Shown here in pieces: positions 1-64,000 of a DNA stretch of 64,000 nt. The stretch's first letter is position 1, and every line of letters begins with the position of its first letter. A program made the translations under genes and the position numbers. The stretch comes from Mesorhizobium sp. M1E.F.Ca.ET.045.02.1.1 (GTDB lineage Bacteria > Pseudomonadota > Alphaproteobacteria > Rhizobiales > Rhizobiaceae), in the NCBI RefSeq assembly GCF_003952485.1, contig NZ_CP034447.1, positions 372,001 through 436,000 on the forward strand, read 5' to 3'. The notes beneath the pieces are model-generated. The model saw only the letters and a program-made list of their open reading frames with translations. It had not been told where the DNA came from and made no database searches.

Positions 1-41
1 GCCGATGGCAGAGATCGACCTGCGTAGGATGTAGACAGCCA

Positions 42-1643
42 TCAGGCCTCAGCCTTCTGCATGTTCCAAAATGGGATCCAGGCCGGCACGCCGATGAGGC
101 CAGTGAGCGTCTTGCGTCGCGCGCTTGGCGCAACACTCTGACCTAACAGAACCGAGGGCACATAGTCCCACCATATTTGCTGCATCTTTCGAGCCAGCAC
201 CTTGCGCTCCTCGAGCGTTTCGAGATCTGCCCATTTGACCCGAAGAGCCTCATATTCGTCGTTCTTAGGCCAGCCGAACCAACCACTTTCGCCGTTCATA
301 GGCAGGGTGACGTCGGTGATAACATTGCCGAGAATCGCTTCAGGTTCGGTCGTTATGAAGATGCTCCAGCCGCCGTCCTCAACGGGGCCTTTGTTCGCGC
401 GGCGGGCGACAACCCCGCCCCAGTCGCTCGGAGCAAGCTCGGCATTAAGCCCGATCTTCCGCAACTCAGCTGCCAGCAGCTGCGAGGCATTGCTTGCCGC
501 CGCCCAGTCCGTGGGCTGCAGGATGACGACTTTCTCGCCGTCGTATCCCGCCTCCTTGAAGAGTTGCTTGGCCTTTTCTGGATCGCCGCCTTTTTTGAAC
601 CATTCCGTGTTTTCGTCATTGGACATCGGCGTTTCATTTCCAAACATCGAAGTGACGGTGCGGAAGTATTTTGGGTCGCCGACTGCGGCGCGCATCATGG
701 CCTCCTGATCGACCAGGTGAAGCATCGCTTGGCGTGCCTTCACGTTATCGAATGGCTTTTGCAGGCAGTTCATGCGAAGCAAATAGTCGCTGCCCGCCTT
801 GTCCAGAACTTGCAGTTCAAGGTTGGGATCGCTCTCGATGACCGGTAAGAGATCGAGCGGGGGCGCCAACAAGAAATCAATCTCACCTGAATGCAAGGCC
901 GCCAAGGCCGTCTGCTGATCGGCGAACAAGCCGATGTCCCAGATGACACGATCGACCTTTACGATCTTCCCGCCGGCCAGTCCGTCAGGTGCTTCGGTAC
1001 GTGGTACGTACTTTTCGTTGCGGTCGTAGGTGAAGCTCGCGCCCGGCCTGGCAAGAGCGTGATTGAACTTGAAGGGTCCCGATCCGATATTCGCGGTTAC
1101 TTGTTCTGCTGGAGAAAGATTCGCGTCCTTCTCGCGCATGATGAATGGGCCTTGGAAAGCCAGAATGTTGAGCAGAGCCCCCAACGGTTCCTTGAGCGCG
1201 ATTGCGAAAGTCTTGTCATCCTTTTTCGAGATATCCCTGACCCGCGCCATGAGCAACTGGCCACCGGGAGCCACTTGGCCCCAGCGGCGGATCGAGGCGA
1301 CACAGTCCGTCGCGGTAACAGGGGTGCCGTCGTGCCAGCCGAGACCATCGCGGAGCTCGAACGTATAGGTCTTCCTGTCGTCAGATACGTCCCACTTTCC
1401 CACCATCTGTGGATGCGGCGCAAACTGCGAATCGGTCCCGAACAGTGTATCGTAAACCGCGAAGGCATGGGTGTAGGTACTGTCAGCCGTTGTAACGACC
1501 GGGTCGAATACACTGAGGTTGTCTATCACCATGCGGACCGTCTGGTCCGTGCTCGGCGATGTCTGCGCCCGCAGGAGAGAAGGGATCGATATGGCCGCTC
1601 CAGCGGCCATGCCGGTCTTAATAAGGTCGCGTCGAGAGATCAT
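42..1643 (-). CDS. Family 5 (peptide/opine-type) ABC solute-binding protein, copy 1
   Basis: Periplasmic substrate-binding protein of the DppA/OppA family, about 533 residues. The ATG at 1643 is preferred over a longer upstream start because it directly precedes a twin-arginine signal (SRRDLIK) with a hydrophobic stretch and an AQT cleavage region, and GGGGA lies about 8 bases upstream of it. Family features include the WHDGTPVTA segment and the conserved GSGPFKF region. No permease or ATPase gene accompanies it here; partners may lie before position 42 or it may feed another Dpp-type system. It is closely related to the protein at 24355-25953, with long shared blocks such as GDPEKAKQLFKEAGY and ELAPSDWGGVV, so the two are paralogues. 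The substrate cannot be read from sequence. Confidence 0.9.
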   Translation of the reverse strand: MISRRDLIKTGMAAGAAISIPSLLRAQTSPSTDQTVRMVIDNLSVFDPVVTTADSTYTHAFAVYDTLFGTDSQFAPHPQMVGKWDVSDDRKTYTFELRDGLGWHDGTPVTATDCVASIRRWGQVAPGGQLLMARVRDISKKDDKTFAIALKEPLGALLNILAFQGPFIMREKDANLSPAEQVTANIGSGPFKFNHALARPGASFTYDRNEKYVPRTEAPDGLAGGKIVKVDRVIWDIGLFADQQTALAALHSGEIDFLLAPPLDLLPVIESDPNLELQVLDKAGSDYLLRMNCLQKPFDNVKARQAMLHLVDQEAMMRAAVGDPKYFRTVTSMFGNETPMSNDENTEWFKKGGDPEKAKQLFKEAGYDGEKVVILQPTDWAAASNASQLLAAELRKIGLNAELAPSDWGGVVARRANKGPVEDGGWSIFITTEPEAILGNVITDVTLPMNGESGWFGWPKNDEYEALRVKWADLETLEERKVLARKMQQIWWDYVPSVLLGQSVAPSARRKTLTGLIGVPAWIPFWNMQKAEA

Positions 1644-1776
1644 GTTCCAGTTCCCCTTTCGAGTTAATGGCGCGGTTGATTCGCGCGCTATTTTTGGACT
1701 TGTCGACACCACCAGCGAAGGTATTGCTTGCGTTTCTAACGAGCCCAATCGGGTGGCGGCGATTTGGAAACGCTAG

Positions 1777-1860
1777 CACCCTGAAGAGGAGAGTTCGCGC
1801 CAAAATGCATCGACTGCTGAAATGCAAGCCCCACAAAGCGGCGTGGTTTGAAATATCTCA
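1777..1860 (-). promoter_or_regulatory. Upstream block conserved between the two family 5 binding-protein genes
   Basis: Read on the minus strand this stretch aligns with 26105-26185, which lies at a similar distance upstream of the paralogous binding-protein gene. Shared words include GCATTTCAG, GCATTTTGGCGC and ATTTCAAA-N-CACGCCGC. Conservation outside the coding region suggests a promoter or operator duplicated with the gene, or a block kept by selection. No clear -35/-10 pair was identified. Confidence 0.45.
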
Positions 1861-2529
1861 GTCTCCGCCGGCTGCCCGGGGCAGTTCATCTTCGCTCGCA
1901 GACGGACAAGTCCTAGAAGGGGAACTTTCGAGGCGTCCACTTGTCGGCACGGCATGGGCATTGGTCTCTTTTCAATGAGTGAGCAGCGCTCACCGGTCAG
2001 GCCTTGCGCTGGCCAGCGGCGGCACGAGCTGCGCCCGCCAACTCGCATTGGACGTCGTTGGTCGGAACGCTCAAATAGCCTCGTGATAGATGAGATGCCG
2101 ATCACGACAGAGACGCTTTGTACCTCGCTAAATCGCCGGGTGCCTTCACGGCGATACGGGCGCAATCTTCAGTTATATGATCCAATACGCGTTGTCTCTA
2201 CATCGGAGATAGCATCGCACTCCTCCGTCGCGCTTAGGCAACTTGTCGTGCCTCGGCAGACAGGTCACCCGAAATGGCCTCCGCAAGTATCTCGGCAGTT
2301 GCAGCCGACAACCTCCAACCCAAACACGGCCACAACTATAGAACATATCACGCGCCTGACCTTTGCCGACCCACGGCATCCTGTGACGCCGATGCATCGA
2401 GCTTGACCGTGATAGCTATCCCTTGACCGGATAAATGTTGAGTCGACTTGTCGCCAAAGTCGCAGACACCGACCCGGGTTCACGCAAAGGACTATCCTGA
2501 TTTCCTCGCAGACGTCGACGAATATTCCC
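1861..2529. other. Intergenic stretch without a supported gene
   Basis: Short ORFs exist on both strands but none resembles a known family or has a convincing ribosome-binding site. A perfect 7-bp inverted repeat with a 10-bp spacer (ATCGCCG at 2132-2138, CGGCGAT at 2149-2155) is the only structure noted. Confidence 0.4.
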
Positions 2530-3735
2530 TCATGTCCGATATCGAATGACTCCCAATTCCCTGCCTACCTCCTTGAACGCCTCGACCGCACGGTCAACGT
2601 CCGTACTCGAATGTGAGGCGGACATCTGCGTGTGGATGCGCGCCTGGCCCTTCGGCACGACGGGGAAGGAGAATCCGATTACATAGATGCCACGCTGAAG
2701 CATCTTATCGGACATCTGCTGCGCGAGGCTGGCGTCGCCCAAAATCAAAGGGATGATTGGATGGTCCGCGCCAGCCAGCGTGAACCCCGCCTTCGACATG
2801 TTCGAGCGGAAGCGGTCGGCATTGGCAAAGAGCTTTTGGCGCAGCGCATCACCTTGTTCGATCAGATCGAAAACCTTCAGCGACGCCGCTGCGATCGCAG
2901 GCATCAACGCATTGGAGAATAGGTATGGCCGCGAGCGCTGGCGAAGCCAGTCGATGACCTCACGCTTGCCTGCTGTGTAGCCGCCCGAAGCGCCGCCGAG
3001 CGCCTTGCCGAGCGTGCCGGTGATGATGTCCACCCTGCCCTCGACGCCGCAATGTTCCGCCGTGCCGCGCCCATGCCTGCCGACGAACCCGACGGCATGG
3101 CTGTCGTCGACCATTACCATCGCGCCGTATTTCTCGGCCAGGTCGCAAACGCCGCCAAGATTGGCGATGACGCCATCCATGGAAAAAACGCCGTCGGTGG
3201 CGATCAGCTTAAAGCGGCTGCTTTCGGCCTTGTTGAGCTCCTCTTCGAGAGCTTCCATATCATTGTTAGCGTACCGGAAGCGCATGGCCTTTGAAAGCCG
3301 TACCCCGTCAATGATCGAGGCGTGGTTCAACGCATCGGAAATAATGGCGTCTTGCTCGCTGAGCAGCGTCTCGATCAATCCAGCATTCGCGTCAAAACAG
3401 GATGAATATAAGATCGCATCCTCCTTGTTGAGGAATGAGGAGATGCGCGCCTCGAGTTGCTTGTGCTCTTCTTGAGTGCCGCAGATGAAGCGGACGGAGG
3501 CCATGCCGTAACCATAACGATCGAGTGCCTGCTTGGCCGACTCGCGCAGTTCGGCGTTGTCGGCTAGGCCGAGATAGTTATTGGAGCAGAAATTCAGGAC
3601 CTTGCTGCCATCCGCGAGTTCGATCTCGGCCGACTGTGTCGAAGCGATCACGCGCTCGGATTTGTAGAGCCCAACGGACTTCAAGCCAGCTAGTTCCGCT
3701 GACAAATAGGCAACAAAATCGTTCTTCATCGGCAA
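2530..3735 (-). CDS. kbl: Glycine C-acetyltransferase (2-amino-3-ketobutyrate CoA ligase)
   Basis: PLP enzyme that interconverts 2-amino-3-oxobutyrate plus CoA with glycine plus acetyl-CoA, in the cytoplasm. The 401 residues span the full family length. The PLP lysine sits in GTLGKALGG at residue 244, the position known from the E. coli enzyme, and the MVDDSHAVG motif at about 208-216 supplies the Asp and His contacts to the cofactor. The start may be TTG at 3735 or, two codons on, ATG at 3729. The usual partner, threonine dehydrogenase (tdh), is absent next to it; instead a class IV aminotransferase lies upstream on the same strand after about 370 bp. A biotin-type 8-amino-7-oxononanoate synthase is a relative, but the [10 protein letters not shown] and IRFICGT-like blocks fit KBL. 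Confidence 0.9.
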
Positions 3736-4107
3736 CTTCGCAGGAATGGCATGGAGTACGCCTTACAGAGGCATATGCTCATCAGAGCGCGGCAGCGGTT
3801 GCCAATTCGCTCAACCTGGCGCGCTTCGAGGCAATGGCGAACGGTTCGCTTGCCTCGTTGAGGTAAGAGTCCTCGGGCGATGCGAGCTCGGCGGCGCGGG
3901 AAAGTTGCCGCACCATCGGCATCGCACGTTTCCTAGCTGAGCTCCCAACAGCAGGAGACATCGGCGTGTATCGGCAGGCCACCAAACCCGGGGCGGAAAC
4001 CCCACCGTAGCGCGCCTGCTCGGGTTTCGGGTGTTTGCCTGACGACATATCCATTGTCATCGTCACGAGCCCGCTTAGCAAATTGCTCGCACATGGCTCG
4101 TTTCCAA
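3736..4107. other. Gap between kbl and the aminotransferase gene, no supported gene
   Basis: A minus-strand reading frame crosses this gap (to 3782) but is not recognised as a family and has no good start. It may be a remnant that once joined the two flanking genes into one operon. Confidence 0.3.
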
Positions 4108-5067
4108 TCACGGGTAGGTGACAGCAGTCGTCCATTGCGGATCATCGTGCTTTTGCCAGTAGAGGTCCATGAGCCGTCTGGTGACGGGTCCGACGTGTCC
4201 ATTAGAGACCGAGGCGTCGCCGATGCGGGTCACGGGCATAATGCCGCCGGCAGTCGAGGTGATGAACACCTCGTCAGCGTCTTTGATCTCGGCGCGACTG
4301 ATATCGGCAGCCGTGGCAGAGAGGCCGATCTCGGCGCAAAGATCGAACACGGTTCGGCGCGTGATCCCCGGCAACACGCCAAAAGCAGGCGTCCTCAGGG
4401 AGCCGTCCTTAACAACGAACACATTGAAGCCGGGGCCCTCCGCAATGTGCCCGTTCGTATCGACGATCAGCGCTGTCTCAGCCCCCATGTCATAGGCGTC
4501 AAAAAGCCCCTTCACGAGATCGAGCCAATGATAGTTCTTGATCGCTGGATCGACCGACTTAGGCGGAATGCGGACGGTCTCGCTGATCGCGACGTGCAAG
4601 CCTCTTTCCAGCTGTTCCTTGTTGGCGACCGAGCCAAAAGGCACAGCAAACGCCATGAAGCGGTTCTCCGCTTGGCGGGGATCGCGACTGAATGTCGGCG
4701 ATGTGCCGCGCGTGCAGATCATCTCCACATACGCCGACTGGTGCCCCGACAGAGCGACACAATTGTTGAGGATCGAGGCTATCTTTTCGCGATCATAGGG
4801 AAGCTTCATTCGCAGCCGTTCCACGCCCCCAAAGAAGCGGTCGAGATGCAAGTCCAGCCGGAAGAACCTGCCCTTCCAGACGTGCACCGTGTCGTAGGTG
4901 GCATCCGAGTGCAGGAAACCCCAATCGAGCACGGAGACCTTGGCCTCGGACATGGGCAGGTATTGCCCATCCATGAAAGCAACCCCGCGCGGATACTGAC
5001 GTCGATCGACGTGATGCTCGTCCACAGTTGGAAGAGCACCTAAGAGCTGCGTCATAGCGAGCGTCAT
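4108..5067 (-). CDS. Class IV aminotransferase (branched-chain or D-amino-acid type)
   Basis: PLP-dependent fold type IV transaminase of 319 residues. The ATG at 5067 is chosen because AAGGAG lies 5-6 bases upstream; a longer frame starting at 5193 lacks such a site. The PLP lysine is in DPAIKNYHWLD (about residue 177), followed by the AEGPGFNVF motif with the cofactor-contacting Glu near 210, and TSTAGGIMPV near the C-terminus. The sequence resembles IlvE/DAAT relatives without deciding between L-branched-chain and D-amino-acid substrates. It lies downstream of the PotABCD-type transporter and an Lrp remnant on the same strand, so it may process an imported amine or amino acid. Confidence 0.85.
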   Translation of the reverse strand: MTLAMTQLLGALPTVDEHHVDRRQYPRGVAFMDGQYLPMSEAKVSVLDWGFLHSDATYDTVHVWKGRFFRLDLHLDRFFGGVERLRMKLPYDREKIASILNNCVALSGHQSAYVEMICTRGTSPTFSRDPRQAENRFMAFAVPFGSVANKEQLERGLHVAISETVRIPPKSVDPAIKNYHWLDLVKGLFDAYDMGAETALIVDTNGHIAEGPGFNVFVVKDGSLRTPAFGVLPGITRRTVFDLCAEIGLSATAADISRAEIKDADEVFITSTAGGIMPVTRIGDASVSNGHVGPVTRRLMDLYWQKHDDPQWTTAVTYP

Positions 5068-5088
5068 TCTTTCTCCTTCCTTACCCCC

Positions 5089-5137
5089 GGGACGGTTGCT
5101 TTGCCCGCGTCGAGCAGTCTGGCAACCACACCGTCCC
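5089..5137 (-). promoter_or_regulatory. Predicted stem-loop in the leader of the aminotransferase gene
   Basis: In mRNA sense the segment begins GGGACGG and ends CCGUCCC, with an inner UUGC/GCAA pairing, giving an 11-bp stem with one bulge and a loop of about 22 nt. It ends about 21 bases before the ATG at 5067, just ahead of AAGGAG. The position suits translational control, but it does not match a riboswitch class known to me. Confidence 0.35.
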
Positions 5138-5266
5138 GACGCAGGATCCACTGCGTCCGTAGATCGCACGTTTCTCCACGCGAAAAAGCCCAATCTGATG
5201 GTGGATGCGCAATGGCGGTTTCAAAAGGCAGCCCGGAGTGAAGGCTTCAGCGCAATCCGCCCAAGG

Positions 5267-5550
5267 TTACACCAAAACCCGCGGCTCGAACTTGACACGA
5301 TCAAGCGCGATCATGCTCTTAAATTTTCGGACATTAGGATTGGTATAGAGCTTCGTTTTGACGAAGACGTCAAAGGCCTCGACGTCCTCAACAGCCACGA
5401 TCAGGACAAAATCGGCGTCGCCCGTGACCATATAGCACTGGCTAACCTCCTTGGCCGCCCGCATCGCGCGCTTAAAATCGTCGACAAGGTCCAGACGAAT
5501 GGCGGCAGCACATCGCGAGATACTAGAGGGCTGAAGTGTCTATGCATCGT
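5267..5550 (-). pseudogene. Lrp/AsnC-family regulator remnant (C-terminal ligand-binding half)
   Basis: The readable frame gives an RLDLVDDFKRAMRAAKEV segment, then CYMVTGDADFVLIVAV and a conserved C-terminal end, the RAM/ligand-binding domain of Lrp/AsnC regulators. The last about 85 codons are in one frame from near 5520; upstream the match fades and the DNA-binding helix-turn-helix is missing. It lies between the transporter operon and an aminotransferase gene, a usual place for a local amino-acid-responsive regulator, so local Lrp control appears to have been lost. A functional stand-alone RAM-domain protein starting at 5464 cannot be excluded. Confidence 0.7.
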
Positions 5551-5707
5551 GGCGCCCTCGCCGGCCGTATACCCCAATCCGGCCAAGCCCACTTACTACG
5601 CGCAGCCGTTCGCCGGTCCCCTTTGGTGCGGTCGCTCGCCCTAGTCCGTGGGTCTTGCCGTGGTGGGTGATCCGATGATCCGACTCCTCAGCCTTGAAAA
5701 TTCACTC

Positions 5708-6745
5708 CTACCCAGGAAGGCGCCTAACTCCCTTGGAATTGATACTTATCGCAATTCGCTCATTCACCTTTGGAGCCCGTCCGTGTGGATAATGAGCCTC
5801 CATCAGCACTTCCTGGCCCGAAACATCCAGCCGAAGGCGGCAGAGAGAGCCATGGTAGTTGCTCGATGTCACCCGCGCCTCAAATGCATGTGCTTGACCA
5901 GGAATCTCCACAGGCTTCACGTGTTCGGGCCGCACAATGACGGTAGCAGGGCCTGGACCGGCGTCTACTGGCAACCGAATGCTATCGCCGACGGAAAACT
6001 CGCCTTGTCCATTTACCATGCCATCAAAGATCGAACACCATCCAATGAACTCTGCGACGAAACGTGTTGCTGGGGTCTCGTAAATCTCCGACGGTGTGCC
6101 TACCTGCTCTACACCCCCATTGCGCATCACCATAATCCGATCCGCAAACATCAGAGCTTCTTCCTGGTCGTGGGTTACGAACAACGTTGTGATTTGAATC
6201 CGCTTCAATAAGGAACGCAGATCCTCGCGTAAACGTACTCGCAACTGCGCATCGAGATTTGAGAAGGGTTCGTCGAGAAGTAGTACAGCAGGATTCATCG
6301 CGAGCGCGCGCGCAAGAGCCACTCGTTGCTGTTGCCCGCCAGACAATTCAGCTGGATATCGCCGAGAAAGATGTGCCAACTCAATCAATTCAAGCATTTC
6401 CTGGACGCGCTGTTCTCTCAACTTTGGAGGCTTGCCCAGGTTCTCAAGCCCGAACGCTATGTTTTGGGCAACAGTCATATGCGGAAATAGAGCATAGCTT
6501 TGGAACACCATCCCGGTGTCGCGCCGATATGGCGCCAAATCTGTGACCTCTTTGCCTTCGATCTCTACGGTCCCCGATGTCGGCTTGACAAAGCCAGCCA
6601 CCATCCGAAGCGTGGTTGTCTTACCGCAGCCGGATGGACCCAGCAAACACAGCAACTCGCCTTTCTCCACATCAAGCGAGACCGATTCTACCGCAGCAGT
6701 AGCACCATACATTTTTGATATATTTTTTAGCGACACTACTGACAT
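5708..6745 (-). CDS. ABC transporter ATP-binding protein, PotA type
   Basis: ATPase subunit of a polyamine/iron-type importer, 345 residues. Walker A is GPSGCGKTT (36-44), the signature is LSGGQQQR, Walker B is LLLDEPFSNLDA, the switch region is VTHDQEEA, and a TOBE-like domain occupies the C-terminal third (VIVRPEHV). It is the last gene of a minus-strand operon in the order binding protein, two permeases, ATPase, with a 54-bp gap to the permease at 6800. PotA, FbpC and spermidine/putrescine relatives cannot be separated by eye; the neighbouring permeases and PotD-like binding protein favour a small cation or amine. Confidence 0.93.
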   Translation of the reverse strand: MSVVSLKNISKMYGATAAVESVSLDVEKGELLCLLGPSGCGKTTTLRMVAGFVKPTSGTVEIEGKEVTDLAPYRRDTGMVFQSYALFPHMTVAQNIAFGLENLGKPPKLREQRVQEMLELIELAHLSRRYPAELSGGQQQRVALARALAMNPAVLLLDEPFSNLDAQLRVRLREDLRSLLKRIQITTLFVTHDQEEALMFADRIMVMRNGGVEQVGTPSEIYETPATRFVAEFIGWCSIFDGMVNGQGEFSVGDSIRLPVDAGPGPATVIVRPEHVKPVEIPGQAHAFEARVTSSNYHGSLCRLRLDVSGQEVLMEAHYPHGRAPKVNERIAISINSKGVRRLPG

Positions 6746-6799
6746 CTTCGCCCCGTTCTGCTTCGCACCCGTTTACATACGACAGCCTATGACCCATCT

Positions 6800-7600
6800 C
6801 TAGAATAGCTTATCCACTCCGATTACTCGTTCAATTATGAGTATGACTACTATAGTGACGGCAATCACTATGCTTGATACCGCAGCCACAATGGGCTCGT
6901 AGCTGTACTCTACGTAAGTGAAAATTTGCACCGGCAAAGTTACCGTTCCTGTGACCGCCAAAAAGGATGAAAGCGTTACGTTGCCAAAGGAGGTGACGAA
7001 CGCAAACACTCCGGCGGTAATCAAGCTAGGCGCCAAAAGAGGCAGCGTTATCCTCCTGAACACACGAAATGGCCGCGCCCTAAGATTCATCGCGGCCTCC
7101 TCCAATGCACGGTTAAGAACCAGGAGGCCACCGATCATTGTGCGCACCACGTATGGCAACATTATCACCAGATGGCCAACAAAGAGCCCGACGAACGAGT
7201 TGCTGAGTCCCACCCAAGCAAGGAACTGTAGAAGTCCAAGGCCTAGAACGACAATAGGTACGATGAGCGGAGACAACACCAGAGATTGGAAAAGCGATGA
7301 TCCCTTAAAGCGGTATCGAGCAATTGCGAAAGCGGCCGCAGTACCCAGTATTAGAACAACAATTGTGGCCACAATCGCCAATTGACTGCTTGTCCAGAGC
7401 GCAGACATAAATGGCGAACTGCTAAATGCAGCTTCATACCATCGCAACGAAAACCCACTTGGAAGGAAGCTCAAAGTGTCTTCACGTGTGAAGGATGCTA
7501 GAACTACGATGCCTGCTGGCGAAATCAGCATAACGTACACCGTGAAGCGAACGGCCAACCCTGCAACGCCCAACACAGTGTCGATAAGATCACTGTTCAC
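6800..7600 (-). CDS. ABC transporter permease, PotC type
   Basis: Inner-membrane permease of 266 residues with about six hydrophobic segments and the EAA-type loop around EEAAMNLRARPFRVFRRITLP that contacts the ATPase. It starts with GTG at 7600, with GGAG about 12 bases upstream, and its first four bases overlap the end of the preceding permease gene (7597-7600), showing translational coupling. Second permease of the transporter encoded from 9606 down to 5708. Confidence 0.92.
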   Translation of the reverse strand: MNSDLIDTVLGVAGLAVRFTVYVMLISPAGIVVLASFTREDTLSFLPSGFSLRWYEAAFSSSPFMSALWTSSQLAIVATIVVLILGTAAAFAIARYRFKGSSLFQSLVLSPLIVPIVVLGLGLLQFLAWVGLSNSFVGLFVGHLVIMLPYVVRTMIGGLLVLNRALEEAAMNLRARPFRVFRRITLPLLAPSLITAGVFAFVTSFGNVTLSSFLAVTGTVTLPVQIFTYVEYSYEPIVAAVSSIVIAVTIVVILIIERVIGVDKLF

Positions 7601-8526
7601 TTTGCGATACTCCGGTGTCCCGTCAAGGTTTTTGCGGCAAGCGTGTTGGCAACACCCACGACCAAGCTAGTTACGGCTAGCATAACCACAGACAGCGCCG
7701 CCCCGAGCGGCCAATTCAGTCCGGTGACAACTTGCTCATAAATGATACTTCCCAGCATCTGCACTGATCCGCCGCCAACAAGTCGTGGAGTGATAAATGC
7801 AGATACGGTCAAAATGAAAACAAGGGTAAACCCCGTCATGATGCCCGGCATAGCAAGCGGAATAACAACGCGGCGAAACGTCGTAAATCTATTTGCGCGC
7901 AGATTCGCAGATGCGTGCTCCAGCACTGGATCGATTTTCGAGCATACGCTCATCACGGATAGTATCATGAACGGGAGAAACTGTTGCAATAGGACAAGCA
8001 GTACTGCGCCTTTTGTGTATAGAAGTCTAACCGGACTATCAACAGCGCCGATGCCGATAAGCAATTGATTTACGATGCCACTGCGGCCAAGAATAACAAT
8101 CCAGCCGAACACGATAACTACAAGGCTGAGTGTCAGGGGCAAGATGACTAGAATCAGTCGTGATCGGCGTTTGTTTGCAGGTAAACGCGCCAGTGAGTAC
8201 CCTACCGGAAATCCGACCAGTAGGCTGCCGACGGAGACGACCAATCCATAAACAATAGTCTCAACCAAGACGATTTGATAGAAGGGATCAAGTGCAACTT
8301 CTAGGTACTGTTCAAGAGAGAACCCCTCTGCACCGAACGATCGCACACCAGGGTAAAAGCTGGTGCGAATGACTCCTGCGAGAGGGACGATCATAAAGAG
8401 CAGCAACAGACCTACACTGGGCGTGATCAGCCATACCCACACTGTGGATCGTTTATCGCGGGCTTTAAACCTGACCAATGACCGGTTTTGCAACTCAAAT
8501 TCCTGCTTGCCAGAACTGCTAATCAA
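7597..8526 (-). CDS. ABC transporter permease, PotB type
   Basis: Inner-membrane permease of up to 309 residues, with a hydrophilic N-terminal tail before the first membrane segment (WLITPSVGLLLLFMIVPLAG) and an EAA-type loop EHASANLRANRFTTFRRVVIP. The start is uncertain: the frame opens at TTG (8526), no internal ATG precedes the first membrane helix, and no strong ribosome-binding site is visible. It lies 33 bp after the binding-protein gene and overlaps the next permease by 4 bp. Confidence 0.9.
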   Translation of the reverse strand: MISSSGKQEFELQNRSLVRFKARDKRSTVWVWLITPSVGLLLLFMIVPLAGVIRTSFYPGVRSFGAEGFSLEQYLEVALDPFYQIVLVETIVYGLVVSVGSLLVGFPVGYSLARLPANKRRSRLILVILPLTLSLVVIVFGWIVILGRSGIVNQLLIGIGAVDSPVRLLYTKGAVLLVLLQQFLPFMILSVMSVCSKIDPVLEHASANLRANRFTTFRRVVIPLAMPGIMTGFTLVFILTVSAFITPRLVGGGSVQMLGSIIYEQVVTGLNWPLGAALSVVMLAVTSLVVGVANTLAAKTLTGHRSIAK

Positions 8527-8559
8527 AAAGGACGGGGCAGGCTTGAGCGCCCGCCACGC

Positions 8560-9606
8560 CTACCGCATCTCGCGGTTGAATTGGGCGATCCATTCGCTCC
8601 TGTATGCGGCAACCTTCTGCCAGTCGACCGGCTGGAGGTTTTGAAGACCATTTTCTCCGTATGGAATCATGTTCGCAGCAACGTCTGGCGGCAATTGTAC
8701 GCGGGTGGTTGGCACATAGCCAAAGAACCTGGACATCTCTGTCATAAATGGCCCGGTCAGCAGTTGTTCAAGGTACGCCTTTACGGCCTCCGGATGCTTT
8801 GTTCCCTTGACTGGATTTATATACGAACGGAGCCCATACAGGCCCTCAACCGGTACGATTAGCGACATCGGTTTCCCTGCCCTCTGCATTGAAAATACGC
8901 GCCCATCCCAAAAGGGGCCTGCCAGCGCTTCTTCCTGTTCGAATAGCTGAAGCAGATTTACCGTGGACGCAGTGGTCGAGGTGATGTTTGGCTTGATCCT
9001 GCGGAGTGCCTCGAAGCCAGGGCCGACGTTGTCTTCGCTGCCGCCGTTCGCCTTGGCCAGCGCAAGCAAAAACAGCACCCCACCCCCGTTCTCCAAATTT
9101 AAGGTTGCAACGCGCCCCTCAAGGTCTGGTCGCGCAAGATCTGCATATGACTCAACTGGCGGGTCAACCAACTTTGTATTATGGGTCAGAACCATCGATG
9201 ATGCAGACATCGGGATACCGTGGTCCCCAAACTCTCGAATATTTGGGGACAGCATTGCAATCAGATCGGCATCCAAATCCGTAGGCGTTATAGCCTCGGC
9301 CTTGATCAAATCCGGCATATTTGGACTATCAGCCATGATCAGATCGAAAGGAGGATTGGCGGGCGACGCAAGAATTCTCGCAGTTGCCGCTGCCGCAGTG
9401 GACGGAGTGTGCATAACCGTTAGGCCTGTCTGCTCTTCCAGGGGCTTTGCAACGGTCTCGACGAGGATTCGATCGTAGTCCCCCCCATATCCGTTGATAT
9501 TCAGCGTGATCCCCTCAAATCGCTTTTCCTGACCCCAAGCGATGTTTGGTAGAGCGAGGCCGCTGGTCGCGAGTGCCAAGGATTGCAGAAAAGAGCGGCG
9601 TTTCAT
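8560..9606 (-). CDS. ABC transporter solute-binding protein, PotD-like (family 1)
   Basis: Periplasmic binding protein of 348 residues. The N-terminus MKRRSFLQSLALATSG is a twin-arginine-like signal and AWGQ a likely cleavage region. Segments such as GYGGDYDRILVETVAKPLEEQTG and FDLIMADSPNMPDLIKAEAI match the PotD/thiamine/iron binding-protein fold. AAAGGGA lies about 7 bases before the ATG. It is the first gene of the importer operon, and a 15-bp LysR-type palindrome lies 108 bp upstream (9714-9728). The ligand is unknown; a polyamine or small organic cation is plausible. Confidence 0.9.
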   Translation of the reverse strand: MKRRSFLQSLALATSGLALPNIAWGQEKRFEGITLNINGYGGDYDRILVETVAKPLEEQTGLTVMHTPSTAAAATARILASPANPPFDLIMADSPNMPDLIKAEAITPTDLDADLIAMLSPNIREFGDHGIPMSASSMVLTHNTKLVDPPVESYADLARPDLEGRVATLNLENGGGVLFLLALAKANGGSEDNVGPGFEALRRIKPNITSTTASTVNLLQLFEQEEALAGPFWDGRVFSMQRAGKPMSLIVPVEGLYGLRSYINPVKGTKHPEAVKAYLEQLLTGPFMTEMSRFFGYVPTTRVQLPPDVAANMIPYGENGLQNLQPVDWQKVAAYRSEWIAQFNREMR

Positions 9607-9713
9607 TGTATTTTCCCTTTTCTAACGTATCGCGAGGGTGGCATGCGAAGCCGACATCCTGCATAAGAAGGCCAATTCTCACTTCTCACAAACAGAGAAT
9701 GTAGATCGGGGGC

Positions 9714-9728
9714 ATCTCGCCGGGAGAT
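9714..9728. promoter_or_regulatory. ATCT-N7-AGAT palindrome (candidate LysR operator)
   Basis: The sequence is ATCTCGCCGGGAGAT, of T-N11-A and ATC-N9-GAT form, within a slightly longer CATCTC/GAGATG repeat. It lies 108 bp upstream of the PotD-like gene start at 9606. The same pattern occurs at 12777, 22533 and 32209. Confidence 0.55.
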
Positions 9729-10164
9729 GGGGAAGCTTGCGAGCCGACCAAACACCCACGCAGGGAGTATTTTTTGCAGAGCCTTGCTGCAACTGGCGGT
9801 TAGGCAGTTCGAGTTTCTGGCTGGGTACTCAGGGAATGTGGTCAGCACTTACTAGTCAGGTAGTCCGCTGATCGTCTCGAACAGTTGACGAGACGTGCAA
9901 ACTGTCTCCGCTCGGTCGAGTGACGGATGGCCACGTAGTCACGCGTATCGTTCTGCTTCCGGTTAGTGCTGCCAATCGTATTGGGAACCTCCTTCCCGCT
10001 GACGGATGATGAGGCGGTGTCCAATGTGCGGTAGCGGTCACGCGGCAGAGTATCTGCCGCAAAGCCGAGGAAGCAGGATGTCAATCGCAAAGCAGTCCAG
10101 CTGCGAACTTCGACCACAGGGCTCCCCACCAAGTGAAGTCCAAAGTCACCAATCAACCCCAACC
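9729..10164. other. Intergenic stretch with no supported gene
   Basis: Short ORFs on both strands show no recognisable family. The segment separates the CoA-transferase/ammonia-lyase pair from the PotABCD-type operon. Confidence 0.35.
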
Positions 10165-11349
10165 TTAACAAGTTCGACTTGCACGGGAATCGTTTGCGCT
10201 AGTTGGTCGAGCGGTATTCGTGGAGGCGCCGAACTCTTTGCGCAAAGCCTCAGAATGGGCTCCCATGGCGGGAACGGGTCGCAACAGCGGAGCTTTTTCT
10301 CCGTCAAAGATCGCCGCGGGCGCAATCATTTCGATTACTCCCGACGGCGTTGCGACCGATAGCCGTCGCAGATGTGGATGTTTGGAGACGTGCTCTACTT
10401 GGTTGAGGCGTCCGTAGGCCAAACCTGCCGCCTCCAATTCGGTCATTGCTTCGTCGCTCGATAATTCGGCGAAGCGCTGGACAACAATCTCATCCAACGC
10501 CGCCCGGTTGCCGAGCCGCTTCATATTATCTGCAAAATCTGGACGGCGGGTAAGTTCAGGCTGCTTGAGAAACTTGGCGCAGAAGTTGGCCCATTCTCGG
10601 TCATTCTGGACGGAGAAAATGACGTCCTTCCCATCAGCGCAACGGTAGGCCCCATACGGCGCGAGAGAGGGGTGATTTACCCCCGCTCTCATCGTTTGGT
10701 AGGCACTGTAATCAAACTGCAGCACCGGAACGTTCATCCAGTCGGCCACGGCGTCAAAGAGCGAGACCTGAATCCCGGTTCCCCTGCCAGTGCGCTCACG
10801 TTGGAAAAGCGCTTGCAGGATCGCGCTGTGTGCAGTCATGCCGGCCGAGATGTCACAAACCGAAACGCCAACCCGCGCCGGCCCATGCTTCGTCCCCGTT
10901 ATGGCGCAAAGCCCTGTCTCTGCCTGCACGATAAGGTCGTATGCTTTCAAATGGGAATAAGCTCCAGCATCGCCAAACCCGGATATGTCGCAGGTTATCA
11001 AGCGAGGGAAGCGCTGACGAAGCTCGTCAGAACCAAAGCCGAACTTGTTGATACTGCTGGGCCTGAGATTTTGGATGAAAACATCGGCTCCAGCAACCAT
11101 AGCGTCAAGAATCGCGCGATCCTCGTCTGCCGTCAGGTCAAGGCAGATCGACTCCTTTCCGCGGTTTAGCCATACAAAATACGCGCTCTGGCCTTGCACA
11201 AGCTTGTCGTAATTTCTTGCGAAGTCACCATTGGGGCGTTCGACCTTAATAACACGCGCGCCGGCATCAGCAAGCCGCGACGAGGCATAGGGAGCCGCCA
11301 CCGCCTGCTCTACAGCAACAACAGTAATACCTTCGAGAGAACTGTTCAT
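10165..11349 (-). CDS. Family III CoA-transferase (CaiB/BaiF), possible mesaconate CoA-transferase
   Basis: Transfers CoA between carboxylic acids in the cytoplasm. The 394 residues fit the family; the nucleophilic Asp is expected at residue 166 in GVSVCDISAGM, and the N-terminal block (AAPYASSRLADAGARVIKVE) is typical. The start codon overlaps the stop of the methylaspartate ammonia-lyase gene (ATGA, 11346-11349), so the two are translationally coupled. Because the lyase produces mesaconate, mesaconate or a related C5 dicarboxylate is the best guess for the acceptor; this is inference from context. Formyl-CoA, succinyl-CoA and carnitine CoA-transferases belong to the same family. Confidence 0.88.
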   Translation of the reverse strand: MNSSLEGITVVAVEQAVAAPYASSRLADAGARVIKVERPNGDFARNYDKLVQGQSAYFVWLNRGKESICLDLTADEDRAILDAMVAGADVFIQNLRPSSINKFGFGSDELRQRFPRLITCDISGFGDAGAYSHLKAYDLIVQAETGLCAITGTKHGPARVGVSVCDISAGMTAHSAILQALFQRERTGRGTGIQVSLFDAVADWMNVPVLQFDYSAYQTMRAGVNHPSLAPYGAYRCADGKDVIFSVQNDREWANFCAKFLKQPELTRRPDFADNMKRLGNRAALDEIVVQRFAELSSDEAMTELEAAGLAYGRLNQVEHVSKHPHLRRLSVATPSGVIEMIAPAAIFDGEKAPLLRPVPAMGAHSEALRKEFGASTNTARPTSANDSRASRTC

Positions 11350-12629
11350 GCAGATTCCGCGTTGGCGTCCTGGACGTCGTTCCGGGAGCGTCGATAGTTG
11401 AGAGCGGCGAGCAGCCTGCTCTGCTCATTGCCGACAATAGAAATGCCTTCATCGACGCCCATCCCGGGCTTTGCCAGCATCATGTCAGCCTGTGTTGCCA
11501 CTGCCACGTTCGCCGAGGCTCTTGCCGACAAGTCGGTCTCGGTGCAGCTGCCGCCGACATACGCCCATACGCCGTGTTCTTTGCAGGCCAGAACGGCCCA
11601 GGCCGTGTCGGCGATCGAACCGACGTCAGGCATCTTGATTTGAACTACATGTGCTGCTTTCGCTTCGGCGAAACGCCGGATGTCGTCAAGGGTGTTGCAG
11701 TGTTCGTCGACTACCAGACGGGCGTCGGAGCCCCGGGCGTCGAGAAGGTCGACAATTTTCGCGTACTCGTTTAGTTGCGCATCGGTTGACCCGAAGTCTG
11801 CCGGGCACTCGACATGCAGTCGGAAGCCGGGCACGTCATCTGCAAGCCGCGCCATGAAGTCCGCGATTTTTCCGGCTTCAAGCCCAATTTCCAGACCGAT
11901 CCAGCCGTAGACGTCGAAGTGCAGGATAGGATGATACCCTGGCTCCCCGATTTCTGTTATCCGCCTCCCGACCCATTTCACGAACTCTCGGAATGTTGCT
12001 CCCGAGGGGCCGAACTTCTCCCGGGTGTTGATAAGCCCGTGCGGAAGCACATCGACGGACTTGAGGATCATCTTGTCGACGTTGATCTCCCTGGCATCTC
12101 CACTTTGGGCGTAGATGGGCACACGCCTCTCTGGCAGAGGCAGGGAAAACTCCGAGCAAATGACCTCGGCTAGGGTGGTCCGCGCAACGTGTGCGGCAGC
12201 ACCGAGCAGCGCTTGGCTCACGCCATACTCGATCGCAAGCGGAAGCCGCTTTCCATCGTGATAGGCAAGGACATCGTCGCACGCACCCAGAAAATTCGAC
12301 AAATCAGCGGATAAAAGTCGCGGAACAACGACAGATCTCGCGAGTGCTGCAATTGCGTCAGTCTGGAAAAGAGAGTCGCGACCGCCTGTGCCTGAATACT
12401 GAACACTCATCATGTCCCCCCAGACGATCGCATCGTCCGACAGGACAAGGCCAAGACTGACGGACCGGGAGGGCATTCGGATAGTTTCAAAGCCGGATGT
12501 CCGAGGTGCCCCTACATACCGGAAACCATCAGTGGCGACGCCTGCTCGAATCGCTGCTTGATCATCATAGAAAAAGCTACCATTTCCCGGCGCCAGGATA
12601 ACATCTCTTACTTTGAGAGCAGTTGCCAT
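11346..12629 (-). CDS. mal: Methylaspartate ammonia-lyase
   Basis: Enolase-superfamily enzyme (EC 4.3.1.2) that removes ammonia from threo-3-methyl-L-aspartate to give mesaconate. The 427 residues carry all key features in nearly the same positions as the Citrobacter/Clostridium enzymes: His197, Mg ligands Asp239 (HFDVYGWIG), Glu274 (HVECP) and Asp308 (VVDEHCNT), catalytic Lys332 (QIKMPDVG), and the GGSCTETDLSA and KPGMGVDEG blocks. No glutamate mutase gene (mutS/mutE type) is in the window, so methylaspartate may come from outside or from another route. First gene of a two-gene operon with the CoA-transferase, divergent from a LysR gene, with an operator-like palindrome between them. Confidence 0.93.
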   Translation of the reverse strand: MATALKVRDVILAPGNGSFFYDDQAAIRAGVATDGFRYVGAPRTSGFETIRMPSRSVSLGLVLSDDAIVWGDMMSVQYSGTGGRDSLFQTDAIAALARSVVVPRLLSADLSNFLGACDDVLAYHDGKRLPLAIEYGVSQALLGAAAHVARTTLAEVICSEFSLPLPERRVPIYAQSGDAREINVDKMILKSVDVLPHGLINTREKFGPSGATFREFVKWVGRRITEIGEPGYHPILHFDVYGWIGLEIGLEAGKIADFMARLADDVPGFRLHVECPADFGSTDAQLNEYAKIVDLLDARGSDARLVVDEHCNTLDDIRRFAEAKAAHVVQIKMPDVGSIADTAWAVLACKEHGVWAYVGGSCTETDLSARASANVAVATQADMMLAKPGMGVDEGISIVGNEQSRLLAALNYRRSRNDVQDANAESA

Positions 12630-12776
12630 GATAGCGCACCCAATTCTTCGACGTCGTTAATCAACTGTAGCGACTTCGAGGAAGCAGCGGTTCTGACGCG
12701 GCGGTGCCTCCCCCTTCGCGGTGCAGTATGCCCAGCGGGGCCGGATACACGCCAATATAAAATCGGCTTTCAAGCC

Positions 12777-12791
12777 ATCTCGTTTCGAGAT
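12777..12791. promoter_or_regulatory. ATCT-N7-AGAT palindrome between mal and the LysR gene
   Basis: ATCTCGTTTCGAGAT is a perfect 6-3-6 palindrome of T-N11-A form, 148 bp from the lyase start and 72 bp from the LysR start. A divergent LysR/target pair with a T-N11-A box between them is the standard arrangement for this regulator family, which makes this the reference site for the other copies. Confidence 0.65.
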
Positions 12792-12812
12792 AATGTCGAG
12801 GATAGCCGTTGA

Positions 12813-12827
12813 GAACCCAACGGGTTC
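12813..12827. promoter_or_regulatory. Second palindrome upstream of the LysR gene
   Basis: GAACCCAACGGGTTC is a perfect 6-3-6 inverted repeat centred 36 bp from the centre of the 12777 site and 36 bp before the LysR start. It could be a second regulator half-site or an autoregulatory operator; its sequence differs from the ATCT/AGAT type. Confidence 0.4.
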
Positions 12828-12863
12828 GGAACGTCACGAACAGCGGCTCCCCCAAGGGACACC

Positions 12864-13805
12864 ATGGAACTGAGACAACTGAAATATTTCGTCGGCGTGG
12901 TGGATGCGGGTAGTTTCACCAAAGCTGCAGAACAATTGAACGTGGCACAGAGTGCGCTCAGTCACCATGTCCGACAGATGGAGGAAGCTTTCGGCACGCA
13001 GCTCCTGGTCCGCGAAAGAACCGGAGTGACGGCTACGACCGCCGGGACGAAACTTTTAGACCACGCACGCATGATCTTGCGCCAAGTCAAACTCGCCGAA
13101 GAGGAATTGACGAGCAAAGCGAAATCACCTGCCGGCGAAGTGACGATCGGGATACCGTCCGGTGCAGCGCGCGTCATGGTGACGGAACTCCTTGCGTTGG
13201 CCAGAGAACGCCTTCCGAAGGTTTCCCTCAAGATTGTCGAAGGGATGAGCGGGTTTATCGAAGAGTGGATGACTGCCGGTCGCTTCAATCTCGCGATCCT
13301 CTATAAGAACGGCGAGAGTATCGGCAACTCGACAGTGCTGGCCCGAGAAGAATTTTGCCTTGTGGTGCCTCCGAACCAGCCACCATTCGAAGACACGATC
13401 CGCCTGTGTGACCTGCATTTCTATCCCTTGGCTGTGCCGATGGGCGCCAACAACGTTCGCCGTTCCGTGGCGGACGTCGTGGCGCAGCACGGATGCACGC
13501 TGGATGTGCGATTTGAAGTCGATTCTCTGTCGACTATTGTCAGTATGGTGATGGATGGAAAAGCATATTCGATCTTGACCCCTTCGGCCATACAACGTGA
13601 GGTCTCTCTCGACCAAGTTCGAACTGTGCGAGTTGTCGATCCGGTGATTACCCGATCTGTAGTTCTCGCAGTGAATCCTAGGGACGAGCGGTCAGTGGAA
13701 GTCGCCGCAGTACGCACACTCATTCCCGAAGTTGTGCACCAGCTAGCTCAGAGCGGCAGATGGCCTTTGATTCTTCCGGCAGTTGAGCCGGCGCTCCACT
13801 CGTAA
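12864..13805 (+). CDS. LysR-family transcriptional regulator
   Basis: DNA-binding regulator of 313 residues. The N-terminal winged helix-turn-helix (MELRQLKYFVGVVDAGSFTK through LNVAQSALSHHVRQME) is canonical, followed by a periplasmic-binding-like effector domain. The style of the N-terminus resembles Nac/CatM-like members. AAGGGA precedes the ATG. It is transcribed away from the methylaspartate ammonia-lyase operon and probably controls it and itself. Recurrence of its candidate operator at other promoters suggests a wider regulon. The effector is unknown; mesaconate, methylaspartate or a CoA-pathway intermediate are guesses. Confidence 0.92.
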   Translation: MELRQLKYFVGVVDAGSFTKAAEQLNVAQSALSHHVRQMEEAFGTQLLVRERTGVTATTAGTKLLDHARMILRQVKLAEEELTSKAKSPAGEVTIGIPSGAARVMVTELLALARERLPKVSLKIVEGMSGFIEEWMTAGRFNLAILYKNGESIGNSTVLAREEFCLVVPPNQPPFEDTIRLCDLHFYPLAVPMGANNVRRSVADVVAQHGCTLDVRFEVDSLSTIVSMVMDGKAYSILTPSAIQREVSLDQVRTVRVVDPVITRSVVLAVNPRDERSVEVAAVRTLIPEVVHQLAQSGRWPLILPAVEPALHS

Positions 13806-13819
13806 CTGACTAAGCCTTG

Positions 13820-15158
13820 TGATCTTGCCCCCAGTTTCTATCCAGTTTTGAGTTCGTTTCCGGCGTGGGTTGTGCCCTGCTGGGCGGGTGAAGCGACGGG
13901 CGCTGGCCCGGAGCCTTTGGCATAGCGCAGCGCGAGCGACCGTCGCGGATTGAAGGTGCTGGCGAACTCTGCCGGGGTCTGCCAGGCGATTTGGGAGTGC
14001 GGCCGCGCGGTGTTGTAGTCGGCGTGCCACAGGGCGATGGCTACGCGCGCCTGAGCCAGCGAGGTGAACAGCGTCTCGTTGAGCAGTTCATCGCGCAGTC
14101 GGCCGTTGAAGCTCTCGATGAAGCCATTCTGCATCGGCTTGCCGGGCGCAATGTAATGCCATTCGACGCGGTTCTGATCCGCCCAGGCGAGGATGGCGTT
14201 CGAGGTGAACTCGCTGCCATTGTCGCTGACGATCATCCTGGGCCGGCCGCGCTCGGTGATGAGCCGGTCCAATTCGCGGGCAACCCGCATGCCCGAGAGA
14301 GACGTATCAACGACGAGTGACAGGCACTCTCTCGTGCAGTCGTCGACGACGGCCAGGATGCGGAAGCGGCGCCCGTCGGTGAGCTGGTCCGATACGAAGT
14401 CGAGCGACCAGCGCTCGTCGGGCCTCAGCGGCACCAGCATCGGCGCCCTGGTCCCGATCGCCCGCTTGCGGCCGCCACGGCGGCGAACGGCGAGCTTCTC
14501 CTCCCGATAGAGCCGGAACAGCTTCTTGTGGTTCACGACCAGGCCCTCCCGCCTCAGCATCACGAGAAGACGCCGGTAGCCGAACCGGCGACGCTCCTGC
14601 GCGATCGCCTTCATCGGCTCGCGAACCTCGCGGTCGTCCGGCCTGCTGGTCTCGTAGCGAACCGTCATGCGGCAACAGCCGATGGCTTTACACGCCCGCC
14701 GTTCCTCATGCCGAGGAGCCGCCTTGACATGTCGACTCTCGAGACACACGACAGGGAAGCCCACGTCGACCAGGTGTCCGCCGATCCACTCCGATGTCGC
14801 ACCGGCTTCTAAGCCAACGCGGACGAGATCGTCCCGCCATCGCTGAAGTGCAGCCGTCACAGCATCCGGGTCACCGAGCACCTTCCCCTGCCACAGCATC
14901 TCGCCGGTCTCGGCGATAACGCAAATGGCTACCGCGTCGAGTGAAGTATCCAGTCCCGCATGAACGCTCATGCCGATCTCCTCTTGCCAGGTCGGTTCTG
15001 AGCATCAGACAAACGTCATGATCCGAAAAGGGGCCAGACGTTCAGGGAGCTGAACCGAACACCCCATCTCTTCAGAGAAGCGGCTACGTTTCATGTCCTG
15101 GTCCTCTCGATGGGCCAGAACGAACTTCAAACCGGATTAGATCAGAGGGGCAAGGTAA
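13820..15158 (-). mobile_element. IS3-family element with its centre replaced by IS110 sequence
   Basis: Both ends match the intact IS3 copy at 54687-55959 (inner terminal words TTGCCCC). On the plus strand the IS3 sequence is shared from 13820 to 14704 and from 15068 to 15158. The 363 bp from 14705 to 15067 instead encode the start of an IS110-type transposase with its 5' leader, and the IS3 orfA is gone. Flanking tetranucleotides (CTTG and CTAG) differ at one position, so a clean target duplication is not seen. Confidence 0.8.
13838..14971 (-). CDS. Chimeric transposase ORF: IS110 N-terminus fused to IS3 OrfB
   Basis: A single open frame of 377 residues. Residues 1 to about 92 ([16 protein letters not shown] through [11 protein letters not shown]) are the start of an IS110 DEDD transposase; from [11 protein letters not shown] onward it is IS3 OrfB with its rve/DDE integrase domain intact ([17 protein letters not shown] and [11 protein letters not shown] carrying Asp, Asp, Glu). 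The join falls in GAACGGCGGG, where the sequence becomes the same as the copy at 54705-55634. The IS3 part lacks OrfA, which normally supplies the DNA-binding domain, and the IS110 part lacks its later catalytic residues and Tnp_20 domain. Activity is doubtful, but the frame is unbroken. Confidence 0.85.
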
Positions 15159-15217
15159 CTAGCTCTTCGGCCCAAGGCGCTACCGCTTCGTCTGACGCAA
15201 GAATCTAATCAGCGATG

Positions 15218-16411
15218 TCAGCTTCTCCTTCTGCCTGCTCGACTATCGGGTAGGCGGTTCTTCCAAGGTCTGGCTTCCTCGATATCGCGTGCGACGCGAA
15301 CCAGAGTGGCTTCGTCACCAAAGCGACCGACGATCTGAATTCCAATTGGTAGCCCAGCGGTGCTTTGTGCCACAGGTAGAGACACAGAAGGTTGTCCAGT
15401 GACATTGAATACGCCAGTGTACTGATAGAGCGCGGCATCCGCTTCCTTGAATTCCTCCGCGGAGAGCGTAGGGTTGATCGTACTGAAGATGCCGCCATGC
15501 GGCAGGGCCACCATTGGCATCGTTGGCGTAAGCAGGATATCATAAGGATCGACTGCCTCGCCGACGCGGAACCGCAGCCTCCTCAAGACCTCTTCGATGT
15601 CGCCTGAAGGACGCTGCGAACTCCGGCCGTATTCATAGATCTTCAGATTGATTGGCTCCAAAGTCTCCGCGTTGATCTCGCGACCAATAGTCTGCGCGGC
15701 TTCTTCGAGTGAAATGGCGAAATAACTTGACCCGGCGAGCATGACTCGCGTGTACTCACGGGACGCATATGGTGGCTCAACTTCGGTCACAAGGTGGCCC
15801 ATTTCTTCGAGAAGTGAGGCAGTCGACTCCACTGCGCTCACAACTTCCGGATCGAGATCGACCGTACCCCACTTGGTTCTTGCCAGCCCTACCCGCAATT
15901 TGCCGGTGGGTCGCGAAAGCTCTTCTCTATAGGGACGGTTGGGCTGTACGATTATAAATGGGTCGCCCGGATGGGGACCTGAAAAGACGTCCAGGGCAGC
16001 CGCCATATCGCGGACCGTCCGGCATACAACAAACTGCCGACTTCGACCAAACGACGCGTCCCTGGTTCGCCCAATGGTTCGGAGTCCGGCCTTCTGGGCG
16101 CGACGGAAGAAATAGCTGTCGGTATCGGCACGGCAGCCCTTGAACAGACGGCTCCCTCTCTCTTGCAGGCGGCCAGTTTCGGTGGCTCCAACATCCTTGC
16201 GAAAGAACGGTACGCCATGGAAAATTCCTTCGTCCGCACCGGTAACAGTCTCGGCATCTGCATAGAATTCGATCACGGCGTTGATCCGCGAATTGACCTC
16301 GTCATGGGCCTCCCGAGCTAACCGCGTCAACTCTAAGGGCGATACTTCCCCTCTCCGCACAAGAGAGGCCAAACCGGTGGCATCATATTCTGTGTACTCG
16401 CTCAAAGTCAT
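15218..16411 (-). pseudogene. Amidase-family protein with catalytic core deleted in frame
   Basis: Amidase-signature protein, homologous over its whole length to the intact amidase at 30580-32004 except for about 82 missing residues after GRT. The missing segment carries the GGSSGG loop (cis-Ser) and the DGGGSTRIP loop (nucleophilic Ser); only the Lys of the Ser-Ser-Lys triad survives (in PFFRKDVGAT). The frame continues without a stop for about 398 residues from ATG 16411 (an alternative ATG is at 16435). It cannot be a normal amidase; it may be a pseudogene or a non-catalytic binding protein. It follows the Dpp-type ATPase gene by about 245 bp on the same strand. Confidence 0.85.
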
Positions 16412-16655
16412 CCTAGTTTCCCTCAGCGGCTTCATATCGAAGACTCAAGTTATTTGTACTTCAGGCTAAATCGCGGTCGAGGGAGAACACGGTCTGGCCT
16501 GACGGTGAAACCGCCCCGCAAGCTGCCCAAACTGCTTGCGTTTCTGCGGATCCGACGCCCGGCTCGTCCGCGGGACAGGTATTGATTGGAGGTTCACTGG
16601 GAAACGTGCTCAACGAGCTGGCCGCTCTTTTGAAGCGTTTGTCCTTTGGCATACT

Positions 16656-18719
16656 TCATGAGAGGGTCGCGACCGAGGGGGCACTTTGCACCGAACGCCT
16701 CGTGCTAGCACCGCCCTTGTTTTGTAGCTGAATGCGCATGAGATCTTTCGCACTGATGTGGCAACGGATGAAGTGGCCGGGCTCGGCCTCGGTAACTGGC
16801 GGCTCGGACACCTCGCAGATCCCGCCAATCTTTCGCGGGCATCTGCTTTGGAAGACGCACCCGGGCGGCGGGTTGGCGGCGGAGGGACTCTCGCCGGTGA
16901 GGCGGATACGGTTGGTTTGAGTGCCTCCTATGCTCGGGACAGCGGAAAGAAGCGCCTCGGTATATGGATGGTTTGGCCCTCCGAATACACGCTCAGATGG
17001 TCCCATCTCCATAACTCGGCCCAGATAAAGGACCGCAATCCGGTCTGAGAGGTATCGCACGACCCCTAGGTCGTGGGAGATGAACACGTAACTTACCGCC
17101 CGGGCTGCTTGAAGCTCAGTGAGAAGGTTGAGGATTGCTGCCTGGACCGAAACGTCAAGCGCAGAAGTAGGCTCGTCGCAGACTACGACGCGAGGATCGC
17201 CAGCGAAGCTTCTCGCTATGGCCACGCGCTGCTTGAGCCCCCCAGAAAGTTGCCTCGGGCGCAAAGTTAGATGTCGAGGCGACAATCGGACCGCCTCAAC
17301 AAGATTGTCGAGACGCTTAGCCAAGTCGGTTCCCCGAAAGCCTCCGAGCCTGCGCAGTGCGCGACCAATGATACGTGCGACGGAGTGGGAGCGGTTCAAG
17401 GCCGAGTCTGGGTTTTGGAACACGATCTGCACCGCCTTTACCTCGTCCTCCCGTCGCCGCTCGAGACTACCGGCGAGGGGTCTGCCGTCGAGCTCAATGC
17501 TTCCGCCGGGGTCGGGCGGTACCAAGCCCAGGAGCATTCGGGCGAGCGTGGTTTTGCCCGAGCCCGACTCACCAACCAGGCCGAGTGTTTCGCCTGCCTG
17601 CAAGCTTAGTGAAACGTCGGTTACCACTCGGATGGCATGGTTTCCTTGACCGTAGGTCTTCGAGAGATTGCTAACCCGAAGTATCTGCGCGGCTTCGGAT
17701 GGAGGCTTCGGAAGTACGTCGCCAGCCTCTATGCTGGGCGGAAGGTTAGCCGCCCGATCCGGGTAGTGGCAACGCACGAGCCGGCCGCCGCAGTCCTGTA
17801 GTTCAGGGATTTCTGCGCGACAGCGGCCGTCGGCGAGAGGACAACGCTTGACAAAGGGACAGCCGGAAAGCTGCGCGCCGGGCGGAGGTAGGAAGCCCGG
17901 AATAGACTCAAGCAGCCCATGAGTTTTTGTCTGCCCAGCATGCGGCATGCAACGCAGAAGTGCGACAGTGTAGGGATGACTCGGTGAACCGAATATGTCG
18001 CGTGCAGGCCCTTCCTCCACAAGCATCCCGGCATAAAGGACCCCAACCCGGTCACACATTTTAGCCACTACCGCGAGATTGTGGCTGATGAATAGGATGG
18101 AGGCGCCGATTTCATTCCGCAGATCAGCGACAAGGTCGAGCACCTCGGCTTCTACGGTGACGTCAAGACCGGTGGTCGGCTCGTCAAGAATCAGCATTGT
18201 CGGATCGTTTGCCAGAGCCATGGCGATCGCGACTCGCTGCTGCATCCCGCCTGAAAGCTGATGAGGATAGCGCTGCATCACTGAATCAGGATCGGCGATC
18301 CGCACCTTCTTCAGCATTTCGACCGCGCGAGGTTCGCGCTCTGCCGGCGGTACCCCCATCACTTCAAACACCTCCGCTAGCTGGCGGCCCACCTTTAGCG
18401 AAGGATTGAGTGCTTTACCGGGATCTTGGTAGACCATCGAGACCTTTTTTGCGCGCAGGCTCCGAAGCGCTTCAGGCCCAAGCTGCATGACATCAGCACC
18501 GTCGAGGTTGACCGATCCGCCGGTAATCTTGCCGTTACGCGGAAGATAGCGCACAACAGTGAGTGCCACCGTGGATTTGCCACAGCCGCTTTCGCCGACT
18601 AGCCCGTAAGCCTCTCCCGGTGCAATTTGCAAACTGACGTCGCGCACCACGGCGTGCTCCCGCTCCCCAGACCGGTACCCGACAGAGAGGCGATCCAGGG
18701 AGAGAGTCGGTTTAGTCAT
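16656..18719 (-). CDS. Fused Dpp/Opp ABC transporter ATPase (DppD-DppF in one chain)
   Basis: A 687-residue protein with two complete ABC modules. Module 1 has Walker A GESGCGKST (about 42-50), signature LSGGMQQR and Walker B LILDEPTTGLD; module 2 has GESGSGKTT, LSGGLKQR and VVCDEPTSALD. Each is followed by the cysteine-containing oligopeptide-transporter C-terminal region (FVKRCPLADGRC and FQSRCPRKIGGIC). Fusion of the D and F subunits is common in Hyphomicrobiales. A strong AAGGAG precedes the ATG, and the gene overlaps the end of the upstream permease by 8 bp. Confidence 0.93.
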   Translation of the reverse strand: MTKPTLSLDRLSVGYRSGEREHAVVRDVSLQIAPGEAYGLVGESGCGKSTVALTVVRYLPRNGKITGGSVNLDGADVMQLGPEALRSLRAKKVSMVYQDPGKALNPSLKVGRQLAEVFEVMGVPPAEREPRAVEMLKKVRIADPDSVMQRYPHQLSGGMQQRVAIAMALANDPTMLILDEPTTGLDVTVEAEVLDLVADLRNEIGASILFISHNLAVVAKMCDRVGVLYAGMLVEEGPARDIFGSPSHPYTVALLRCMPHAGQTKTHGLLESIPGFLPPPGAQLSGCPFVKRCPLADGRCRAEIPELQDCGGRLVRCHYPDRAANLPPSIEAGDVLPKPPSEAAQILRVSNLSKTYGQGNHAIRVVTDVSLSLQAGETLGLVGESGSGKTTLARMLLGLVPPDPGGSIELDGRPLAGSLERRREDEVKAVQIVFQNPDSALNRSHSVARIIGRALRRLGGFRGTDLAKRLDNLVEAVRLSPRHLTLRPRQLSGGLKQRVAIARSFAGDPRVVVCDEPTSALDVSVQAAILNLLTELQAARAVSYVFISHDLGVVRYLSDRIAVLYLGRVMEMGPSERVFGGPNHPYTEALLSAVPSIGGTQTNRIRLTGESPSAANPPPGCVFQSRCPRKIGGICEVSEPPVTEAEPGHFIRCHISAKDLMRIQLQNKGGASTRRSVQSAPSVATLS

Positions 18720-19569
18720 TGAGTGCTCCTTGCAGCCCGTCGGCCACCAAATTTATCCCGATCACAAGGCTGGCAATGGCTAGCGCATCAAACACCACGG
18801 CCCACCAATAACCTCCGCTGATCATTGAGTAGTTGGTCGATATTGACAGCCCCCAGTCAGGTGATGGCGGCTGTAAGCCGAAACCGATGAAGCTCAGTGT
18901 GGCGACTGCAAAGATCGCATAGCCAAGACGCACCGTGAATTCGACGAGGATGGGAGGGAGTATGTTGGGAAGAATTTCGACGAACATGATGTGCATGGAA
19001 TTCTCATGACGGAGCTTGGCAGCCGCGATGTAATCGAGTTCACGCTCTGCGAGAACAGTAGAGCGGACAGTGCGGGCGATAACAGGGGCGAAAGACAGAC
19101 CGATGACGATGATCACCGTTGTTTCTGAGGTACCCAGCGCGACGATCGCAAGTAGCGCAACAATGACCGACGGCATCGCCATCATCGCTTCGTTAAAGCG
19201 CGAGACGACGTCGTCTACAACACCTCGAAAATAGCCGGTTAGAAGACCGAGTACTGTGCCAACACCAGTCGCCAAGATCGTCGCCAGAGGCGCTACTGTA
19301 AGAATGTCTCGCGAACCGACAATGACCCGGGAAAAAATGTCACGGCCTAGTTGGTCAGTCCCGAACCAATGTTCTGCAGAGGGAGGTGCCAGCGCATTCA
19401 AGATATCGTCAGCCAGCGGATCATACGGCACAAGGTGCCGGCCGAGAACGGTACAAAGCGCCCAAAAAAGAACTATCGTCATGCCCGTCACAAAGGAGCC
19501 GGAGACGAACAGCGCCGCGAACACTTCGTGGATACGGCGTTGGCGGTGACTAGCGTCAACATCAGTCAT
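18712..19569 (-). CDS. Dpp/Opp-type ABC permease (DppC-like)
   Basis: Inner-membrane permease of 285 residues with an N-terminal hydrophobic segment, the HWFGTDQLGRDIFSRV block typical of DppC/OppC, and a membrane domain with a final GFGLQPPSPDWG motif. The ATG at 19569 is preferred to a longer frame (19641) because it overlaps the upstream permease stop by 8 bp, in keeping with the tight packing of the operon. Confidence 0.92.
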   Translation of the reverse strand: MTDVDASHRQRRIHEVFAALFVSGSFVTGMTIVLFWALCTVLGRHLVPYDPLADDILNALAPPSAEHWFGTDQLGRDIFSRVIVGSRDILTVAPLATILATGVGTVLGLLTGYFRGVVDDVVSRFNEAMMAMPSVIVALLAIVALGTSETTVIIVIGLSFAPVIARTVRSTVLAERELDYIAAAKLRHENSMHIMFVEILPNILPPILVEFTVRLGYAIFAVATLSFIGFGLQPPSPDWGLSISTNYSMISGGYWWAVVFDALAIASLVIGINLVADGLQGALND

Positions 19570-20518
19570 TCGCCGTCTCCATCTGAATACGTGGGTTGAG
19601 AATGGAGTACAGGATATCGGCGAGCAAAGTCGCCACGGCATAGGTGATGCCTATAATCAGTACGCCCGCCTCCAGCATTGCGAAATCCTTGGCCTTGGCT
19701 GCCCTGAAAATCAGCGATCCGATCCCTTGGTATCGGAACAGCGTCTCCACCACGATAAGGCCGCCTATAAGGTAACCGGTCTGGCTAGCTATGACCGTAA
19801 TCGTGGGCAGCAGTGCGTTCCTTAGTACGTGCCGCCAGATGACACGGCGCCAAGTCAGCCCCTTGAGGACGGCAGTGCGAGTATAGTCCGAGTCGAGCGC
19901 TTCGATCATGCTTGCGCGCGTCATTCGGGCAATGTAGCCGAACAGGACGAGAACGAGCGGAATGGCGGGCAAGATCACATAGTAGAGTTGGGTTAGGGGG
20001 CCCGCACCTTCCGGCCAAGCAGCAGAAATCGGTAGCCAGCGCAGCCAAACGCCAAAGATCATTATCAGCACAACGCCACTAACGAATTCCGGCATCACGG
20101 TCGCCGACAGCCCCCCCATGCTAATAACTCTGTCGATTGGCCTGTCAGCATTTAGGGCAGCCAGCACTCCTCCTAGAATGCCGAGCGGAACGACGAGCAT
20201 GAAGGCCACCAACGCAAGCTTTAATGAATTGCCGAGGGCCTGCACTATGAAGGGCGCGACGGGCACCCCATAGATGTATGACTGGCCCATGTCGCCTTGA
20301 AGGAAATGCCATATCCACGTGCCGTATTGCTCGACGATCGGTCGATCGAGGCCAAACTGGCGATTCAGCGCATCTACGGCCTCCTGATCGGCCAAAGGGC
20401 CAAGGATAGTTCGGCCCACATTGCCGGGCAGAACCTGTCCGACAAAGAACACGAGGAGGCTCAGCAAAAACAGCGTGGTCAACGAAAAGGCGAAGCGCCT
20501 ACCTAGGAAACGGCTCAT
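19562..20518 (-). CDS. Dpp/Opp-type ABC permease (DppB-like)
   Basis: Inner-membrane permease of 318 residues, with the N-terminal helix of DppB/OppB proteins, LDRPIVEQYGTWIWHFLQGDMGQSY-type periplasmic region and the final ADILYSILNPRI end that is characteristic of this subunit. It follows the binding-protein gene after about 90 bp and overlaps the DppC-like gene. Confidence 0.92.
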   Translation of the reverse strand: MSRFLGRRFAFSLTTLFLLSLLVFFVGQVLPGNVGRTILGPLADQEAVDALNRQFGLDRPIVEQYGTWIWHFLQGDMGQSYIYGVPVAPFIVQALGNSLKLALVAFMLVVPLGILGGVLAALNADRPIDRVISMGGLSATVMPEFVSGVVLIMIFGVWLRWLPISAAWPEGAGPLTQLYYVILPAIPLVLVLFGYIARMTRASMIEALDSDYTRTAVLKGLTWRRVIWRHVLRNALLPTITVIASQTGYLIGGLIVVETLFRYQGIGSLIFRAAKAKDFAMLEAGVLIIGITYAVATLLADILYSILNPRIQMETAND

Positions 20519-20609
20519 TGGATCGTGCCCGGATGAGGTGGCGGAAAGATTGCTAATTCGGTCGGCCTGGTGACCAAGGCCGACCGACCGCGCATGTGCC
20601 TTACCCGCA

Positions 20610-22274
20610 TTATGCCTTGCCCGCCTCCTGCAGGAAAAGTTGCCCCATGGCGGTCGGTTGGACGCCTACGATATGTTTCGCCATCGCTGTCAGATGGTCG
20701 AAGAAATAACCGTAGAGCACCGGCGTCTCCTCAAGCAAAAGCCGCTGGATTTGCCCTGCAACTTGGCGCTGCGATTCCAGATCAAGAGTTCCGATGTAGG
20801 ATTTGGCCAGGGCGTCATATTCTCTGTTCTGGAGATTTGCTGAATTCCAAGAGCCGTCGCTTGTGAGTATCGCTGTTAAAAAGACGTTCGGCACCCCGCG
20901 GTGGCCGAAGTCAGCTATACCCATGACCGAGTCCCGCCACGGCGATTTGCCTCTTACCGCATCGCCGTAGAAAACATTCCGGTCCATAATGTCCAAAGTC
21001 AGATCGATGCCGATCTCCTTTACCCAGCGCTGGATCAGCTGCGCATAGGCCGGGATTTCCAGATACTGCTCGGTTGTAAGCGCTACTTGGAAGCCATTCT
21101 CCTTCCCTGCCGCCTTCATCAGTTCTCTGGCCTTTCGGATGTCCTGCTTGCGCTGCGGCACGCTCGGGTCCGCGGAGGGATAGACCGAGGCGAGGGGACT
21201 GTCGTTCCCGATAATGGCACGGTCTTTCATTAGACCCGTCTTGAGCTTTTCGCGGTCGAGACATAGGGACACCGCCTGACGGACGCGCGGGTCCTTGAAC
21301 ACCTCACTGTCGCATTGCATGTGAACTGGCTGATGCGCGGAAGACTTTATGGTCATAACGTTGACGCTAGGATCGTTCAGTAGCGCCACGCCGGCGAGCG
21401 CGGGAAGCTTGTTGATTATGTCTACCTCTCCAGCCTGCAACGCGAGTATTTGAGGCTGGATATCAGCGAAGAAGGTAAATTCTGTCCTTGCTGGCAGCGA
21501 CTTACGTCCCCAGTACTCTTCATTCCGGATGAAGCTCGCGCCCACATTTCGGGTGTATTTGTGCAGTCTAAACGGTCCGGTACCGTCCCAAGCCGTCTCG
21601 TAGTGCCCGGGATAGCTGGCAGGCAGAATGATCGCATTATAGTTGTCTGACGAAACCAGGTAAGGAAAGTTGCCGTTCGGACCGTTGAGATGGAACTCGA
21701 CGGTGTAATCGTCCACTTTGCGAGTAGCGCCCGACTGAAGGATGCCCTTGAACACCGAAAGTGCGTTCGAGGAATTCTTGGGATCAGCCAGGCGGTCCAT
21801 GGTGGCGACGACATCGTCAGCTCTCATCTCGCCGCCAGAATGAAATTTGACGCCCTTGCGCAACGTGAAGGTCCAGACGGAGCCGTCCTCATTGGACTTC
21901 CAGCTTGTCGCAAGCGAGGGCCTTAGCAGCAAGTCGGGCCCATCCACGCAGAGGAACTCGCCGACCTGCTGGAGCATCAGGAACGCACCATAGTCACCCA
22001 CCAGGACAGGGTCGATCTCCGCCTCCGGCGCTGTGCAGGCAACCCGAATGGTTGCGCCTGGCTGGCCCGCGGCCCGAGCTACGGACGGCGCGGCGCCCAA
22101 GCCAGTTGCCAGCCCGACCCGGCCAAGAAAGGGCAGCGACAGGCCAAGCAAACTGCCATGCCGCAAAAATTCGCGACGACTTACGCGACCATCGACGTAC
22201 CCATCTATTAAGTGGTTTTCGGGAGGCGTAAGGCCAGCGCGAAGATTGTCGAGCCAACTAGCATTTCGTGTCAT
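20610..22274 (-). CDS. Family 5 ABC solute-binding protein of the Dpp-type operon
   Basis: Periplasmic binding protein of 554 residues. The signal region has a twin-arginine motif (SRREFLRHGSLLG) preceded by an unusually long N-terminal stretch of about 32 residues. The body has the WTFTLRKGVKFHSGG segment and the C-terminal fold of DppA/OppA/NikA relatives. A strong AAGGAAGGGA precedes the ATG. It heads the operon running to the degenerate amidase; a 15-bp palindrome lies 259 bp upstream (22533-22547). It is not a close paralogue of the binding proteins at 42-1643 and 24355-25953. Confidence 0.92.
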   Translation of the reverse strand: MTRNASWLDNLRAGLTPPENHLIDGYVDGRVSRREFLRHGSLLGLSLPFLGRVGLATGLGAAPSVARAAGQPGATIRVACTAPEAEIDPVLVGDYGAFLMLQQVGEFLCVDGPDLLLRPSLATSWKSNEDGSVWTFTLRKGVKFHSGGEMRADDVVATMDRLADPKNSSNALSVFKGILQSGATRKVDDYTVEFHLNGPNGNFPYLVSSDNYNAIILPASYPGHYETAWDGTGPFRLHKYTRNVGASFIRNEEYWGRKSLPARTEFTFFADIQPQILALQAGEVDIINKLPALAGVALLNDPSVNVMTIKSSAHQPVHMQCDSEVFKDPRVRQAVSLCLDREKLKTGLMKDRAIIGNDSPLASVYPSADPSVPQRKQDIRKARELMKAAGKENGFQVALTTEQYLEIPAYAQLIQRWVKEIGIDLTLDIMDRNVFYGDAVRGKSPWRDSVMGIADFGHRGVPNVFLTAILTSDGSWNSANLQNREYDALAKSYIGTLDLESQRQVAGQIQRLLLEETPVLYGYFFDHLTAMAKHIVGVQPTAMGQLFLQEAGKA

Positions 22275-23056
22275 TGACGTTCCCTTCCTTATTTCTCTTT
22301 ATCTGTCTTCACTGACGTCTGACTGCTCTTGTCGGCGGAGGCGAATGTATCACCTTCAATGCGTGTACTTGACAGCGACTCGCCCGGAATTCGACTATGG
22401 TCATCGGCTTCATTGGTCCGCACTAGTTTAACCGATCGATCGAACAGCCGACGCCGCAGGCAAGTGCTGTTCGGTCCGTCGACCGTCAAATATGGGTCCC
22501 TATTGGTCAAATACTGTTTCACTATTTTTGCTATCTCGCAGCCAGATAGATCTTGGAAGACGGTGACGCCCGCCTGCGTCTCTCTTGCTCTCTTGATTGA
22601 GTTCGAGCTTGAACGGCGCAAGAGTAAGCCCTTTGACACCATGCGCTCAGAGGCCGAGCGGGCGATGAAGCGCGCGTCGTTGTCCCGCCGCCGGGCCGGT
22701 GGACTAAGAAATGGCGCTCACGGATGGGGACCCCTCCCTCCGCTATCGACGAGGTAGCCTGGCCAACATGGAGCAAGATAAAATACTCCCGCCCGGTTTC
22801 GTCCAAACACAAGCCTTGAAGCGGCAGATCCTCGGCCGTCGACTGGACGCTGCGGTGCCTGCGCCAATAGCTTTTTCACGGGGCTCGACGAGTCCTTCGA
22901 GCTAAGATTGCTTTTTGAGGCGTTCCGAGCGCAAGCAGATCCAAAAGGCGATCAGAACGTCATCGGCGTTTCGACCACAATCGGTACGAATGCTCAAATT
23001 CTTCCCAACGTCTCTGGAATCTGGACTGCTCGACGCGAGCGTGCCCGTCGTGCGGG
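22275..23056. other. Upstream region of the Dpp-type operon, no supported gene
   Basis: About 780 bp between the binding-protein start and the end of the serine hydrolase gene. Short frames on both strands have no recognisable family. The palindrome at 22533-22547 is the only regulatory feature found. Confidence 0.4.
22533..22547. promoter_or_regulatory. ATCT-N7-AGAT palindrome upstream of the Dpp-type operon
   Basis: ATCTCGCAGCCAGAT, extended to CTATCT/AGATAG, 259 bp before the binding-protein ATG at 22274. It matches the pattern of the sites at 9714, 12777 and 32209. Confidence 0.5.
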
Positions 23057-24307
23057 CTATGCACGCAGCATCCGCCCCAGTGCCAGCATTTGCGGGACAG
23101 TGATCGAGTCATTCCCAGCATTTGTCAGCAGCGGGTGCGACGCGAAGCGGGCGACCACCATCTCCGCCCTCGGCGCGACATATAGGCGCTGACCGTACAT
23201 GCCCCGAGCTTCCAAGGCACCCAGCTCGTTGTGTGTCACCCACCACTGGCTGCGATACGAACAGCCGGGCTGCGGCACATTGGGGCACTTCTCGGACTCA
23301 ACGCCCTTTTGCACCTCGTATACGACGGACGCGGGAATGAGCTGCTTTCCATTCCACTCGCCTTCGCGACGCATCAGCTCGCCGAAGCGCGCCAAGTCAC
23401 GCAAGGTAGAGCTCAGGCCGCCGCAGACCATCGGCATGCCTCCCGAGTCGACGACAATGTAGGCATTCTCCTCGCAGCCCAGCGGCGCCCAAAGGCGCTC
23501 GTGCAGGAGCTGCGCGAACGAGCGGCCGGTCGCGCGCGCCATCACCCAAGCCATGACCTCCGTGTCAACGCACTTGTACGAGAACCGTTCGCCGTGCGCG
23601 CCTTCCTTGCGTATTGTGCGCAGATAGTCGCACAAAGTTTGCGGGCCGACGTAGCCGGGCGGCCGCCACCGATAGCCCACGGCTCGGCCAAACGCCCGAA
23701 CACCAGAATGCTCGTCCGTATAATCACCTGTGTAGGCTAGACCCGTCTGCATATCCATTACCTGGCGCAGCGTAGCATCCTCCCAAGCGGTGCCGCGCAA
23801 CTCGGGCAGGTAATACGAGATTACCTTACCCTCATCGAGCACGCCTTCGTGCACGAACGCTGCGGCAAGCGTGCCAGCGTACGATTTTGTGACCGACTGA
23901 CACGAATGCGGAAGGTGCGGCTGAAGCGCGCCAAAATAGCGCTCATATACAATGCGGCCGCGGTGCAGCACCACGATGCCGTCGGTGTAGGTGTCGAACA
24001 GCGCCTCATCGAACCGGCGGCTACGCTCGTTCGGCTGGACGAAGGTGATCGCGTCGATGTCGGCCGCCTTCTCACTACGATCGAGCGGCGAAGGCCGCGC
24101 CTCCCCGCGCGACACATTCACAGTCGCCAAAAACTCGCGCATGTGTGACAGCGACCAGCGCCTCTGCGGGAACTCGAGAAAATTGTCACCTTCACGGTTA
24201 ATGCGCTTGTCCGCGGGCGGCGGTGCACCACACATCCAGCCGAGTTTGCGCGGATCGGACGCGCGGCCGTCGAGATAGCGCTGTCCGTCGAATTCGAGCA
24301 TACCCAT
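23057..24307 (-). CDS. Serine hydrolase of the class C beta-lactamase family
   Basis: SxxK-type hydrolase (beta-lactamase/D-aminopeptidase/esterase superfamily), about 416 residues. The active-site motif is SVTK in SCQSVTKSYAG; the YxN-position motif is probably YKC in FSYKCVDTEV, and the DIVVLHRGRIVYERYFG-like N-terminal part is typical of EstB/6-aminohexanoate-dimer hydrolase relatives. The ATG at 24307 follows GGGGGT by about 7 bases; a longer frame would overlap the preceding gene. No signal peptide is obvious, so it is probably cytoplasmic and acts on an imported amide or ester, consistent with its place 47 bp downstream of a binding-protein gene. Similarity to 6-aminohexanoate-dimer hydrolase is an impression, not a measured match. 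Confidence 0.82.
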   Translation of the reverse strand: MGMLEFDGQRYLDGRASDPRKLGWMCGAPPPADKRINREGDNFLEFPQRRWSLSHMREFLATVNVSRGEARPSPLDRSEKAADIDAITFVQPNERSRRFDEALFDTYTDGIVVLHRGRIVYERYFGALQPHLPHSCQSVTKSYAGTLAAAFVHEGVLDEGKVISYYLPELRGTAWEDATLRQVMDMQTGLAYTGDYTDEHSGVRAFGRAVGYRWRPPGYVGPQTLCDYLRTIRKEGAHGERFSYKCVDTEVMAWVMARATGRSFAQLLHERLWAPLGCEENAYIVVDSGGMPMVCGGLSSTLRDLARFGELMRREGEWNGKQLIPASVVYEVQKGVESEKCPNVPQPGCSYRSQWWVTHNELGALEARGMYGQRLYVAPRAEMVVARFASHPLLTNAGNDSITVPQMLALGRMLRA

Positions 24308-24354
24308 CAAGAGACCCCCAGCCTCACGTTTGTCTATCGCAACCAGCGCGCTCC

Positions 24355-25953
24355 TCAGACCTTCTGCATGTTCCACATCGGGACGATCATTGGCATGCCA
24401 ATTGAGCCAGTGAGAGTCTTGGCGCGCGCGATTGGCGAGACGTATTTCCCCAGCCTAACATCGCCGACAAAATCCCACCAAACTCGCTGCATCTTCCGAG
24501 CCAGTGCCTCGCGTTCTTCGAGCGTTTCGACATTTGACCATTCGGCCCGAAGAGCCTCATATTCGTCGCTCTTCGGCCAGCCGTACCAAGCCTTGTCGCC
24601 ATTAGCGGTTAGCATGGGTTCAGTGAGCGGATTGCCGAGGGAATAATCGGGTTCGTCCGTGATGAAGATGCTCCAGCCGCCGTCCCCGATGGGGCCCTTG
24701 TTCGCCCGGCGTGTAACAACTCCACCCCAATCGCTCGGTGCAAGCTCGGCGTTGACCCCGATCTTCCGCAGCGCCGCCGCCAATAGCTGCGAGGCATTGC
24801 TGGCTCCCGACCAATCTGTCGGCTGGAGAATGACGACCTTCTCACCGGCATAACCGGCCTCTTTGAAGAGTTGCTTCGCTTTTTCCGGATCGCCGCCCTT
24901 CTTATACCATCCCGTGTTTTCGTCGTTAGATACAGGTGTATCGTTGCCGAATATTGAAGTCACGGGGCGGCCATAGTTCGGGTTCATGACGCGCATGAAA
25001 GCTTCCTGATCGATCAGGTGGAGGACGGCTTGTCGCGTCTTGACGTTATCAAATGGCTTTTGCAGAAAATTCATGCGCAGGACCACGTCCCAGCCCGCCT
25101 TGTCCAGAACCTGAAGTTCAAGATTGGGATCACTCTCGATCAATGTGTGAAGATCGGCTGGTGGCGACTCAAAGTAATCAATCTCGCCTGCTTGCAGGGC
25201 TGCCAAAGCTGTCTGCTGATCGCTTATGTTATCCCAGGTGACGCGATTGACCTTGACGATCTTCCCGCCGGCGAATCCATCGGGCGGGTTATTGCGCGGT
25301 ACGTACTGTTCATTTCGGTCATAGGCAAAGCTCGCGCCAGGCCTGGCAAGAGCCTCATTGAACTTGAACGGTCCTGATCCGATATTCGTGCTCACCTGTT
25401 CGGTCGCAGGGTGATTAGCGTCCTTCTCGCGCATGATGAACAGGCACGGCGTCGTAAGGTCCGCCAGGATATGGATCAAAAGTCTAAGTGGCTCTCTGAG
25501 TGAGATCGTGAAGGTCTTGTCATCCTTCTTCGAAATATCCTTCGCTCGTTCCATGATCAGTTGTCCGCCGGGAGCCACCTGGGCCCAGCGGCGGATCGAG
25601 GCCACACAGTCCGCCGCAGTGACGGGAGTGCCGTCGTGCCAGCCTAGGCCATCCCGCACCTCGAGCGTATATGTCTTCTTGTCGTCGGATACGCCCCACT
25701 TTCCCACCATTTGAGGCTGCGGCATAAACTTGGAGTCGAGTGCGAACAGCGTGTCGTAAATTGCCGCGCCATGGTCAGCGGTGATGCTAGCCGTCGTCCA
25801 GATCGGATCGAAGACACGGAGTTCTCCGGTCTTCACCATGCGGACCATCTGTGCGGCGGTTGGCGCTGTCTGTGCCCGCAGAATCGAAGGGATCGATACA
25901 ACCGTTCCTGCGGCCATGCCGATCTTAATGAGGTCGCGTCGAGAAATCGTCAT
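24355..25953 (-). CDS. Family 5 ABC solute-binding protein, copy 2
   Basis: Periplasmic binding protein of 532 residues with a twin-arginine signal (ISRRDLIKIG) and AQTAP cleavage region. GGGGAGGAACTAG lies before the ATG. It is a paralogue of the protein at 42-1643, sharing most of its length, and also shares a block of upstream DNA. No permease gene is next to it; the gene downstream is the serine hydrolase. It may hand ligand to the Dpp-type permeases at 16.6-20.5 kb. Confidence 0.92.
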   Translation of the reverse strand: MTISRRDLIKIGMAAGTVVSIPSILRAQTAPTAAQMVRMVKTGELRVFDPIWTTASITADHGAAIYDTLFALDSKFMPQPQMVGKWGVSDDKKTYTLEVRDGLGWHDGTPVTAADCVASIRRWAQVAPGGQLIMERAKDISKKDDKTFTISLREPLRLLIHILADLTTPCLFIMREKDANHPATEQVSTNIGSGPFKFNEALARPGASFAYDRNEQYVPRNNPPDGFAGGKIVKVNRVTWDNISDQQTALAALQAGEIDYFESPPADLHTLIESDPNLELQVLDKAGWDVVLRMNFLQKPFDNVKTRQAVLHLIDQEAFMRVMNPNYGRPVTSIFGNDTPVSNDENTGWYKKGGDPEKAKQLFKEAGYAGEKVVILQPTDWSGASNASQLLAAALRKIGVNAELAPSDWGGVVTRRANKGPIGDGGWSIFITDEPDYSLGNPLTEPMLTANGDKAWYGWPKSDEYEALRAEWSNVETLEEREALARKMQRVWWDFVGDVRLGKYVSPIARAKTLTGSIGMPMIVPMWNMQKV

Positions 25954-26104
25954 CTTCTAGTTCCTCCCCTTTGAGCCACTGGCGCGGTTAATCCGCACCT
26001 ATCAGTGCTGTTGACGCTACGCGTGAGGCATTTCGATCTCAAAAGGGCAGACCCTCATTCTCCCGCGAATGACCTGACCACGAGACAACATCCTGAAATG
26101 GGTA

Positions 26105-26185
26105 GCATCTCGGCACGGAGAGCTTGCGCCAAAATGCGGTGGCTACTGAAATGCGAGCCGCACACGGGCGGCGTGCTTTGAAATG
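26105..26185 (-). promoter_or_regulatory. Upstream block shared with the copy 1 binding-protein gene
   Basis: Counterpart of 1777-1860, about 150-230 bp before the start at 25953. It holds a near-palindrome ATCTC-N6-GAGAG at 26107-26122, which resembles the LysR-type sites but with one extra spacer base and one end mismatch; this part is not preserved in the copy 1 block. Confidence 0.4.
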
Positions 26186-26199
26186 TGGTCAGCATCTGC

Positions 26200-26945
26200 A
26201 TGCCGCATGCGGCTTCTCATCTTCGGGCGGACACGTACGAGCCGCTAGACGTCATGTTCCCGGTCAGCAGCGGTGGCCGGTTCTTCGTGTGGGAACGAGG
26301 GTTGCTCCGGGCAAGCCGAGTCTCGTGCATCGGGGGCGGACCACGGGAGAGTAGAGCGAGGCGTTTGTCGCATTCGCCGTCGCGCAGCGAAGCACGCGTG
26401 GCTGTCGCCGAGGGGCCGGAGGGGGCCGGTTTCTCGGCGGGGTTGAGAACAGCGCGGCGGCAATCGAGCTGACGCTCAAAAGCTGGTGAGGCGACATGGC
26501 CGGCTCCATGTCTGTTTCGAAGCTGGCCCGTCCGGTTACCGGGAGCCTGGCCAGCTTGCATGGTGGTCGCTCCGGCCCTTGTTTTCCCGAGGTGCTCCTG
26601 GGGGAGCGCGTCAAGACCAACCGTCGGGGTGCTGTCACGCTGGAGCTGACGGGGGTCTGGGTTCCCGGCGCTGTCCACGCCGCGCCAACTCGCCGCCGGC
26701 GCCGATCGGCGTGCCGTCGGCGCGCCAACACGCGGCCCTAGTCATGCACCGTTCGCATCGAACCGGATTGCACTCATCCCGCCGCCAATGTTGCCAACTG
26801 CCGCCACATGACCGCGGTCGCGCATTGCCCCAGCACACCTTTCCGGCACCGAAGCCTCTACGCAATCGCAGCGTCCAGCGCCGCTGCGCCTCCAACGACT
26901 TGGCCCAGCGCACCACGTTCGCGGGAACCGGCGCGTTGTTGGACG
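26200..26945. other. GC-rich stretch without a supported gene
   Basis: Several overlapping frames occur on both strands but are arginine- and proline-rich, as expected of shadow frames in GC-rich DNA. None matched a family that I recognise. It could hold a decayed mobile element. Confidence 0.35.
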
Positions 26946-27629
26946 TCACACAGGGGGACTGACTTCTATAAGCATCTTTGCGAGAGTTACGAAGTCTGCG
27001 ACCAACAAGCCAGTGTCGCGCCGAACTGCTTCTGCTGCGAGTGTGAAGCCGGCGCATTCGAAAACGAGTGCACCTACCGTTGGCTCCGCATTCAAAAGCG
27101 ATTTCGCCCCCGCCAGTACATCGGCTGTGATAAGGTCGGGAGTGGCGTCGGGGAAGGTGTCTGCAAGCCGCTGCCACGTTAAAGAGCCTTCGATACCGCC
27201 AATTGCTACGTCTATCTCGGTTGACGACCATCCGGCCCCAATGAGATGGCGTTCAGCAAGTTTGGTAGAGTCATAGGTCAGAATTCCTACTTTGCGCCCC
27301 AAAGGCAGACTCTTGGCGACAAGCGGCACGAGCGCGAGGCTCGACATCACAACAGGTACAGAAACCGCTGCCGCTACTTCGGCTTGATGCAGTGAGCTGA
27401 AGCCGCAGTTGGTGGTTATGGCTGCCACACCCTCGCTCTCCAGCTTTTGTGCTCCACGGATGTAGGCATCCTTTACTGATCGATCGCCAGCCACAAGCCT
27501 GGCCACGTTTGCACCTTCGACGGTCAGGCACTTGATCGGAAATTGATGTGTTTCGGGCGCGCACAGCGCTCCGGGATGACCGATCGGTCTATTTTCGAGT
27601 TCCAAAATCCCCAAAGTCTTGTTATTCAC
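26946..27629 (-). CDS. Asp/Glu racemase-superfamily protein, copy A
   Basis: 227 residues with the two active-site cysteines expected of the Asp/Glu/hydantoin racemase and maleate isomerase superfamily: Cys75 in ITTNCGFSS and Cys192 in VFECAGFTL. It starts with GTG at 27629, with AGGAG about 8 bases upstream. Members racemise amino acids or hydantoins, isomerise maleate, or decarboxylate arylmalonates; the choice cannot be made here. It lies about 200 bp downstream of the DUF2817 and M24 genes on the same strand. A second, divergent member is at 36136-36843. Confidence 0.85.
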   Translation of the reverse strand: MNNKTLGILELENRPIGHPGALCAPETHQFPIKCLTVEGANVARLVAGDRSVKDAYIRGAQKLESEGVAAITTNCGFSSLHQAEVAAAVSVPVVMSSLALVPLVAKSLPLGRKVGILTYDSTKLAERHLIGAGWSSTEIDVAIGGIEGSLTWQRLADTFPDATPDLITADVLAGAKSLLNAEPTVGALVFECAGFTLAAEAVRRDTGLLVADFVTLAKMLIEVSPPV

Positions 27630-27826
27630 GGCGCGTCTCCTGATCGGAACATTTTTCTAACCGTTGCCTTAGATTGCACCGGGCGGCTTGGCTCGACTGC
27701 TGCCGTGACGTGGTAGATGTTGTGGCAGTGCCTTTGGCGCGCAAGCTAGGTACACACACCAATCGCCCTCCCTCGCGCCACTATCATGCCTCACGTGCAT
27801 GACGTCGCTCGATAACGCGCCAACCT

Positions 27827-28930
27827 TCAAAACTGTGCAGGCCACTCAAACATTTGGCGATGCACCTGGCGGCTGCGCCAAATGATCATTTCCCGCCAGT
27901 CCGCTGATCTCGGATCGTAGTGTTCGCGAAGACGTAGGCGGATAGCTCCTGCGAGTTTGGGGTCTACATCTGAATTTTTTGCCAACCAGTGGTCCTCTCG
28001 CAGGACACGTCGACCGTTCTCAGGATCAAACGTGCCGAATTCAAGCGCCACATACACGTGCCGTTCACCAAGCAGCCGCTGCCAAAATTCATCAATACAG
28101 CCACGTATCGGCACTGACGACGACGTCCCGAGATCCGGCGAAGTGACCGATCGACCGAACATTGCCAACGCACGCTCATATCCAGCCAAGCCAGAGGGCT
28201 GCTCAGTCTGAAGCTCTCCGTAGCCGAAGGGGCCAAGACCCGTATGTGTGTCAACAATCACTACCCGATCTCGTGACTTCAGATCAAAGTCCTCGGCAAT
28301 ATTCTCTAGCATTAAACGAGAATGGCTGGGACCGAACCCTCCAAAGAACACACCATTGGGGTGGCTGTACTGGCCAGCCTTCCTCGCTGTTTGAAACGCG
28401 ACTTCGCCTCTTTCCTTGCGGAATTCCTCAATAGCCCTCTCGGAAGCCTCGAACACCGGCCCCTCGACTTCTGCCGGGACCAGGTAATCTGCAAGTGCGT
28501 CGTAACCGGGATTGGCTGGAACAGGTTGCGAAAAGTCTACGAAGTTTCGATTTAGATCGCAGCCCTCCTCCGTCACGCGGCGATTCCATGCAAACCCGTA
28601 AGGGTTGAGTGCATGTATCATCAGCATCGCTTGGCCCGGCGTCAGCGAGTCCGCAATGCCCCTCCGCGTCCAGTCCACCTGTCCAGCGGAGCCGCAGTAG
28701 CCCTCGACGCCGTGAGTGGCCGAGATCAATATGCCGAGATGATGTGCTTCTGGATCGCCAAACCAAGCGACGTCAGTGAACAGTTCCTCGCCTCCGGGTC
28801 CCCGGGCTGGCGATTTATATGATCTGGCTGACTTGGCTGAATCAGCGAGCTTCAGGAACTTCTCGCGCGCTTCGAAATACGTCTCTGAGAAGCTCTCTGA
28901 GACGTCATGCAGTATCTCGTCTCGCATCAT
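27827..28930 (-). CDS. DUF2817 (M14-like) zinc peptidase or deacylase
   Basis: 367 residues. The likely zinc ligands and catalytic residues are His73 and Glu76 in SATHGVEGYCGS, the substrate-binding Asn-Arg pair in EEGCDLNRNF, His229 in VDTHTGLGPFGYG, and the base Glu297 in VALEFGTFD, an arrangement like carboxypeptidase A/AstE-type hydrolases. The start is directly after the stop of the M24 gene, with AAGGA in the end of that gene, so they are co-translated. A role in removing an acyl or amino-acid group from an imported compound is plausible. Confidence 0.85.
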   Translation of the reverse strand: MMRDEILHDVSESFSETYFEAREKFLKLADSAKSARSYKSPARGPGGEELFTDVAWFGDPEAHHLGILISATHGVEGYCGSAGQVDWTRRGIADSLTPGQAMLMIHALNPYGFAWNRRVTEEGCDLNRNFVDFSQPVPANPGYDALADYLVPAEVEGPVFEASERAIEEFRKERGEVAFQTARKAGQYSHPNGVFFGGFGPSHSRLMLENIAEDFDLKSRDRVVIVDTHTGLGPFGYGELQTEQPSGLAGYERALAMFGRSVTSPDLGTSSSVPIRGCIDEFWQRLLGERHVYVALEFGTFDPENGRRVLREDHWLAKNSDVDPKLAGAIRLRLREHYDPRSADWREMIIWRSRQVHRQMFEWPAQF

Positions 28931-30109
28931 TCAGTCCTTAACAATCAGCTCACGAGCGGTTCTGGTAAGCGCCTCATAACCACCGTTAGTAACAACAAAC
29001 GACTGGGTGATCGTGATGCCTGTGTCTTTGAGCCAAAGGCCGGCCATCAAGTGGAGTGCCACCCCGGGCTGAAGAACTGTGTGATCTCCTCGACGAATAC
29101 TTGCCGTACGCTCGCCCCAGGTCGGCGTATAGGCGACTCCTATCGAATATCCCAACCGGTTCTCTTTCTCGATGCCGTGAGCGCTCATAGTCTTCCGCCA
29201 TGCCAGTTCGATCTCTTCGCATGTCGCTCCCGGCCGCACCACATCAAGGGATGCGTCGATGCCTTCAATGACGTGGGACGCCAAATCACGGTAACTTTGA
29301 GGCGGTTCACCAAAGTAAATCGTGCGGCTCATCGGAGCATGGTAGCGTAGCCGGCAGCCGGAAATTTCGATATTTGCAACAGAGTTGGGGTCAATAGGGC
29401 GATCACTGAAAATCGGGTGAGCTTCACGAGCTCGTGCGCCGAACCCCATATGAGGCGGGCTAGTCGCGGGAAGCCCACCGAAAGACTCGGTTCCCGACAT
29501 TTGTGCGTGGTAGATGGCTGCCGCCACGTCGCACTCTCTTACACCGGGAGCGGCGACTTCAACAGCGCGAGCCATCATGCGCTCGGTGATCTCGCCTGCT
29601 TGTCGCATATATGCGACTTCTTCGCCGCTCTTCACAAACCGCACCCAGTTCACAAGAAGTTCGGCGTCCTTGAAGTGAACGTTGGGCATTGCCTTCACAA
29701 ACTCCGCGTGGTCTCGAGCCGTGTAGTAGTAGGCACCCATCTCAACTCCCACTACATTCGCGCTTGGCGATTCCTGCAGTATCATTTCGGCAATGAACTG
29801 TGACGCGTGCCGATCCGCAGCTTGAACATAGACATCGGGATACGGGATTATGCGGTCGGCTGGGAGGTAGGTCGTGACATGCGCGGTTGCCGAGTCAACC
29901 AGTCTCCCAATCCACAGGGGCAACTCAACATCTTGGAACACGATTAATGCCTGAACAGTATAAAATGACCAAGCGTCGTATCCACTTAGATAATATAAGT
30001 TCGCTGGCTCCGTGACGACAAGTACATCTAGACCAACTTCCGCCATACGCTTCTTTACGCGGTCCAGTCGCGACCTGTACTCAGCTTCGGAAAAATTTAG
30101 AACGCGCAT
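28931..30109 (-). CDS. M24-family (creatinase/ectoine-hydrolase-like) hydrolase
   Basis: 392 residues with the N-terminal creatinase domain (VVTEPANLYYLSGYDAWSFY) and the pita-bread C-terminal domain. The region that carries metal-binding Asp residues in prolidases reads NIEISGCRLRYHAPMSRT (about 246-263) and lacks them, as in metal-independent creatinase and, as I recall, ectoine hydrolase. Thus a non-metal C-N hydrolase is more likely than a true Xaa-Pro peptidase. It is followed at once by the DUF2817 gene and then the racemase-like gene, a trio that recalls the ectoine-degradation set (DoeA, DoeB, EutA). An imperfect LysR-type site lies 158 bp upstream. Confidence 0.85.
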   Translation of the reverse strand: MRVLNFSEAEYRSRLDRVKKRMAEVGLDVLVVTEPANLYYLSGYDAWSFYTVQALIVFQDVELPLWIGRLVDSATAHVTTYLPADRIIPYPDVYVQAADRHASQFIAEMILQESPSANVVGVEMGAYYYTARDHAEFVKAMPNVHFKDAELLVNWVRFVKSGEEVAYMRQAGEITERMMARAVEVAAPGVRECDVAAAIYHAQMSGTESFGGLPATSPPHMGFGARAREAHPIFSDRPIDPNSVANIEISGCRLRYHAPMSRTIYFGEPPQSYRDLASHVIEGIDASLDVVRPGATCEEIELAWRKTMSAHGIEKENRLGYSIGVAYTPTWGERTASIRRGDHTVLQPGVALHLMAGLWLKDTGITITQSFVVTNGGYEALTRTARELIVKD

Positions 30110-30579
30110 TCAATCACCCAAAAGAGTTTTCGACTGGCAAAAACTGGAGAGACCAGCGCTGACAGGTCGAGGCTTGCCATTGCTTTGCCGAGCGTTACGG
30201 TGCGGCGACAGCGCGAACTGTATGAATGCAACCGACAAAGTCCAATACAGATACGAGGGTCCGTTCATCGCGAATCGAGATTGAAGTAGGTAACCGGTGC
30301 TGCGGCCCTTCGATTATCTGCCTAAGGGGCCCTACTCGGAGTCTTTGACATCTGCACCCCGTGGACGAGCGGCTCCGGATAAGCCGAAGGTCTCGCCCAG
30401 GCCATGGGTGTTCGACTTAGCCGCGGAAGTACCAAGACCGGACATCTACGGGCACAAGCCCGCGATTAGCCGTGCAGAGAAGTGATTTTGTTGCTTGATG
30501 GAGAACTTATGCGACAACATCGCGTTGGTCACGAACATTGCTAGCATTCAGATTGGAAACTGTGGAGGGGGATCGTCAG
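30110..30579. other. Intergenic stretch with one candidate operator
   Basis: About 470 bp between the intact amidase gene and the M24 gene; no coding region is supported. It contains the candidate site at 30267-30281. Confidence 0.4.
30267..30281. promoter_or_regulatory. Imperfect ATCT-N7-AGAT site upstream of the M24 gene
   Basis: ATCGCGAATCGAGAT keeps ATC-N9-GAT but differs from the strict pattern at one base. It lies 158 bp before the M24 start at 30109. Confidence 0.35.
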
Positions 30580-32004
30580 CTACCCTGCTCGAACCTTTGG
30601 TCGCCGGACGCTCCAGGGTCTTGCCTCCTCCAGATCACGTGCAACACGGACCAGTGTGGCCTCGTCGCCAAACCGGCCGACGATCTGAAGACCGATCGGC
30701 AGCCCGCTGGCGCTTTGCGCCAAAGGCAACGACACCGCAGGTTGTCCGGTGACGTTGAATACGCCAGTGTACTGACATATCGCCGTATCCGCTTCCACAT
30801 ATTCCTCTGCGGAGACCGCCGGGTTTGTCGCAGAATAGATGCCGCCATGCGGCACGGCCACGATTGGCATTGTGGGCGTCAGCAGAATGTCGAAGGCATG
30901 GATCGCCTCGCCCACACGGAAACGCATTCTGCGGAGCACCTCTTGTAAGTCCACCGCTCGGGAAGGAGGTAAACTGCGGCTAAATTTATAACGTTTAAGA
31001 CTGACCGGCTCCAAGGTGTCCGCAGTGATAGTGCGCTCCATGGCCCGCGCCGCTATTTCGAGCGAACTCGCGGTCGTTGGGACGAGATAAAGTTTGCTGT
31101 AATCGACGGGCTCATATGGCGGGTCGATGTCTGTTACCATGTGCCCCATCTCCTGCAGAAGCGTTGCCGCCCCCTCAACAGCGTGCAGCACCTCGTGATC
31201 GAGGTTAACGCGCCCCCAACTCGTTCTCGCGACCCCGACCCGAAGACGACCGGTGGGCTGTGAGAGCTCCTCCACATAAGGACGGTTCGGCTGGACAATG
31301 ATAAAGGGATCACCGGGATGGGGACCGGAAAAGACGTCCAGCGCGGCGGCCATATCACGCACTGTCCGACATAATACAAACTCCCGAACTAGGCCGGACC
31401 CTGCGTCCTGACGGTCCGGGCCGCCGGAAATGCGTCCGCGGGAAGGGTTCAGCCCGACAAGACCGCACCACGAAGCCGGGATGCGAGTTGAACCGCCGCC
31501 GTCGCTGCCATGGGCAATAGGAGTAATGCCGGCGGCCACCGCCGCTGCCGCTCCTCCTGAAGAGCCTCCCGCAGAGCGTGCCAAATCCCATGGATTGCGG
31601 GTGATGCCATTGAGACTGGATTCGGTCATGACCGTAGACCCAAGCTCGGGCGTTGTTGTTCTTCCGACACACCGGAGACCTCCGGCTCGGGCTCGACGAA
31701 AAAAATAGCTGTCGATCTGGGGACGAAAGCCTTTGAACAGCCGGCTTCCCTTTTCCTGGAGGCGGCCAGCTTCGGTGGCCCCGATATCCTTGCGCAAGAA
31801 AGGCACGCCATGGAAGGGCCCACCGTCCGCGCCGGCAACATTTTCAGCATCTTCGTAAAACTCGATGACAGCGTTGACGCGCGGATTAACCTCATCATAA
31901 GCCTCGCGAGCTAGCTCCGTTAATTCGAGAGGCGTCACTTCGCCGGCGCGTGAGAGAGAGGCCAAACCGGTGGCATCGTGCTCGACGTATTCACTTAGCT
32001 TCAT
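30580..32004 (-). CDS. Amidase-signature family amidase (intact)
   Basis: 474-residue cytoplasmic amidase hydrolysing a carboxamide. The Ser-cisSer-Lys triad is visible: Lys72 in PFLRKDIGAT, cis-Ser148 in SAGGSSGG, nucleophile Ser172 in GSDGGGSTRIP. GAGAGGAT lies about 8 bases before the ATG. It is the intact paralogue of the core-deleted protein at 15218-16411. It is the first gene before the M24-DUF2817-racemase set on the same strand. An exact ATCT-N7-AGAT site lies 205 bp upstream. Relatives include GatA, 6-aminohexanoate-cyclic-dimer hydrolase and indoleacetamide hydrolase; the substrate is unknown. Confidence 0.92.
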   Translation of the reverse strand: MKLSEYVEHDATGLASLSRAGEVTPLELTELAREAYDEVNPRVNAVIEFYEDAENVAGADGGPFHGVPFLRKDIGATEAGRLQEKGSRLFKGFRPQIDSYFFRRARAGGLRCVGRTTTPELGSTVMTESSLNGITRNPWDLARSAGGSSGGAAAAVAAGITPIAHGSDGGGSTRIPASWCGLVGLNPSRGRISGGPDRQDAGSGLVREFVLCRTVRDMAAALDVFSGPHPGDPFIIVQPNRPYVEELSQPTGRLRVGVARTSWGRVNLDHEVLHAVEGAATLLQEMGHMVTDIDPPYEPVDYSKLYLVPTTASSLEIAARAMERTITADTLEPVSLKRYKFSRSLPPSRAVDLQEVLRRMRFRVGEAIHAFDILLTPTMPIVAVPHGGIYSATNPAVSAEEYVEADTAICQYTGVFNVTGQPAVSLPLAQSASGLPIGLQIVGRFGDEATLVRVARDLEEARPWSVRRPKVRAG

Positions 32005-32208
32005 TTGCAGCTATCCTCTCACCCTTTGCCTGCTGTCGGGCAGAAGGCATTGGCACGCACAGCGCGATTTTGAATTGTTAATCAGAGCTCGATGCACCGG
32101 AGGTAGCCGTTCTCCAACAGGAGTGCAGGGGCAAGATTTCGGCCTGAACCAGTACCTACAATCCATCCCGAGTCCGGCGCTGGTCAAATATAGTTTCGCG
32201 ATTGATTT

Positions 32209-32223
32209 ATCTGAAATTCAGAT
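32209..32223. promoter_or_regulatory. ATCT-N7-AGAT palindrome upstream of the amidase
   Basis: ATCTGAAATTCAGAT is a perfect 6-3-6 palindrome of T-N11-A form, 205 bp before the amidase ATG and within the divergent region shared with the CitE-like gene. Confidence 0.5.
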
Positions 32224-32419
32224 GGCAAAAATGCTGGCGCCGCCCATTACCGATCCGGTGGATTTGATTGGCTCTCTTGCTACTGTTGCAATGATGAGTT
32301 GAGGCAAAGAGCTCTCGACGAATTTCGAACGGTCGGCTGCGAACTTCGAAGGGCTGTCAAGGCGACCAATCCGTGATCCGGCTGTGCGTGCGTTGGGTAT
32401 TTTCGCGTGCTGGTCACCC

Positions 32420-32570
32420 GCAGCCCAACATTAGGTAGGACAAGAACTGCCTCACGCGGCTCAGCTGCAGTTGCGTGGCAGCAGAGTTGGATTTTCCGTT
32501 CTCGAGGTGCTCGAGAAACGTGGCGATCATGTCGGCGTAGAGTCTCCCAGCTTGTGCGCGGCGACCACAC
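32420..32570 (-). pseudogene. Tyrosine recombinase remnant (N-terminal core-binding domain)
   Basis: The frame gives ADMIATFLEHLENGKSNSAA followed by RVRQFLSYLM, which resembles the SAM-like core-binding domain of XerC/phage-type integrases. The catalytic domain is absent and flanking frames do not continue it. It marks an old integration event between the amidase and CitE-like genes. Confidence 0.5.
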
Positions 32571-32815
32571 TGAGATCCGCTTCCTCTACTTGGCGGCCGT
32601 CTTCTGCAAGATCCGGGTTGCGCCTCGCCCGCGCCTCGGGCTCGTTCGCCTATGCTGCATCGCTCCATGGCCGCCTCTGTCGTCATCTAGATCGCCCCTC
32701 AAGAATCGCGCTTCCATCTGGACTCCAGATAGTTGACGACAACAAAATATGTTTGACGATCTCAACAGGCAAATTGACAATCCCGCTTAACAAAGGACTT
32801 GAGAAATCAGTGGCC

Positions 32816-33685
32816 ATGAACCAAGCCGAGGATGTCCATTGGCGCTCACTTCTCTTCGTTCCGGCAGACAACGCGCGTTATCTGGAAAAAGCACGCACTT
32901 CTCGAGCCGATGCCATCGTTCTCGATCTTGAAGACGCTGTTCTGACGGAACACAAAGCGGAAGCGCGCTCTGCGGTTCAAGGCATGGCCAGGAGTGTTCG
33001 CACCGGCTCACGAGACGTCCTTGTGCGCATCAACCGGCCCTTGTCATTGGCCGTCCGCGATATAGAGGCCGCCGTCTGTGGCCATGTCAAAGCGATCGTG
33101 GTGGCGAAATCTGCCGGCGCGGGGCATCTGGCGCTGCTGAGTGAGGTTCTCGATGAACTAGAAGCTGCGTCGGGCCTATCGCGGGGTCATACAAAACTCT
33201 TGCCTCTTATCGAAACTGCCGAGGCCGTAGCTCGGCTGGAAGAGATCGCATCCTCTCCGCGTGTGATAGCGATCGCATGCGGCGATGAGGACCTCGCCGC
33301 AGTGCTGGGGTGCGATCCGAACTCGGAAACCGTCATCGCGGTGAAGTATCGGCTTGTCGTAGCCGCGGCCCTTCGGGGAATTCGGCCGCTCGGCCTCTTG
33401 GGCACAATCGCAGAGTTTCGGGACATCGAGAAGTATCGCTCCTTCGTCCGGCGATCGCATGATGCCGGATTAAAAGGGACGTTGTGCATCCATCCTAGCC
33501 AGGTGGACGTCGCGAATGAAGGCTTTGCGCCAGATGACGAGCAGCTTGAGTATGCGAGACGCGTCGTCGAGGCCGCTGAAGTTGCTCGCAAGAGCGGTGC
33601 GGCAGCCGTCGCTCTAGATGGAAAGATGATCGACACACCTGTGTTACGCCGCGCCGAGAATGTGCTGAAGGCTGTTCAGTTGTAA
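32816..33685 (+). CDS. HpcH/CitE-family lyase (malyl-, methylmalyl- or citramalyl-CoA type)
   Basis: 289 residues from ATG 32816; the longer frame from 32471 adds non-homologous sequence. The family core is clear: RSLLFVPADNARYLEKA, VLDLEDAV, the CoA/carboxylate-binding Arg in LVRINRP, the metal ligands Glu in LPLIETAEAV and Asp in ACGDEDLAAVLG, and the CIHPSQV motif near the end. The family cleaves or forms 3-hydroxyacyl-CoA compounds such as malyl-CoA, beta-methylmalyl-CoA, citramalyl-CoA or citryl units. With methylaspartate ammonia-lyase and a CoA-transferase elsewhere in the window it could finish mesaconyl-CoA breakdown, but the hydratase step is not seen. It is the only plus-strand enzyme gene of this block and faces away from the amidase. 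Confidence 0.88.
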   Translation: MNQAEDVHWRSLLFVPADNARYLEKARTSRADAIVLDLEDAVLTEHKAEARSAVQGMARSVRTGSRDVLVRINRPLSLAVRDIEAAVCGHVKAIVVAKSAGAGHLALLSEVLDELEAASGLSRGHTKLLPLIETAEAVARLEEIASSPRVIAIACGDEDLAAVLGCDPNSETVIAVKYRLVVAAALRGIRPLGLLGTIAEFRDIEKYRSFVRRSHDAGLKGTLCIHPSQVDVANEGFAPDDEQLEYARRVVEAAEVARKSGAAAVALDGKMIDTPVLRRAENVLKAVQL

Positions 33686-34399
33686 GCCCGATGCCAGGCG
33701 GCATTGCATTCCACCCCTTCTAATCACTGAAAGTTGGCAATGTCTTTCATTCGCTAGCAGGTTTGGTGACCGGAGGGCAGCCTCAAGTCCCTCAAGCATC
33801 GCGTTCGCAGCAGCACCTTTCGGTAACTCTTCTAGTCGGGGTCGGAGAAAATGGGCAGGGTGGCCAGCGCAGATGGGGATCCAATTTTGCCGGCGACGTT
33901 CGAGCCGGTCGAGAACCCGACCTTTCGTTCGATCTGGTTCCCCAAGCCGGTTTCCAGCTCGGACTCGAAAGATAGTGTGTTGACGTGTTTTCAGAAGTGC
34001 CAACTCTGGTGGCTCGACGCTGCCACGACACCCGGCTCGGACCATTCGGCGGTTCATCTCTGCGGAGGCTAAAGTTTACTGTGACTCTCGACGTAAATAT
34101 CGAGAACGAACTGCCTCTCTTCGCTGATTTCGAATCACGTGGGGCCGCCTCACACGGTAGTTGCCGTGCCAGAACATGGTGCGGTGCAGAAGCCGGCATC
34201 GCGGCTCCTCGCCGTGATCAGCGCCCCGCGCACAAGTCTTCGCGTTCAAATCTAGATTGTCGACCGACCATTCAAGATTTCTCACTTTTCGATTAACAGC
34301 GCCGCACACAGCGTCACGATTGCAGAGCGGATCGTGACGCGTGCCACACCGCCGTGACCAAACGTTGCAGCAAATTCTTCAAATAACGTTCGCAGACTC
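33686..34399. other. Intergenic stretch, no supported gene
   Basis: About 700 bp with only shadow-type frames. No transposase or regulator similarity was recognised. Confidence 0.35.
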
Positions 34400-34519
34400 T
34401 TTGCAACTGCAAATGGCTGGGACTGGTAATACGTTGACCTACAGTCTGAGCCAGGCACGGCTGAAACAACGGGTTTCGCTCGGACCGTCACACATCACTC
34501 AACGTTGGGAAAACAGCCA
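34400..34519 (+). promoter_or_regulatory. Upstream DNA conserved among the three ATP-grasp genes
   Basis: The sequence before this gene shares words with that before 54382 (minus strand): GGCACGGCTGAAACA, GACTG-like and ACAGCCAATGGCA around the start, and more weakly with that before 39460. Conservation reaches at least 100 bp upstream, so a promoter probably travelled with each copy. Confidence 0.4.
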
Positions 34520-35773
34520 ATGGCAACAAGAACGCTCATCCTGATTGAAGGCACAAGGGGTAATGGTCCGCTATACGTTCAAGCGGCCCAGCGCCTTGGT
34601 CTTTATACAATTACCCTGTCCGCTGATCCAGCTCAGTACGACTATCTTGCGGCGGGAAGCTTTGAGGCGATACGTGTGGACACAGGCAGCCTCGATGCGC
34701 TGATCCGTGAATGTACCCGACTATGCGTGACCTATGACATCGCTGGTATTACGACTGCCACGGAGTCGTTCTATGCGACGGTTGGGAAGCTCTGCCAGCA
34801 CTTCGCTTTACCGGGACCCAACCCGGCATCGGTTGAACGATGCTGCGACAAATTCGTTCAACGTCAGCTCCTTGCGCAGGCCGGCGTTCCAATACCTGAA
34901 TTTCGCTTGGCAGTGGATGCGGCGGACGCAGAAAGCTCCGCCGTGAAGATCGGCCTCCCGGTTATTCTTAAGCCATCCGTTGGCATCGGCAGCAGCGGCG
35001 TCCGTTTGTGCTGCAATGTCGACGAGGTAACCGAACATATGACCTATTTGTTGGGCGGAAAGCACATGTGGCTGTCTTCACAAAAGCAACGTAAATGGCA
35101 GTCCTCGCCAGGAATACTGGTCGAAGCGTTCGCACAGGGGCCCCATTATATCGCTGAGATAATGGGGAATGAGGTCATTGGAATCAGCGCCGCTGGCTTC
35201 GGTCCGCCGCCGCATTTCGTCTTTCGTGAGTTGACCTTTCCGGCCCTGCTGACTGAGGACGAGAACAAACGTATCGCCGCTGTTTCACTGAACTGTTTGC
35301 GAGCTCTCGACCTTGGCTGGGGGCCAACGTGCATCGAACTCCGGTGGACGAAGCTTGGCCCAGTCGTCATTGAAGTCAATCCGCGTCTTGCTGGCGCGCC
35401 CGATCCTCAGCTGATTCAGCTGGCTTACGGTGTCGATCTCATCTCCGAGCACATCAAGCTTGTCATCGGCGACGAATGCAATTTGAGCAGGAGGCGTTCG
35501 CAGACTGCGGCTGCGCGTATGTTAGTCCCTGATGACGATGGCACCCTCGACTGGATAGATGGAAACAGACAGGCGGCTGCTATATCAGGTGTCGCCGAGG
35601 TCAAATTATATGTTGAACCCAAGACGCTGATCGTTAGGAAAGGCGATGACCGAGACTGCCTCGGACGTGTTATGGCCGTCTCACCCAGCCCTGCCCTGAC
35701 CGCGGCGATTCTCCAGCGTGCCGTCGATTCAATTCGTTGGTCCATCACACCATCTCCGATGCTTGGCGAATAG
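34520..35773 (+). CDS. ATP-grasp carboxylate-amine ligase, copy 1
   Basis: 417 residues. ATP-grasp enzymes activate a carboxylate as acyl phosphate and join it to an amine or thiol. The N-terminal domain opens TLILIEGTRGNG; the ATP-binding part has VILKPSVGIGSSGVRL, and the Mg-binding part has VVIEVNPRLAGAPD with Glu and Asn. The layout resembles L-amino-acid ligases and carnosine-synthase-like proteins. The start at 34520 (MATRTLIL) is chosen by alignment with the two paralogues, each preceded by a similar GGGAA/GGAGCAACAGCCA leader. Unlike the others it has about nine extra residues (SSQKQRKWQ) after LGGKHMW, apparently a short imperfect duplication. Product and substrates are unknown. Confidence 0.88.
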   Translation: MATRTLILIEGTRGNGPLYVQAAQRLGLYTITLSADPAQYDYLAAGSFEAIRVDTGSLDALIRECTRLCVTYDIAGITTATESFYATVGKLCQHFALPGPNPASVERCCDKFVQRQLLAQAGVPIPEFRLAVDAADAESSAVKIGLPVILKPSVGIGSSGVRLCCNVDEVTEHMTYLLGGKHMWLSSQKQRKWQSSPGILVEAFAQGPHYIAEIMGNEVIGISAAGFGPPPHFVFRELTFPALLTEDENKRIAAVSLNCLRALDLGWGPTCIELRWTKLGPVVIEVNPRLAGAPDPQLIQLAYGVDLISEHIKLVIGDECNLSRRRSQTAAARMLVPDDDGTLDWIDGNRQAAAISGVAEVKLYVEPKTLIVRKGDDRDCLGRVMAVSPSPALTAAILQRAVDSIRWSITPSPMLGE

Positions 35774-36135
35774 GAACAATCTGCTGATAGAGACGCATCG
35801 GAGTATGGGTACGCTGCGGATCAGGTGACCCATAAGAATTGCTCCGCGAGGGATGGGCTACATGCGGCGACCGTAGCAACCACGCAAACGGCTTGTGGTT
35901 CGCAGGAGATAATCGCCTTCTATTGGTCTGAGCTAGATGGATCCGCGCTTTCCCCCGGGGAAGCACTTTTGTTGAGGTCTGGACGATGCAAGCGGCAACA
36001 CGAAGGATCGGCATATGACTAGCAGCGCGCAAACATGGCCAAGAGTGCGCGGCGATTGCGATCGTTTGCGCAGCAGATGCAGCTGGTGGGTGCATTTGGA
36101 CGCCCATTCGAGCAATTTTTGAAGGAGATGCATCC
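35774..36135. other. Intergenic stretch, no supported gene
   Basis: About 360 bp between the ATP-grasp gene and the racemase-like gene on the same strand. The last 20 bases hold the strong AAGGAG used by the downstream gene. Confidence 0.4.
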
Positions 36136-36843
36136 ATGTCATCGCAGACCCCGCGTTCTCTAGGAATTCTGAACCTCGAACGGGGGCTGCAGCCTGGCGC
36201 CCCGCCCCGCAAGCCGAAGCCCGGATCGATGCTGAATCCCGCCACCTTCGACTTCCCGATCATATCGGAAACGGTGGCGGGAGCTTGGGCGGATGTCGTC
36301 ATCCGCGGAGATCCAACGCTCGAGTCGGCCTGCATCGCGGCCGCCCGGCGCCTAGTCGAGCGAGGCGCTGTGGCAATAAGCGCAAACTGCGGCTTCTTTA
36401 TCCGGCATCAGGCAGCGGTGGCCGCGTCGGTGAACGTCCCCGTGGCGACATCAAGCCTGCTTCTGTTACCGATGTTGCTCCGCCAGTTGCCGCGGCCCGC
36501 CAAGATCGCCGTCGTGGCCGCCGACTCGACGTGCTTGGTCGAAGACCTGCTCGGGGTTGACGATCCGACCGATCGGGCAAGGGTTGTCATCGGCGGCATC
36601 GAAGGCGGCAAGTTGTGGAGAAACGAGATGATGCGTCCGCCACTCCCGACCGACGTCGTCGATATTGAGATAGATGTAGCCGCCTGCGTCGCGCGACTCC
36701 GCGCCGCGCATCCGAAAATCGCGGCGATCCTGTTTGAATGCACGGCCTTCCCGTTAGTCACGCCCGCGATCCGCAACATCATCCGATTGCCCATATATGA
36801 CATCACCACCCTCTGCCGGCTGACGTTCGCGTCGATCAACTGA
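36136..36843 (+). CDS. Asp/Glu racemase-superfamily protein, copy B
   Basis: 235 residues with the two superfamily cysteines, Cys85 in ISANCGFFIR and Cys202 in LFECTAFPL. AAGGAG lies 8 bases before the ATG. It is a divergent paralogue of 26946-27629; both share the NCGF, VIGGIEG and FEC motifs. It lies downstream of an ATP-grasp ligase on the same strand, so it may provide a D- or isomerised substrate to that ligase; this is inference. Confidence 0.85.
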   Translation: MSSQTPRSLGILNLERGLQPGAPPRKPKPGSMLNPATFDFPIISETVAGAWADVVIRGDPTLESACIAAARRLVERGAVAISANCGFFIRHQAAVAASVNVPVATSSLLLLPMLLRQLPRPAKIAVVAADSTCLVEDLLGVDDPTDRARVVIGGIEGGKLWRNEMMRPPLPTDVVDIEIDVAACVARLRAAHPKIAAILFECTAFPLVTPAIRNIIRLPIYDITTLCRLTFASIN

Positions 36844-36989
36844 CGCCGTCGTTGCATGCCCCCAAGACAGGCCGTTGTGCTGGCAATACGTGAGGTTGAC
36901 CAATATTTCGGGCATGGTGCGATTGCCGGCTTTGACGAAGCCGGTGAGCACGCCATGTTCTGTAAACGCAGCCCAATCCATCTGGCGCG

Positions 36990-37385
36990 GCATGAAATGG
37001 GCGAGAAATGATGACAGGAAGGAGCCGAGAAGCTTGCGCTGTCAATTTGTATGTCTGCGCCTATGGCTCCGGGCGCGAATGTGTCGGCGATCGCGCGACA
37101 GGCTGGACTGGCGACCTCGCAGCTGTTCGGCTGGCGGCGCAAGGCGATCAAGAGCGGTGCGGTCACGCCGCAGCGGGATGCGGATCGGCTTGGCTTTGTC
37201 GGGGTCACCCACCCGGCGTCTTCAACGGTCGAGATCTGTTAGGCGATGTGGCATTCGGGCTGGCGCCGATGTCGGCCAGGATCATTTGGCCAGGATTATT
37301 CGCGCGGTCCGCCTGGCATGATCCCGGCCAGCGTGAAGGTGTTTGCCGCCAGCCATCCGGTCCGTTTTAGAAAGGTCCCGACGGC
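36990..37385 (+). pseudogene. IS66-family remnant: tnpA with frameshift and start of tnpB
   Basis: 37051-37242 encodes ANVSAIARQAGLATSQLFGWRR, the helix-turn-helix of IS66 TnpA; the frame then shifts and continues as GADVGQDHLARIIRAVRLA to a stop at 37321. TnpB starts at 37319 (MIPASVKVFAASHPVRFRK) and is lost by about 37385. Only the left part of an IS66 is present; the tnpB/tnpC part at 59856-61540 probably belongs to another copy. Confidence 0.75.
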
Positions 37386-37551
37386 CTTATGGCACCGATG
37401 GTGCGATTGCTGGCTCGGACCGTTATGCGTTGGGCGAGTCTATGCGGTGGAGCCGGTAGTGTGCTGAGAGTTCTGCAATTCGCTTGAGAGAGGGCGGTCA
37501 TGGCAGGCTGGTGATTGTTCACGTCACCTGATTCCCGCGAAGGAACGCCAC

Positions 37552-37625
37552 CATGACCAAGACAGAAGGTAAATCGACCAGCGCTGCCGTCAAAGACATT
37601 CTGCTTTTTAATACTACAGTTGTTG
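37552..37625 (+). pseudogene. Possible IS256-family transposase N-terminal fragment
   Basis: A short frame MTKTEGKSTSAAVKDI after GAAGGAAC resembles the start of IS256-type transposases. The body of an IS256 transposase reappears at about 38676, so the IS701 element between them may have landed inside it. Confidence 0.4.
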
Positions 37626-37670
37626 ATCAGTTGATTTTGTGATTCCCTTCGCGAGGTTATGGAGGGAATC

Positions 37671-38675
37671 ATGTCTGTCGCGTCGTGGTCAGGGTCTTTG
37701 TTGGCCTGGGAACAGGAGCTCTCGGCGCTGAAGGCGCGGGTTGGGCGGGCGCTTCCTCGTCGTGAGCTGCGGGAGACGGGCACAGATTTCCTTGACGGCC
37801 TTCTTTCCGGCATTGAGCGCAAGACCGGCTGGCTGATGGGAGAGCAATCCGGAGCGGAGCGGCCTTATCGGGTGCAAGCGCTGTTCGGGCGCAGCCACTG
37901 GGACGCGGATCGGCTGCGAGACGAGGTTCGCGATTATGTAGTGGAGGCGTTGGGCGATGCGGATGGCGTCCTGATCGTCGACGAGACGGGATTTGTGAAG
38001 AAGGGCGATCGTTCCGCCGGTGTTGCGCGTCAGTACTCGGGAACGGCGGGCGGATCGAGAACAGCCAGATCGGCGTGTCTTGGCTTACGCGAGTCGCTAC
38101 GGTCAAGCGCTGGTCGATCGTCGGCTTTATCTGCCGCAGAGTTGGACAAAGGATCGGACGCGGTGTGCCAAGGCGTCATTTCCGGAGACGGTCGAGTTTG
38201 CGACCAAGCCGAAGATGGCGCGCCATGGTCGAGGCGGCGCTCGATGCCGGCGTCCCATGCGCTTACGTTCTTGGCTACGCTGTCTACGGGGCGGACAGTA
38301 GCCTTCGCCGGATGCTGGAAGCTCGCGAGCAGCCCTATGTCTTGGCGGTGCGAAGCGCTCACTTCATGCGCCGCCGGGAGGATCGTCGGTTTGATGAAAC
38401 CTCGCCCGAGGAACTGGCCGGCGAACTCGCACCCGAGGACTGGGCCTGTCATGCGGCAGGCGAAGGCGCCAAAGGGCCCCGGCTCTACGACTGGGCCCGT
38501 ATCCGCCGCCCTTGGACGTCAAAAGGCGGCTTCGAGCATTGGCTTCTCGTCCGCCGCAAGCGATCGACATCCGGAGAAGAAGCCTACTACCTGATCTTCG
38601 CCCCGCCCGGCTCCTCCTTGGCCGAGCTGGCGGCAGTGGCCGGCCTGCGTTGGGCGATCGAGGAGTGCTTTGAGC
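37671..38675 (+). pseudogene. IS701-family transposase, frameshifted and truncated
   Basis: The first frame (ATG 37671) reads SWSGSLLAWEQELSALKARV, RKTGWLMGEQSG, then GVLIVDETGFVKKGDRS and GVARQYSGTAGG, a classic IS701 transposase with the DETGF catalytic motif. After about 38045 the frame shifts (RRVLAYASRYGQALVDRRLY), shifts again near 38230 and continues to LRWAIEECFERAK, where it stops matching at about 38672. At least two frameshifts and a lost C-terminus make it non-functional. Confidence 0.85.
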
Positions 38676-39165
38676 GCGCCAAGGTTCGGAGCGAGCCCTG
38701 GTGGCGACGCTTGCGGAGATGTATGTGCTAGGGGTCTCGACCCGCAAGGTCAAGGCGATCACCGAAGAGCTGTGCGGCCATGCCTTCTCGGCCTCATCGA
38801 TCTCGGCCATCAACAAACGCCTGGACGAGAGTTTGAAGGCGTTTGCCGAACGCCCGCTTCAAGAGCCTTTTGCCTTACCTCATCCTCGATGCCCGCTACG
38901 AGAAGGTGCGTGAAGCTGGCATCGTCATGAGCCAGGCGGTGCTGATCGCAGTCGGCATCGACTGGGATGGGCGGCGCCAAATCTTGGCCGTCGAGATGGC
39001 CAATCGCGAAAGCCGCTCGGCCTGGAAGGACTTAGCCCTCAGGGGCGTCGAACTGGTCGTGTCCGACGACCATGCCGGCCTTGTGGCGGCGATCGGCGAG
39101 GTGATCCCGGAAGCGGCATACGTGCCGCGTGGCCAGCGGCAGGTGCATAGGCCACCAAATCTCTT
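38676..39165 (+). pseudogene. IS256-family transposase fragment
   Basis: RALVATLAEMYVLGVSTRKV and AITEELCGHAFSASSISAIN, then after a frameshift near 38865 LILDARYEKVREAG and VELVVSDDHAGLVAAI, are the middle of an IS256/Mutator transposase (ISRm3-like in style). Two catalytic Asp motifs (DARYEK, SDDHAG) remain; the C-terminal Glu part is gone. Confidence 0.8.
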
Positions 39166-39459
39166 GGCCCAACGCCTTTGAGCTCGCGTTCAGCATCTCG
39201 TTCACGATGAACCGGCCGTCTCATCAAACTGGCTTCCCCGGAAGCATCCAACCTTGGAAATTGATCGAGAAGCTCCATGCTACGCCGGGGGGCAACCAAC
39301 GTTGCAACAGATCCTTCATACCAATTCACAGAAATTTTGCGACCACACACCTCCGCTAATAGTACATTAACGGCAAAGTCTGAGGTCAGGGACAGCTTAA
39401 AGCTGATGCCGATTTACGCTTGGACCGCGCACCAGCATGCAATATCGGAGCAACAGCCA

Positions 39460-40677
39460 ATGGCAAGAAGAGCGCTTATCCTGGTTGAAGGTCATCGGGG
39501 AAATGGTTTGTCATACGTCCAAGCAGCCCAGCATCTTGGCCTTCATCCAATTACCTTGTCGGCCGACCCAACTCAGTACAGCTATCTTGCTGCGGAAGAG
39601 ATCGAGACTATCCTTGTCGATACAGACAATCTCGATGCTTTGATTCGCGAATGTTCTCAGCTACGTGCGACCTATGACATTGCTGGGATCACGGGCGCCT
39701 TGGACTCAGTCTATGCGGCAGTCGGCAAGCTCTGCCAGCATTTCGATCTACCGGGACCGAACCCTAGATCGATTGAACGGTGTAGTGACAAATTCACTCA
39801 ACGTCAGCTTCTCGCGGGGGCTGGCATTCCAATTCCTGCTTATCGCTTGGCAGCGAATGCAACCGACGTACAAAGCTCTGCTGCGGAAATCGGCCTTCCG
39901 GTGATTCTAAAGCCAACGGTAGGCAGCGGCAGCAGGGGTGTCCGATTGTGCCGCGACGTCGATGAGTTAACGGAACATACGGACTATCTGCTGGGCGGGA
40001 AGCACACATGGCGGTCTTCACCGAGAATACTGATCGAAGAATTCGCACAAGGCCCGTATTATTTCGCTGAGACAATGGGAAATGAGGTCATTGGGATTGG
40101 CGCCGGTGACTGGGGCCGCCCACCGCATTTCGTTTGTCGAGCGATGACCTTTCCGGCCCTGCTGAGCGATAACGAGCATAAGCGTGTCACCGATGTTTCG
40201 CTAGGCTGTTTGCGAGCTCTCGGCCTTGGGTGGGGTCCGACGAACATTGAATTCCGGTGGACGAAGCTTGGACCAGTCGTCATTGAAGTCAATCCGCGTC
40301 TTGCTGGCGCGCCCGAGCCTCAATTGGTTCAACTGGCTTACGGTGTCGATCTCATCTCCGAGCACATCAAGCTTGTCATCGGCGACGAATGCAATTTGCG
40401 CAGAAGGCATTCGCAGACTGCGGCCGCGCGGTACCTAGTTCCTGATCGCGATGGCACTCTCGATTGGATTGACGGCCACAGTCAGGCGGCTGCTATACCA
40501 GGTGTCGCCGAGGTCGAATTGTATGTTGAACCCAAGACGCCGATCGTTAGGAAAGGTGATGTCCGAGACTGCATAGGACAGATCATCGCCGTTTCACCCA
40601 GCCACGCTCGGACCGAAGCGATAATCCAGCGTGCCGTTGACTCGATTGATTGGTTGATCACGCCGGTGAAGTCCTAA
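39460..40677 (+). CDS. ATP-grasp carboxylate-amine ligase, copy 2
   Basis: 405 residues, starting MARRALILVEGHRGNG at ATG 39460; the preceding in-frame stretch from 39277 has no homology. It keeps VILKPTVGSGSRGVRL and VVIEVNPRLAGAPE. It is the most divergent of the three in the N-terminal half (TGALDSVYAAV; RSIERCSDKFTQRQ), while the C-terminal domain is nearly the same. It sits between decayed IS256 and IS110 elements, which supports spread by recombination or transposition. The frame is intact and the ATP-site residues are present, so it may still be active. Confidence 0.86.
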   Translation: MARRALILVEGHRGNGLSYVQAAQHLGLHPITLSADPTQYSYLAAEEIETILVDTDNLDALIRECSQLRATYDIAGITGALDSVYAAVGKLCQHFDLPGPNPRSIERCSDKFTQRQLLAGAGIPIPAYRLAANATDVQSSAAEIGLPVILKPTVGSGSRGVRLCRDVDELTEHTDYLLGGKHTWRSSPRILIEEFAQGPYYFAETMGNEVIGIGAGDWGRPPHFVCRAMTFPALLSDNEHKRVTDVSLGCLRALGLGWGPTNIEFRWTKLGPVVIEVNPRLAGAPEPQLVQLAYGVDLISEHIKLVIGDECNLRRRHSQTAAARYLVPDRDGTLDWIDGHSQAAAIPGVAEVELYVEPKTPIVRKGDVRDCIGQIIAVSPSHARTEAIIQRAVDSIDWLITPVKS

Positions 40678-41130
40678 ACTTGCTTCTCTACTCGGCGTGT
40701 TGAAGTCGAGCGCTTGCGAGCTTTCCGCTTCGCCGGCATCTGATGTTCTTTCGCGGCTTTTGCTTCTCTACGGGATTGGCGCTCAGGCCCTCCCTCCATG
40801 GGATTCAAGTGAACGAGGTGAGCAATCTGGAAAGCGTCCTGCCGAAGCGGAACAAGCAAGTTTGCGAACTCACCTCATTTGTTGTCCGCGAGGGACAATC
40901 GTCCCACCGGCAAGTGGGAACTTATCGTCTGGCTCCTTCCGGCTTTTACATTTCCTCCTTCATCAATATTCCCCTCTCCGGTTCGACCCTGCGGCCATCT
41001 TCACGTCCCGACCTTCTGCGGCTGGCCGCCTTGCGCAGTGGTCGTCAAGGGTGGGTCCCGACAGCGCCATCGCGTAGGGACTTGGCGCCCTTTACGAGCG
41101 CGAGCACGGCGGCAGGCTAGGTTTGGTTCG
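40678..41130. other. Intergenic stretch, no supported gene
   Basis: About 450 bp after the second ATP-grasp gene with short frames only, some lysine/arginine-rich. No family was recognised. Confidence 0.35.
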
Positions 41131-42147
41131 GCATGAGTTCCTTCCTGGTCCAGCGGAACTGTATTCCGTCGCTCCACATGCGATGCATGATCACCGCCAA
41201 CCGCCGTGCAAGCACGACGATTGCTTTTCGCATGCCACGCCGCTTGACGATATTATCGACCAAGCCTTTAGTCACGACCACTTGGACACGCGCGCCAGCA
41301 GGACCTGCGCGGCTTCATAGAGCAGCGCGCGCACCATGGCGTCGCCGCACAGCGAGATGCGGCCGACCCGGCGGCTTTCGCCCGACTCACTAAGCATCGG
41401 TGTCAGGCCCAGGACCGGGCCAACAGCTTTGAAGCTGCGGAGCGGATCGCAATGTCCATGGTTGCGGTGTAGGCTAGCGCCGCGACCGGCCCGACCCCCT
41501 GGGACCGTCATCAGACGGCACCTCCCATCCTCCCGAGCGAGCACCAGAACGTTTCGGTGAAGGGCGGCAAAGTGCTGGCGCAGCTTGCTTCGTGCATCGA
41601 GCAGCGGCTCAAGGAGCTCGATCAGGTCGGGCAGGCCTTCGGCGAGCTCGTGGATGCGTTGCTCGAATTTTGCGGCACTGACCATGCCCACCTTGAGCCC
41701 CGAAATTGCGCAGATCCCGCGGATGTCCTTCTCGATGGCAATCGCCCTGTCCTGCAGCAGCTTGCGTGCCGACAGCAGTGCCCGACGTTTCGCACCATCT
41801 GGGCACCGCAGGAATAGATGCGATCGGATTTGTTCGGCTGGGCCTGGAGAAATGCCTTGATGTGCCGGGTCTCGATGCAGATCACCGGCAAGCCAGCTTT
41901 GGCAAGACGCTCGAACAGCCATTGGATAAAGGTCCGGCTTCAAGCCCGATCCGCTCAAAATCCCAAGCAGGATCCTCGAGCACCCGCGCAAATCCACGGG
42001 ATGGCTTGCCACTTTCATTGCCCGGTACACCTTGCCTGCTTCATCGATGATGCACACCGCCGGCTCTTTCACCGAGCAGTCCAATCCGGCATAGTGTTTC
42101 GCGCTGCAATCCTTTCCTGATGCTTGTGGCTGTTCCTCACAGACCAC
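41131..42147 (-). pseudogene. IS110-family transposase, decayed
   Basis: The frame begins YAGLDCSVKEPAVCIIDEAGKV, the DEDD N-terminus of IS110, and continues with RALLSARKLLQDRAIAIEKD, ISGLKVG and the Tnp_20-like end GPVLGLTPMLSESGESRRVG. The central KTDRNDA-type segment is missing or out of frame, and the last about 45 residues (below 41272) are in another frame. Non-functional. Confidence 0.78.
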
Positions 42148-42263
42148 GTTTATGATCAGCTCGAGCGCAGCACCTCAGCCAGGCGTCGTCACCAAAGATG
42201 AGGCTCCGAGCCGAATACCCCATCTGGAAATTGAGGGCGGGTGCATGACGATGGAATATCGGC

Positions 42264-43470
42264 ATGGACGCGCACGCGCCAATCCCTTTCCGACCTGATT
42301 ATGAAGCTTGCGACCCGCCTGATCCTGGAGGAAGCACTGGAGGGGGAAAGCCGGGATGCGGTCGGGCGGGACTATTACGAACCCGGCGCCGAGCCGGCCA
42401 GGGTTACCGCAACGGCCTGCGCAGCGGGCGCCTTAAGACGGCGGAAGGCTTCGTGGAATACTCGGCCCCCGCAGGTGACGGGCCGCGGTGTGCCGTCCGG
42501 CGAGTATGTGAAGGGACGCACGGAGGCGCTCGAGGACCGCGCGGTGGAACTGCTGGCACGCGGTCTTTCGGTGCGCGAATTGAGGACGCCTTCGGCGATG
42601 AACCGGGGCGGCTGCTCCTGTCGAAAACCGCGGTCAGCGAGACCGGCCGGCAGACTACCAGGAGTTCGCCACGCGTGATCTTGGCGAATATGAGATCGCC
42701 TATCTGTTCGTCGACGGCATCGCGTAACGGATCCGCTCCGGGCAGAAGCGCCAGCCGGTGCTGGCCGCCTGGGGTTTACGGCATCTGGCGCCAAAGTACT
42801 TCTGCATCTGATGGCGGGTTTCAAGGAGGACGCCGAGACGGTGAGCGCATTCTTCCAGGACATGCGCGGCTGCGGGCTCGGCGATCCGCTGCTCGTCGTG
42901 TGCGACGGGGCAGCCGGCATCATTAAGGCGATCGAGACCTGCTTTCCGCGCTCGGAGCGTCAGCGCTGCCTGGGGCACCGGATGCGCAATGTCGCCGCCA
43001 AGGTGCCGGCAGACCGCTGGCCCGAGTTCAAGGCCCGCGCCACCGCGGCTTATCAGGCTCCCTCGCGCGCCATTGCCCGCGATCTCGCCGCCGGTCTGGT
43101 GAACGACTACGAGGCCCGAGCGCGGCCGCCTGCTTCATGGACGACTTCGAAGCGGCAATCGCGCATCTGATTGCCGAGCACTCACCGCCGCCATCAGTAC
43201 CACCAATCTTCTGGAACGTCTGTTCGTCGAGGAGCGGCGCAGGCTAAAGACCCTTCCCAATGCCCTCGGCGAGAAGCCCGTTCTCAAGCTTATGTTCAGC
43301 GCCATGATCCGAGCTACCGAGCGGTGGCGGGCAATCAGGATCACCGATTTCGAGCGCCGCCAGATGACCGCCGTCCGGCACGAACTCGATCAGGAATACG
43401 AGACCCGAAAAAAAGGGCCTCGACAAGAAAGCAGCGGCAAAGGAGCCCCGCCAGAATTTATCCAGCAGTT
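42264..43470 (+). pseudogene. Mutator/IS256-like transposase, multiply frameshifted
   Basis: Pieces in three frames line up as one transposase: GYRNGLRSGRLKTAEGFVEY, EYVKGRTEALEDRAVELLAR, DLGEYEIAYLFVDGIA, LLHLMAGFKEDAETVSAFFQ, then GDPLLVVCDGAAGIIKAIET, RQRCLGHRMRNVAAKV, and NLLERLFVEERRR-type C-terminal sequence. The DGI and CDGAAG Asp motifs are visible. At least four frameshifts. Confidence 0.8.
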
Positions 43471-43734
43471 CCCGGACTTGACCAGCTGCGACGGCACGCC
43501 TGATCAGAAAGCTCGCTTTCGGCGAGACACCCTTCTGCAGTTCATTACACCCGCAGATCCGAGCATACATGGAATCCTGCGCAGGTTCATAGTGGCTCGC
43601 CCGGAAGATACGGGCACTTGGTCAAGGTGCGCTTGATCCCCGCGCAATTCGTGAAGATTCCATGAGGAGGAGACGCGCGCGCCTAACTCGGAAGAGTTGG
43701 GCCGCTCACTTCCTCGACGGAGACCTTTGCCATG

Positions 43735-44690
43735 CAGGCTGCCAGAATGACCACCGCACATACGCTTGCGACCGTTGGGTGCGGCGCGATTTCCGTTTCT
43801 CTGGAGCTCAGCCGCTCAACGTGGCTGGTGACATTGCGGCCCCCGTGGGATCCAAGCTGTCGACGCAACAGGTGCGGGGTGGGGATATGCCGGACTGCTG
43901 GAGCGCTTTTCGGATCTGCAACGCCATGTCCGCCGCCGGACCGGCCGGATTGTCCCATTGATCGTGATCCAGGAAGCCGGACTGGACGGGTTCTGGATTC
44001 ACCGCGGCCTGATCGCGGAAGGGATCGAGAGCCACGTCGTTGACCCAGCTTCGATCGCGGTTTCGCGCAGGCATCGCCGCACCAAGACAGATCGGATCGA
44101 CGGGGGAGGCGCTTGTTCGCACACTCATGGCGTGGAAAGGGGCGAACCGCGGGTCTGTTTGATGGTTTGCGTACCGACACCGGAAGAAGCGGATCGTCGG
44201 CGCCTTTGCCAGAACTGAAGACTCTGATCGGAGAGACTATCCGTCATGTAAACCGGTTGAAGGGTCTGTTCTTGTCGCAAGGGACGGCGGGTACGATCCT
44301 CTGAACAATGACCGCCGGGATCGCCTGAAGGCTCTGCGCATAGGAGACGGGCGGCCGCTTCCGACATCTCAAGACGCTGGCCCTGCGCGAGCTGGAAGTC
44401 ATCGAGCTGCTTAACCGGCAGATCGAGGCCGTGAAGGCGGAGCGTGATGACTCTTGGAGGCTCCGGCCGCCAGCTCCGCACTGGAGCCGGTTCGGATGTT
44501 GCTCGAGCTCAACGGCGTTGGCCCCGGTTTTGCCGGCCCTTGTGATCCGAAGCCCTGTTCAGGAAATTCGCGAATGGAATTCTGGTGCAGCCGTTATTTC
44601 GGCGACCGCATGTGAGCTTAAGCGCGCAGGTCGACTGCGACACGCGTTTGCCAACGATGACCTGAAAATCCATACTTGATCCAATCCTCC
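43735..44690 (+). pseudogene. IS110-family transposase remnant (same type as 50061-51240)
   Basis: LIVIQEAGLDGFWIHRGLIA and EGIESHVVDPASIAVSRRHR, RRTKTDRIDG and the leucine-rich LKTLIGETIRHVNRLKGL region match the better-kept copy at 50294-51064. Several frameshifts; ends replaced by the next element near 44690. Confidence 0.78.
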
Positions 44691-44694
44691 TCAT

Positions 44695-45455
44695 GTGAGC
44701 CTTATGTGGAGTCGAACAAAAACGACATCATCGACGCTGAGGCGATCGTGGAGGCTACGGACGCGGCCGGTTCATCACCGTGAAGGAAACTGATCAGGTC
44801 GATCTTGCGCTGCACCGGATCGCGACCAGATGATCGACTCGAGGACGCGGTTGATCAAACAGATGCGGGCTTTCTGCCTCGAATACGGCGGCCTTTGCGT
44901 CAAGGCGCGGGATTGTTCAAATTTGATCTGCGGACGCTTTGAATGACGAGGAGAACGATTTGTCGCCGACTGCTGGGCGATCTAAACACCGATCTCTCTC
45001 GCCTTGAAGAGCGTATCCGCCAAGTGACGAAGGAGAGATCGAAGCGATTACCGATCGAGAGGAGGTGGCACGCCGACTATGACAATCCTGGTATCGGCGC
45101 ATTAGGTGCGACTGCTTCGCTCGCCGCTATCGGCAACGGGTAGCAGTTTCGCACAGCCCGCTGCGGCATGGCTGGGCTTGGTGCCCAGACAATACTCGAC
45201 CGGAGGAAAACAGACGTTGCTGGCATCAGCAAGCGGGGAACTGCTATGTGAGAAAGCTCCTGGTACATGGAGCGCGATCCTGGTTTCGGCATCTGGACCG
45301 AACGCGCGATAGCTTTGTAAGCTGGCTCAACGGGCCTTTAGTGTCGCATGCATCCGCACAAAGCAGTCGTCGCACTTGCCGCCAAGATGCCACGCATTGT
45401 CTGAGTGGTTTAACCAAGCCGGGTGCACTCTACGAACGCAGAGATCCTGCTTTCG
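44695..45455 (+). pseudogene. Second IS110-type transposase remnant
   Basis: Begins YVESNKNDIIDAEAIVEA, a different IS110 subgroup, and includes DLNTDLSRLEERIRQV, NPGIGALGATASLAAIGNG, and a C-terminal segment ending in VLTKPGALYERRDPAFA-like sequence in shifted frames. The N-terminal catalytic part is lost at the join with the preceding element. Confidence 0.75.
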
Positions 45456-45714
45456 CTGATGCTTGCGGCTCGATTGCAAGGCTCGTGAATCGAGATAACG
45501 AAACAGTGGACCAGCATGCCGTACGCCCTGTGCAAAAAAGCGGGCTTCGTGCCCGAATTGGGAACGGCGTGCGCGGATCTCGTCAGTGGCCTGGCTGCAA
45601 CAGGAGTCCAGTCGCGAGAGGCCGGACACATTTATGCAACTGAAATCGTCATTCGTGATGTCGCGACACCTTGCACGGACGGGGCAGACCATACATTTTT
45701 TGACAGAAGCTCCC

Positions 45715-45916
45715 AGTGCCGAGGCTTCTCATCTGGTCGGGGAGCAGCTTCTTGAGCTTTGCGTTCTCCTTCTAGGGCCTTCAGCCGCTTGGCATCAGAG
45801 ACTTCCATCCCGCCTTCCCGTGCTGGCGGACCAGATCGCCCGCCTTCGCACCCGCCTCATGCTCGCGGAAAACCGCGATGATTCCGTGAAACGCTTTCCC
45901 TTCATCTGTCCGTCCT
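45715..45916 (-). pseudogene. IS3-family orfA remnant
   Basis: On the minus strand MKGKRFTE, then AGAKAGDLVRQHG-type and GMEVSDAKRLKALEGE segments appear in shifting frames, the typical helix-turn-helix and leucine-zipper start of IS3 OrfA. No orfB follows. Confidence 0.65.
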
Positions 45917-46381
45917 TCAATCGAGGCCCGACTCCAATCTCAGGTGAAGTAAATTACCCGTGGCAGGTCAAAGCAAGACACGTCGGATCACGGAAATGTC
46001 CAAACGTTCAGACTCAAAACAAATTTTTTAATGTTACGTTTGCCGAAAAGAAAATTAAGATACCCTTCGCTCAAATTAACATTCAGCCTTTTGTTGGTGT
46101 GATAGATTTTGGGCGATACCGGTCGAGGACGGCGCCATGGCCGCAACCCTGCAATCGATAGCTTTGTGCACCCGTGCACGAGGTGACAACATCCAGCGTA
46201 AATAGCTGCGGAGCTGAAACTATGGAACGCCTGCCGATAACTGCGGCCTCTCAACTTGCATGGCTGGCAACCAGATTGTCCGACCAGTTTTTTTGGTCCC
46301 GTCGGTGCATTTCCTGAAGGGCGCCAAGGAGGCGTTTGCGCTTTGCCGACATCCGTTTAGAAAGATGGATGAGTTTGACCG
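45917..46381. other. Intergenic stretch, partly AT-rich, no supported gene
   Basis: About 460 bp; the part around 46015-46085 is clearly more AT-rich than its surroundings. No RNA gene or regulator binding site was recognised. Confidence 0.35.
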
Positions 46382-46930
46382 ATGAGGCTGACGACTGAAC
46401 GTCTCATATTGCGTCCCTGGGAGGACAAAGACCGGGGCCCAATGGCACGAATTTACAGTGACGCGCACGTCAGACGCTTCTTTCCCAAAGTGCTGACGGT
46501 CGAGGAAGCGAATGTCAAGATCGACGTTGCGATCGAGCGTGCCCGGACCAACGGGTTTCATTTTCAGGCCGCTGAGCTGAAGGGCAGCGGCGAGCTTATC
46601 GGTATGATCGGGCTCGGCGTCTTCTCAGAGGCGGTGCAGGCGGCAATTCCCAGCCATCGGAGCGTCGAAATCGGATGGGTGCTCGCAAAGGAACATTGGG
46701 GCAAAGGATTCGCGACCGAAGGTGCGCGGGCATGGCTCGAGTACGCCTGGTCAATCGGTCTGCCGGAGGTCGCGGCCTTCACAGCCAAGGAGAACGAGCC
46801 GAGCCAAAAGGTCATGCAGAAGATCGGCATGATTTATGATCCCGCGGGCGACTACGAGAACCCCGAGTTCGGCGCGGGCCACTGGTTGCGGCCTCAAGTG
46901 GTCTACCGGAAGCGGAATCCGACGTTGTAA
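46382..46930 (+). CDS. GNAT-family N-acetyltransferase (RimJ/RimL type)
   Basis: 182 residues. TERLILRPWEDKDRGPMARI at the start, VEIGWVLAKEHWGKGFATEG (acetyl-CoA-binding motif A) in the middle and ENEPSQKVMQKIGM near the end are hallmarks of the RimJ/RimL branch that acetylates N-terminal or small-molecule amines. No strong ribosome-binding site is seen. It stands alone between IS debris and the acylase gene on the same strand; the target is unknown. Confidence 0.9.
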   Translation: MRLTTERLILRPWEDKDRGPMARIYSDAHVRRFFPKVLTVEEANVKIDVAIERARTNGFHFQAAELKGSGELIGMIGLGVFSEAVQAAIPSHRSVEIGWVLAKEHWGKGFATEGARAWLEYAWSIGLPEVAAFTAKENEPSQKVMQKIGMIYDPAGDYENPEFGAGHWLRPQVVYRKRNPTL

Positions 46931-47142
46931 GAGCGGCATCCCATCAATTGAAAGAAGCGGAGGATGAGATTGCGATGTCAGCCGAGCAACGCGTCCCTCC
47001 AGCTGCACGCGGGGGAGCGTCCACCTATCGCTTTCGGATTGAGCGGTCGACAAGCTCGGTCCGCAATCCCGAGCCATAGTATGTAGCGGCGTTAACTTTT
47101 TCACGGGCCACGCGGGCACGGCCCAGAGCAAATAGGTTCTTC
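46931..47142 (+). other. Short gap with a possible tiny ORF
   Basis: A frame at 46975-47077 (MSAEQRVPPAARGG...) follows a GGAGG at a usable distance, but is only about 33 codons and matches nothing I know. It could be a leader ORF for the acylase gene or chance. Confidence 0.2.
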
Positions 47143-49524
47143 ATGCTATCGACACATGGACAAGCAACTCAGTCAATCAGAAGCATCGAGGTCAGCGGCC
47201 TCAATGAACCGGTCGAAATTGCTATCGATAGATGGGGGCTGGCCCACATTCGCGCGCATGGCTTGGAGGATCTCTTCTTCGCACAGGGTTACAACGCCGC
47301 GCGCGATCGCCTGTGGCAGATTGACCTTTGGCGCAAGCGAGGACTCGGACTATTAGCGGCGGATTTCGGTCCCGGATTCCTCGAGCAAGATCGCGCTTCC
47401 CGTCTTTTCATGTACCGCGGAGACATGGCAGCCGAGTGGGCGGCATATTCGCCTGACGCCAATGCGATTTGCCAAGCATTTGTCACCGGGATTAATGCCT
47501 ACGTGGACCGCGTGAAGCGCGGCCAGGAAAGGCTTCCTCCCGAGTTCGGGAAGCTCGGCACTAGTCCGTCGCGCTGGAAAGCCGAAGACGTCGTACGCAT
47601 CCGAAGCCACGGCATTATACGCAATGGGGTCTCTGAGATTGTGCGGGCGAATGTTCTGGCAAGGGCAGGAACGAGGGTGGATGCCCTACGCAGATATCTT
47701 GAACCTCAGGTTCAGCCCGCTACCGATCCCAACCTGGCATTGAGGGCCATTCCTCTTGCCGTCATCAATGCCTTCAATTTGGCGACCGCTTCCGTCACCT
47801 TCAGTCAGGAACGCCTCACTGCCCGCCTGGAGATGGCCGCTCTCTGGAATCGCGTCGATACGCTGGGAGAGGTCGTACAGGCAATCGAGTCGGAAGGTTC
47901 GAATAACTGGGCCGTCTCGCGCTTACGAAGCGCAACCGGCCGTCCCATTATGGCGATGGACCCGCACAGGCCACAAGCGGTACCGGCGCTCCGCTACATG
48001 GTGCACCTCTCGATGCCTGGCTTCGATGCGATTGGCGCGGGCGAGCCTGCCGTGCCCGGCATCTCTCTGGGGCATAATGGTCGCAGCGCTTTCTCGCTCA
48101 CCATTTTCCCCGCCGACCAGGAGGATGTCTACGTCTACGAGACGAAACCTGGCGATTCGGTCGCCTACCGCTATGGCGACGGCTGGGCGACCATGACGGC
48201 AGTTGAGGAAGTGTTCGATGTGAAGGGTTGCGTGCCGCAGATCCTACCCTTGCGCTTCACTCGGCATGGTCCAGTCGTCTACGAGGATAGGGAAAGCCGG
48301 AAGGCTTTTGCCATTCGCACCCTTTGGAGCGAACCGGGGTCGGCTCCCTACCTTGCAAGCCTCTCCGCCGTGCGCGCCAAATCCTTCGACGAATACCGGA
48401 AGGCCCTGCGCAACTGGGGAACGCCTTCGACCAATCACCTCTATGCCGACGTAACCGGGACGATTGGTTGGCAGACGGCCGGCAAGATCCCGATCCGGCC
48501 CAACTGGAACGGACTTTTGCCTGTGCCGGGCGACGGACGCTACGAGTGGAGCGGCTATGTGGCGCCTGAAGATTTGCCGTCGGCCCGAAATCCCGAACGG
48601 GGCTTCCTTGCGACAGCCAACGAGATGAATCTGCCGTCGGGCTGGAAGGTGGACAATCCACCGATCGGATACGAATGGAGCGACCGAAGCCGGGCGCAAC
48701 GCATTTGCCGCGTTTTGGATGGCCAGCCGAAACACACACTCGGCGACTCTTGTGCACTTCAGAATGATCTTTATTCGATCCCAGCGGAGCGCATGCAGGC
48801 GATCCTCCGCCATCTGCGGTTCGAAAACGAGGCAGCGGGCCGTGCGGCAGCCCATATGCTCGCTTGGGACTGTGTGACGGATCCAGAGTCGTCGCCAGCC
48901 GCACTTTTCGAGACCTGGATCACAAGTCACCTGAAACCGGCGCTTTATCAGGCTTTCACGAAAGGCGATAAGATCGACGCTCTACTGCAGCCCGGCGACA
49001 TCCAATCCGTGCTCTCGTTTTCGGAAAGGCCCGAGGAATGGTTGGAGAGCAATGCCGACGCGGCGCGCCGGGACATTTTTCAGCATACGCTGGGGGCGGC
49101 ATGGCGCGACTGCGAAACCCGCTTCGGAGGAGCCCCTAGACTTTGGCAATGGGGCAAGCTCCATAAGCTATCTCTTGAGCATGCGCTGAGCCGCGCTTTC
49201 CCCGAACTGTCGGCGTCCTTCGACCTAGAACCTATGGAGCTTGGCGGCAGCGGCTCAACACCGATGTGTGCTGTCTACCGGCCCGACGACTATCAGACCA
49301 TCGCAGGCCCGTCCGTGCGAATGGTCATCGATGTAGGAAACTGGGACAACAGTCTTTTTATAAATTTTCCTGGGCAGTCGGGCGATCCGGAGTCGCCGAA
49401 CTACAGCAACATGAAGGAAGATTGGCAAAACGGCAAATACAAGCCACTCCTCTATTCGACGGAAGCAATCGAGCAAGCGACAGCATTGCGGATCATGCTG
49501 AAACCGGTCCGACGCCCGCAGTGA
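47143..49524 (+). CDS. Penicillin-acylase family Ntn hydrolase
   Basis: 793 residues, the usual size of a penicillin G/AHL acylase precursor. The alpha region has the DRWGLAHIRAHGLEDLFFAQGYNAARDRLWQID block; the autocatalytic cleavage site is Gly-Ser in EGSNNWAVS with the beta-chain nucleophile Ser253, followed by MDPHRPQ and PGISLGHNGRSAFSLTIF. Later Asn and Arg positions look conserved. Known members hydrolyse amide bonds of penicillins, N-acyl-homoserine lactones or lipopeptides in the periplasm, but this one shows no signal peptide at its N-terminus (MLSTHGQATQSIRS), and no strong Shine-Dalgarno precedes the ATG, so either it acts in the cytoplasm or the true start differs. Confidence 0.9.
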   Translation: MLSTHGQATQSIRSIEVSGLNEPVEIAIDRWGLAHIRAHGLEDLFFAQGYNAARDRLWQIDLWRKRGLGLLAADFGPGFLEQDRASRLFMYRGDMAAEWAAYSPDANAICQAFVTGINAYVDRVKRGQERLPPEFGKLGTSPSRWKAEDVVRIRSHGIIRNGVSEIVRANVLARAGTRVDALRRYLEPQVQPATDPNLALRAIPLAVINAFNLATASVTFSQERLTARLEMAALWNRVDTLGEVVQAIESEGSNNWAVSRLRSATGRPIMAMDPHRPQAVPALRYMVHLSMPGFDAIGAGEPAVPGISLGHNGRSAFSLTIFPADQEDVYVYETKPGDSVAYRYGDGWATMTAVEEVFDVKGCVPQILPLRFTRHGPVVYEDRESRKAFAIRTLWSEPGSAPYLASLSAVRAKSFDEYRKALRNWGTPSTNHLYADVTGTIGWQTAGKIPIRPNWNGLLPVPGDGRYEWSGYVAPEDLPSARNPERGFLATANEMNLPSGWKVDNPPIGYEWSDRSRAQRICRVLDGQPKHTLGDSCALQNDLYSIPAERMQAILRHLRFENEAAGRAAAHMLAWDCVTDPESSPAALFETWITSHLKPALYQAFTKGDKIDALLQPGDIQSVLSFSERPEEWLESNADAARRDIFQHTLGAAWRDCETRFGGAPRLWQWGKLHKLSLEHALSRAFPELSASFDLEPMELGGSGSTPMCAVYRPDDYQTIAGPSVRMVIDVGNWDNSLFINFPGQSGDPESPNYSNMKEDWQNGKYKPLLYSTEAIEQATALRIMLKPVRRPQ

Positions 49525-49587
49525 TGCGAGTGGGCAAAGCCAACCCGGTCTAAATCGCGCCGGCCGAGATGAAGTAAGAAGACGTCT

Positions 49588-49791
49588 GTGACTGAAATCG
49601 AAGACATGAAGCCTTGGAAGTGGCCCGATGATCGTTGGCGCAATCACGAACTAAACGACTTGCGCTATGGTGGAAAATCGATCGGCCCGCCTGTCTTGGG
49701 GGCAGTAGGGAAACAGGTGCGGAATGCCCGCATCATATCTGTGCTCCAAAAAATGCGACATCAAAGCTGCTGGCCCAGCCTAGCTGTTTGA
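49588..49791 (+). CDS. Short ORF, possibly a truncated gene start
   Basis: A GTG-started frame of 67 codons, MTEIEDMKPWKWPDDRWRN, follows the acylase gene by 63 bp with GAAG upstream. The KWPDDRWR stretch is a little like the N-terminus of some polysaccharide-deacetylase/allantoinase proteins, but the rest does not continue such a domain. If real, it is a remnant cut by rearrangement. Confidence 0.25.
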   Translation: MTEIEDMKPWKWPDDRWRNHELNDLRYGGKSIGPPVLGAVGKQVRNARIISVLQKMRHQSCWPSLAV

Positions 49792-50060
49792 TCCCAGGCT
49801 CACATGACGATGCTGAGGTCAAGAGGTGTGTTAGGACGGCATCGTATTGCTCCCAATTGGTGGCGGAATCCAGAGCTGGGCCCGATTGCGTGACACGGCT
49901 CGGTCAATCGAGCCTAATCAAACTCACATACGGTCGCCGCTTCAGACGGCTGCACCAATATCCCTTGCGGCGGCAGGGGCCCAGAAGGCGAGACCCATCT
50001 TTGATACGGCATTCTAGCCAGCTGGGATCTCGGTTCGCCTCCTGGATCCGCCGAGGCTGA

Positions 50061-51240
50061 TCAGGCCTCGAGGGATGAGTGTATCGGTGTGATCTCGTCA
50101 GACGCCTTCATGACAGCACCTTCGATGACGACGCCCGCGGTCACGTATTTCCACAGCGCCACGAGCAGCTTCCTTGCAAGGGCGACGATGGTTGTCTTTT
50201 TGAGGCGCCCTTGGTTGCGCATCACGCGTTCATGGAACCAGCGGGTAAGCGCTGAACTCGGTTGATTGCGCAGCCACAGCCAGGCCAACTCGATCATCGT
50301 CGTTCGCAGTCGGGGTTGCCGGCCTTCGAGACGCCTTGCTGGCGCTGGACCAATGCGCTCTGCCAAGGCGTTGGCGCGAGCCCGGCATAGGCGGCGACCT
50401 GCCGGCGATTATCGAAGTGCCGGAACAGACCTTCCGAGTAGAGGATGGCGGCACAGTCGGGGCCGATGCCCTTGAGATCGAGCAATGTCGCTGCTGGAGT
50501 TTCGGCGACTTCGATTGCCAGCAGAGCGTCGCGCTCGGCCTGCACCTCTTTGATTTGGGCTATCACCAGTTCGAGTCGGTCGAGCTCGCGACGGATTTGC
50601 CCCTTCAGATGTTCTGGCAGTGCGCGGCCGTCGCCGGTCCTCAATTCCTCAAGCCGATGTCGCCGGTCACGTCCCAGCGGCTCGTAGCCGGTGATGCCCT
50701 GAGCAAACAGCAGGCCCTTGATCCGGTTGACATGGCAGGTCCGCTGACCAACCAGAGCCTTGCGTTCACGGCCGATGCGCCGATGGTCCTCCTCCTTGAC
50801 GCTCGGTACCCTAACCATCGCGCACACGCGCGGCTCGCCTCGTTTGTAGGCGAGCAGCTCACGCACCAACGCCTCACCATCGATCTTGTCGGTCTTGGCA
50901 CGACGCCGCCGGCGCGGCGTGGCAATCGAGGCGGCGTCGACGACATGGCTTTCGATCCCTTCGGCCGCTTTGCCCGGCTTCAGGACAAGGCACAGGCGCG
51001 CACCGGCCGGGACTTTGCGCTTGTGGTCATTCAGGAGGCGGGTCTCGACGGCTTCTGGATCCATCGAATCCTGGGGGGCGGGAACGGACCTCGGTGGCCG
51101 ATTTGCCGACCGGTCCGAGAGAGCCTAAATCGACGGTGCTCTTGCGTCGCCATGAGAGCTTTGTCACTGGCCGCGGGGCTAAACGAGACGCCCACCTTTC
51201 CGCCTCTTCGGCGCGCAAGCCTCGGCCTGAAAGTCAAGCG
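50061..51240 (-). pseudogene. IS110-family transposase with two frameshifts
   Basis: The main frame (51064-50294) reads EGIESHVVDAASIATPRRRR, RAKTDKIDGEALVRELLAYK, ERKALVGQRTCHVNRIKGLL, then LLDLKGIGPDCAAILYSEGL and VAAYAGLAPTPWQS: a DEDD domain plus Tnp_20 domain. Near 50310 the frame shifts to TTMIELAWLWLRNQPSSALT ending at 50061. The first about 55 residues above 51064 are also out of frame. It is the best-kept member of a type also found decayed at 43735-44690. Confidence 0.82.
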
Positions 51241-51439
51241 AATTGAGAAACTGCCCCCCCTGTTGCCTCACCCGAAGAATGTTACCTTACGATGTGGCGG
51301 GTTGAAGAAGCGGGGAGATCGCCATCTAGTCGCCATTGGTTATTTCAACGGCTGTCTCTTTACGCCAGGCTTTCACCGCTATTTGCACCGTCCGCAGGCT
51401 TTTGTTCGTGAACCGTCTTTGATCGACGTTCATCAGCCG

Positions 51440-52757
51440 CTGCAGCACCGTGCCCGAATCTGAGCCTCATAGGGCTCAAGCATGCTCGGTCTCTTCGGAT
51501 AAGGCTTTGTCCGCCGATAAGGCCTTTTATGGGTGGGTCGCACCTCACCGCCCTGCCAAGCCGTCTTCAGATTTGCGGTAAAGCGCTGCAGATCGATGAC
51601 GACCGGTTCCTGTGGCGTTGTTTGCACTCCACGACGATCGACCCGTCTTCCCAGATCTTCCTGTGCCGCACGGATGCCGGTGAACAGCATCACCGGGTCC
51701 GCCGTTGCGAGCATCGCACGCAACGCAACAGCTCCTTGTCGTCCTCCGCCACCTCTGGATGGCACGCTCGACCGGCGGCGCTGGCGGATGATAGCGCTTA
51801 ATCACACGCGCGCCGATACGGGTCTTCTCTCGCAGCTTGAACGAGGGCTGGAAGAGATTGCCGTGCAGCCGCACTGCGTCATAGAGACGAACAAGCGCCG
51901 CCGTGGCTTCCGCACCCACGAACCTGCCATAGCCGACCAGGCGACGAACGATGGCACCGTTCTTCTGCTCGACCCATGCCTGATCATTCTTCCGATAAGC
52001 ACGGGAACGCGTCACTTCCAATCCTTGACTTCTGCACCAGGAGACCACGAGTTCATTCATGAAGGCGCTGTCATTGTCAAAGTCCACGCCTTGAGCGGAA
52101 AGGGGAACAACGACCTGGCCCGCTTGATGGCAGCGATGACAAGACCACTTCCTCGCGTCCGCACCGGCACGCACTCGGTCCAGCCTGTGGCGATATCGGT
52201 CAAGACCATCGTTTGCACAAAGCTGCCGGACGAAGAGGTGCCGGAATGGGCAACGAAGTCGACCTCGACATATCCGGGCGGCGGATCATTCCAGTCGCCG
52301 AAGGTGCGCACCGGAACCGACGTACGCACCGCAGAACTCAGTCCGGCGCGACGGCGCTGCCCCCCGCGAGCTACAGCACGCACTTCCGAAAGCAGGCGAT
52401 CCATCCGCTGCGCTGATCGTCAGCAGCTTGTCGCGAAGTTCGCCATCCAGATCGAGCCGGCCATGCCGCTCAAGAGCCGGCAGCAAAATGGGAATCAGCG
52501 GTTTCAGCCGTTTCGAGCAAAGGCGATCGGACGCCTTCCACAATGCCACCAGCGCCTCCAGAAACTTCGGCGCCATAAAGCACCGGATATTGTCGGGTGG
52601 GCGACGGACCGGCAGCCCGAGGTCGCAACACCCGGATCGCACGTTTGCGATGATAGCGACTGCGACGAACTCGTCCAAAATCCCTTGTTTGTCGGCCCGC
52701 AGCCCGATCGATATCGCTCGACAATCGCTTCAACCAATTCCAACCGTGTCGCCATGC
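51440..52757 (-). pseudogene. Integrase-core (rve/DDE) transposase of IS481/ISNCY type, multiply frameshifted
   Basis: Pieces in three frames assemble as MATRLELVEAIVERYRSG, LKPLIPILLPALERHGRLDL, GYVEVDFVAHSGTSSSGSF, QTMVLTDIATGWTECVPVRT, then GVDFDNDSAFMNELVVSWC and RKNDQAWVEQKNGAIVRRLV. The Asp (EVDF), Asp (DFDND) and Glu (EQKNG) of an rve catalytic core are recognisable. The C-terminal end is frameshifted near 51720. Confidence 0.8.
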
Positions 52758-52934
52758 TAACCCGCCCTGCCATCCAGCCTCCGAATCAGGATGACAACAA
52801 CGGCTTCATCCCCTCGGGACGGCGACCCTATTGGTAACAATCAACGTGAGGCAATGCGGGGGGTCAGTTTCTCAATTCGCCCGACACCTGAAAGTATAGC
52901 CGAGAAGTCTAGTTGTGATTAGAATGGTTCCGCG

Positions 52935-53135
52935 TCGATCGTCATCCTTACAGTAGACGATCTTCGTCTTTCGGGATGTAGCGTCAGCCCGCAGTCTGCG
53001 AACCGCTTTTCAAGAGCGTCGCGCAGCACCACTGCCTGTTTTCGGTTCGGCAATGGCAGATGGCATCATCGGCATAACGCTCGAACGGGAGGTCCGGATG
53101 GTTCCGCTGCATCCACATGTCTGGCATTGCGCCGA
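52935..53135 (-). pseudogene. Group II intron reverse-transcriptase fragment
   Basis: MWMQRNHPDLPFERYADDAI followed by CHCRTEN, then after a frameshift LRDALEKRFADCGLTLHPE and KTKIVYCKDDDRR, is the palm region of a group II intron RT with the YADD active-site motif. Only about 200 bp survive, directly after the 3' end of the third ATP-grasp gene. Confidence 0.8.
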
Positions 53136-53146
53136 ACGGACTGTAC

Positions 53147-54382
53147 CTAATTGCCAAGGGTCGGGAATGGTGTGATGGACCAACGAATTGAGTCGACAGC
53201 ACGCTGGAGTATCGCCTCCGTCCGGGCGGGGCAGGCTGACGCGGCGATGACATGTCCGAGCTTGTCTAAGTAATCGCCTCTCCTAACGATCAGCGTCTTG
53301 GGTTCAACATACAATTTGACCTCGGCGACACCTGATATAGCAGCCGCCTGACTGTTTCCATCTATCCAGTCGAGGGTGCCATCGTCATCAGGGACTAACA
53401 TACGCGCAGCCGCAGTCTGCGAACGCCTCCTGCTCAAATTGCATTCGTTGCCGATGACAAGCTTGATGTGCTCGGAGATGAGATCGACACCGTAAGCCAG
53501 CTGAACAAGCTGAGGATCGGGCGCGCCAGCAAGGCGCGGATTGACTTCAATGACGACTGGGCCAAGCTCCGTCCACCGGAATTCAATGTTCGTTGGCCCC
53601 CAGCCGAGGTCGAGAGCTCGCAAACAGTTCAGTGAAACAGCGGCGATACGTTTGTTCTCGTCCTCAGTCAGCACGGCCGGATAGTTCAATTGACGACAGA
53701 CAAAATGCGGTGGTGGGCCGTATAAAGCGGCGCCTATCGCAATCACCACATTTCCCATTATCTGAGCGATATAGAGAGGCCCCTGGGCGAACTCTTCGAC
53801 CAGTATCCTCGGCGAAGACCGCCATAGGTGCTCCCCGCCCAACAAATAGGTCATATGTTCGGTTACCTCGTCGACACTGCGGCACAAACGGACACCGCTG
53901 CTGCCGGCGCCCACGGCTGGCTTAAGGATAACCGGGAGGCCGATCTCCACGGCAGAGCTTTCTGCCTCCGTCGCATTGGTAGCCAAGCGAAATTCAGGTA
54001 TTGGAACGCCGGCCTCCGCAAGGAGCTGACGTTGAACGGATTTGTCGCAGCATCGCTCAATTGATGCAGGGTTCGGTCCCGGCAGATCGAAGTGCTGACC
54101 GAGCTTACCAGCTGTCACGCAGGCCGACTCGTCGGCGCGCGAAAAGCCAGTAATACCAGCAATGTCGTAGTTGGCACGTAGCCGGGAACATTCACGGATC
54201 AGCGCATCGAGATCGTCTGTATCCACACGGATTGCCTCATTCTCTTCAGCTGCAAGATATTTGTACTGAGCTGGATTAGCCGACAGGGTAATTGGATACA
54301 GACCGAGACGCTGGGCCGCTTGAACGTATAGAAGACCCATACGCTGATGGCCTTCAACTAGGATGAGCGCTCTTCTTGCCAT
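53147..54382 (-). CDS. ATP-grasp carboxylate-amine ligase, copy 3
   Basis: 411 residues from ATG 54382 (MARRALILVEGHQRMG), preceded by GGGGAACAGCCA; the longer frame to 54601 is leader DNA. The ATP-binding VILKPAVGAGSSGVRL and Mg-binding VVIEVNPRLAGAPD are intact. It is closer to copy 1 than to copy 2, sharing ASIERCCDK, TYLLGG and the end SIRWSITP; relative to them it has a few extra residues around TGFSRADESACVTAGKL. A group II intron fragment abuts its 3' end and an IS3 lies about 300 bp upstream. Confidence 0.88.
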   Translation of the reverse strand: MARRALILVEGHQRMGLLYVQAAQRLGLYPITLSANPAQYKYLAAEENEAIRVDTDDLDALIRECSRLRANYDIAGITGFSRADESACVTAGKLGQHFDLPGPNPASIERCCDKSVQRQLLAEAGVPIPEFRLATNATEAESSAVEIGLPVILKPAVGAGSSGVRLCRSVDEVTEHMTYLLGGEHLWRSSPRILVEEFAQGPLYIAQIMGNVVIAIGAALYGPPPHFVCRQLNYPAVLTEDENKRIAAVSLNCLRALDLGWGPTNIEFRWTELGPVVIEVNPRLAGAPDPQLVQLAYGVDLISEHIKLVIGNECNLSRRRSQTAAARMLVPDDDGTLDWIDGNSQAAAISGVAEVKLYVEPKTLIVRRGDYLDKLGHVIAASACPARTEAILQRAVDSIRWSITPFPTLGN

Positions 54383-54682
54383 TGGCTGTTCCCCAAGGTT
54401 GCGTGGTGTGCGGCAGTCGGAGCGGAACGGCGCAGCTGTTTCAGCCGTGCCTGACCTCAGACGCTGTGGTGAACCTACCATTGTCAGCGATTTGCGGTTG
54501 TGAAGATAGTTTAAGGTTGTGTTAATGCCGAGCGACGCACTGAAGCCCGAGCAAGTGTTGTCGTCTGCACGACCAGTGAGGGTCGCCCATGTAAGGGGCA
54601 AGTGACGCCTGGGTGTGGTCGTTGCCTGCTAGTCATCTTTCATCATGAGCAGCATGGTTCGAGCGCGCTGCTGCCGATGGTC

Positions 54683-54686
54683 GGAC
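54683..54686. repeat. Target-site duplication GGAC, first copy
   Basis: GGAC at 54683-54686 and again at 55960-55963 flank the IS3 element. With these as duplications the element starts TGACGTTGC and ends in the complement of TGACCTTGC. Confidence 0.6.
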
Positions 54687-54704
54687 TGACGTTGCTCCCA
54701 GTTT

Positions 54705-55634
54705 CTATCCAGTTTTGAGTTCGTTTCCGGCGTGGGTTGTGCCCTGCTGGGCGGGTGAAGCGACGGGCGCTGGCCCGGAGCCTTTGGCATAGCGCAGCGC
54801 GAGCGACCGTCGCGGATTGAAGGTGCTGGCGAACTCTGCCGGGGTCTGCCAGGCGATTTGGGAGTGCGGCCGCGCGGTGTTGTAGTCGGCGTGCCACAGG
54901 GCGATGGCTACGCGCGCCTGAGCCAGCGAGGTGAACAGCGTCTCGTTGAGCAGTTCATCGCGCAGTCGGCCGTTGAAGCTCTCGATGAAGCCATTCTGCA
55001 TCGGCTTGCCGGGCGCAATGTAATGCCATTCGACGCGGTTCTGATCCGCCCAGGCGAGGATGGCGTTCGAGGTGAACTCGCTGCCATTGTCGCTGACGAT
55101 CATCCTGGGCCGGCCGCGCTCGGTGATGAGCCGGTCCAATTCGCGGGCAACCCGCATGCCCGAGAGAGACGTATCAACGACGAGTGACAGGCACTCTCTC
55201 GTGCAGTCGTCGACGACGGCCAGGATGCGGAAGCGGCGCCCGTCGGTGAGCTGGTCCGATACGAAGTCGAGCGACCAGCGCTCGTCGGGCCTCAGCGGCA
55301 CCAGCATCGGCGCCCTGGTCCCGATCGCCCGCTTGCGGCCGCCACGGCGGCGAACGGCGAGCTTCTCCTCCCGATAGAGCCGGAACAGCTTCTTGTGGTT
55401 CACGACCAGGCCCTCCCGCCTCAGCATCACGAGAAGACGCCGGTAGCCGAACCGGCGACGCTCCTGCGCGATCGCCTTCATCGGCTCGCGAACCTCGCGG
55501 TCGTCCGGCCTGCTGGTCTCGTAGCGAACCGTCATGCGGCAACAGCCGATGGCTTTACACGCCCGCCGTTCGCTCACCCCGAAGCCTTCCTTCAGGCGAG
55601 CGACAGCTTTCCGCTTGGCCGCGGGCGTCACCAT
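54705..55634 (-). CDS. IS3-family transposase OrfB
   Basis: 309 residues from ATG 55634, which overlaps the end of orfA as usual for IS3 (a -1 frameshift normally makes the OrfAB fusion). It has the HTH_21-like start ([20 protein letters not shown]), the RRFGYRRL motif and the rve DDE core [33 protein letters not shown]. The open frame extends to 55814 only because the orfA region is open in this frame. Confidence 0.9.
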
Positions 55635-55895
55635 TTCTTTCCCACAAGATCCTTCAACGCGGCATTGTCGAGCATGGCGTCGGCCAGAAGCCGCTTCACC
55701 CGGGTGTTCTCGTCCTCCAGAGCCTTCAGTCGCAGAGCCTCGGAGACATCCATCCCGCCGAAGCGGGCCTTCCAGTTGTAAATCGAGGCGTCGCCGACCA
55801 CGTGCTTGCGGCACAGATCGGCAACCGATACCCCGGCCTCAAGTTCCTTCAAAATTCCGATGATACTGCTCTTCAGAGAAGCGGCCGCGTTTCAT
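55628..55895 (-). pseudogene. IS3 orfA with a one-base insertion
   Basis: From ATG 55895 the frame reads MKRGRFSEEQ and then shifts because of one extra T; the expected continuation ([20 protein letters not shown] through [10 protein letters not shown]) is in the next frame. OrfA could only be made from an internal TTG near 55852, without the first about 14 residues. Confidence 0.75.
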
Positions 55896-55997
55896 GTCCT
55901 GGTCCTCTCGATGGGCCAGAGCGAACTTCAAACCGGATTAGATCAAAGGGGCAAGGTCAGGACCATTTCGGTGTTGGTTCTCCTTCAGCGCGGTTTT

Positions 55998-56073
55998 GAC
56001 TATCGGCCTTGCGCCGATGGCGGTCGGAGAGCGCGTGCAACGTGAGCATGAGCCGATAGTCACGTCAACTATC
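55998..56073. promoter_or_regulatory. Inverted and direct copies of GACTATCGGC upstream of a GNAT-like gene
   Basis: GACTATCGGC (55998-56007) is mirrored exactly by GCCGATAGTC (56052-56061), and GATAGT (56055-56060) pairs again with ACTATC (56068-56073). Three half-sites within 76 bp, 72 bp or more before the start at 56145, look like a repressor operator. A TATATT at about 56102 could be a -10 element. Confidence 0.4.
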
Positions 56074-56144
56074 AAATCTCGCAGTATCGGTCCGCATTCC
56101 GCTATATTAGAACCGCACTTCTTTAGCTGTCAGGGTGCATCTGC

Positions 56145-56858
56145 ATGCAGGATAACGTAACGACATTAGACATTTCGAAGTTCATCTGTGCAGCGTACGA
56201 GCTGGCGCGTAAGTCCGGTCTCCACATCACGATGGGAGACGATTTTGAGGAGTACGTCAGGATCACTGACAGACTTCCTGGAAAGTCACCGACCTATCCA
56301 CACTTTCGTCCGGACTGTTCTGATCTTCTACCTGGAAAGGCTTTCTGGATTATTGGCAGGGACCGGGAAGACAGGGTAGCGCATGTCCAAGCAATGCGGC
56401 TGTACGATCTCTCCACCACAAGTCTTGATGAGCACCTTGGGACGCTCAGAGACTGCTTCGCGGACCCTGGTCTTAAAGCAGGGCCTGGCTCTTCGTGTAG
56501 CTGCTACGCACCGTCCGCCAGAAGCATTACCGGGCTTGTAGCATATCGCGGCGACCTCTGGCTCCGTGAGGATTTTCGGGGACGCGGTCTTCTGTCCTTC
56601 CTTGGTCGGATCGCATTTGGAGTGGCATGGACTCAATGGTCGCCGGATTTCATTTACGCCCTCGTTGGTAGCTGGAACATCGAAAAGGGCATAGCAGATC
56701 GCAACGGCTATCTACACAAAGAGCCACATGCATCCGTCCTGCGGTTGCCAGCGCGGGGCATATGCGACGACGACTGGCTCGTTTGGTTGACCCGTGAAGA
56801 CCTGCTGAAAATGCTTTCAAGTAGAAGCTGTTCGTCGACTATGCCGGCGACACGGTGA
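56145..56858 (+). CDS. GNAT-like protein with 3' end replaced by IS21
   Basis: 237 residues. The segment LWLREDFRGRGLLSFLGRIA resembles the acetyl-CoA-binding loop of GNAT enzymes; the rest is not recognised. CAGGG lies upstream of the ATG. The last about 12 codons (after DLLKMLSS) run into the IS21 istA sequence that starts near 56822, so the native C-terminus is lost or nearly complete. It is the only non-mobile gene between 54.7 and 64 kb. Confidence 0.6.
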   Translation: MQDNVTTLDISKFICAAYELARKSGLHITMGDDFEEYVRITDRLPGKSPTYPHFRPDCSDLLPGKAFWIIGRDREDRVAHVQAMRLYDLSTTSLDEHLGTLRDCFADPGLKAGPGSSCSCYAPSARSITGLVAYRGDLWLREDFRGRGLLSFLGRIAFGVAWTQWSPDFIYALVGSWNIEKGIADRNGYLHKEPHASVLRLPARGICDDDWLVWLTREDLLKMLSSRSCSSTMPATR

Positions 56859-57873
56859 CGGTAATGGTCGACCGCCTCAAGGGAAGGACGCGTCAGGCGC
56901 ATCTGTTCCTGGCGGTGCTGGGCGCGTCTAGCCTGTCCTAGCAGAGGCACGTTGGAGCGCACGCTGCCCGACTGGCTCGGCCGCCAACTCAATACGCTCG
57001 AGGCATTCGGCGGCGCGCGCGCTGGTGGTTCCTGATAACGCGAAGGTCGCGGAGGCCGCCGCTACTATCCGCAGATCAACCGCACTTATGCCGGGATGGC
57101 GGCCCATTACGGCAGTTCGGTGCTGCCGACCAGGCCGCGCCGGCCGCGCGATAAGGCGAAGGTCGAGGCGGCGGTGCGCATTGTCGAGCGCTGGCCTCTC
57201 GGCCTTCTACAGTCTGGCCAAGGTGAATGCGGCAATCGGCGAATTGCTGGCCGATCTGAACGATCGTCGGGTGCCGGCAGCTGTTCGAGGAGGTCGACGG
57301 TCCGGCGCTCAAGCCGCTGCCGGCGGAATGTAAAGTCTTCGCCGAATGGCGGATCCGGCGTGCCGGTCTCGACTATCATGTCGAGATCGATCGCCACTAT
57401 TACTCCCTCCTCTGGCCCTTCGCGCGCGAGCAGGTCGAGGCGCGCGTCAAGCGACCCGTCGAGTTGTTCTGCAAGGGCGAATGGATCGCCGTCCATTTGC
57501 GTTCCAGCGGCAATGGCCGGCACACCAGGGTCCCGATCACATGCCATCCTCGCATCGGCGCTTCGCTGATCGGACGATTGAGCGGATCGGCCACGATGCC
57601 TCGGCGTTCCGACGCGGCGCTGCTGTGCGAGAAGATCCTGGCTGACCGGCCACATTCCGAGCAGGGCTTCCGGGCCTTTCTGGGCATCACTCGCCTGGTC
57701 AAGGGATTTGGCAGGGAACAGGTCAATGCCGCCTGCGGTCGCGCGCTTGAGATCGGCGCGCGGACCTACGGCTCGGTCCGCTCCATTCTCGACAACCATC
57801 TCGACCGAGCGCCGTCGCCGCGGGCGGCGTCCCGCGAGCCATCGACCATTCCCAATCCGCGGCTGTCGCTATA
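56822..57873 (+). pseudogene. IS21-family istA, 5'-truncated and frameshifted
   Basis: KLFVDYAGDTVTVMVDRLKG, RWSATLPDWLGRQLNTLEAF-like, MAAHYGSSVLPTRPRRPRDKAKVEAAVRIV and a C-terminal frame ALLCEKILADRPHSEQGFRA match IstA, spread over several frames. The N-terminal helix-turn-helix is missing. Confidence 0.82.
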
Positions 57874-57892
57874 ACGACTGAAGTAGAAAGGG

Positions 57893-58545
57893 ATGCTTGC
57901 ACCCCCCACCCTCGATCGCCTGAACGCCATGGGCCTGTCCGGCATAGCCAGGGCATTCGACGAACTCACCGCCAATGCCGAGGTCGAACAACTCTCTCAT
58001 GTCGAATGGTTGAGTCTGCTACTCGACCGGGAATGGAGCTGGCGGTACGATCGCAACCTTGCTGCCCGCCTGCGCTTTGCAAAGCTGCGCCACCAGACCA
58101 TTCCCGAGGATGTTGACTATCGCAGCGCGCGGACTCGATCGGCTCCTGTTCCTCCGCCCCGACAATCCGGCGATCTGCGGGCCATCAGACGTCGGAAAGA
58201 GTTGGCTCGCCTGTGCGCTCGGCTACAAGGCCTGTCGCGATGACCGCTCCGTCCTTTACCAGAGCGTGCCCAGACTGTTTGCTCCCTGGCATCGGCGCGC
58301 GGGGATGGTCGCTATCTACGCCTGCTGCGCAAGCTCGGCAGTGTGCAATTGCTGATCCTTGACGATTGGGGCCTTGAGCCCCTCGACGGCCAGGCCCCTC
58401 ATGACCTCCTTGAAATCCTCGAGGACCGCTATGGACGCCGCTCCACCATCGTAACCAGCCAGTTGCCCGTCTCCGCTTGGCATGAGGTCGTGGCGACCCA
58501 AGCAGCGCAGGATGCCCCTCTTGTTGATCCGGTTGGTATCTCATG
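57893..58545 (+). pseudogene. IS21-family istB (ATPase helper), frameshifted
   Basis: LDRLNAMGLSGIARAFDELT and DREWSWRYDRNLAARLRFAK are the IstB N-terminus; the Walker A region appears in the next frame as GPSDVGKSWLACALGYKACR with the usual NVGKT-like loop altered, and the Walker B region as LLILDDWGLEPLDG in a third frame. It starts 20 bp after istA and loses homology around 58540. Confidence 0.82.
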
Positions 58546-59040
58546 TCACGGTGGTTGACCGTCGACACGCACCCTGTGGACAGCAGTTTGAGGTGGCATC
58601 ACTTCGGTCAGTGCGCGGATCTGCCTTTTTTGTCATCCGCCTTCCGGATGGACGGTCGCGCAATATCCGCCGCTCAGTTACGAATCTGTCGCCTGCTAGC
58701 GATGATGATGGTGAACATCGTAGCGGGCTGGAAAGTTAATACCCGTTCGGACTTTGCTTCCTTTAGTGTATTGTGCGCGAATCACCTTTATAACTCAATG
58801 GCGAGTTGCGATGGTGCTCATGCTTTGGCGCATCGGATTGCGGTGGCTCTACCGGAGACCAGTGTTCCACTGGTACGGATCAAGCCAGATACGCCCAGCC
58901 TTTTGGAACAATCTCCCACCGGTATCTCAGCACCAAGTCGCGCAGATGCTCGCGCTGATCCGCCGGATGCCGCCGGACGCGCCAGCCGCGAGGGACCAGT
59001 TTGATGTTGGTTATTCCGAGAGCGGCCGTCCGGCGTTCAA
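58546..59040 (+). pseudogene. Accessory ORFs of a serine-recombinase cassette, decayed
   Basis: VTVVDRRHAPCGQQFEVASL followed by VIRLPDGRSRNI resembles the short ORF found before large serine recombinases; a second segment, FWNNLPPVSQHQVAQMLALI followed by RRMPPDAPA, resembles the small ORF that usually lies between it and the recombinase. Both precede a broken recombinase gene, mirroring the cassette at 61541-64000. Confidence 0.5.
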
Positions 59041-59860
59041 ATTTCGCTTACGTGTTGTGCGCCAATCCTCGATAAACTAGGTGCGCCACCATCAGGAAAG
59101 CACCGAACTTCAGCACAGCTTGGTGGACCGCGCGTCAGATTGGGCTGGCCGCCGGATCGTGTCGTCGCCATCGACGAGGATCTTGGAAAACCAGGAAACG
59201 GCCAAGTCGAGCGCGGCGACTTCCAATGGCTCATCGCCGAGATCGGGGCCGAGATCGGGCTCGGCAACGCGGGTCTGGTGGTCAGCCTCGATGCAGCGCG
59301 CAACAACCGGGACTGGCATCAACTCCTCGAGTTGTGTTCATTGCTCGGCGTTGTCATCGCCGATGGTGAACGTCTCTACGGTCCCTGCGCTTATCAAGAC
59401 CGGCTGCTGTTAGGGCTCTCGGGGATCATGAGCGAAGCGGAGTTGCACCAGATCCGCACCCGCCTGCATCAAGGGGGACGGCAGAAGGCGGCGCGGGGCG
59501 AGCTTCGCATACCGCTGCCAGGTGGCTTGGCCTACAACCGCTCCGGCCAGATCGTGTTCAACCCTGATGAAGAGGTTCAGGCTCGGCTGCGTCTGATCTT
59601 CGACAAATTTAGAGAGCTTCAGACCGCGCGACGCGTTATGCGTTACCTGCGCACGCACGACCTACGCGTACCGGTGCGCCGATTCGCGGGCCGGCGCCCC
59701 ATGAGCTGGTGTGGCGAGACGCCACCATCGCCGACGTCCATCATATTTTGCACAACCCGGCCTATGCCGGCGCATATGTCTACGGCCGGCGCCGAATAAA
59801 TGCGATCCGCCAAGGTGCGGGTTCGCATCGCGCAACCTCGAAGGTGGCGTGGGCTCGGCA
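59041..59860 (+). pseudogene. Large serine recombinase, nonsense and frameshift mutations
   Basis: The resolvase start VRQSSIN is followed by TAG (59078-59080) where CAG would continue QVRHHQESTELQH, the typical next block. A frameshift near 59138 precedes the better-kept part GWPPDRVVAIDEDLGK, DFQWLIAEIGAEIGLGNAGL, GIMSEAELHQIRTRLHQGGR and the recombinase domain IPLPGGLAYNRSGQIVFNPD. Another shift occurs near 59705, and the zinc-ribbon and C-terminal parts are lost. Confidence 0.82.
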
Positions 59861-60018
59861 TGTCGCTGTATGCGAAACGGCTCGAGAAGGGCCGGTTTCT
59901 ATGGCCGTCGCCGGCGGACGGCACGGTTTCCATATCGCCGGCGCAGCTCGCCTACATGCTCGACGGGATCGATTGGCGCAACCCGGTTCACACGTTCCGC
60001 CCGCAGCGCGCGGGCTGA
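59856..60018 (+). pseudogene. IS66 tnpB, C-terminal fragment
   Basis: GLGMSLYAKRLEKGRFLWPS and ISPAQLAYMLDGIDWRNPVH are the conserved end of IS66 TnpB. The N-terminal half is missing at the join with the recombinase remnant. Confidence 0.8.
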
Positions 60019-60083
60019 GTTTTCTTTGAGTTTGCGCCATTTTCCGCGAGTCAGCGGACGCGTTTTATGATTCACTCCAAGGC

Positions 60084-61540
60084 ATGGTTGCCACCGCCCA
60101 GGATGCTGTTCCGGACGATATCGGCGCGCTGAGAGCACCGCTGACCGCGGCGCTGGCCAGAGCCGAAGACGAGGCCGCGCGCGCTGCGCTGGTCGAGGCC
60201 GAACTGGCGGTCGCCAGGGCCAAGGCATCGGATGATGCGGCGCTGATCGCACATCAGGATCTGACGATCCGCAAGCTGCAGCGGGCGCTGCATGGTCAGA
60301 GTTCTGAACGCTCAGCCCGCCTGCACGATCAGATGGAGCTCACCTTCGAGGAACTCGAGAGCACCGCGACGCAAGACGAGATCGCCGCCGAACAGGGCGC
60401 GGCCCGGACCACCGAGGTGGCGCCTTATGTGCGCAAACGACCGGCGCGCCAGCCATTTCCAGAGCATCTGCCGCGCGAATCGTGGTCGAGCCGGCGCCGA
60501 CCGCTTGCCATTGCTGCGGCGGTCATCGGCTGCGCAAGCTGGGTGAGGATATCACCGACGCTGGAGGTGGTGCCGCGGCAATGGAAGGTGATCCAGCACG
60601 TGCGGGAGAAGTTCACCTGCCGCGACTGCGAGACGATCAGCCAGGCTCCGGCGCCCTTCCACGCCACCCCGCGCGGCTGGGCCGGTCCCGGCCTGCTGGC
60701 GATGATCCTGTTCGAGAAGTTCGGCCAGCATCAGCCGCTCAACCGCCAGGCCGAACGCTATGCCCGCGAAGGCGTGCCGCTCAGCCTGTCGACGCTCGCC
60801 GACCAGGTCGGCGCCGGCACCGCGGCGCTGATGCCGCTGTTCAAGCGGCTCGAAGCCCATGTGCTGGCCGCTTCACGTCTGCACGGCGACGACACGACGG
60901 TGCCGGTCCTGGCCAAGGGCAAGACCGATACCGGTCGATTATGGACCTATGTGCGCGATGACCGGCCGTTCGGCGGCGCCGATCCGCCGGCGGCAGTGTT
61001 CTACTATTCCCGCGATCGCCGAGGCGAACAGCCCGCGGCGCATCTCGCCGGCTGGAACGGCATTCTGCAGGCCGATGCCTTTGGTGGTTACGGCGATCTC
61101 TATGCGACGGGTCGTCAGCCGGCGCCTGTTCTGGAGGCCAGCTGCTGGGCCCACAGCCGGCGCAAAGTGTTTGAGCTGGCCGATGTCGAAGCGGCGGCGC
61201 GCAAGAAGGCGCGCAGCGAGAAGCCCAACCTGGTCTATCCGCTGGCGGTCGAAGCCGTGAAGCGCATCGATGCCTTGTTCGATATCGAGCGCGCGATCAA
61301 CGGCCTGTTGCCGGCCCAACGCCACGCCGTGCGCCAGGAGCGGAGCGCGCCGCTGGTCACCGAGCTCGAGCGCTGGATGATCGAGACGCGCGACAAGCTC
61401 TCGCGCGGGCACGACCTGACCAAGGCCTTCAACTACATGCTGCGCCGCTGGTCATCCTTCACCCGGTTCCTCGACGATGGGCGGATCTGCCTATCCAACA
61501 ATGCAGCCGAGCTAGCCCTGCGCGGCATCGCCATCTCGGG
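60084..61540 (+). pseudogene. IS66 tnpC transposase, internally shifted and truncated
   Basis: Homologous to IS66 TnpC through LHGQSSERSARL (N-terminal zinc/leucine region), CRDCETISQAPAPFHATPRG, LHGDDTTVPVLAKGKTDTGR (Asp), CWAHSRRKVFELADV and DGRICLSNNAAELALRGIAI (Glu position region). Between about 60473 and 60560 the DNA reads as CHCCGGHRLRKLGEDI in the next frame, so two compensating small deletions scramble the zinc-binding CxxC part while leaving the rest in frame. Homology ends at about 61540, where the recombinase cassette begins; the open frame continues to 61769 in unrelated sequence. Confidence 0.85.
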
Positions 61541-62022
61541 GTCATTCTGCCCATGTTGGGCAGGAGGTCGAGGTCCATTACCGTTGGCACCCGTATTTCG
61601 GACGTCGGCTTCGCTGCGAGAACAGCGAAGAGCGCGCCGACGGCCGGATCATTCACCTCGTCGTCGCGCCCGGTCATGTCATTACCGCTCCGGCCTGGAT
61701 GATCGATCCCGTGGCTTGCGCGGCGATGGACCTGGGCCCCCCGCGCGTATCGCTTGCCGCGCTGCTTGAGCTTAACAAGCTCTTGATCGAACGCCGTTTC
61801 CGGCGAGGCTCTCCGGATGGTTTCACCATCGCGGAGTCGCAACATGAGAACCCTGCCACCCCCGACACGATCTCTCGAGGTCGTTCGCCAACTCAGCTTG
61901 CCGCTCGACTCGCAGAAGCTGAACGGGCTGAGTTCAACGCAACGGACCATAGTGATCGCCCGGCTCGCCAACGTACTGAGGGCCGCCGCCGGCGTGGCAA
62001 CGGAGGAGGAGAGCTGCGATGA
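61541..62022 (+). CDS. DUF5372-like ORF of the recombinase cassette, 5' truncated
   Basis: An open frame with VEVHYRWHPYFGRRLRCENS, EERADGRIIHLVVAPGHVI and AWMIDPVACAAMDLGPPRVS resembles the short protein that precedes large serine recombinases in some IS-like cassettes. No start codon is found before the IS66 join, so its beginning is missing. Its stop overlaps the recombinase start (ATGA at 62019-62022). The part after about 61800 overlaps another ORF and may be extraneous. Function unknown. Confidence 0.5.
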
Positions 62023-62032
62023 CGAGCGGTAA
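61844..62032 (+). CDS. Small ORF between accessory gene and recombinase
   Basis: 62 codons, MRTLPPPTRSLEVVRQLSLP through RTIVIARLANVLRAAAGV, in a different frame from the DUF5372-like ORF and overlapping the start of the recombinase gene by 14 bp. A similar small protein precedes the broken recombinase at 59041. A role as a recombinase helper is a guess. Confidence 0.45.
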   Translation: MRTLPPPTRSLEVVRQLSLPLDSQKLNGLSSTQRTIVIARLANVLRAAAGVATEEESCDDER

Positions 62033-64000
62033 TCTGATTCCGACTGCCGTCCTCAAGCGCAAGGCCGTCGTCTATGTGCGTCAATCCACTCAGGCGCAGG
62101 TCCAGCTCAACCTTGAGAGCCAGCGTCGGCAGTATGAGCTTGTCGACGTCGCGCGGCGTTGGGGATTCCGCAAAGTAGAGGTGATCGACGAGGATCTGGG
62201 ACGAACCGCAAGCGGGGCTGTGGAGCGTCCCGGTTTCGAGCGCCTGGTCGACGATCTGTGCACCGGCCATGTGGGCGCCGTGCTTTGCCTGGAGGCGTCC
62301 CGCCTGTCGCGCAACGGGCCGGACTGGCATCGGCTGCTCGAGTTGTGCGGCGAAGTCGATGCACGCGTGATCGATCTGGACGGAGTCTACGATCCGGGAT
62401 TGCCGAACGACCGCCTGCTGCTGGGTATGAAGGGCAGCATCAGCGAATTCGAGCTCGGCGTGCTGCGTGCCCGCATGTACGAGGCCGCCCGCGCCAAGGC
62501 ACAGCGCGGAGAACTGCGCATCTCCGTGCCCTTCGGCTATGTCTGGCACCGCGATTACGGTCTCGGGTTCGATCCCGACATGCGCCTGCAGGAGACCATT
62601 CACCTGATATTCGCGCGCTTCCGCGAACTCGGCAGCGCGCGCCAGGTCCTGATCTCGATGATCGACGATGGCGTGCATTTCCCCAGACCCTCCGACGGCA
62701 AGAAGATGGTGTCCTTCGACTGGGTTCCGATCCGTTACCGCAACGTGATCTCGATCCTGAAGAACCCATTCTACGCCGGCGCCTATGTCTATGGTAAAAG
62801 CGAGAAGCGCACTGAGATCGTCGATGGCCGCGTTCGCAAGAGCTATGGCCATTACAAGCCGGCTAGCGAGTGGGCGGTGGTGCTCAAGGACCATCACGAA
62901 GGCTACATCGGATGGAGCGAGTACGAACGGAACCAGGAACTGCTCGCAGCCAACGCTTACGGCAAAGCCGGCGGCGTCAAGTCGGGCCGCGGCGGTCGCG
63001 CGCTGCTCCCGGGTCTTATCTCCTGTGGTCGATGCGGGCGAAGACTGGTTGTCATGTATGCCGGACGCGGCCAAGGTTATCCGGTATATCGCTGCGAGCG
63101 CGGCAACCTCATGATGGCACAGGCGCGATGCATGTCGTTCAACGGCTTTCGCACCGACGCGGCGGTGACCCGCGAAGCGCTGGAGGCGGTTGCGCCGATG
63201 GCGATCGAAGCGGCGTTGGAGGCTGAACGGATGCAGCTGGAGAGCGAAGCCAAGCGGCGGCAGATGATCGAGATGGACCTGCAGCAGGCGCGCTATGAGG
63301 CATCGCTCGCCGAGCGCCGCTATGCCGCTTGCGACCCGGAGAACCGGCTTATTGCGGCCCAGCTCGAGAGGAGTTGGGAAGCCACACTCAGGCGCGTGGA
63401 GACCTGCGAGGCCCAGCTGAGCGAAGTCCAGCGTGTGGAGCCTGTCGACGCGGTTCCGGACTTCACGGGCCTCGCCCAGGATCTCGAGGCCTCCTGGAAT
63501 GCGCCGGGTGTCGACATGCGCTGTCGTCAGCAACTGCTGCGCGCGCTCATCAAGGATATCGTGGCGGATGTCGATGACGATGCGCGCGACGTGATCTTGA
63601 CCATCCACTGGCACGGAGGCCAGCACTCGCAGGTACGGGTTCGCAAGCCCAAATCCGGAGAGCATGGCCAGCGTACGCCTGAGGAGGCTCTGGCGATCAT
63701 GCGATCCATGGCAACCCGGTGGTCGGATGCCGAAATCGCTGCCACACTCAACCGCATGGGCATGCAGACCGGTCAGGGAAAGACCTGGACCGCGCGTCGC
63801 GTCCAATCGCTGCGCACGGTGCACAAGATCAGCGGCTATCGCTCTTCCGACAAGAATGGCGAGTGGCTCACCATGTCGGATGCGGCCGCGAAGCTCGGCG
63901 TGTCGCACGTCAAAATCCGCCGGTTCATCAGGGATGGCCTCTTGCCGGCCGAGCAAGTCATGCGCGGCGCGCCCTACCAGATCCGCGCCAGCGACCTCGA
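62019..64000 (+). CDS. Large serine recombinase, runs past the end of the window
   Basis: Open for at least 660 codons from ATG 62019 with no stop before position 64000. The resolvase domain begins KRKAVVYVRQSTQAQVQLNL with the catalytic Ser in YVRQST, and has DEDLGRTASGAVERPGF, ASRLSRNGPDWHRLLELC and KGSISEFELGVLRARMYEAA. The recombinase domain follows (ISVPFGYVWHRDYGLGFDPD; ILKNPFYAGAYVYGK), then a zinc ribbon (LISCGRCGRRLVV and YRCERGN), a coiled-coil stretch rich in Glu/Arg/Leu (about 63210-63420), and a C-terminal MerR-like helix-turn-helix (WLTMSDAAAKLGVSHVKIRR) that is unusual for this family. Such enzymes move or integrate DNA without transposase-type target duplications. A long minus-strand frame (61893-63956) is its antisense shadow. 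Confidence 0.9.
   Translation, partial: MTSGNLIPTAVLKRKAVVYVRQSTQAQVQLNLESQRRQYELVDVARRWGFRKVEVIDEDLGRTASGAVERPGFERLVDDLCTGHVGAVLCLEASRLSRNGPDWHRLLELCGEVDARVIDLDGVYDPGLPNDRLLLGMKGSISEFELGVLRARMYEAARAKAQRGELRISVPFGYVWHRDYGLGFDPDMRLQETIHLIFARFRELGSARQVLISMIDDGVHFPRPSDGKKMVSFDWVPIRYRNVISILKNPFYAGAYVYGKSEKRTEIVDGRVRKSYGHYKPASEWAVVLKDHHEGYIGWSEYERNQELLAANAYGKAGGVKSGRGGRALLPGLISCGRCGRRLVVMYAGRGQGYPVYRCERGNLMMAQARCMSFNGFRTDAAVTREALEAVAPMAIEAALEAERMQLESEAKRRQMIEMDLQQARYEASLAERRYAACDPENRLIAAQLERSWEATLRRVETCEAQLSEVQRVEPVDAVPDFTGLAQDLEASWNAPGVDMRCRQQLLRALIKDIVADVDDDARDVILTIHWHGGQHSQVRVRKPKSGEHGQRTPEEALAIMRSMATRWSDAEIAATLNRMGMQTGQGKTWTARRVQSLRTVHKISGYRSSDKNGEWLTMSDAAAKLGVSHVKIRRFIRDGLLPAEQVMRGAPYQIRASDL

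Follow-up and report, generated by a model that had tools for sequence, protein, structure and literature searches.

A conserved two-part promoter element predicts a LysR-type regulon of uptake and breakdown genes in Mesorhizobium sp. M1E.F.Ca.ET.045.02.1.1

Genes and candidate operators of the window

The window, by which we mean the whole 64-kb stretch of DNA that was analysed, carries genes for importers, hydrolases and catabolic enzymes, a LysR-type regulator gene and six candidate operators (Table 1). LysR-family models match the product of the regulator gene, which adjoins the predicted target operon of mal. The mal product aligns over nearly its full length with solved beta-methylaspartases, and the citE-type lyase scored 145 bits with the citE model and 134 bits with the RipC/Ccl model, both under the cut-off. 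Among the importer genes, potA, potD, dppA and dppDF were called from model matches, and potB, potC, dppB and dppC from reading open reading frames; the codon model was too weak for calling genes in the island. The M24 protein was rejected as a true ectoine hydrolase, since it obtained 404 bits with the DoeA model, whose cut-off is 613. Transposase genes are found at 13838-14971, 54705-55814 and 60084-61769. Another genome (G150) has the island too, and its sites there are identical.

Table 1. Genes and candidate operators, in window coordinates unless the genome is named
Feature	Coordinates	Strand	Remarks
PotDBCA-type ABC importer	5708..9606	-	potD 8560-9606, potB 7597-8526, potC 6800-7600, potA 5708-6745
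Candidate operator before potD-type operon	9689..9728	-	palindrome 9714-9728, TGTTTG 19 bp downstream; 26.9 bits, weakest of the six
caiB, class III CoA-transferase	10165..11349	-	oxalate, glutarate and mesaconate CoA-transferase models, each under cut-off
mal, methylaspartate ammonia-lyase	11346..12629	-	TIGR01502, 593 bits (cut-off 286)
Candidate operator before mal-caiB	12752..12791	-	palindrome 12777-12791; 40.4 bits
LysR-type regulator	12864..13805	+	best NCBIfam model NAC, 183 bits, under cut-off (309)
Shortened amidase copy, after dpp operon	15218..16435	-	model match
Dpp-type ABC importer operon dppA-B-C-DF	16656..22274	-	
Candidate operator before dppABCDF operon	22508..22547	-	39.5 bits
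M24 hydrolase, DUF2817 protein, Asp/Glu racemase-like protein	26946..30109	-	28931-30109, 27827-28930 and 26946-27629, respectively
Candidate operator before M24-DUF2817-racemase genes	30242..30281	-	one-mismatch palindrome; 29.6 bits
Amidase, longer copy	30580..32004	-	Pfam Amidase, 275 bits
Candidate operator before amidase gene	32185..32223	-	N18 spacer; 43.7 bits
Candidate operator before citE-type lyase gene	32716..32755	+	32.4 bits; overlooked in the sequence-only reading
citE-type C-C lyase, candidate citramalyl-CoA lyase	32816..33685	+	HpcH_HpaI
Candidate operator outside the window	genome 355700-355739		palindrome 355725 plus second half

From the palindrome to a two-part element

A sequence-only reading of this DNA, which comes from a root-nodule-type bacterium, had proposed that a palindrome, ATCT-N7-AGAT, joins transporters and catabolic genes, and had listed four exact copies (9714-9728, 12777-12791, 22533-22547 and 32209-32223), a one-mismatch copy (30267-30281) and a spacer variant (26107-26122). 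The four exact copies and the one-mismatch copy are all present at these positions, and the excess of exact sites that it called notable was borne out, as the 64 kb contain five of them when 0.67 are expected per window and none of 100 dinucleotide shuffles gave five. The fifth copy (32716-32730) had been overlooked and lies 85 bp before the in-frame ATG (32816) of the CitE-type gene. The spacer variant has no second half of the kind described below and is absent from the matrix matches; the amended list of sites drops it and gains 32716 and the genome site 355700-355739.

The palindrome taken alone behaved less clearly. The whole genome (7.35 Mb) has 34 exact sites, which outside the window amounts to a density of about 0.25 in 64 kb; one-mismatch sites in the window were not enriched (23 observed against 18 expected, with 14 of 100 shuffles reaching 23), and a rough ORF test placed 15 of the 29 outside exact sites within open frames. 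Because of these two results the bare palindrome is a weak criterion, and with 34 sites, many of them in open frames, it was rejected as a genome-wide predictor. What distinguishes the window sites is their second half. Among the 29 outside sites, that at 355725 also has this half, and that at 4119481 lies next to the second LysR gene copy of the genome. Site 355725 was initially taken as genic; the start of a homologous aldehyde dehydrogenase lies about 125 bp downstream, and it is therefore read as a promoter site.

As far as sequence comparison can tell, the sites first noticed, apart from the spacer variant, form the palindromic half of a larger, conserved promoter element in two parts. 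This composite, ATCT-N7-(A/C)GAT-N18/19-TRTTKG (the last part being TRTT(T/G)G), is oriented towards the gene in 6/6 window promoters, and the TTG of its second half is a -35-like element. In addition, a -10-like block outside the search pattern, with at least four of six matches to TATAAT, occurred at 22 of 42 sites against 10% in shuffled controls, and the composite keeps a nearly fixed distance to it. Judging from sequence only, the position of this block therefore puts the dyad centre near -65, the usual position for LysR-type transcriptional regulators (LTTRs). A primary T-N11-A site near -65 is described for LTTRs such as ThnR in the available excerpt of PMC4834489, and a T-N11-A dyad is present in the target promoters studied here.

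A relaxed composite, its pattern drawn from these same sites, occurs 12 times in the whole genome, seven of them within 355.7-404.8 kb. A scoring matrix was built from 43 thinned sites, all from outside the island. Its matches in the window were the six promoters only (26.9-43.7 bits), the next-best match not overlapping a site scoring 5.3 bits, and the maximum in 40 Markov-simulated windows was 15.8 bits. As 13 of the 44 matrix columns are fixed by the search pattern, the remaining 31 were scored alone as a less circular test, and all six sites still ranked within the best 0.14% of positions in the window. The unenriched one-mismatch sites and the outside copies in open frames would suit chance palindromes, picked up through a by-eye scan of promoters; against this, the pattern-free columns still single out all six sites.

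The three transposase genes and the recurrence of the island with identical sites in G150 could suggest copies of a dispersed mobile repeat spread through the island, rather than operators. However, the window sites resemble one another in their arms and -35 part only, with different spacers and flanks, and neither longer shared flanks nor insertion junctions were seen on comparing the six. In ortholog sets, the flanks are 35-40% identical upstream and 39-63% downstream, while the identity of arms and TRTTKG among relatives' sites is partly built in, because these sites were located with the pattern. The nearly fixed distance from the -10-like block also speaks against a repeat, and we regard this origin as very unlikely.

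Conservation of the element and its probable regulator

Comparison with orthologous promoters, which the sequence-only reading had proposed as a check, showed that the element is kept. The 28 highest-scoring loci each of mal and lysR were read. A composite lies upstream of mal in 28/28 diverged loci (22 within 100 bp, one at 0.4 kb and five near 1.15 kb); at L101, mal has no strict composite in front. In congeners the LysR ortholog stands beside citE, caiB and mal, and 27 of 28 loci have the palindrome 39-50 bp in front of lysR (17 exact, nine with one mismatch and one with two), L073 being the single exception; another element follows lysR in 25 of the 28. The family search found a LysR ortholog in three other genera, and in all of these (3/3) elements precede mal and follow lysR. 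In the window, palindrome 12777-12791 also precedes the start of the divergent lysR by 72 bp, and an exact palindrome stands 47 bp in front of the second LysR copy of the genome (4.12 Mb, 68%).

The other promoters gave a more varied picture. The dppA and amidase test was chosen by gene, with 30 dppA and 15 amidase loci read as a subset of the matches; the matrix training had access to three of the four positive diverged dppA loci and to all three positive amidase loci, L151 not being among them. The site was present in 4/4 nearest dppA orthologs and in 0/24 other dppA-like loci read. Amidase orthologs with 84% (two near-identical loci) and 72% identity (one locus) have the same site at nearly the same distance, and 10 of 13 diverged amidase loci have no site of their own. 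The sole potD ortholog found outside island copies (54%) is without a site, which leaves the operator before potD with no support from relatives, and a citE relative of Phyllobacterium sophorae (70%) is also preceded by a composite. In other genomes, composites lie less than 600 bp from M24 homologs (30-47% identity) in three regions, which were chosen for having the site. Twenty regions, likewise selected for their composite sites, contain 27 composites; for 12 of these the same strand carries a homolog of a queried gene at no more than 600 bp, for five the homolog is 0.6-3 kb away, and 10 have none behind them.

Composites also follow the regulator across genomes. Those with the LysR (n=49) have a mean of 4.04 composites and 48 of them at least two, against a mean of 0.70 and six with at least two in the 37 genomes without it; a rank test on this contrast overstates significance because related genomes are not independent. 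For this contrast 86 of 119 genomes were used, since 29 (G150-G178) had no LysR status and G054, G060, G082 and G085 (1, 0, 1 and 0 sites) were set aside for a diverged or partial LysR. After the mal, lysR and unfixed-column tests the chance reading is hard to hold; the sites at orthologous promoters and the contrast of genomes with and without LysR leave it highly improbable.

Another candidate for binding the palindrome is an Lrp/AsnC-type regulator of the same gene set. Its orthologs were found in 48 of 150 genomes searched, every one a LysR genome (48/49, against 0/37 of the others), and therefore co-occurrence does not separate LysR from Lrp; moreover, an asnC gene accompanies the enzymes in ectoine catabolism clusters (PMC13188858, in excerpt). 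However, the palindrome stands before lysR itself in 27/28 loci. In G054 and G085 it is found (exact and with one mismatch) 54 and 47 bp in front of a LysR of 42% identity, and neither genome gives an Lrp match at E <= 1e-65; a T-N11-A dyad near -65 is the usual LTTR arrangement (PMC4834489, excerpt). We thus consider an Lrp-type binder unlikely.

The element, its position, its conservation and its tie to the LysR gene are features of the sequences compared. The element, with the palindrome as its core, is very probably the binding site of the neighbouring LysR-type regulator, as the sequence-only reading had predicted from the site beside the gene. Its wider proposal of a shared element linking transporters and catabolic genes agrees with the 6/6 window promoters and with the sites kept at orthologous ones. 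It is highly likely that these scattered uptake and breakdown genes form one LysR-type regulon with the product of 12864-13805 at the operators, and the palindrome beside lysR in 27/28 loci would fit autoregulation. What had been a palindrome found by eye becomes a precise two-part operator that would tie scattered operons to one regulator, present in 49 of 90 same-genus genomes compared and in some other genera.

Proposed mechanism and metabolic role

We infer binding by a LysR tetramer. It would sit on the 15-bp dyad ATCT-N7-AGAT, whose centre is near -65, and extend from there to the -35 region, where the second contact usually reads TRTTTGACC or, at mal promoters, TATTGG. In the presence of an inducer, which may be methylaspartate, mesaconate or a metabolite related to them, the tetramer would switch on mal-caiB, citE, dppABCDF, potDBCA, the M24-DUF2817-racemase genes and the amidase gene and, outside the window, an aldehyde dehydrogenase-fumarase-Lrp-aminotransferase set; autoregulation would act through the palindrome beside lysR. 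This arrangement resembles LTTR catabolic regulons such as that of ThnR (PMC4834489, excerpt) in the T-N11-A dyad near -65, the second part at -35 and the site beside the regulator gene. In contrast, a single operator here seems common to at least six promoters of the window and to one outside it, and the second part is well conserved, whereas secondary contacts are non-conserved according to that excerpt.

The regulon could serve to take up an amide- or peptide-like compound and to hydrolyse it, yielding 3-methylaspartate. Mal would convert this to mesaconate, a class I fumarase acting as mesaconase would give citramalate, CaiB would form citramalyl-CoA and CitE would release pyruvate and acetyl-CoA. 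Mal, the CoA-transferase and the CitE-type lyase are shared with the methylaspartate pathway and mesaconate utilisation, as outlined in the excerpt of PMC4682846, and the class I fumarase, a candidate mesaconase, may be a further common member.

Unlike in glutamate fermentation by the methylaspartate pathway (same excerpt), glutamate mutase (PF06368) was found in only 1/101 relatives, G042, which has no LysR match, and was not found in this genome (G000); in a control search of 14 genomes PF06368 gave one match (Haloferax volcanii), under the cut-off. Glutamate mutase was thus rejected as the methylaspartate source, and the data suggest that genomes in which this enzyme was not found carry a unit for methylaspartate degradation. 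The fumarase also differs, being present here in two pieces only (E <= 1e-10); the operon of the relatives has an intact homolog (L094).

The set of genes in the regulon limits the choice of nutrient, possibly an ectoine-like one. The ectoine catabolism cluster comprises eutD/doeA, asnC, ssd, atf and eutA (PMC13188858, excerpt), and its likeness to the present set lies in an M24 protein nearest DoeA, a racemase-like protein, an Lrp/AsnC, an aldehyde dehydrogenase and a class III aminotransferase. However, here the M24 protein stays below the DoeA cut-off, LysR replaces EnuR and a methylaspartate branch is added. A tentative scheme of a so far undescribed route, which we hold to be rather doubtful, is that an imported ectoine- or diaminobutyrate-like core with an extra methyl would be opened by M24, trimmed, transaminated and oxidised to 3-methylaspartate, and pass through mesaconate to pyruvate and acetyl-CoA with no glutamate mutase involved.

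A search of the open literature that pairs methylaspartate or ectoine hydrolase with Mesorhizobium or rhizobia gave no description of this regulon. For Neorhizobium galegae, fumarate hydratase and putative 3-methylaspartate ammonia-lyase/glutamate mutase genes are tabulated, in the excerpt of PMC4417242 without the link to the present regulator. In Enterobacteriaceae, a putative LTTR gene is drawn beside mal (PMC4682846, Fig. 5 legend).

The palindrome and its second half

The sequence-only reading had placed four exact copies of the palindrome ATCT-N7-AGAT in promoter regions of the window and a one-mismatch copy before the M24 hydrolase operon, and all of them were found at those positions. 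A fifth exact copy had been overlooked, and a CitE-type gene starts 85 bp downstream of it. Five exact palindromes compare with 0.67 expected, and none of 100 shuffles reached five. The whole genome (7.35 Mb) contains 34, and its remainder predicts about 0.25 sites for the window. By a crude test, 15 of the 29 exact palindromes outside the window fall within open frames. In addition, one-mismatch palindromes were not enriched in the window (23 versus 18 expected). Because of these last two results, the bare palindrome is weak evidence.

Alignment of the sites in gene direction identified a common continuation, in which ATCT-N7-(A/C)GAT is followed after 19 bases (18 at the amidase site) by TRTTTG or TATTGG. 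This relaxed composite, drawn from these same sites, has 12 occurrences genome-wide, seven of them within 355.7-404.8 kb, and its backward reading occurs nowhere in the genome. Since the pattern came from window sites, a weight matrix was trained on 43 thinned composite sites, all outside the island. It gave six matches in the window (26.9-43.7 bits), which are the promoters of potD, mal (methylaspartate ammonia-lyase), dppA, M24, amidase and citE; the next-best match off these sites reached 5.3 bits and the maximum in 40 Markov-simulated windows was 15.8 bits. As 13 of the 44 matrix columns are set by the site-collecting pattern, the remaining 31 were scored separately: four sites ranked among the highest 0.01% of all positions in the window, and the two weakest reached the top 0.12% (potD) and 0.14% (M24). 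A spacer variant formerly counted as a site was rejected, being absent from the matrix matches.

Positions of sites and genes (window numbering unless otherwise indicated)
Feature	Position	Remark
Class IV aminotransferase	4108-5193	100% identical copy at L001:11465-12550 (source-genome locus)
Exact palindrome, potD	9714-9728	
Exact palindrome, lysR/mal	12777-12791	
LysR gene	12864-13805	
Shortened amidase copy	15218-16435	Immediately downstream of dppDF
Exact palindrome, dppA	22533-22547	
Spacer variant	26107	Rejected
One-mismatch palindrome, M24	30267-30281	
Exact palindrome, amidase	32209-32223	
Exact palindrome, citE	32716-32730	ATG at 32816
ATP-grasp proteins	34505-35773, 39277-40677, 53147-54601	L-amino acid ligase C-terminal domain
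Penicillin amidase family protein	47143-49524	Pfam 635 bits
Fumarase	G000:C1:352793-353826	Source genome, in L001
Operator outside window	355700-355739	Genome numbering
Island in another genome of the genus	G150:C1:2562104-2611158	Part in L147

Conservation beside lysR, mal and the target genes

The LysR protein is 100% identical in Mesorhizobium sp. M00.F.Ca.ET.216.01.1.1, and matches at E <= 1e-70 were found in 53 of 150 genomes, source genome counted, 49 of them close and near full-length. Genomes with LysR carried a mean of 4.04 composites (n=49) versus 0.70 in those lacking it (n=37), and two or more were present in 48/49 versus 6/37 (rank test on counts 8e-15, kinship among genomes ignored).

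In 26 of 28 diverged lysR loci read, citE adjoins lysR with caiB (class III CoA-transferase) beyond, and mal comes next after caiB in 20-kb loci, whereas the window lysR is divergent from mal. A composite was present upstream of mal in all 28 diverged mal loci read, at 100 bp or less in 22, 0.4 kb in one and about 1.15 kb in five; outside this set, a strict composite is missing ahead of mal in locus L101. The palindrome lies 39-50 bp ahead of lysR in 27/28 loci (17 exact, nine one-mismatch, one two-mismatch), L073 being the only exception, and 25/28 have an additional composite behind lysR. Three other genera gave LysR at E <= 1e-110 in the family search, and in all three loci the elements stand ahead of mal and behind lysR. 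A second LysR copy in the source genome (4.12 Mb) is preceded at 47 bp by an exact palindrome. These comparisons support the proposed LysR regulon; the palindrome alone is not specific.

Target orthologs (dppA, amidase, potD) were selected by gene, not by site. The four nearest diverged dppA orthologs read (73-75%; two near-identical) have the site (29.6-39.6 bits), and 24 other dppA loci read (69-70%), serving as negative control, do not. Of 13 diverged amidase loci, three carry a site of their own (before two near-identical orthologs at 84% and one at 72%), and eight have neither that nor a site-bearing dppA upstream. By coordinates, the remaining two (G049, G002) have the amidase downstream of a site-bearing dppA on the same strand, and for this reason the shortened amidase copy of the window may be a relic of that order. 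The sole diverged potD ortholog found (54%, another order) lacks the site. Among 27 composites in regions fetched for containing composites, for 12 a same-strand homolog of a queried gene lies no more than 600 bp away (amidase, dppA, mal, aldehyde dehydrogenase, M24, racemase or CocE-type hydrolase), for five it lies at 0.6-3 kb, and ten have none. Across four sets of orthologs the arms are 92-100% identical and TRTTKG does not vary, partly because the pattern located the sites; flank identity is 35-40% upstream and 39-63% downstream.

Promoter geometry and the probable regulator

Counting from the palindrome's first base, the 42 thinned sites show an information peak at 61-66 bases, outside the pattern, in a -10-box-like block. 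TATAAT is matched at four of six bases in 22/42 sites (best of 16-19 bp spacings), compared with at least four in 10% of shuffles; no site matches five. The position of this block would place the dyad centre near -65. According to PMC4834489, LTTRs bind a palindromic T-N11-A site centred near -65 that overlaps the divergent promoter of the regulator, and make additional contacts reaching downstream of the -35 box. The Lrp/AsnC-type regulator of the cluster could bind the palindrome instead, and it is co-inherited nearly as well, in 48 of the 49 LysR genomes. However, almost every locus read has the palindrome next to lysR. This includes G054 and G085, whose LysR is 42% identical (palindrome 54 bp ahead, exact, and 47 bp ahead, one mismatch) and which gave no Lrp match at threshold; for this reason LysR is favored as the putative regulator.

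The putative target pathway and the island

Model and alignment identify mal as a predicted methylaspartate ammonia-lyase. CaiB and CitE are similar to two enzymes of C5-dicarboxylate routes, CoA-transferase and citramalyl-CoA lyase respectively, with scores under curated cut-offs. In a relative (L094), the operon after lysR also encodes a class I fumarase in fused form (a candidate mesaconase), a semialdehyde-dehydrogenase-like protein, a class III aminotransferase and Lrp. The mesaconate route comprises mesaconase, CoA-transferase and citramalyl-CoA lyase, and glutamate reaches mesaconate via glutamate mutase and mal, as PMC4682846 describes. Among 101 relatives, glutamate mutase was detected in a single genome, which lacks this LysR, and the source genome gave no match; therefore, methylaspartate probably comes from elsewhere. 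The nearest model of the M24 protein is ectoine hydrolase, well under its cut-off, and M24 together with racemase, Lrp, aldehyde dehydrogenase and aminotransferase recalls the ectoine set in PMC13188858. Our boldest reading is that the substrate would be a methylated ectoine-like compound.

The source genome has its fumarase as two pieces that together span residues 169-513 of the 513 in the relative's protein, and its aldehyde dehydrogenase also looks shortened. Here the route may thus be in partial decay, or other enzymes may serve it. No other fumarase match was found there at E <= 1e-10, and the operator ahead of both genes is retained.

The window also encodes three ATP-grasp proteins, whose relatives (66-70%) stand close to mal at three further loci (L050, L101, L104). 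A further amide hydrolase in the island, of the Penicillin amidase family, has no matrix match ahead of its gene. The class IV aminotransferase and its copy, which lies some 20 kb further upstream, are a recent duplication. Finally, the island is shared with G150, where seven composites are letter-identical and, over the 20 kb of sequence read, genes are 100% identical, which suggests recent horizontal transfer.
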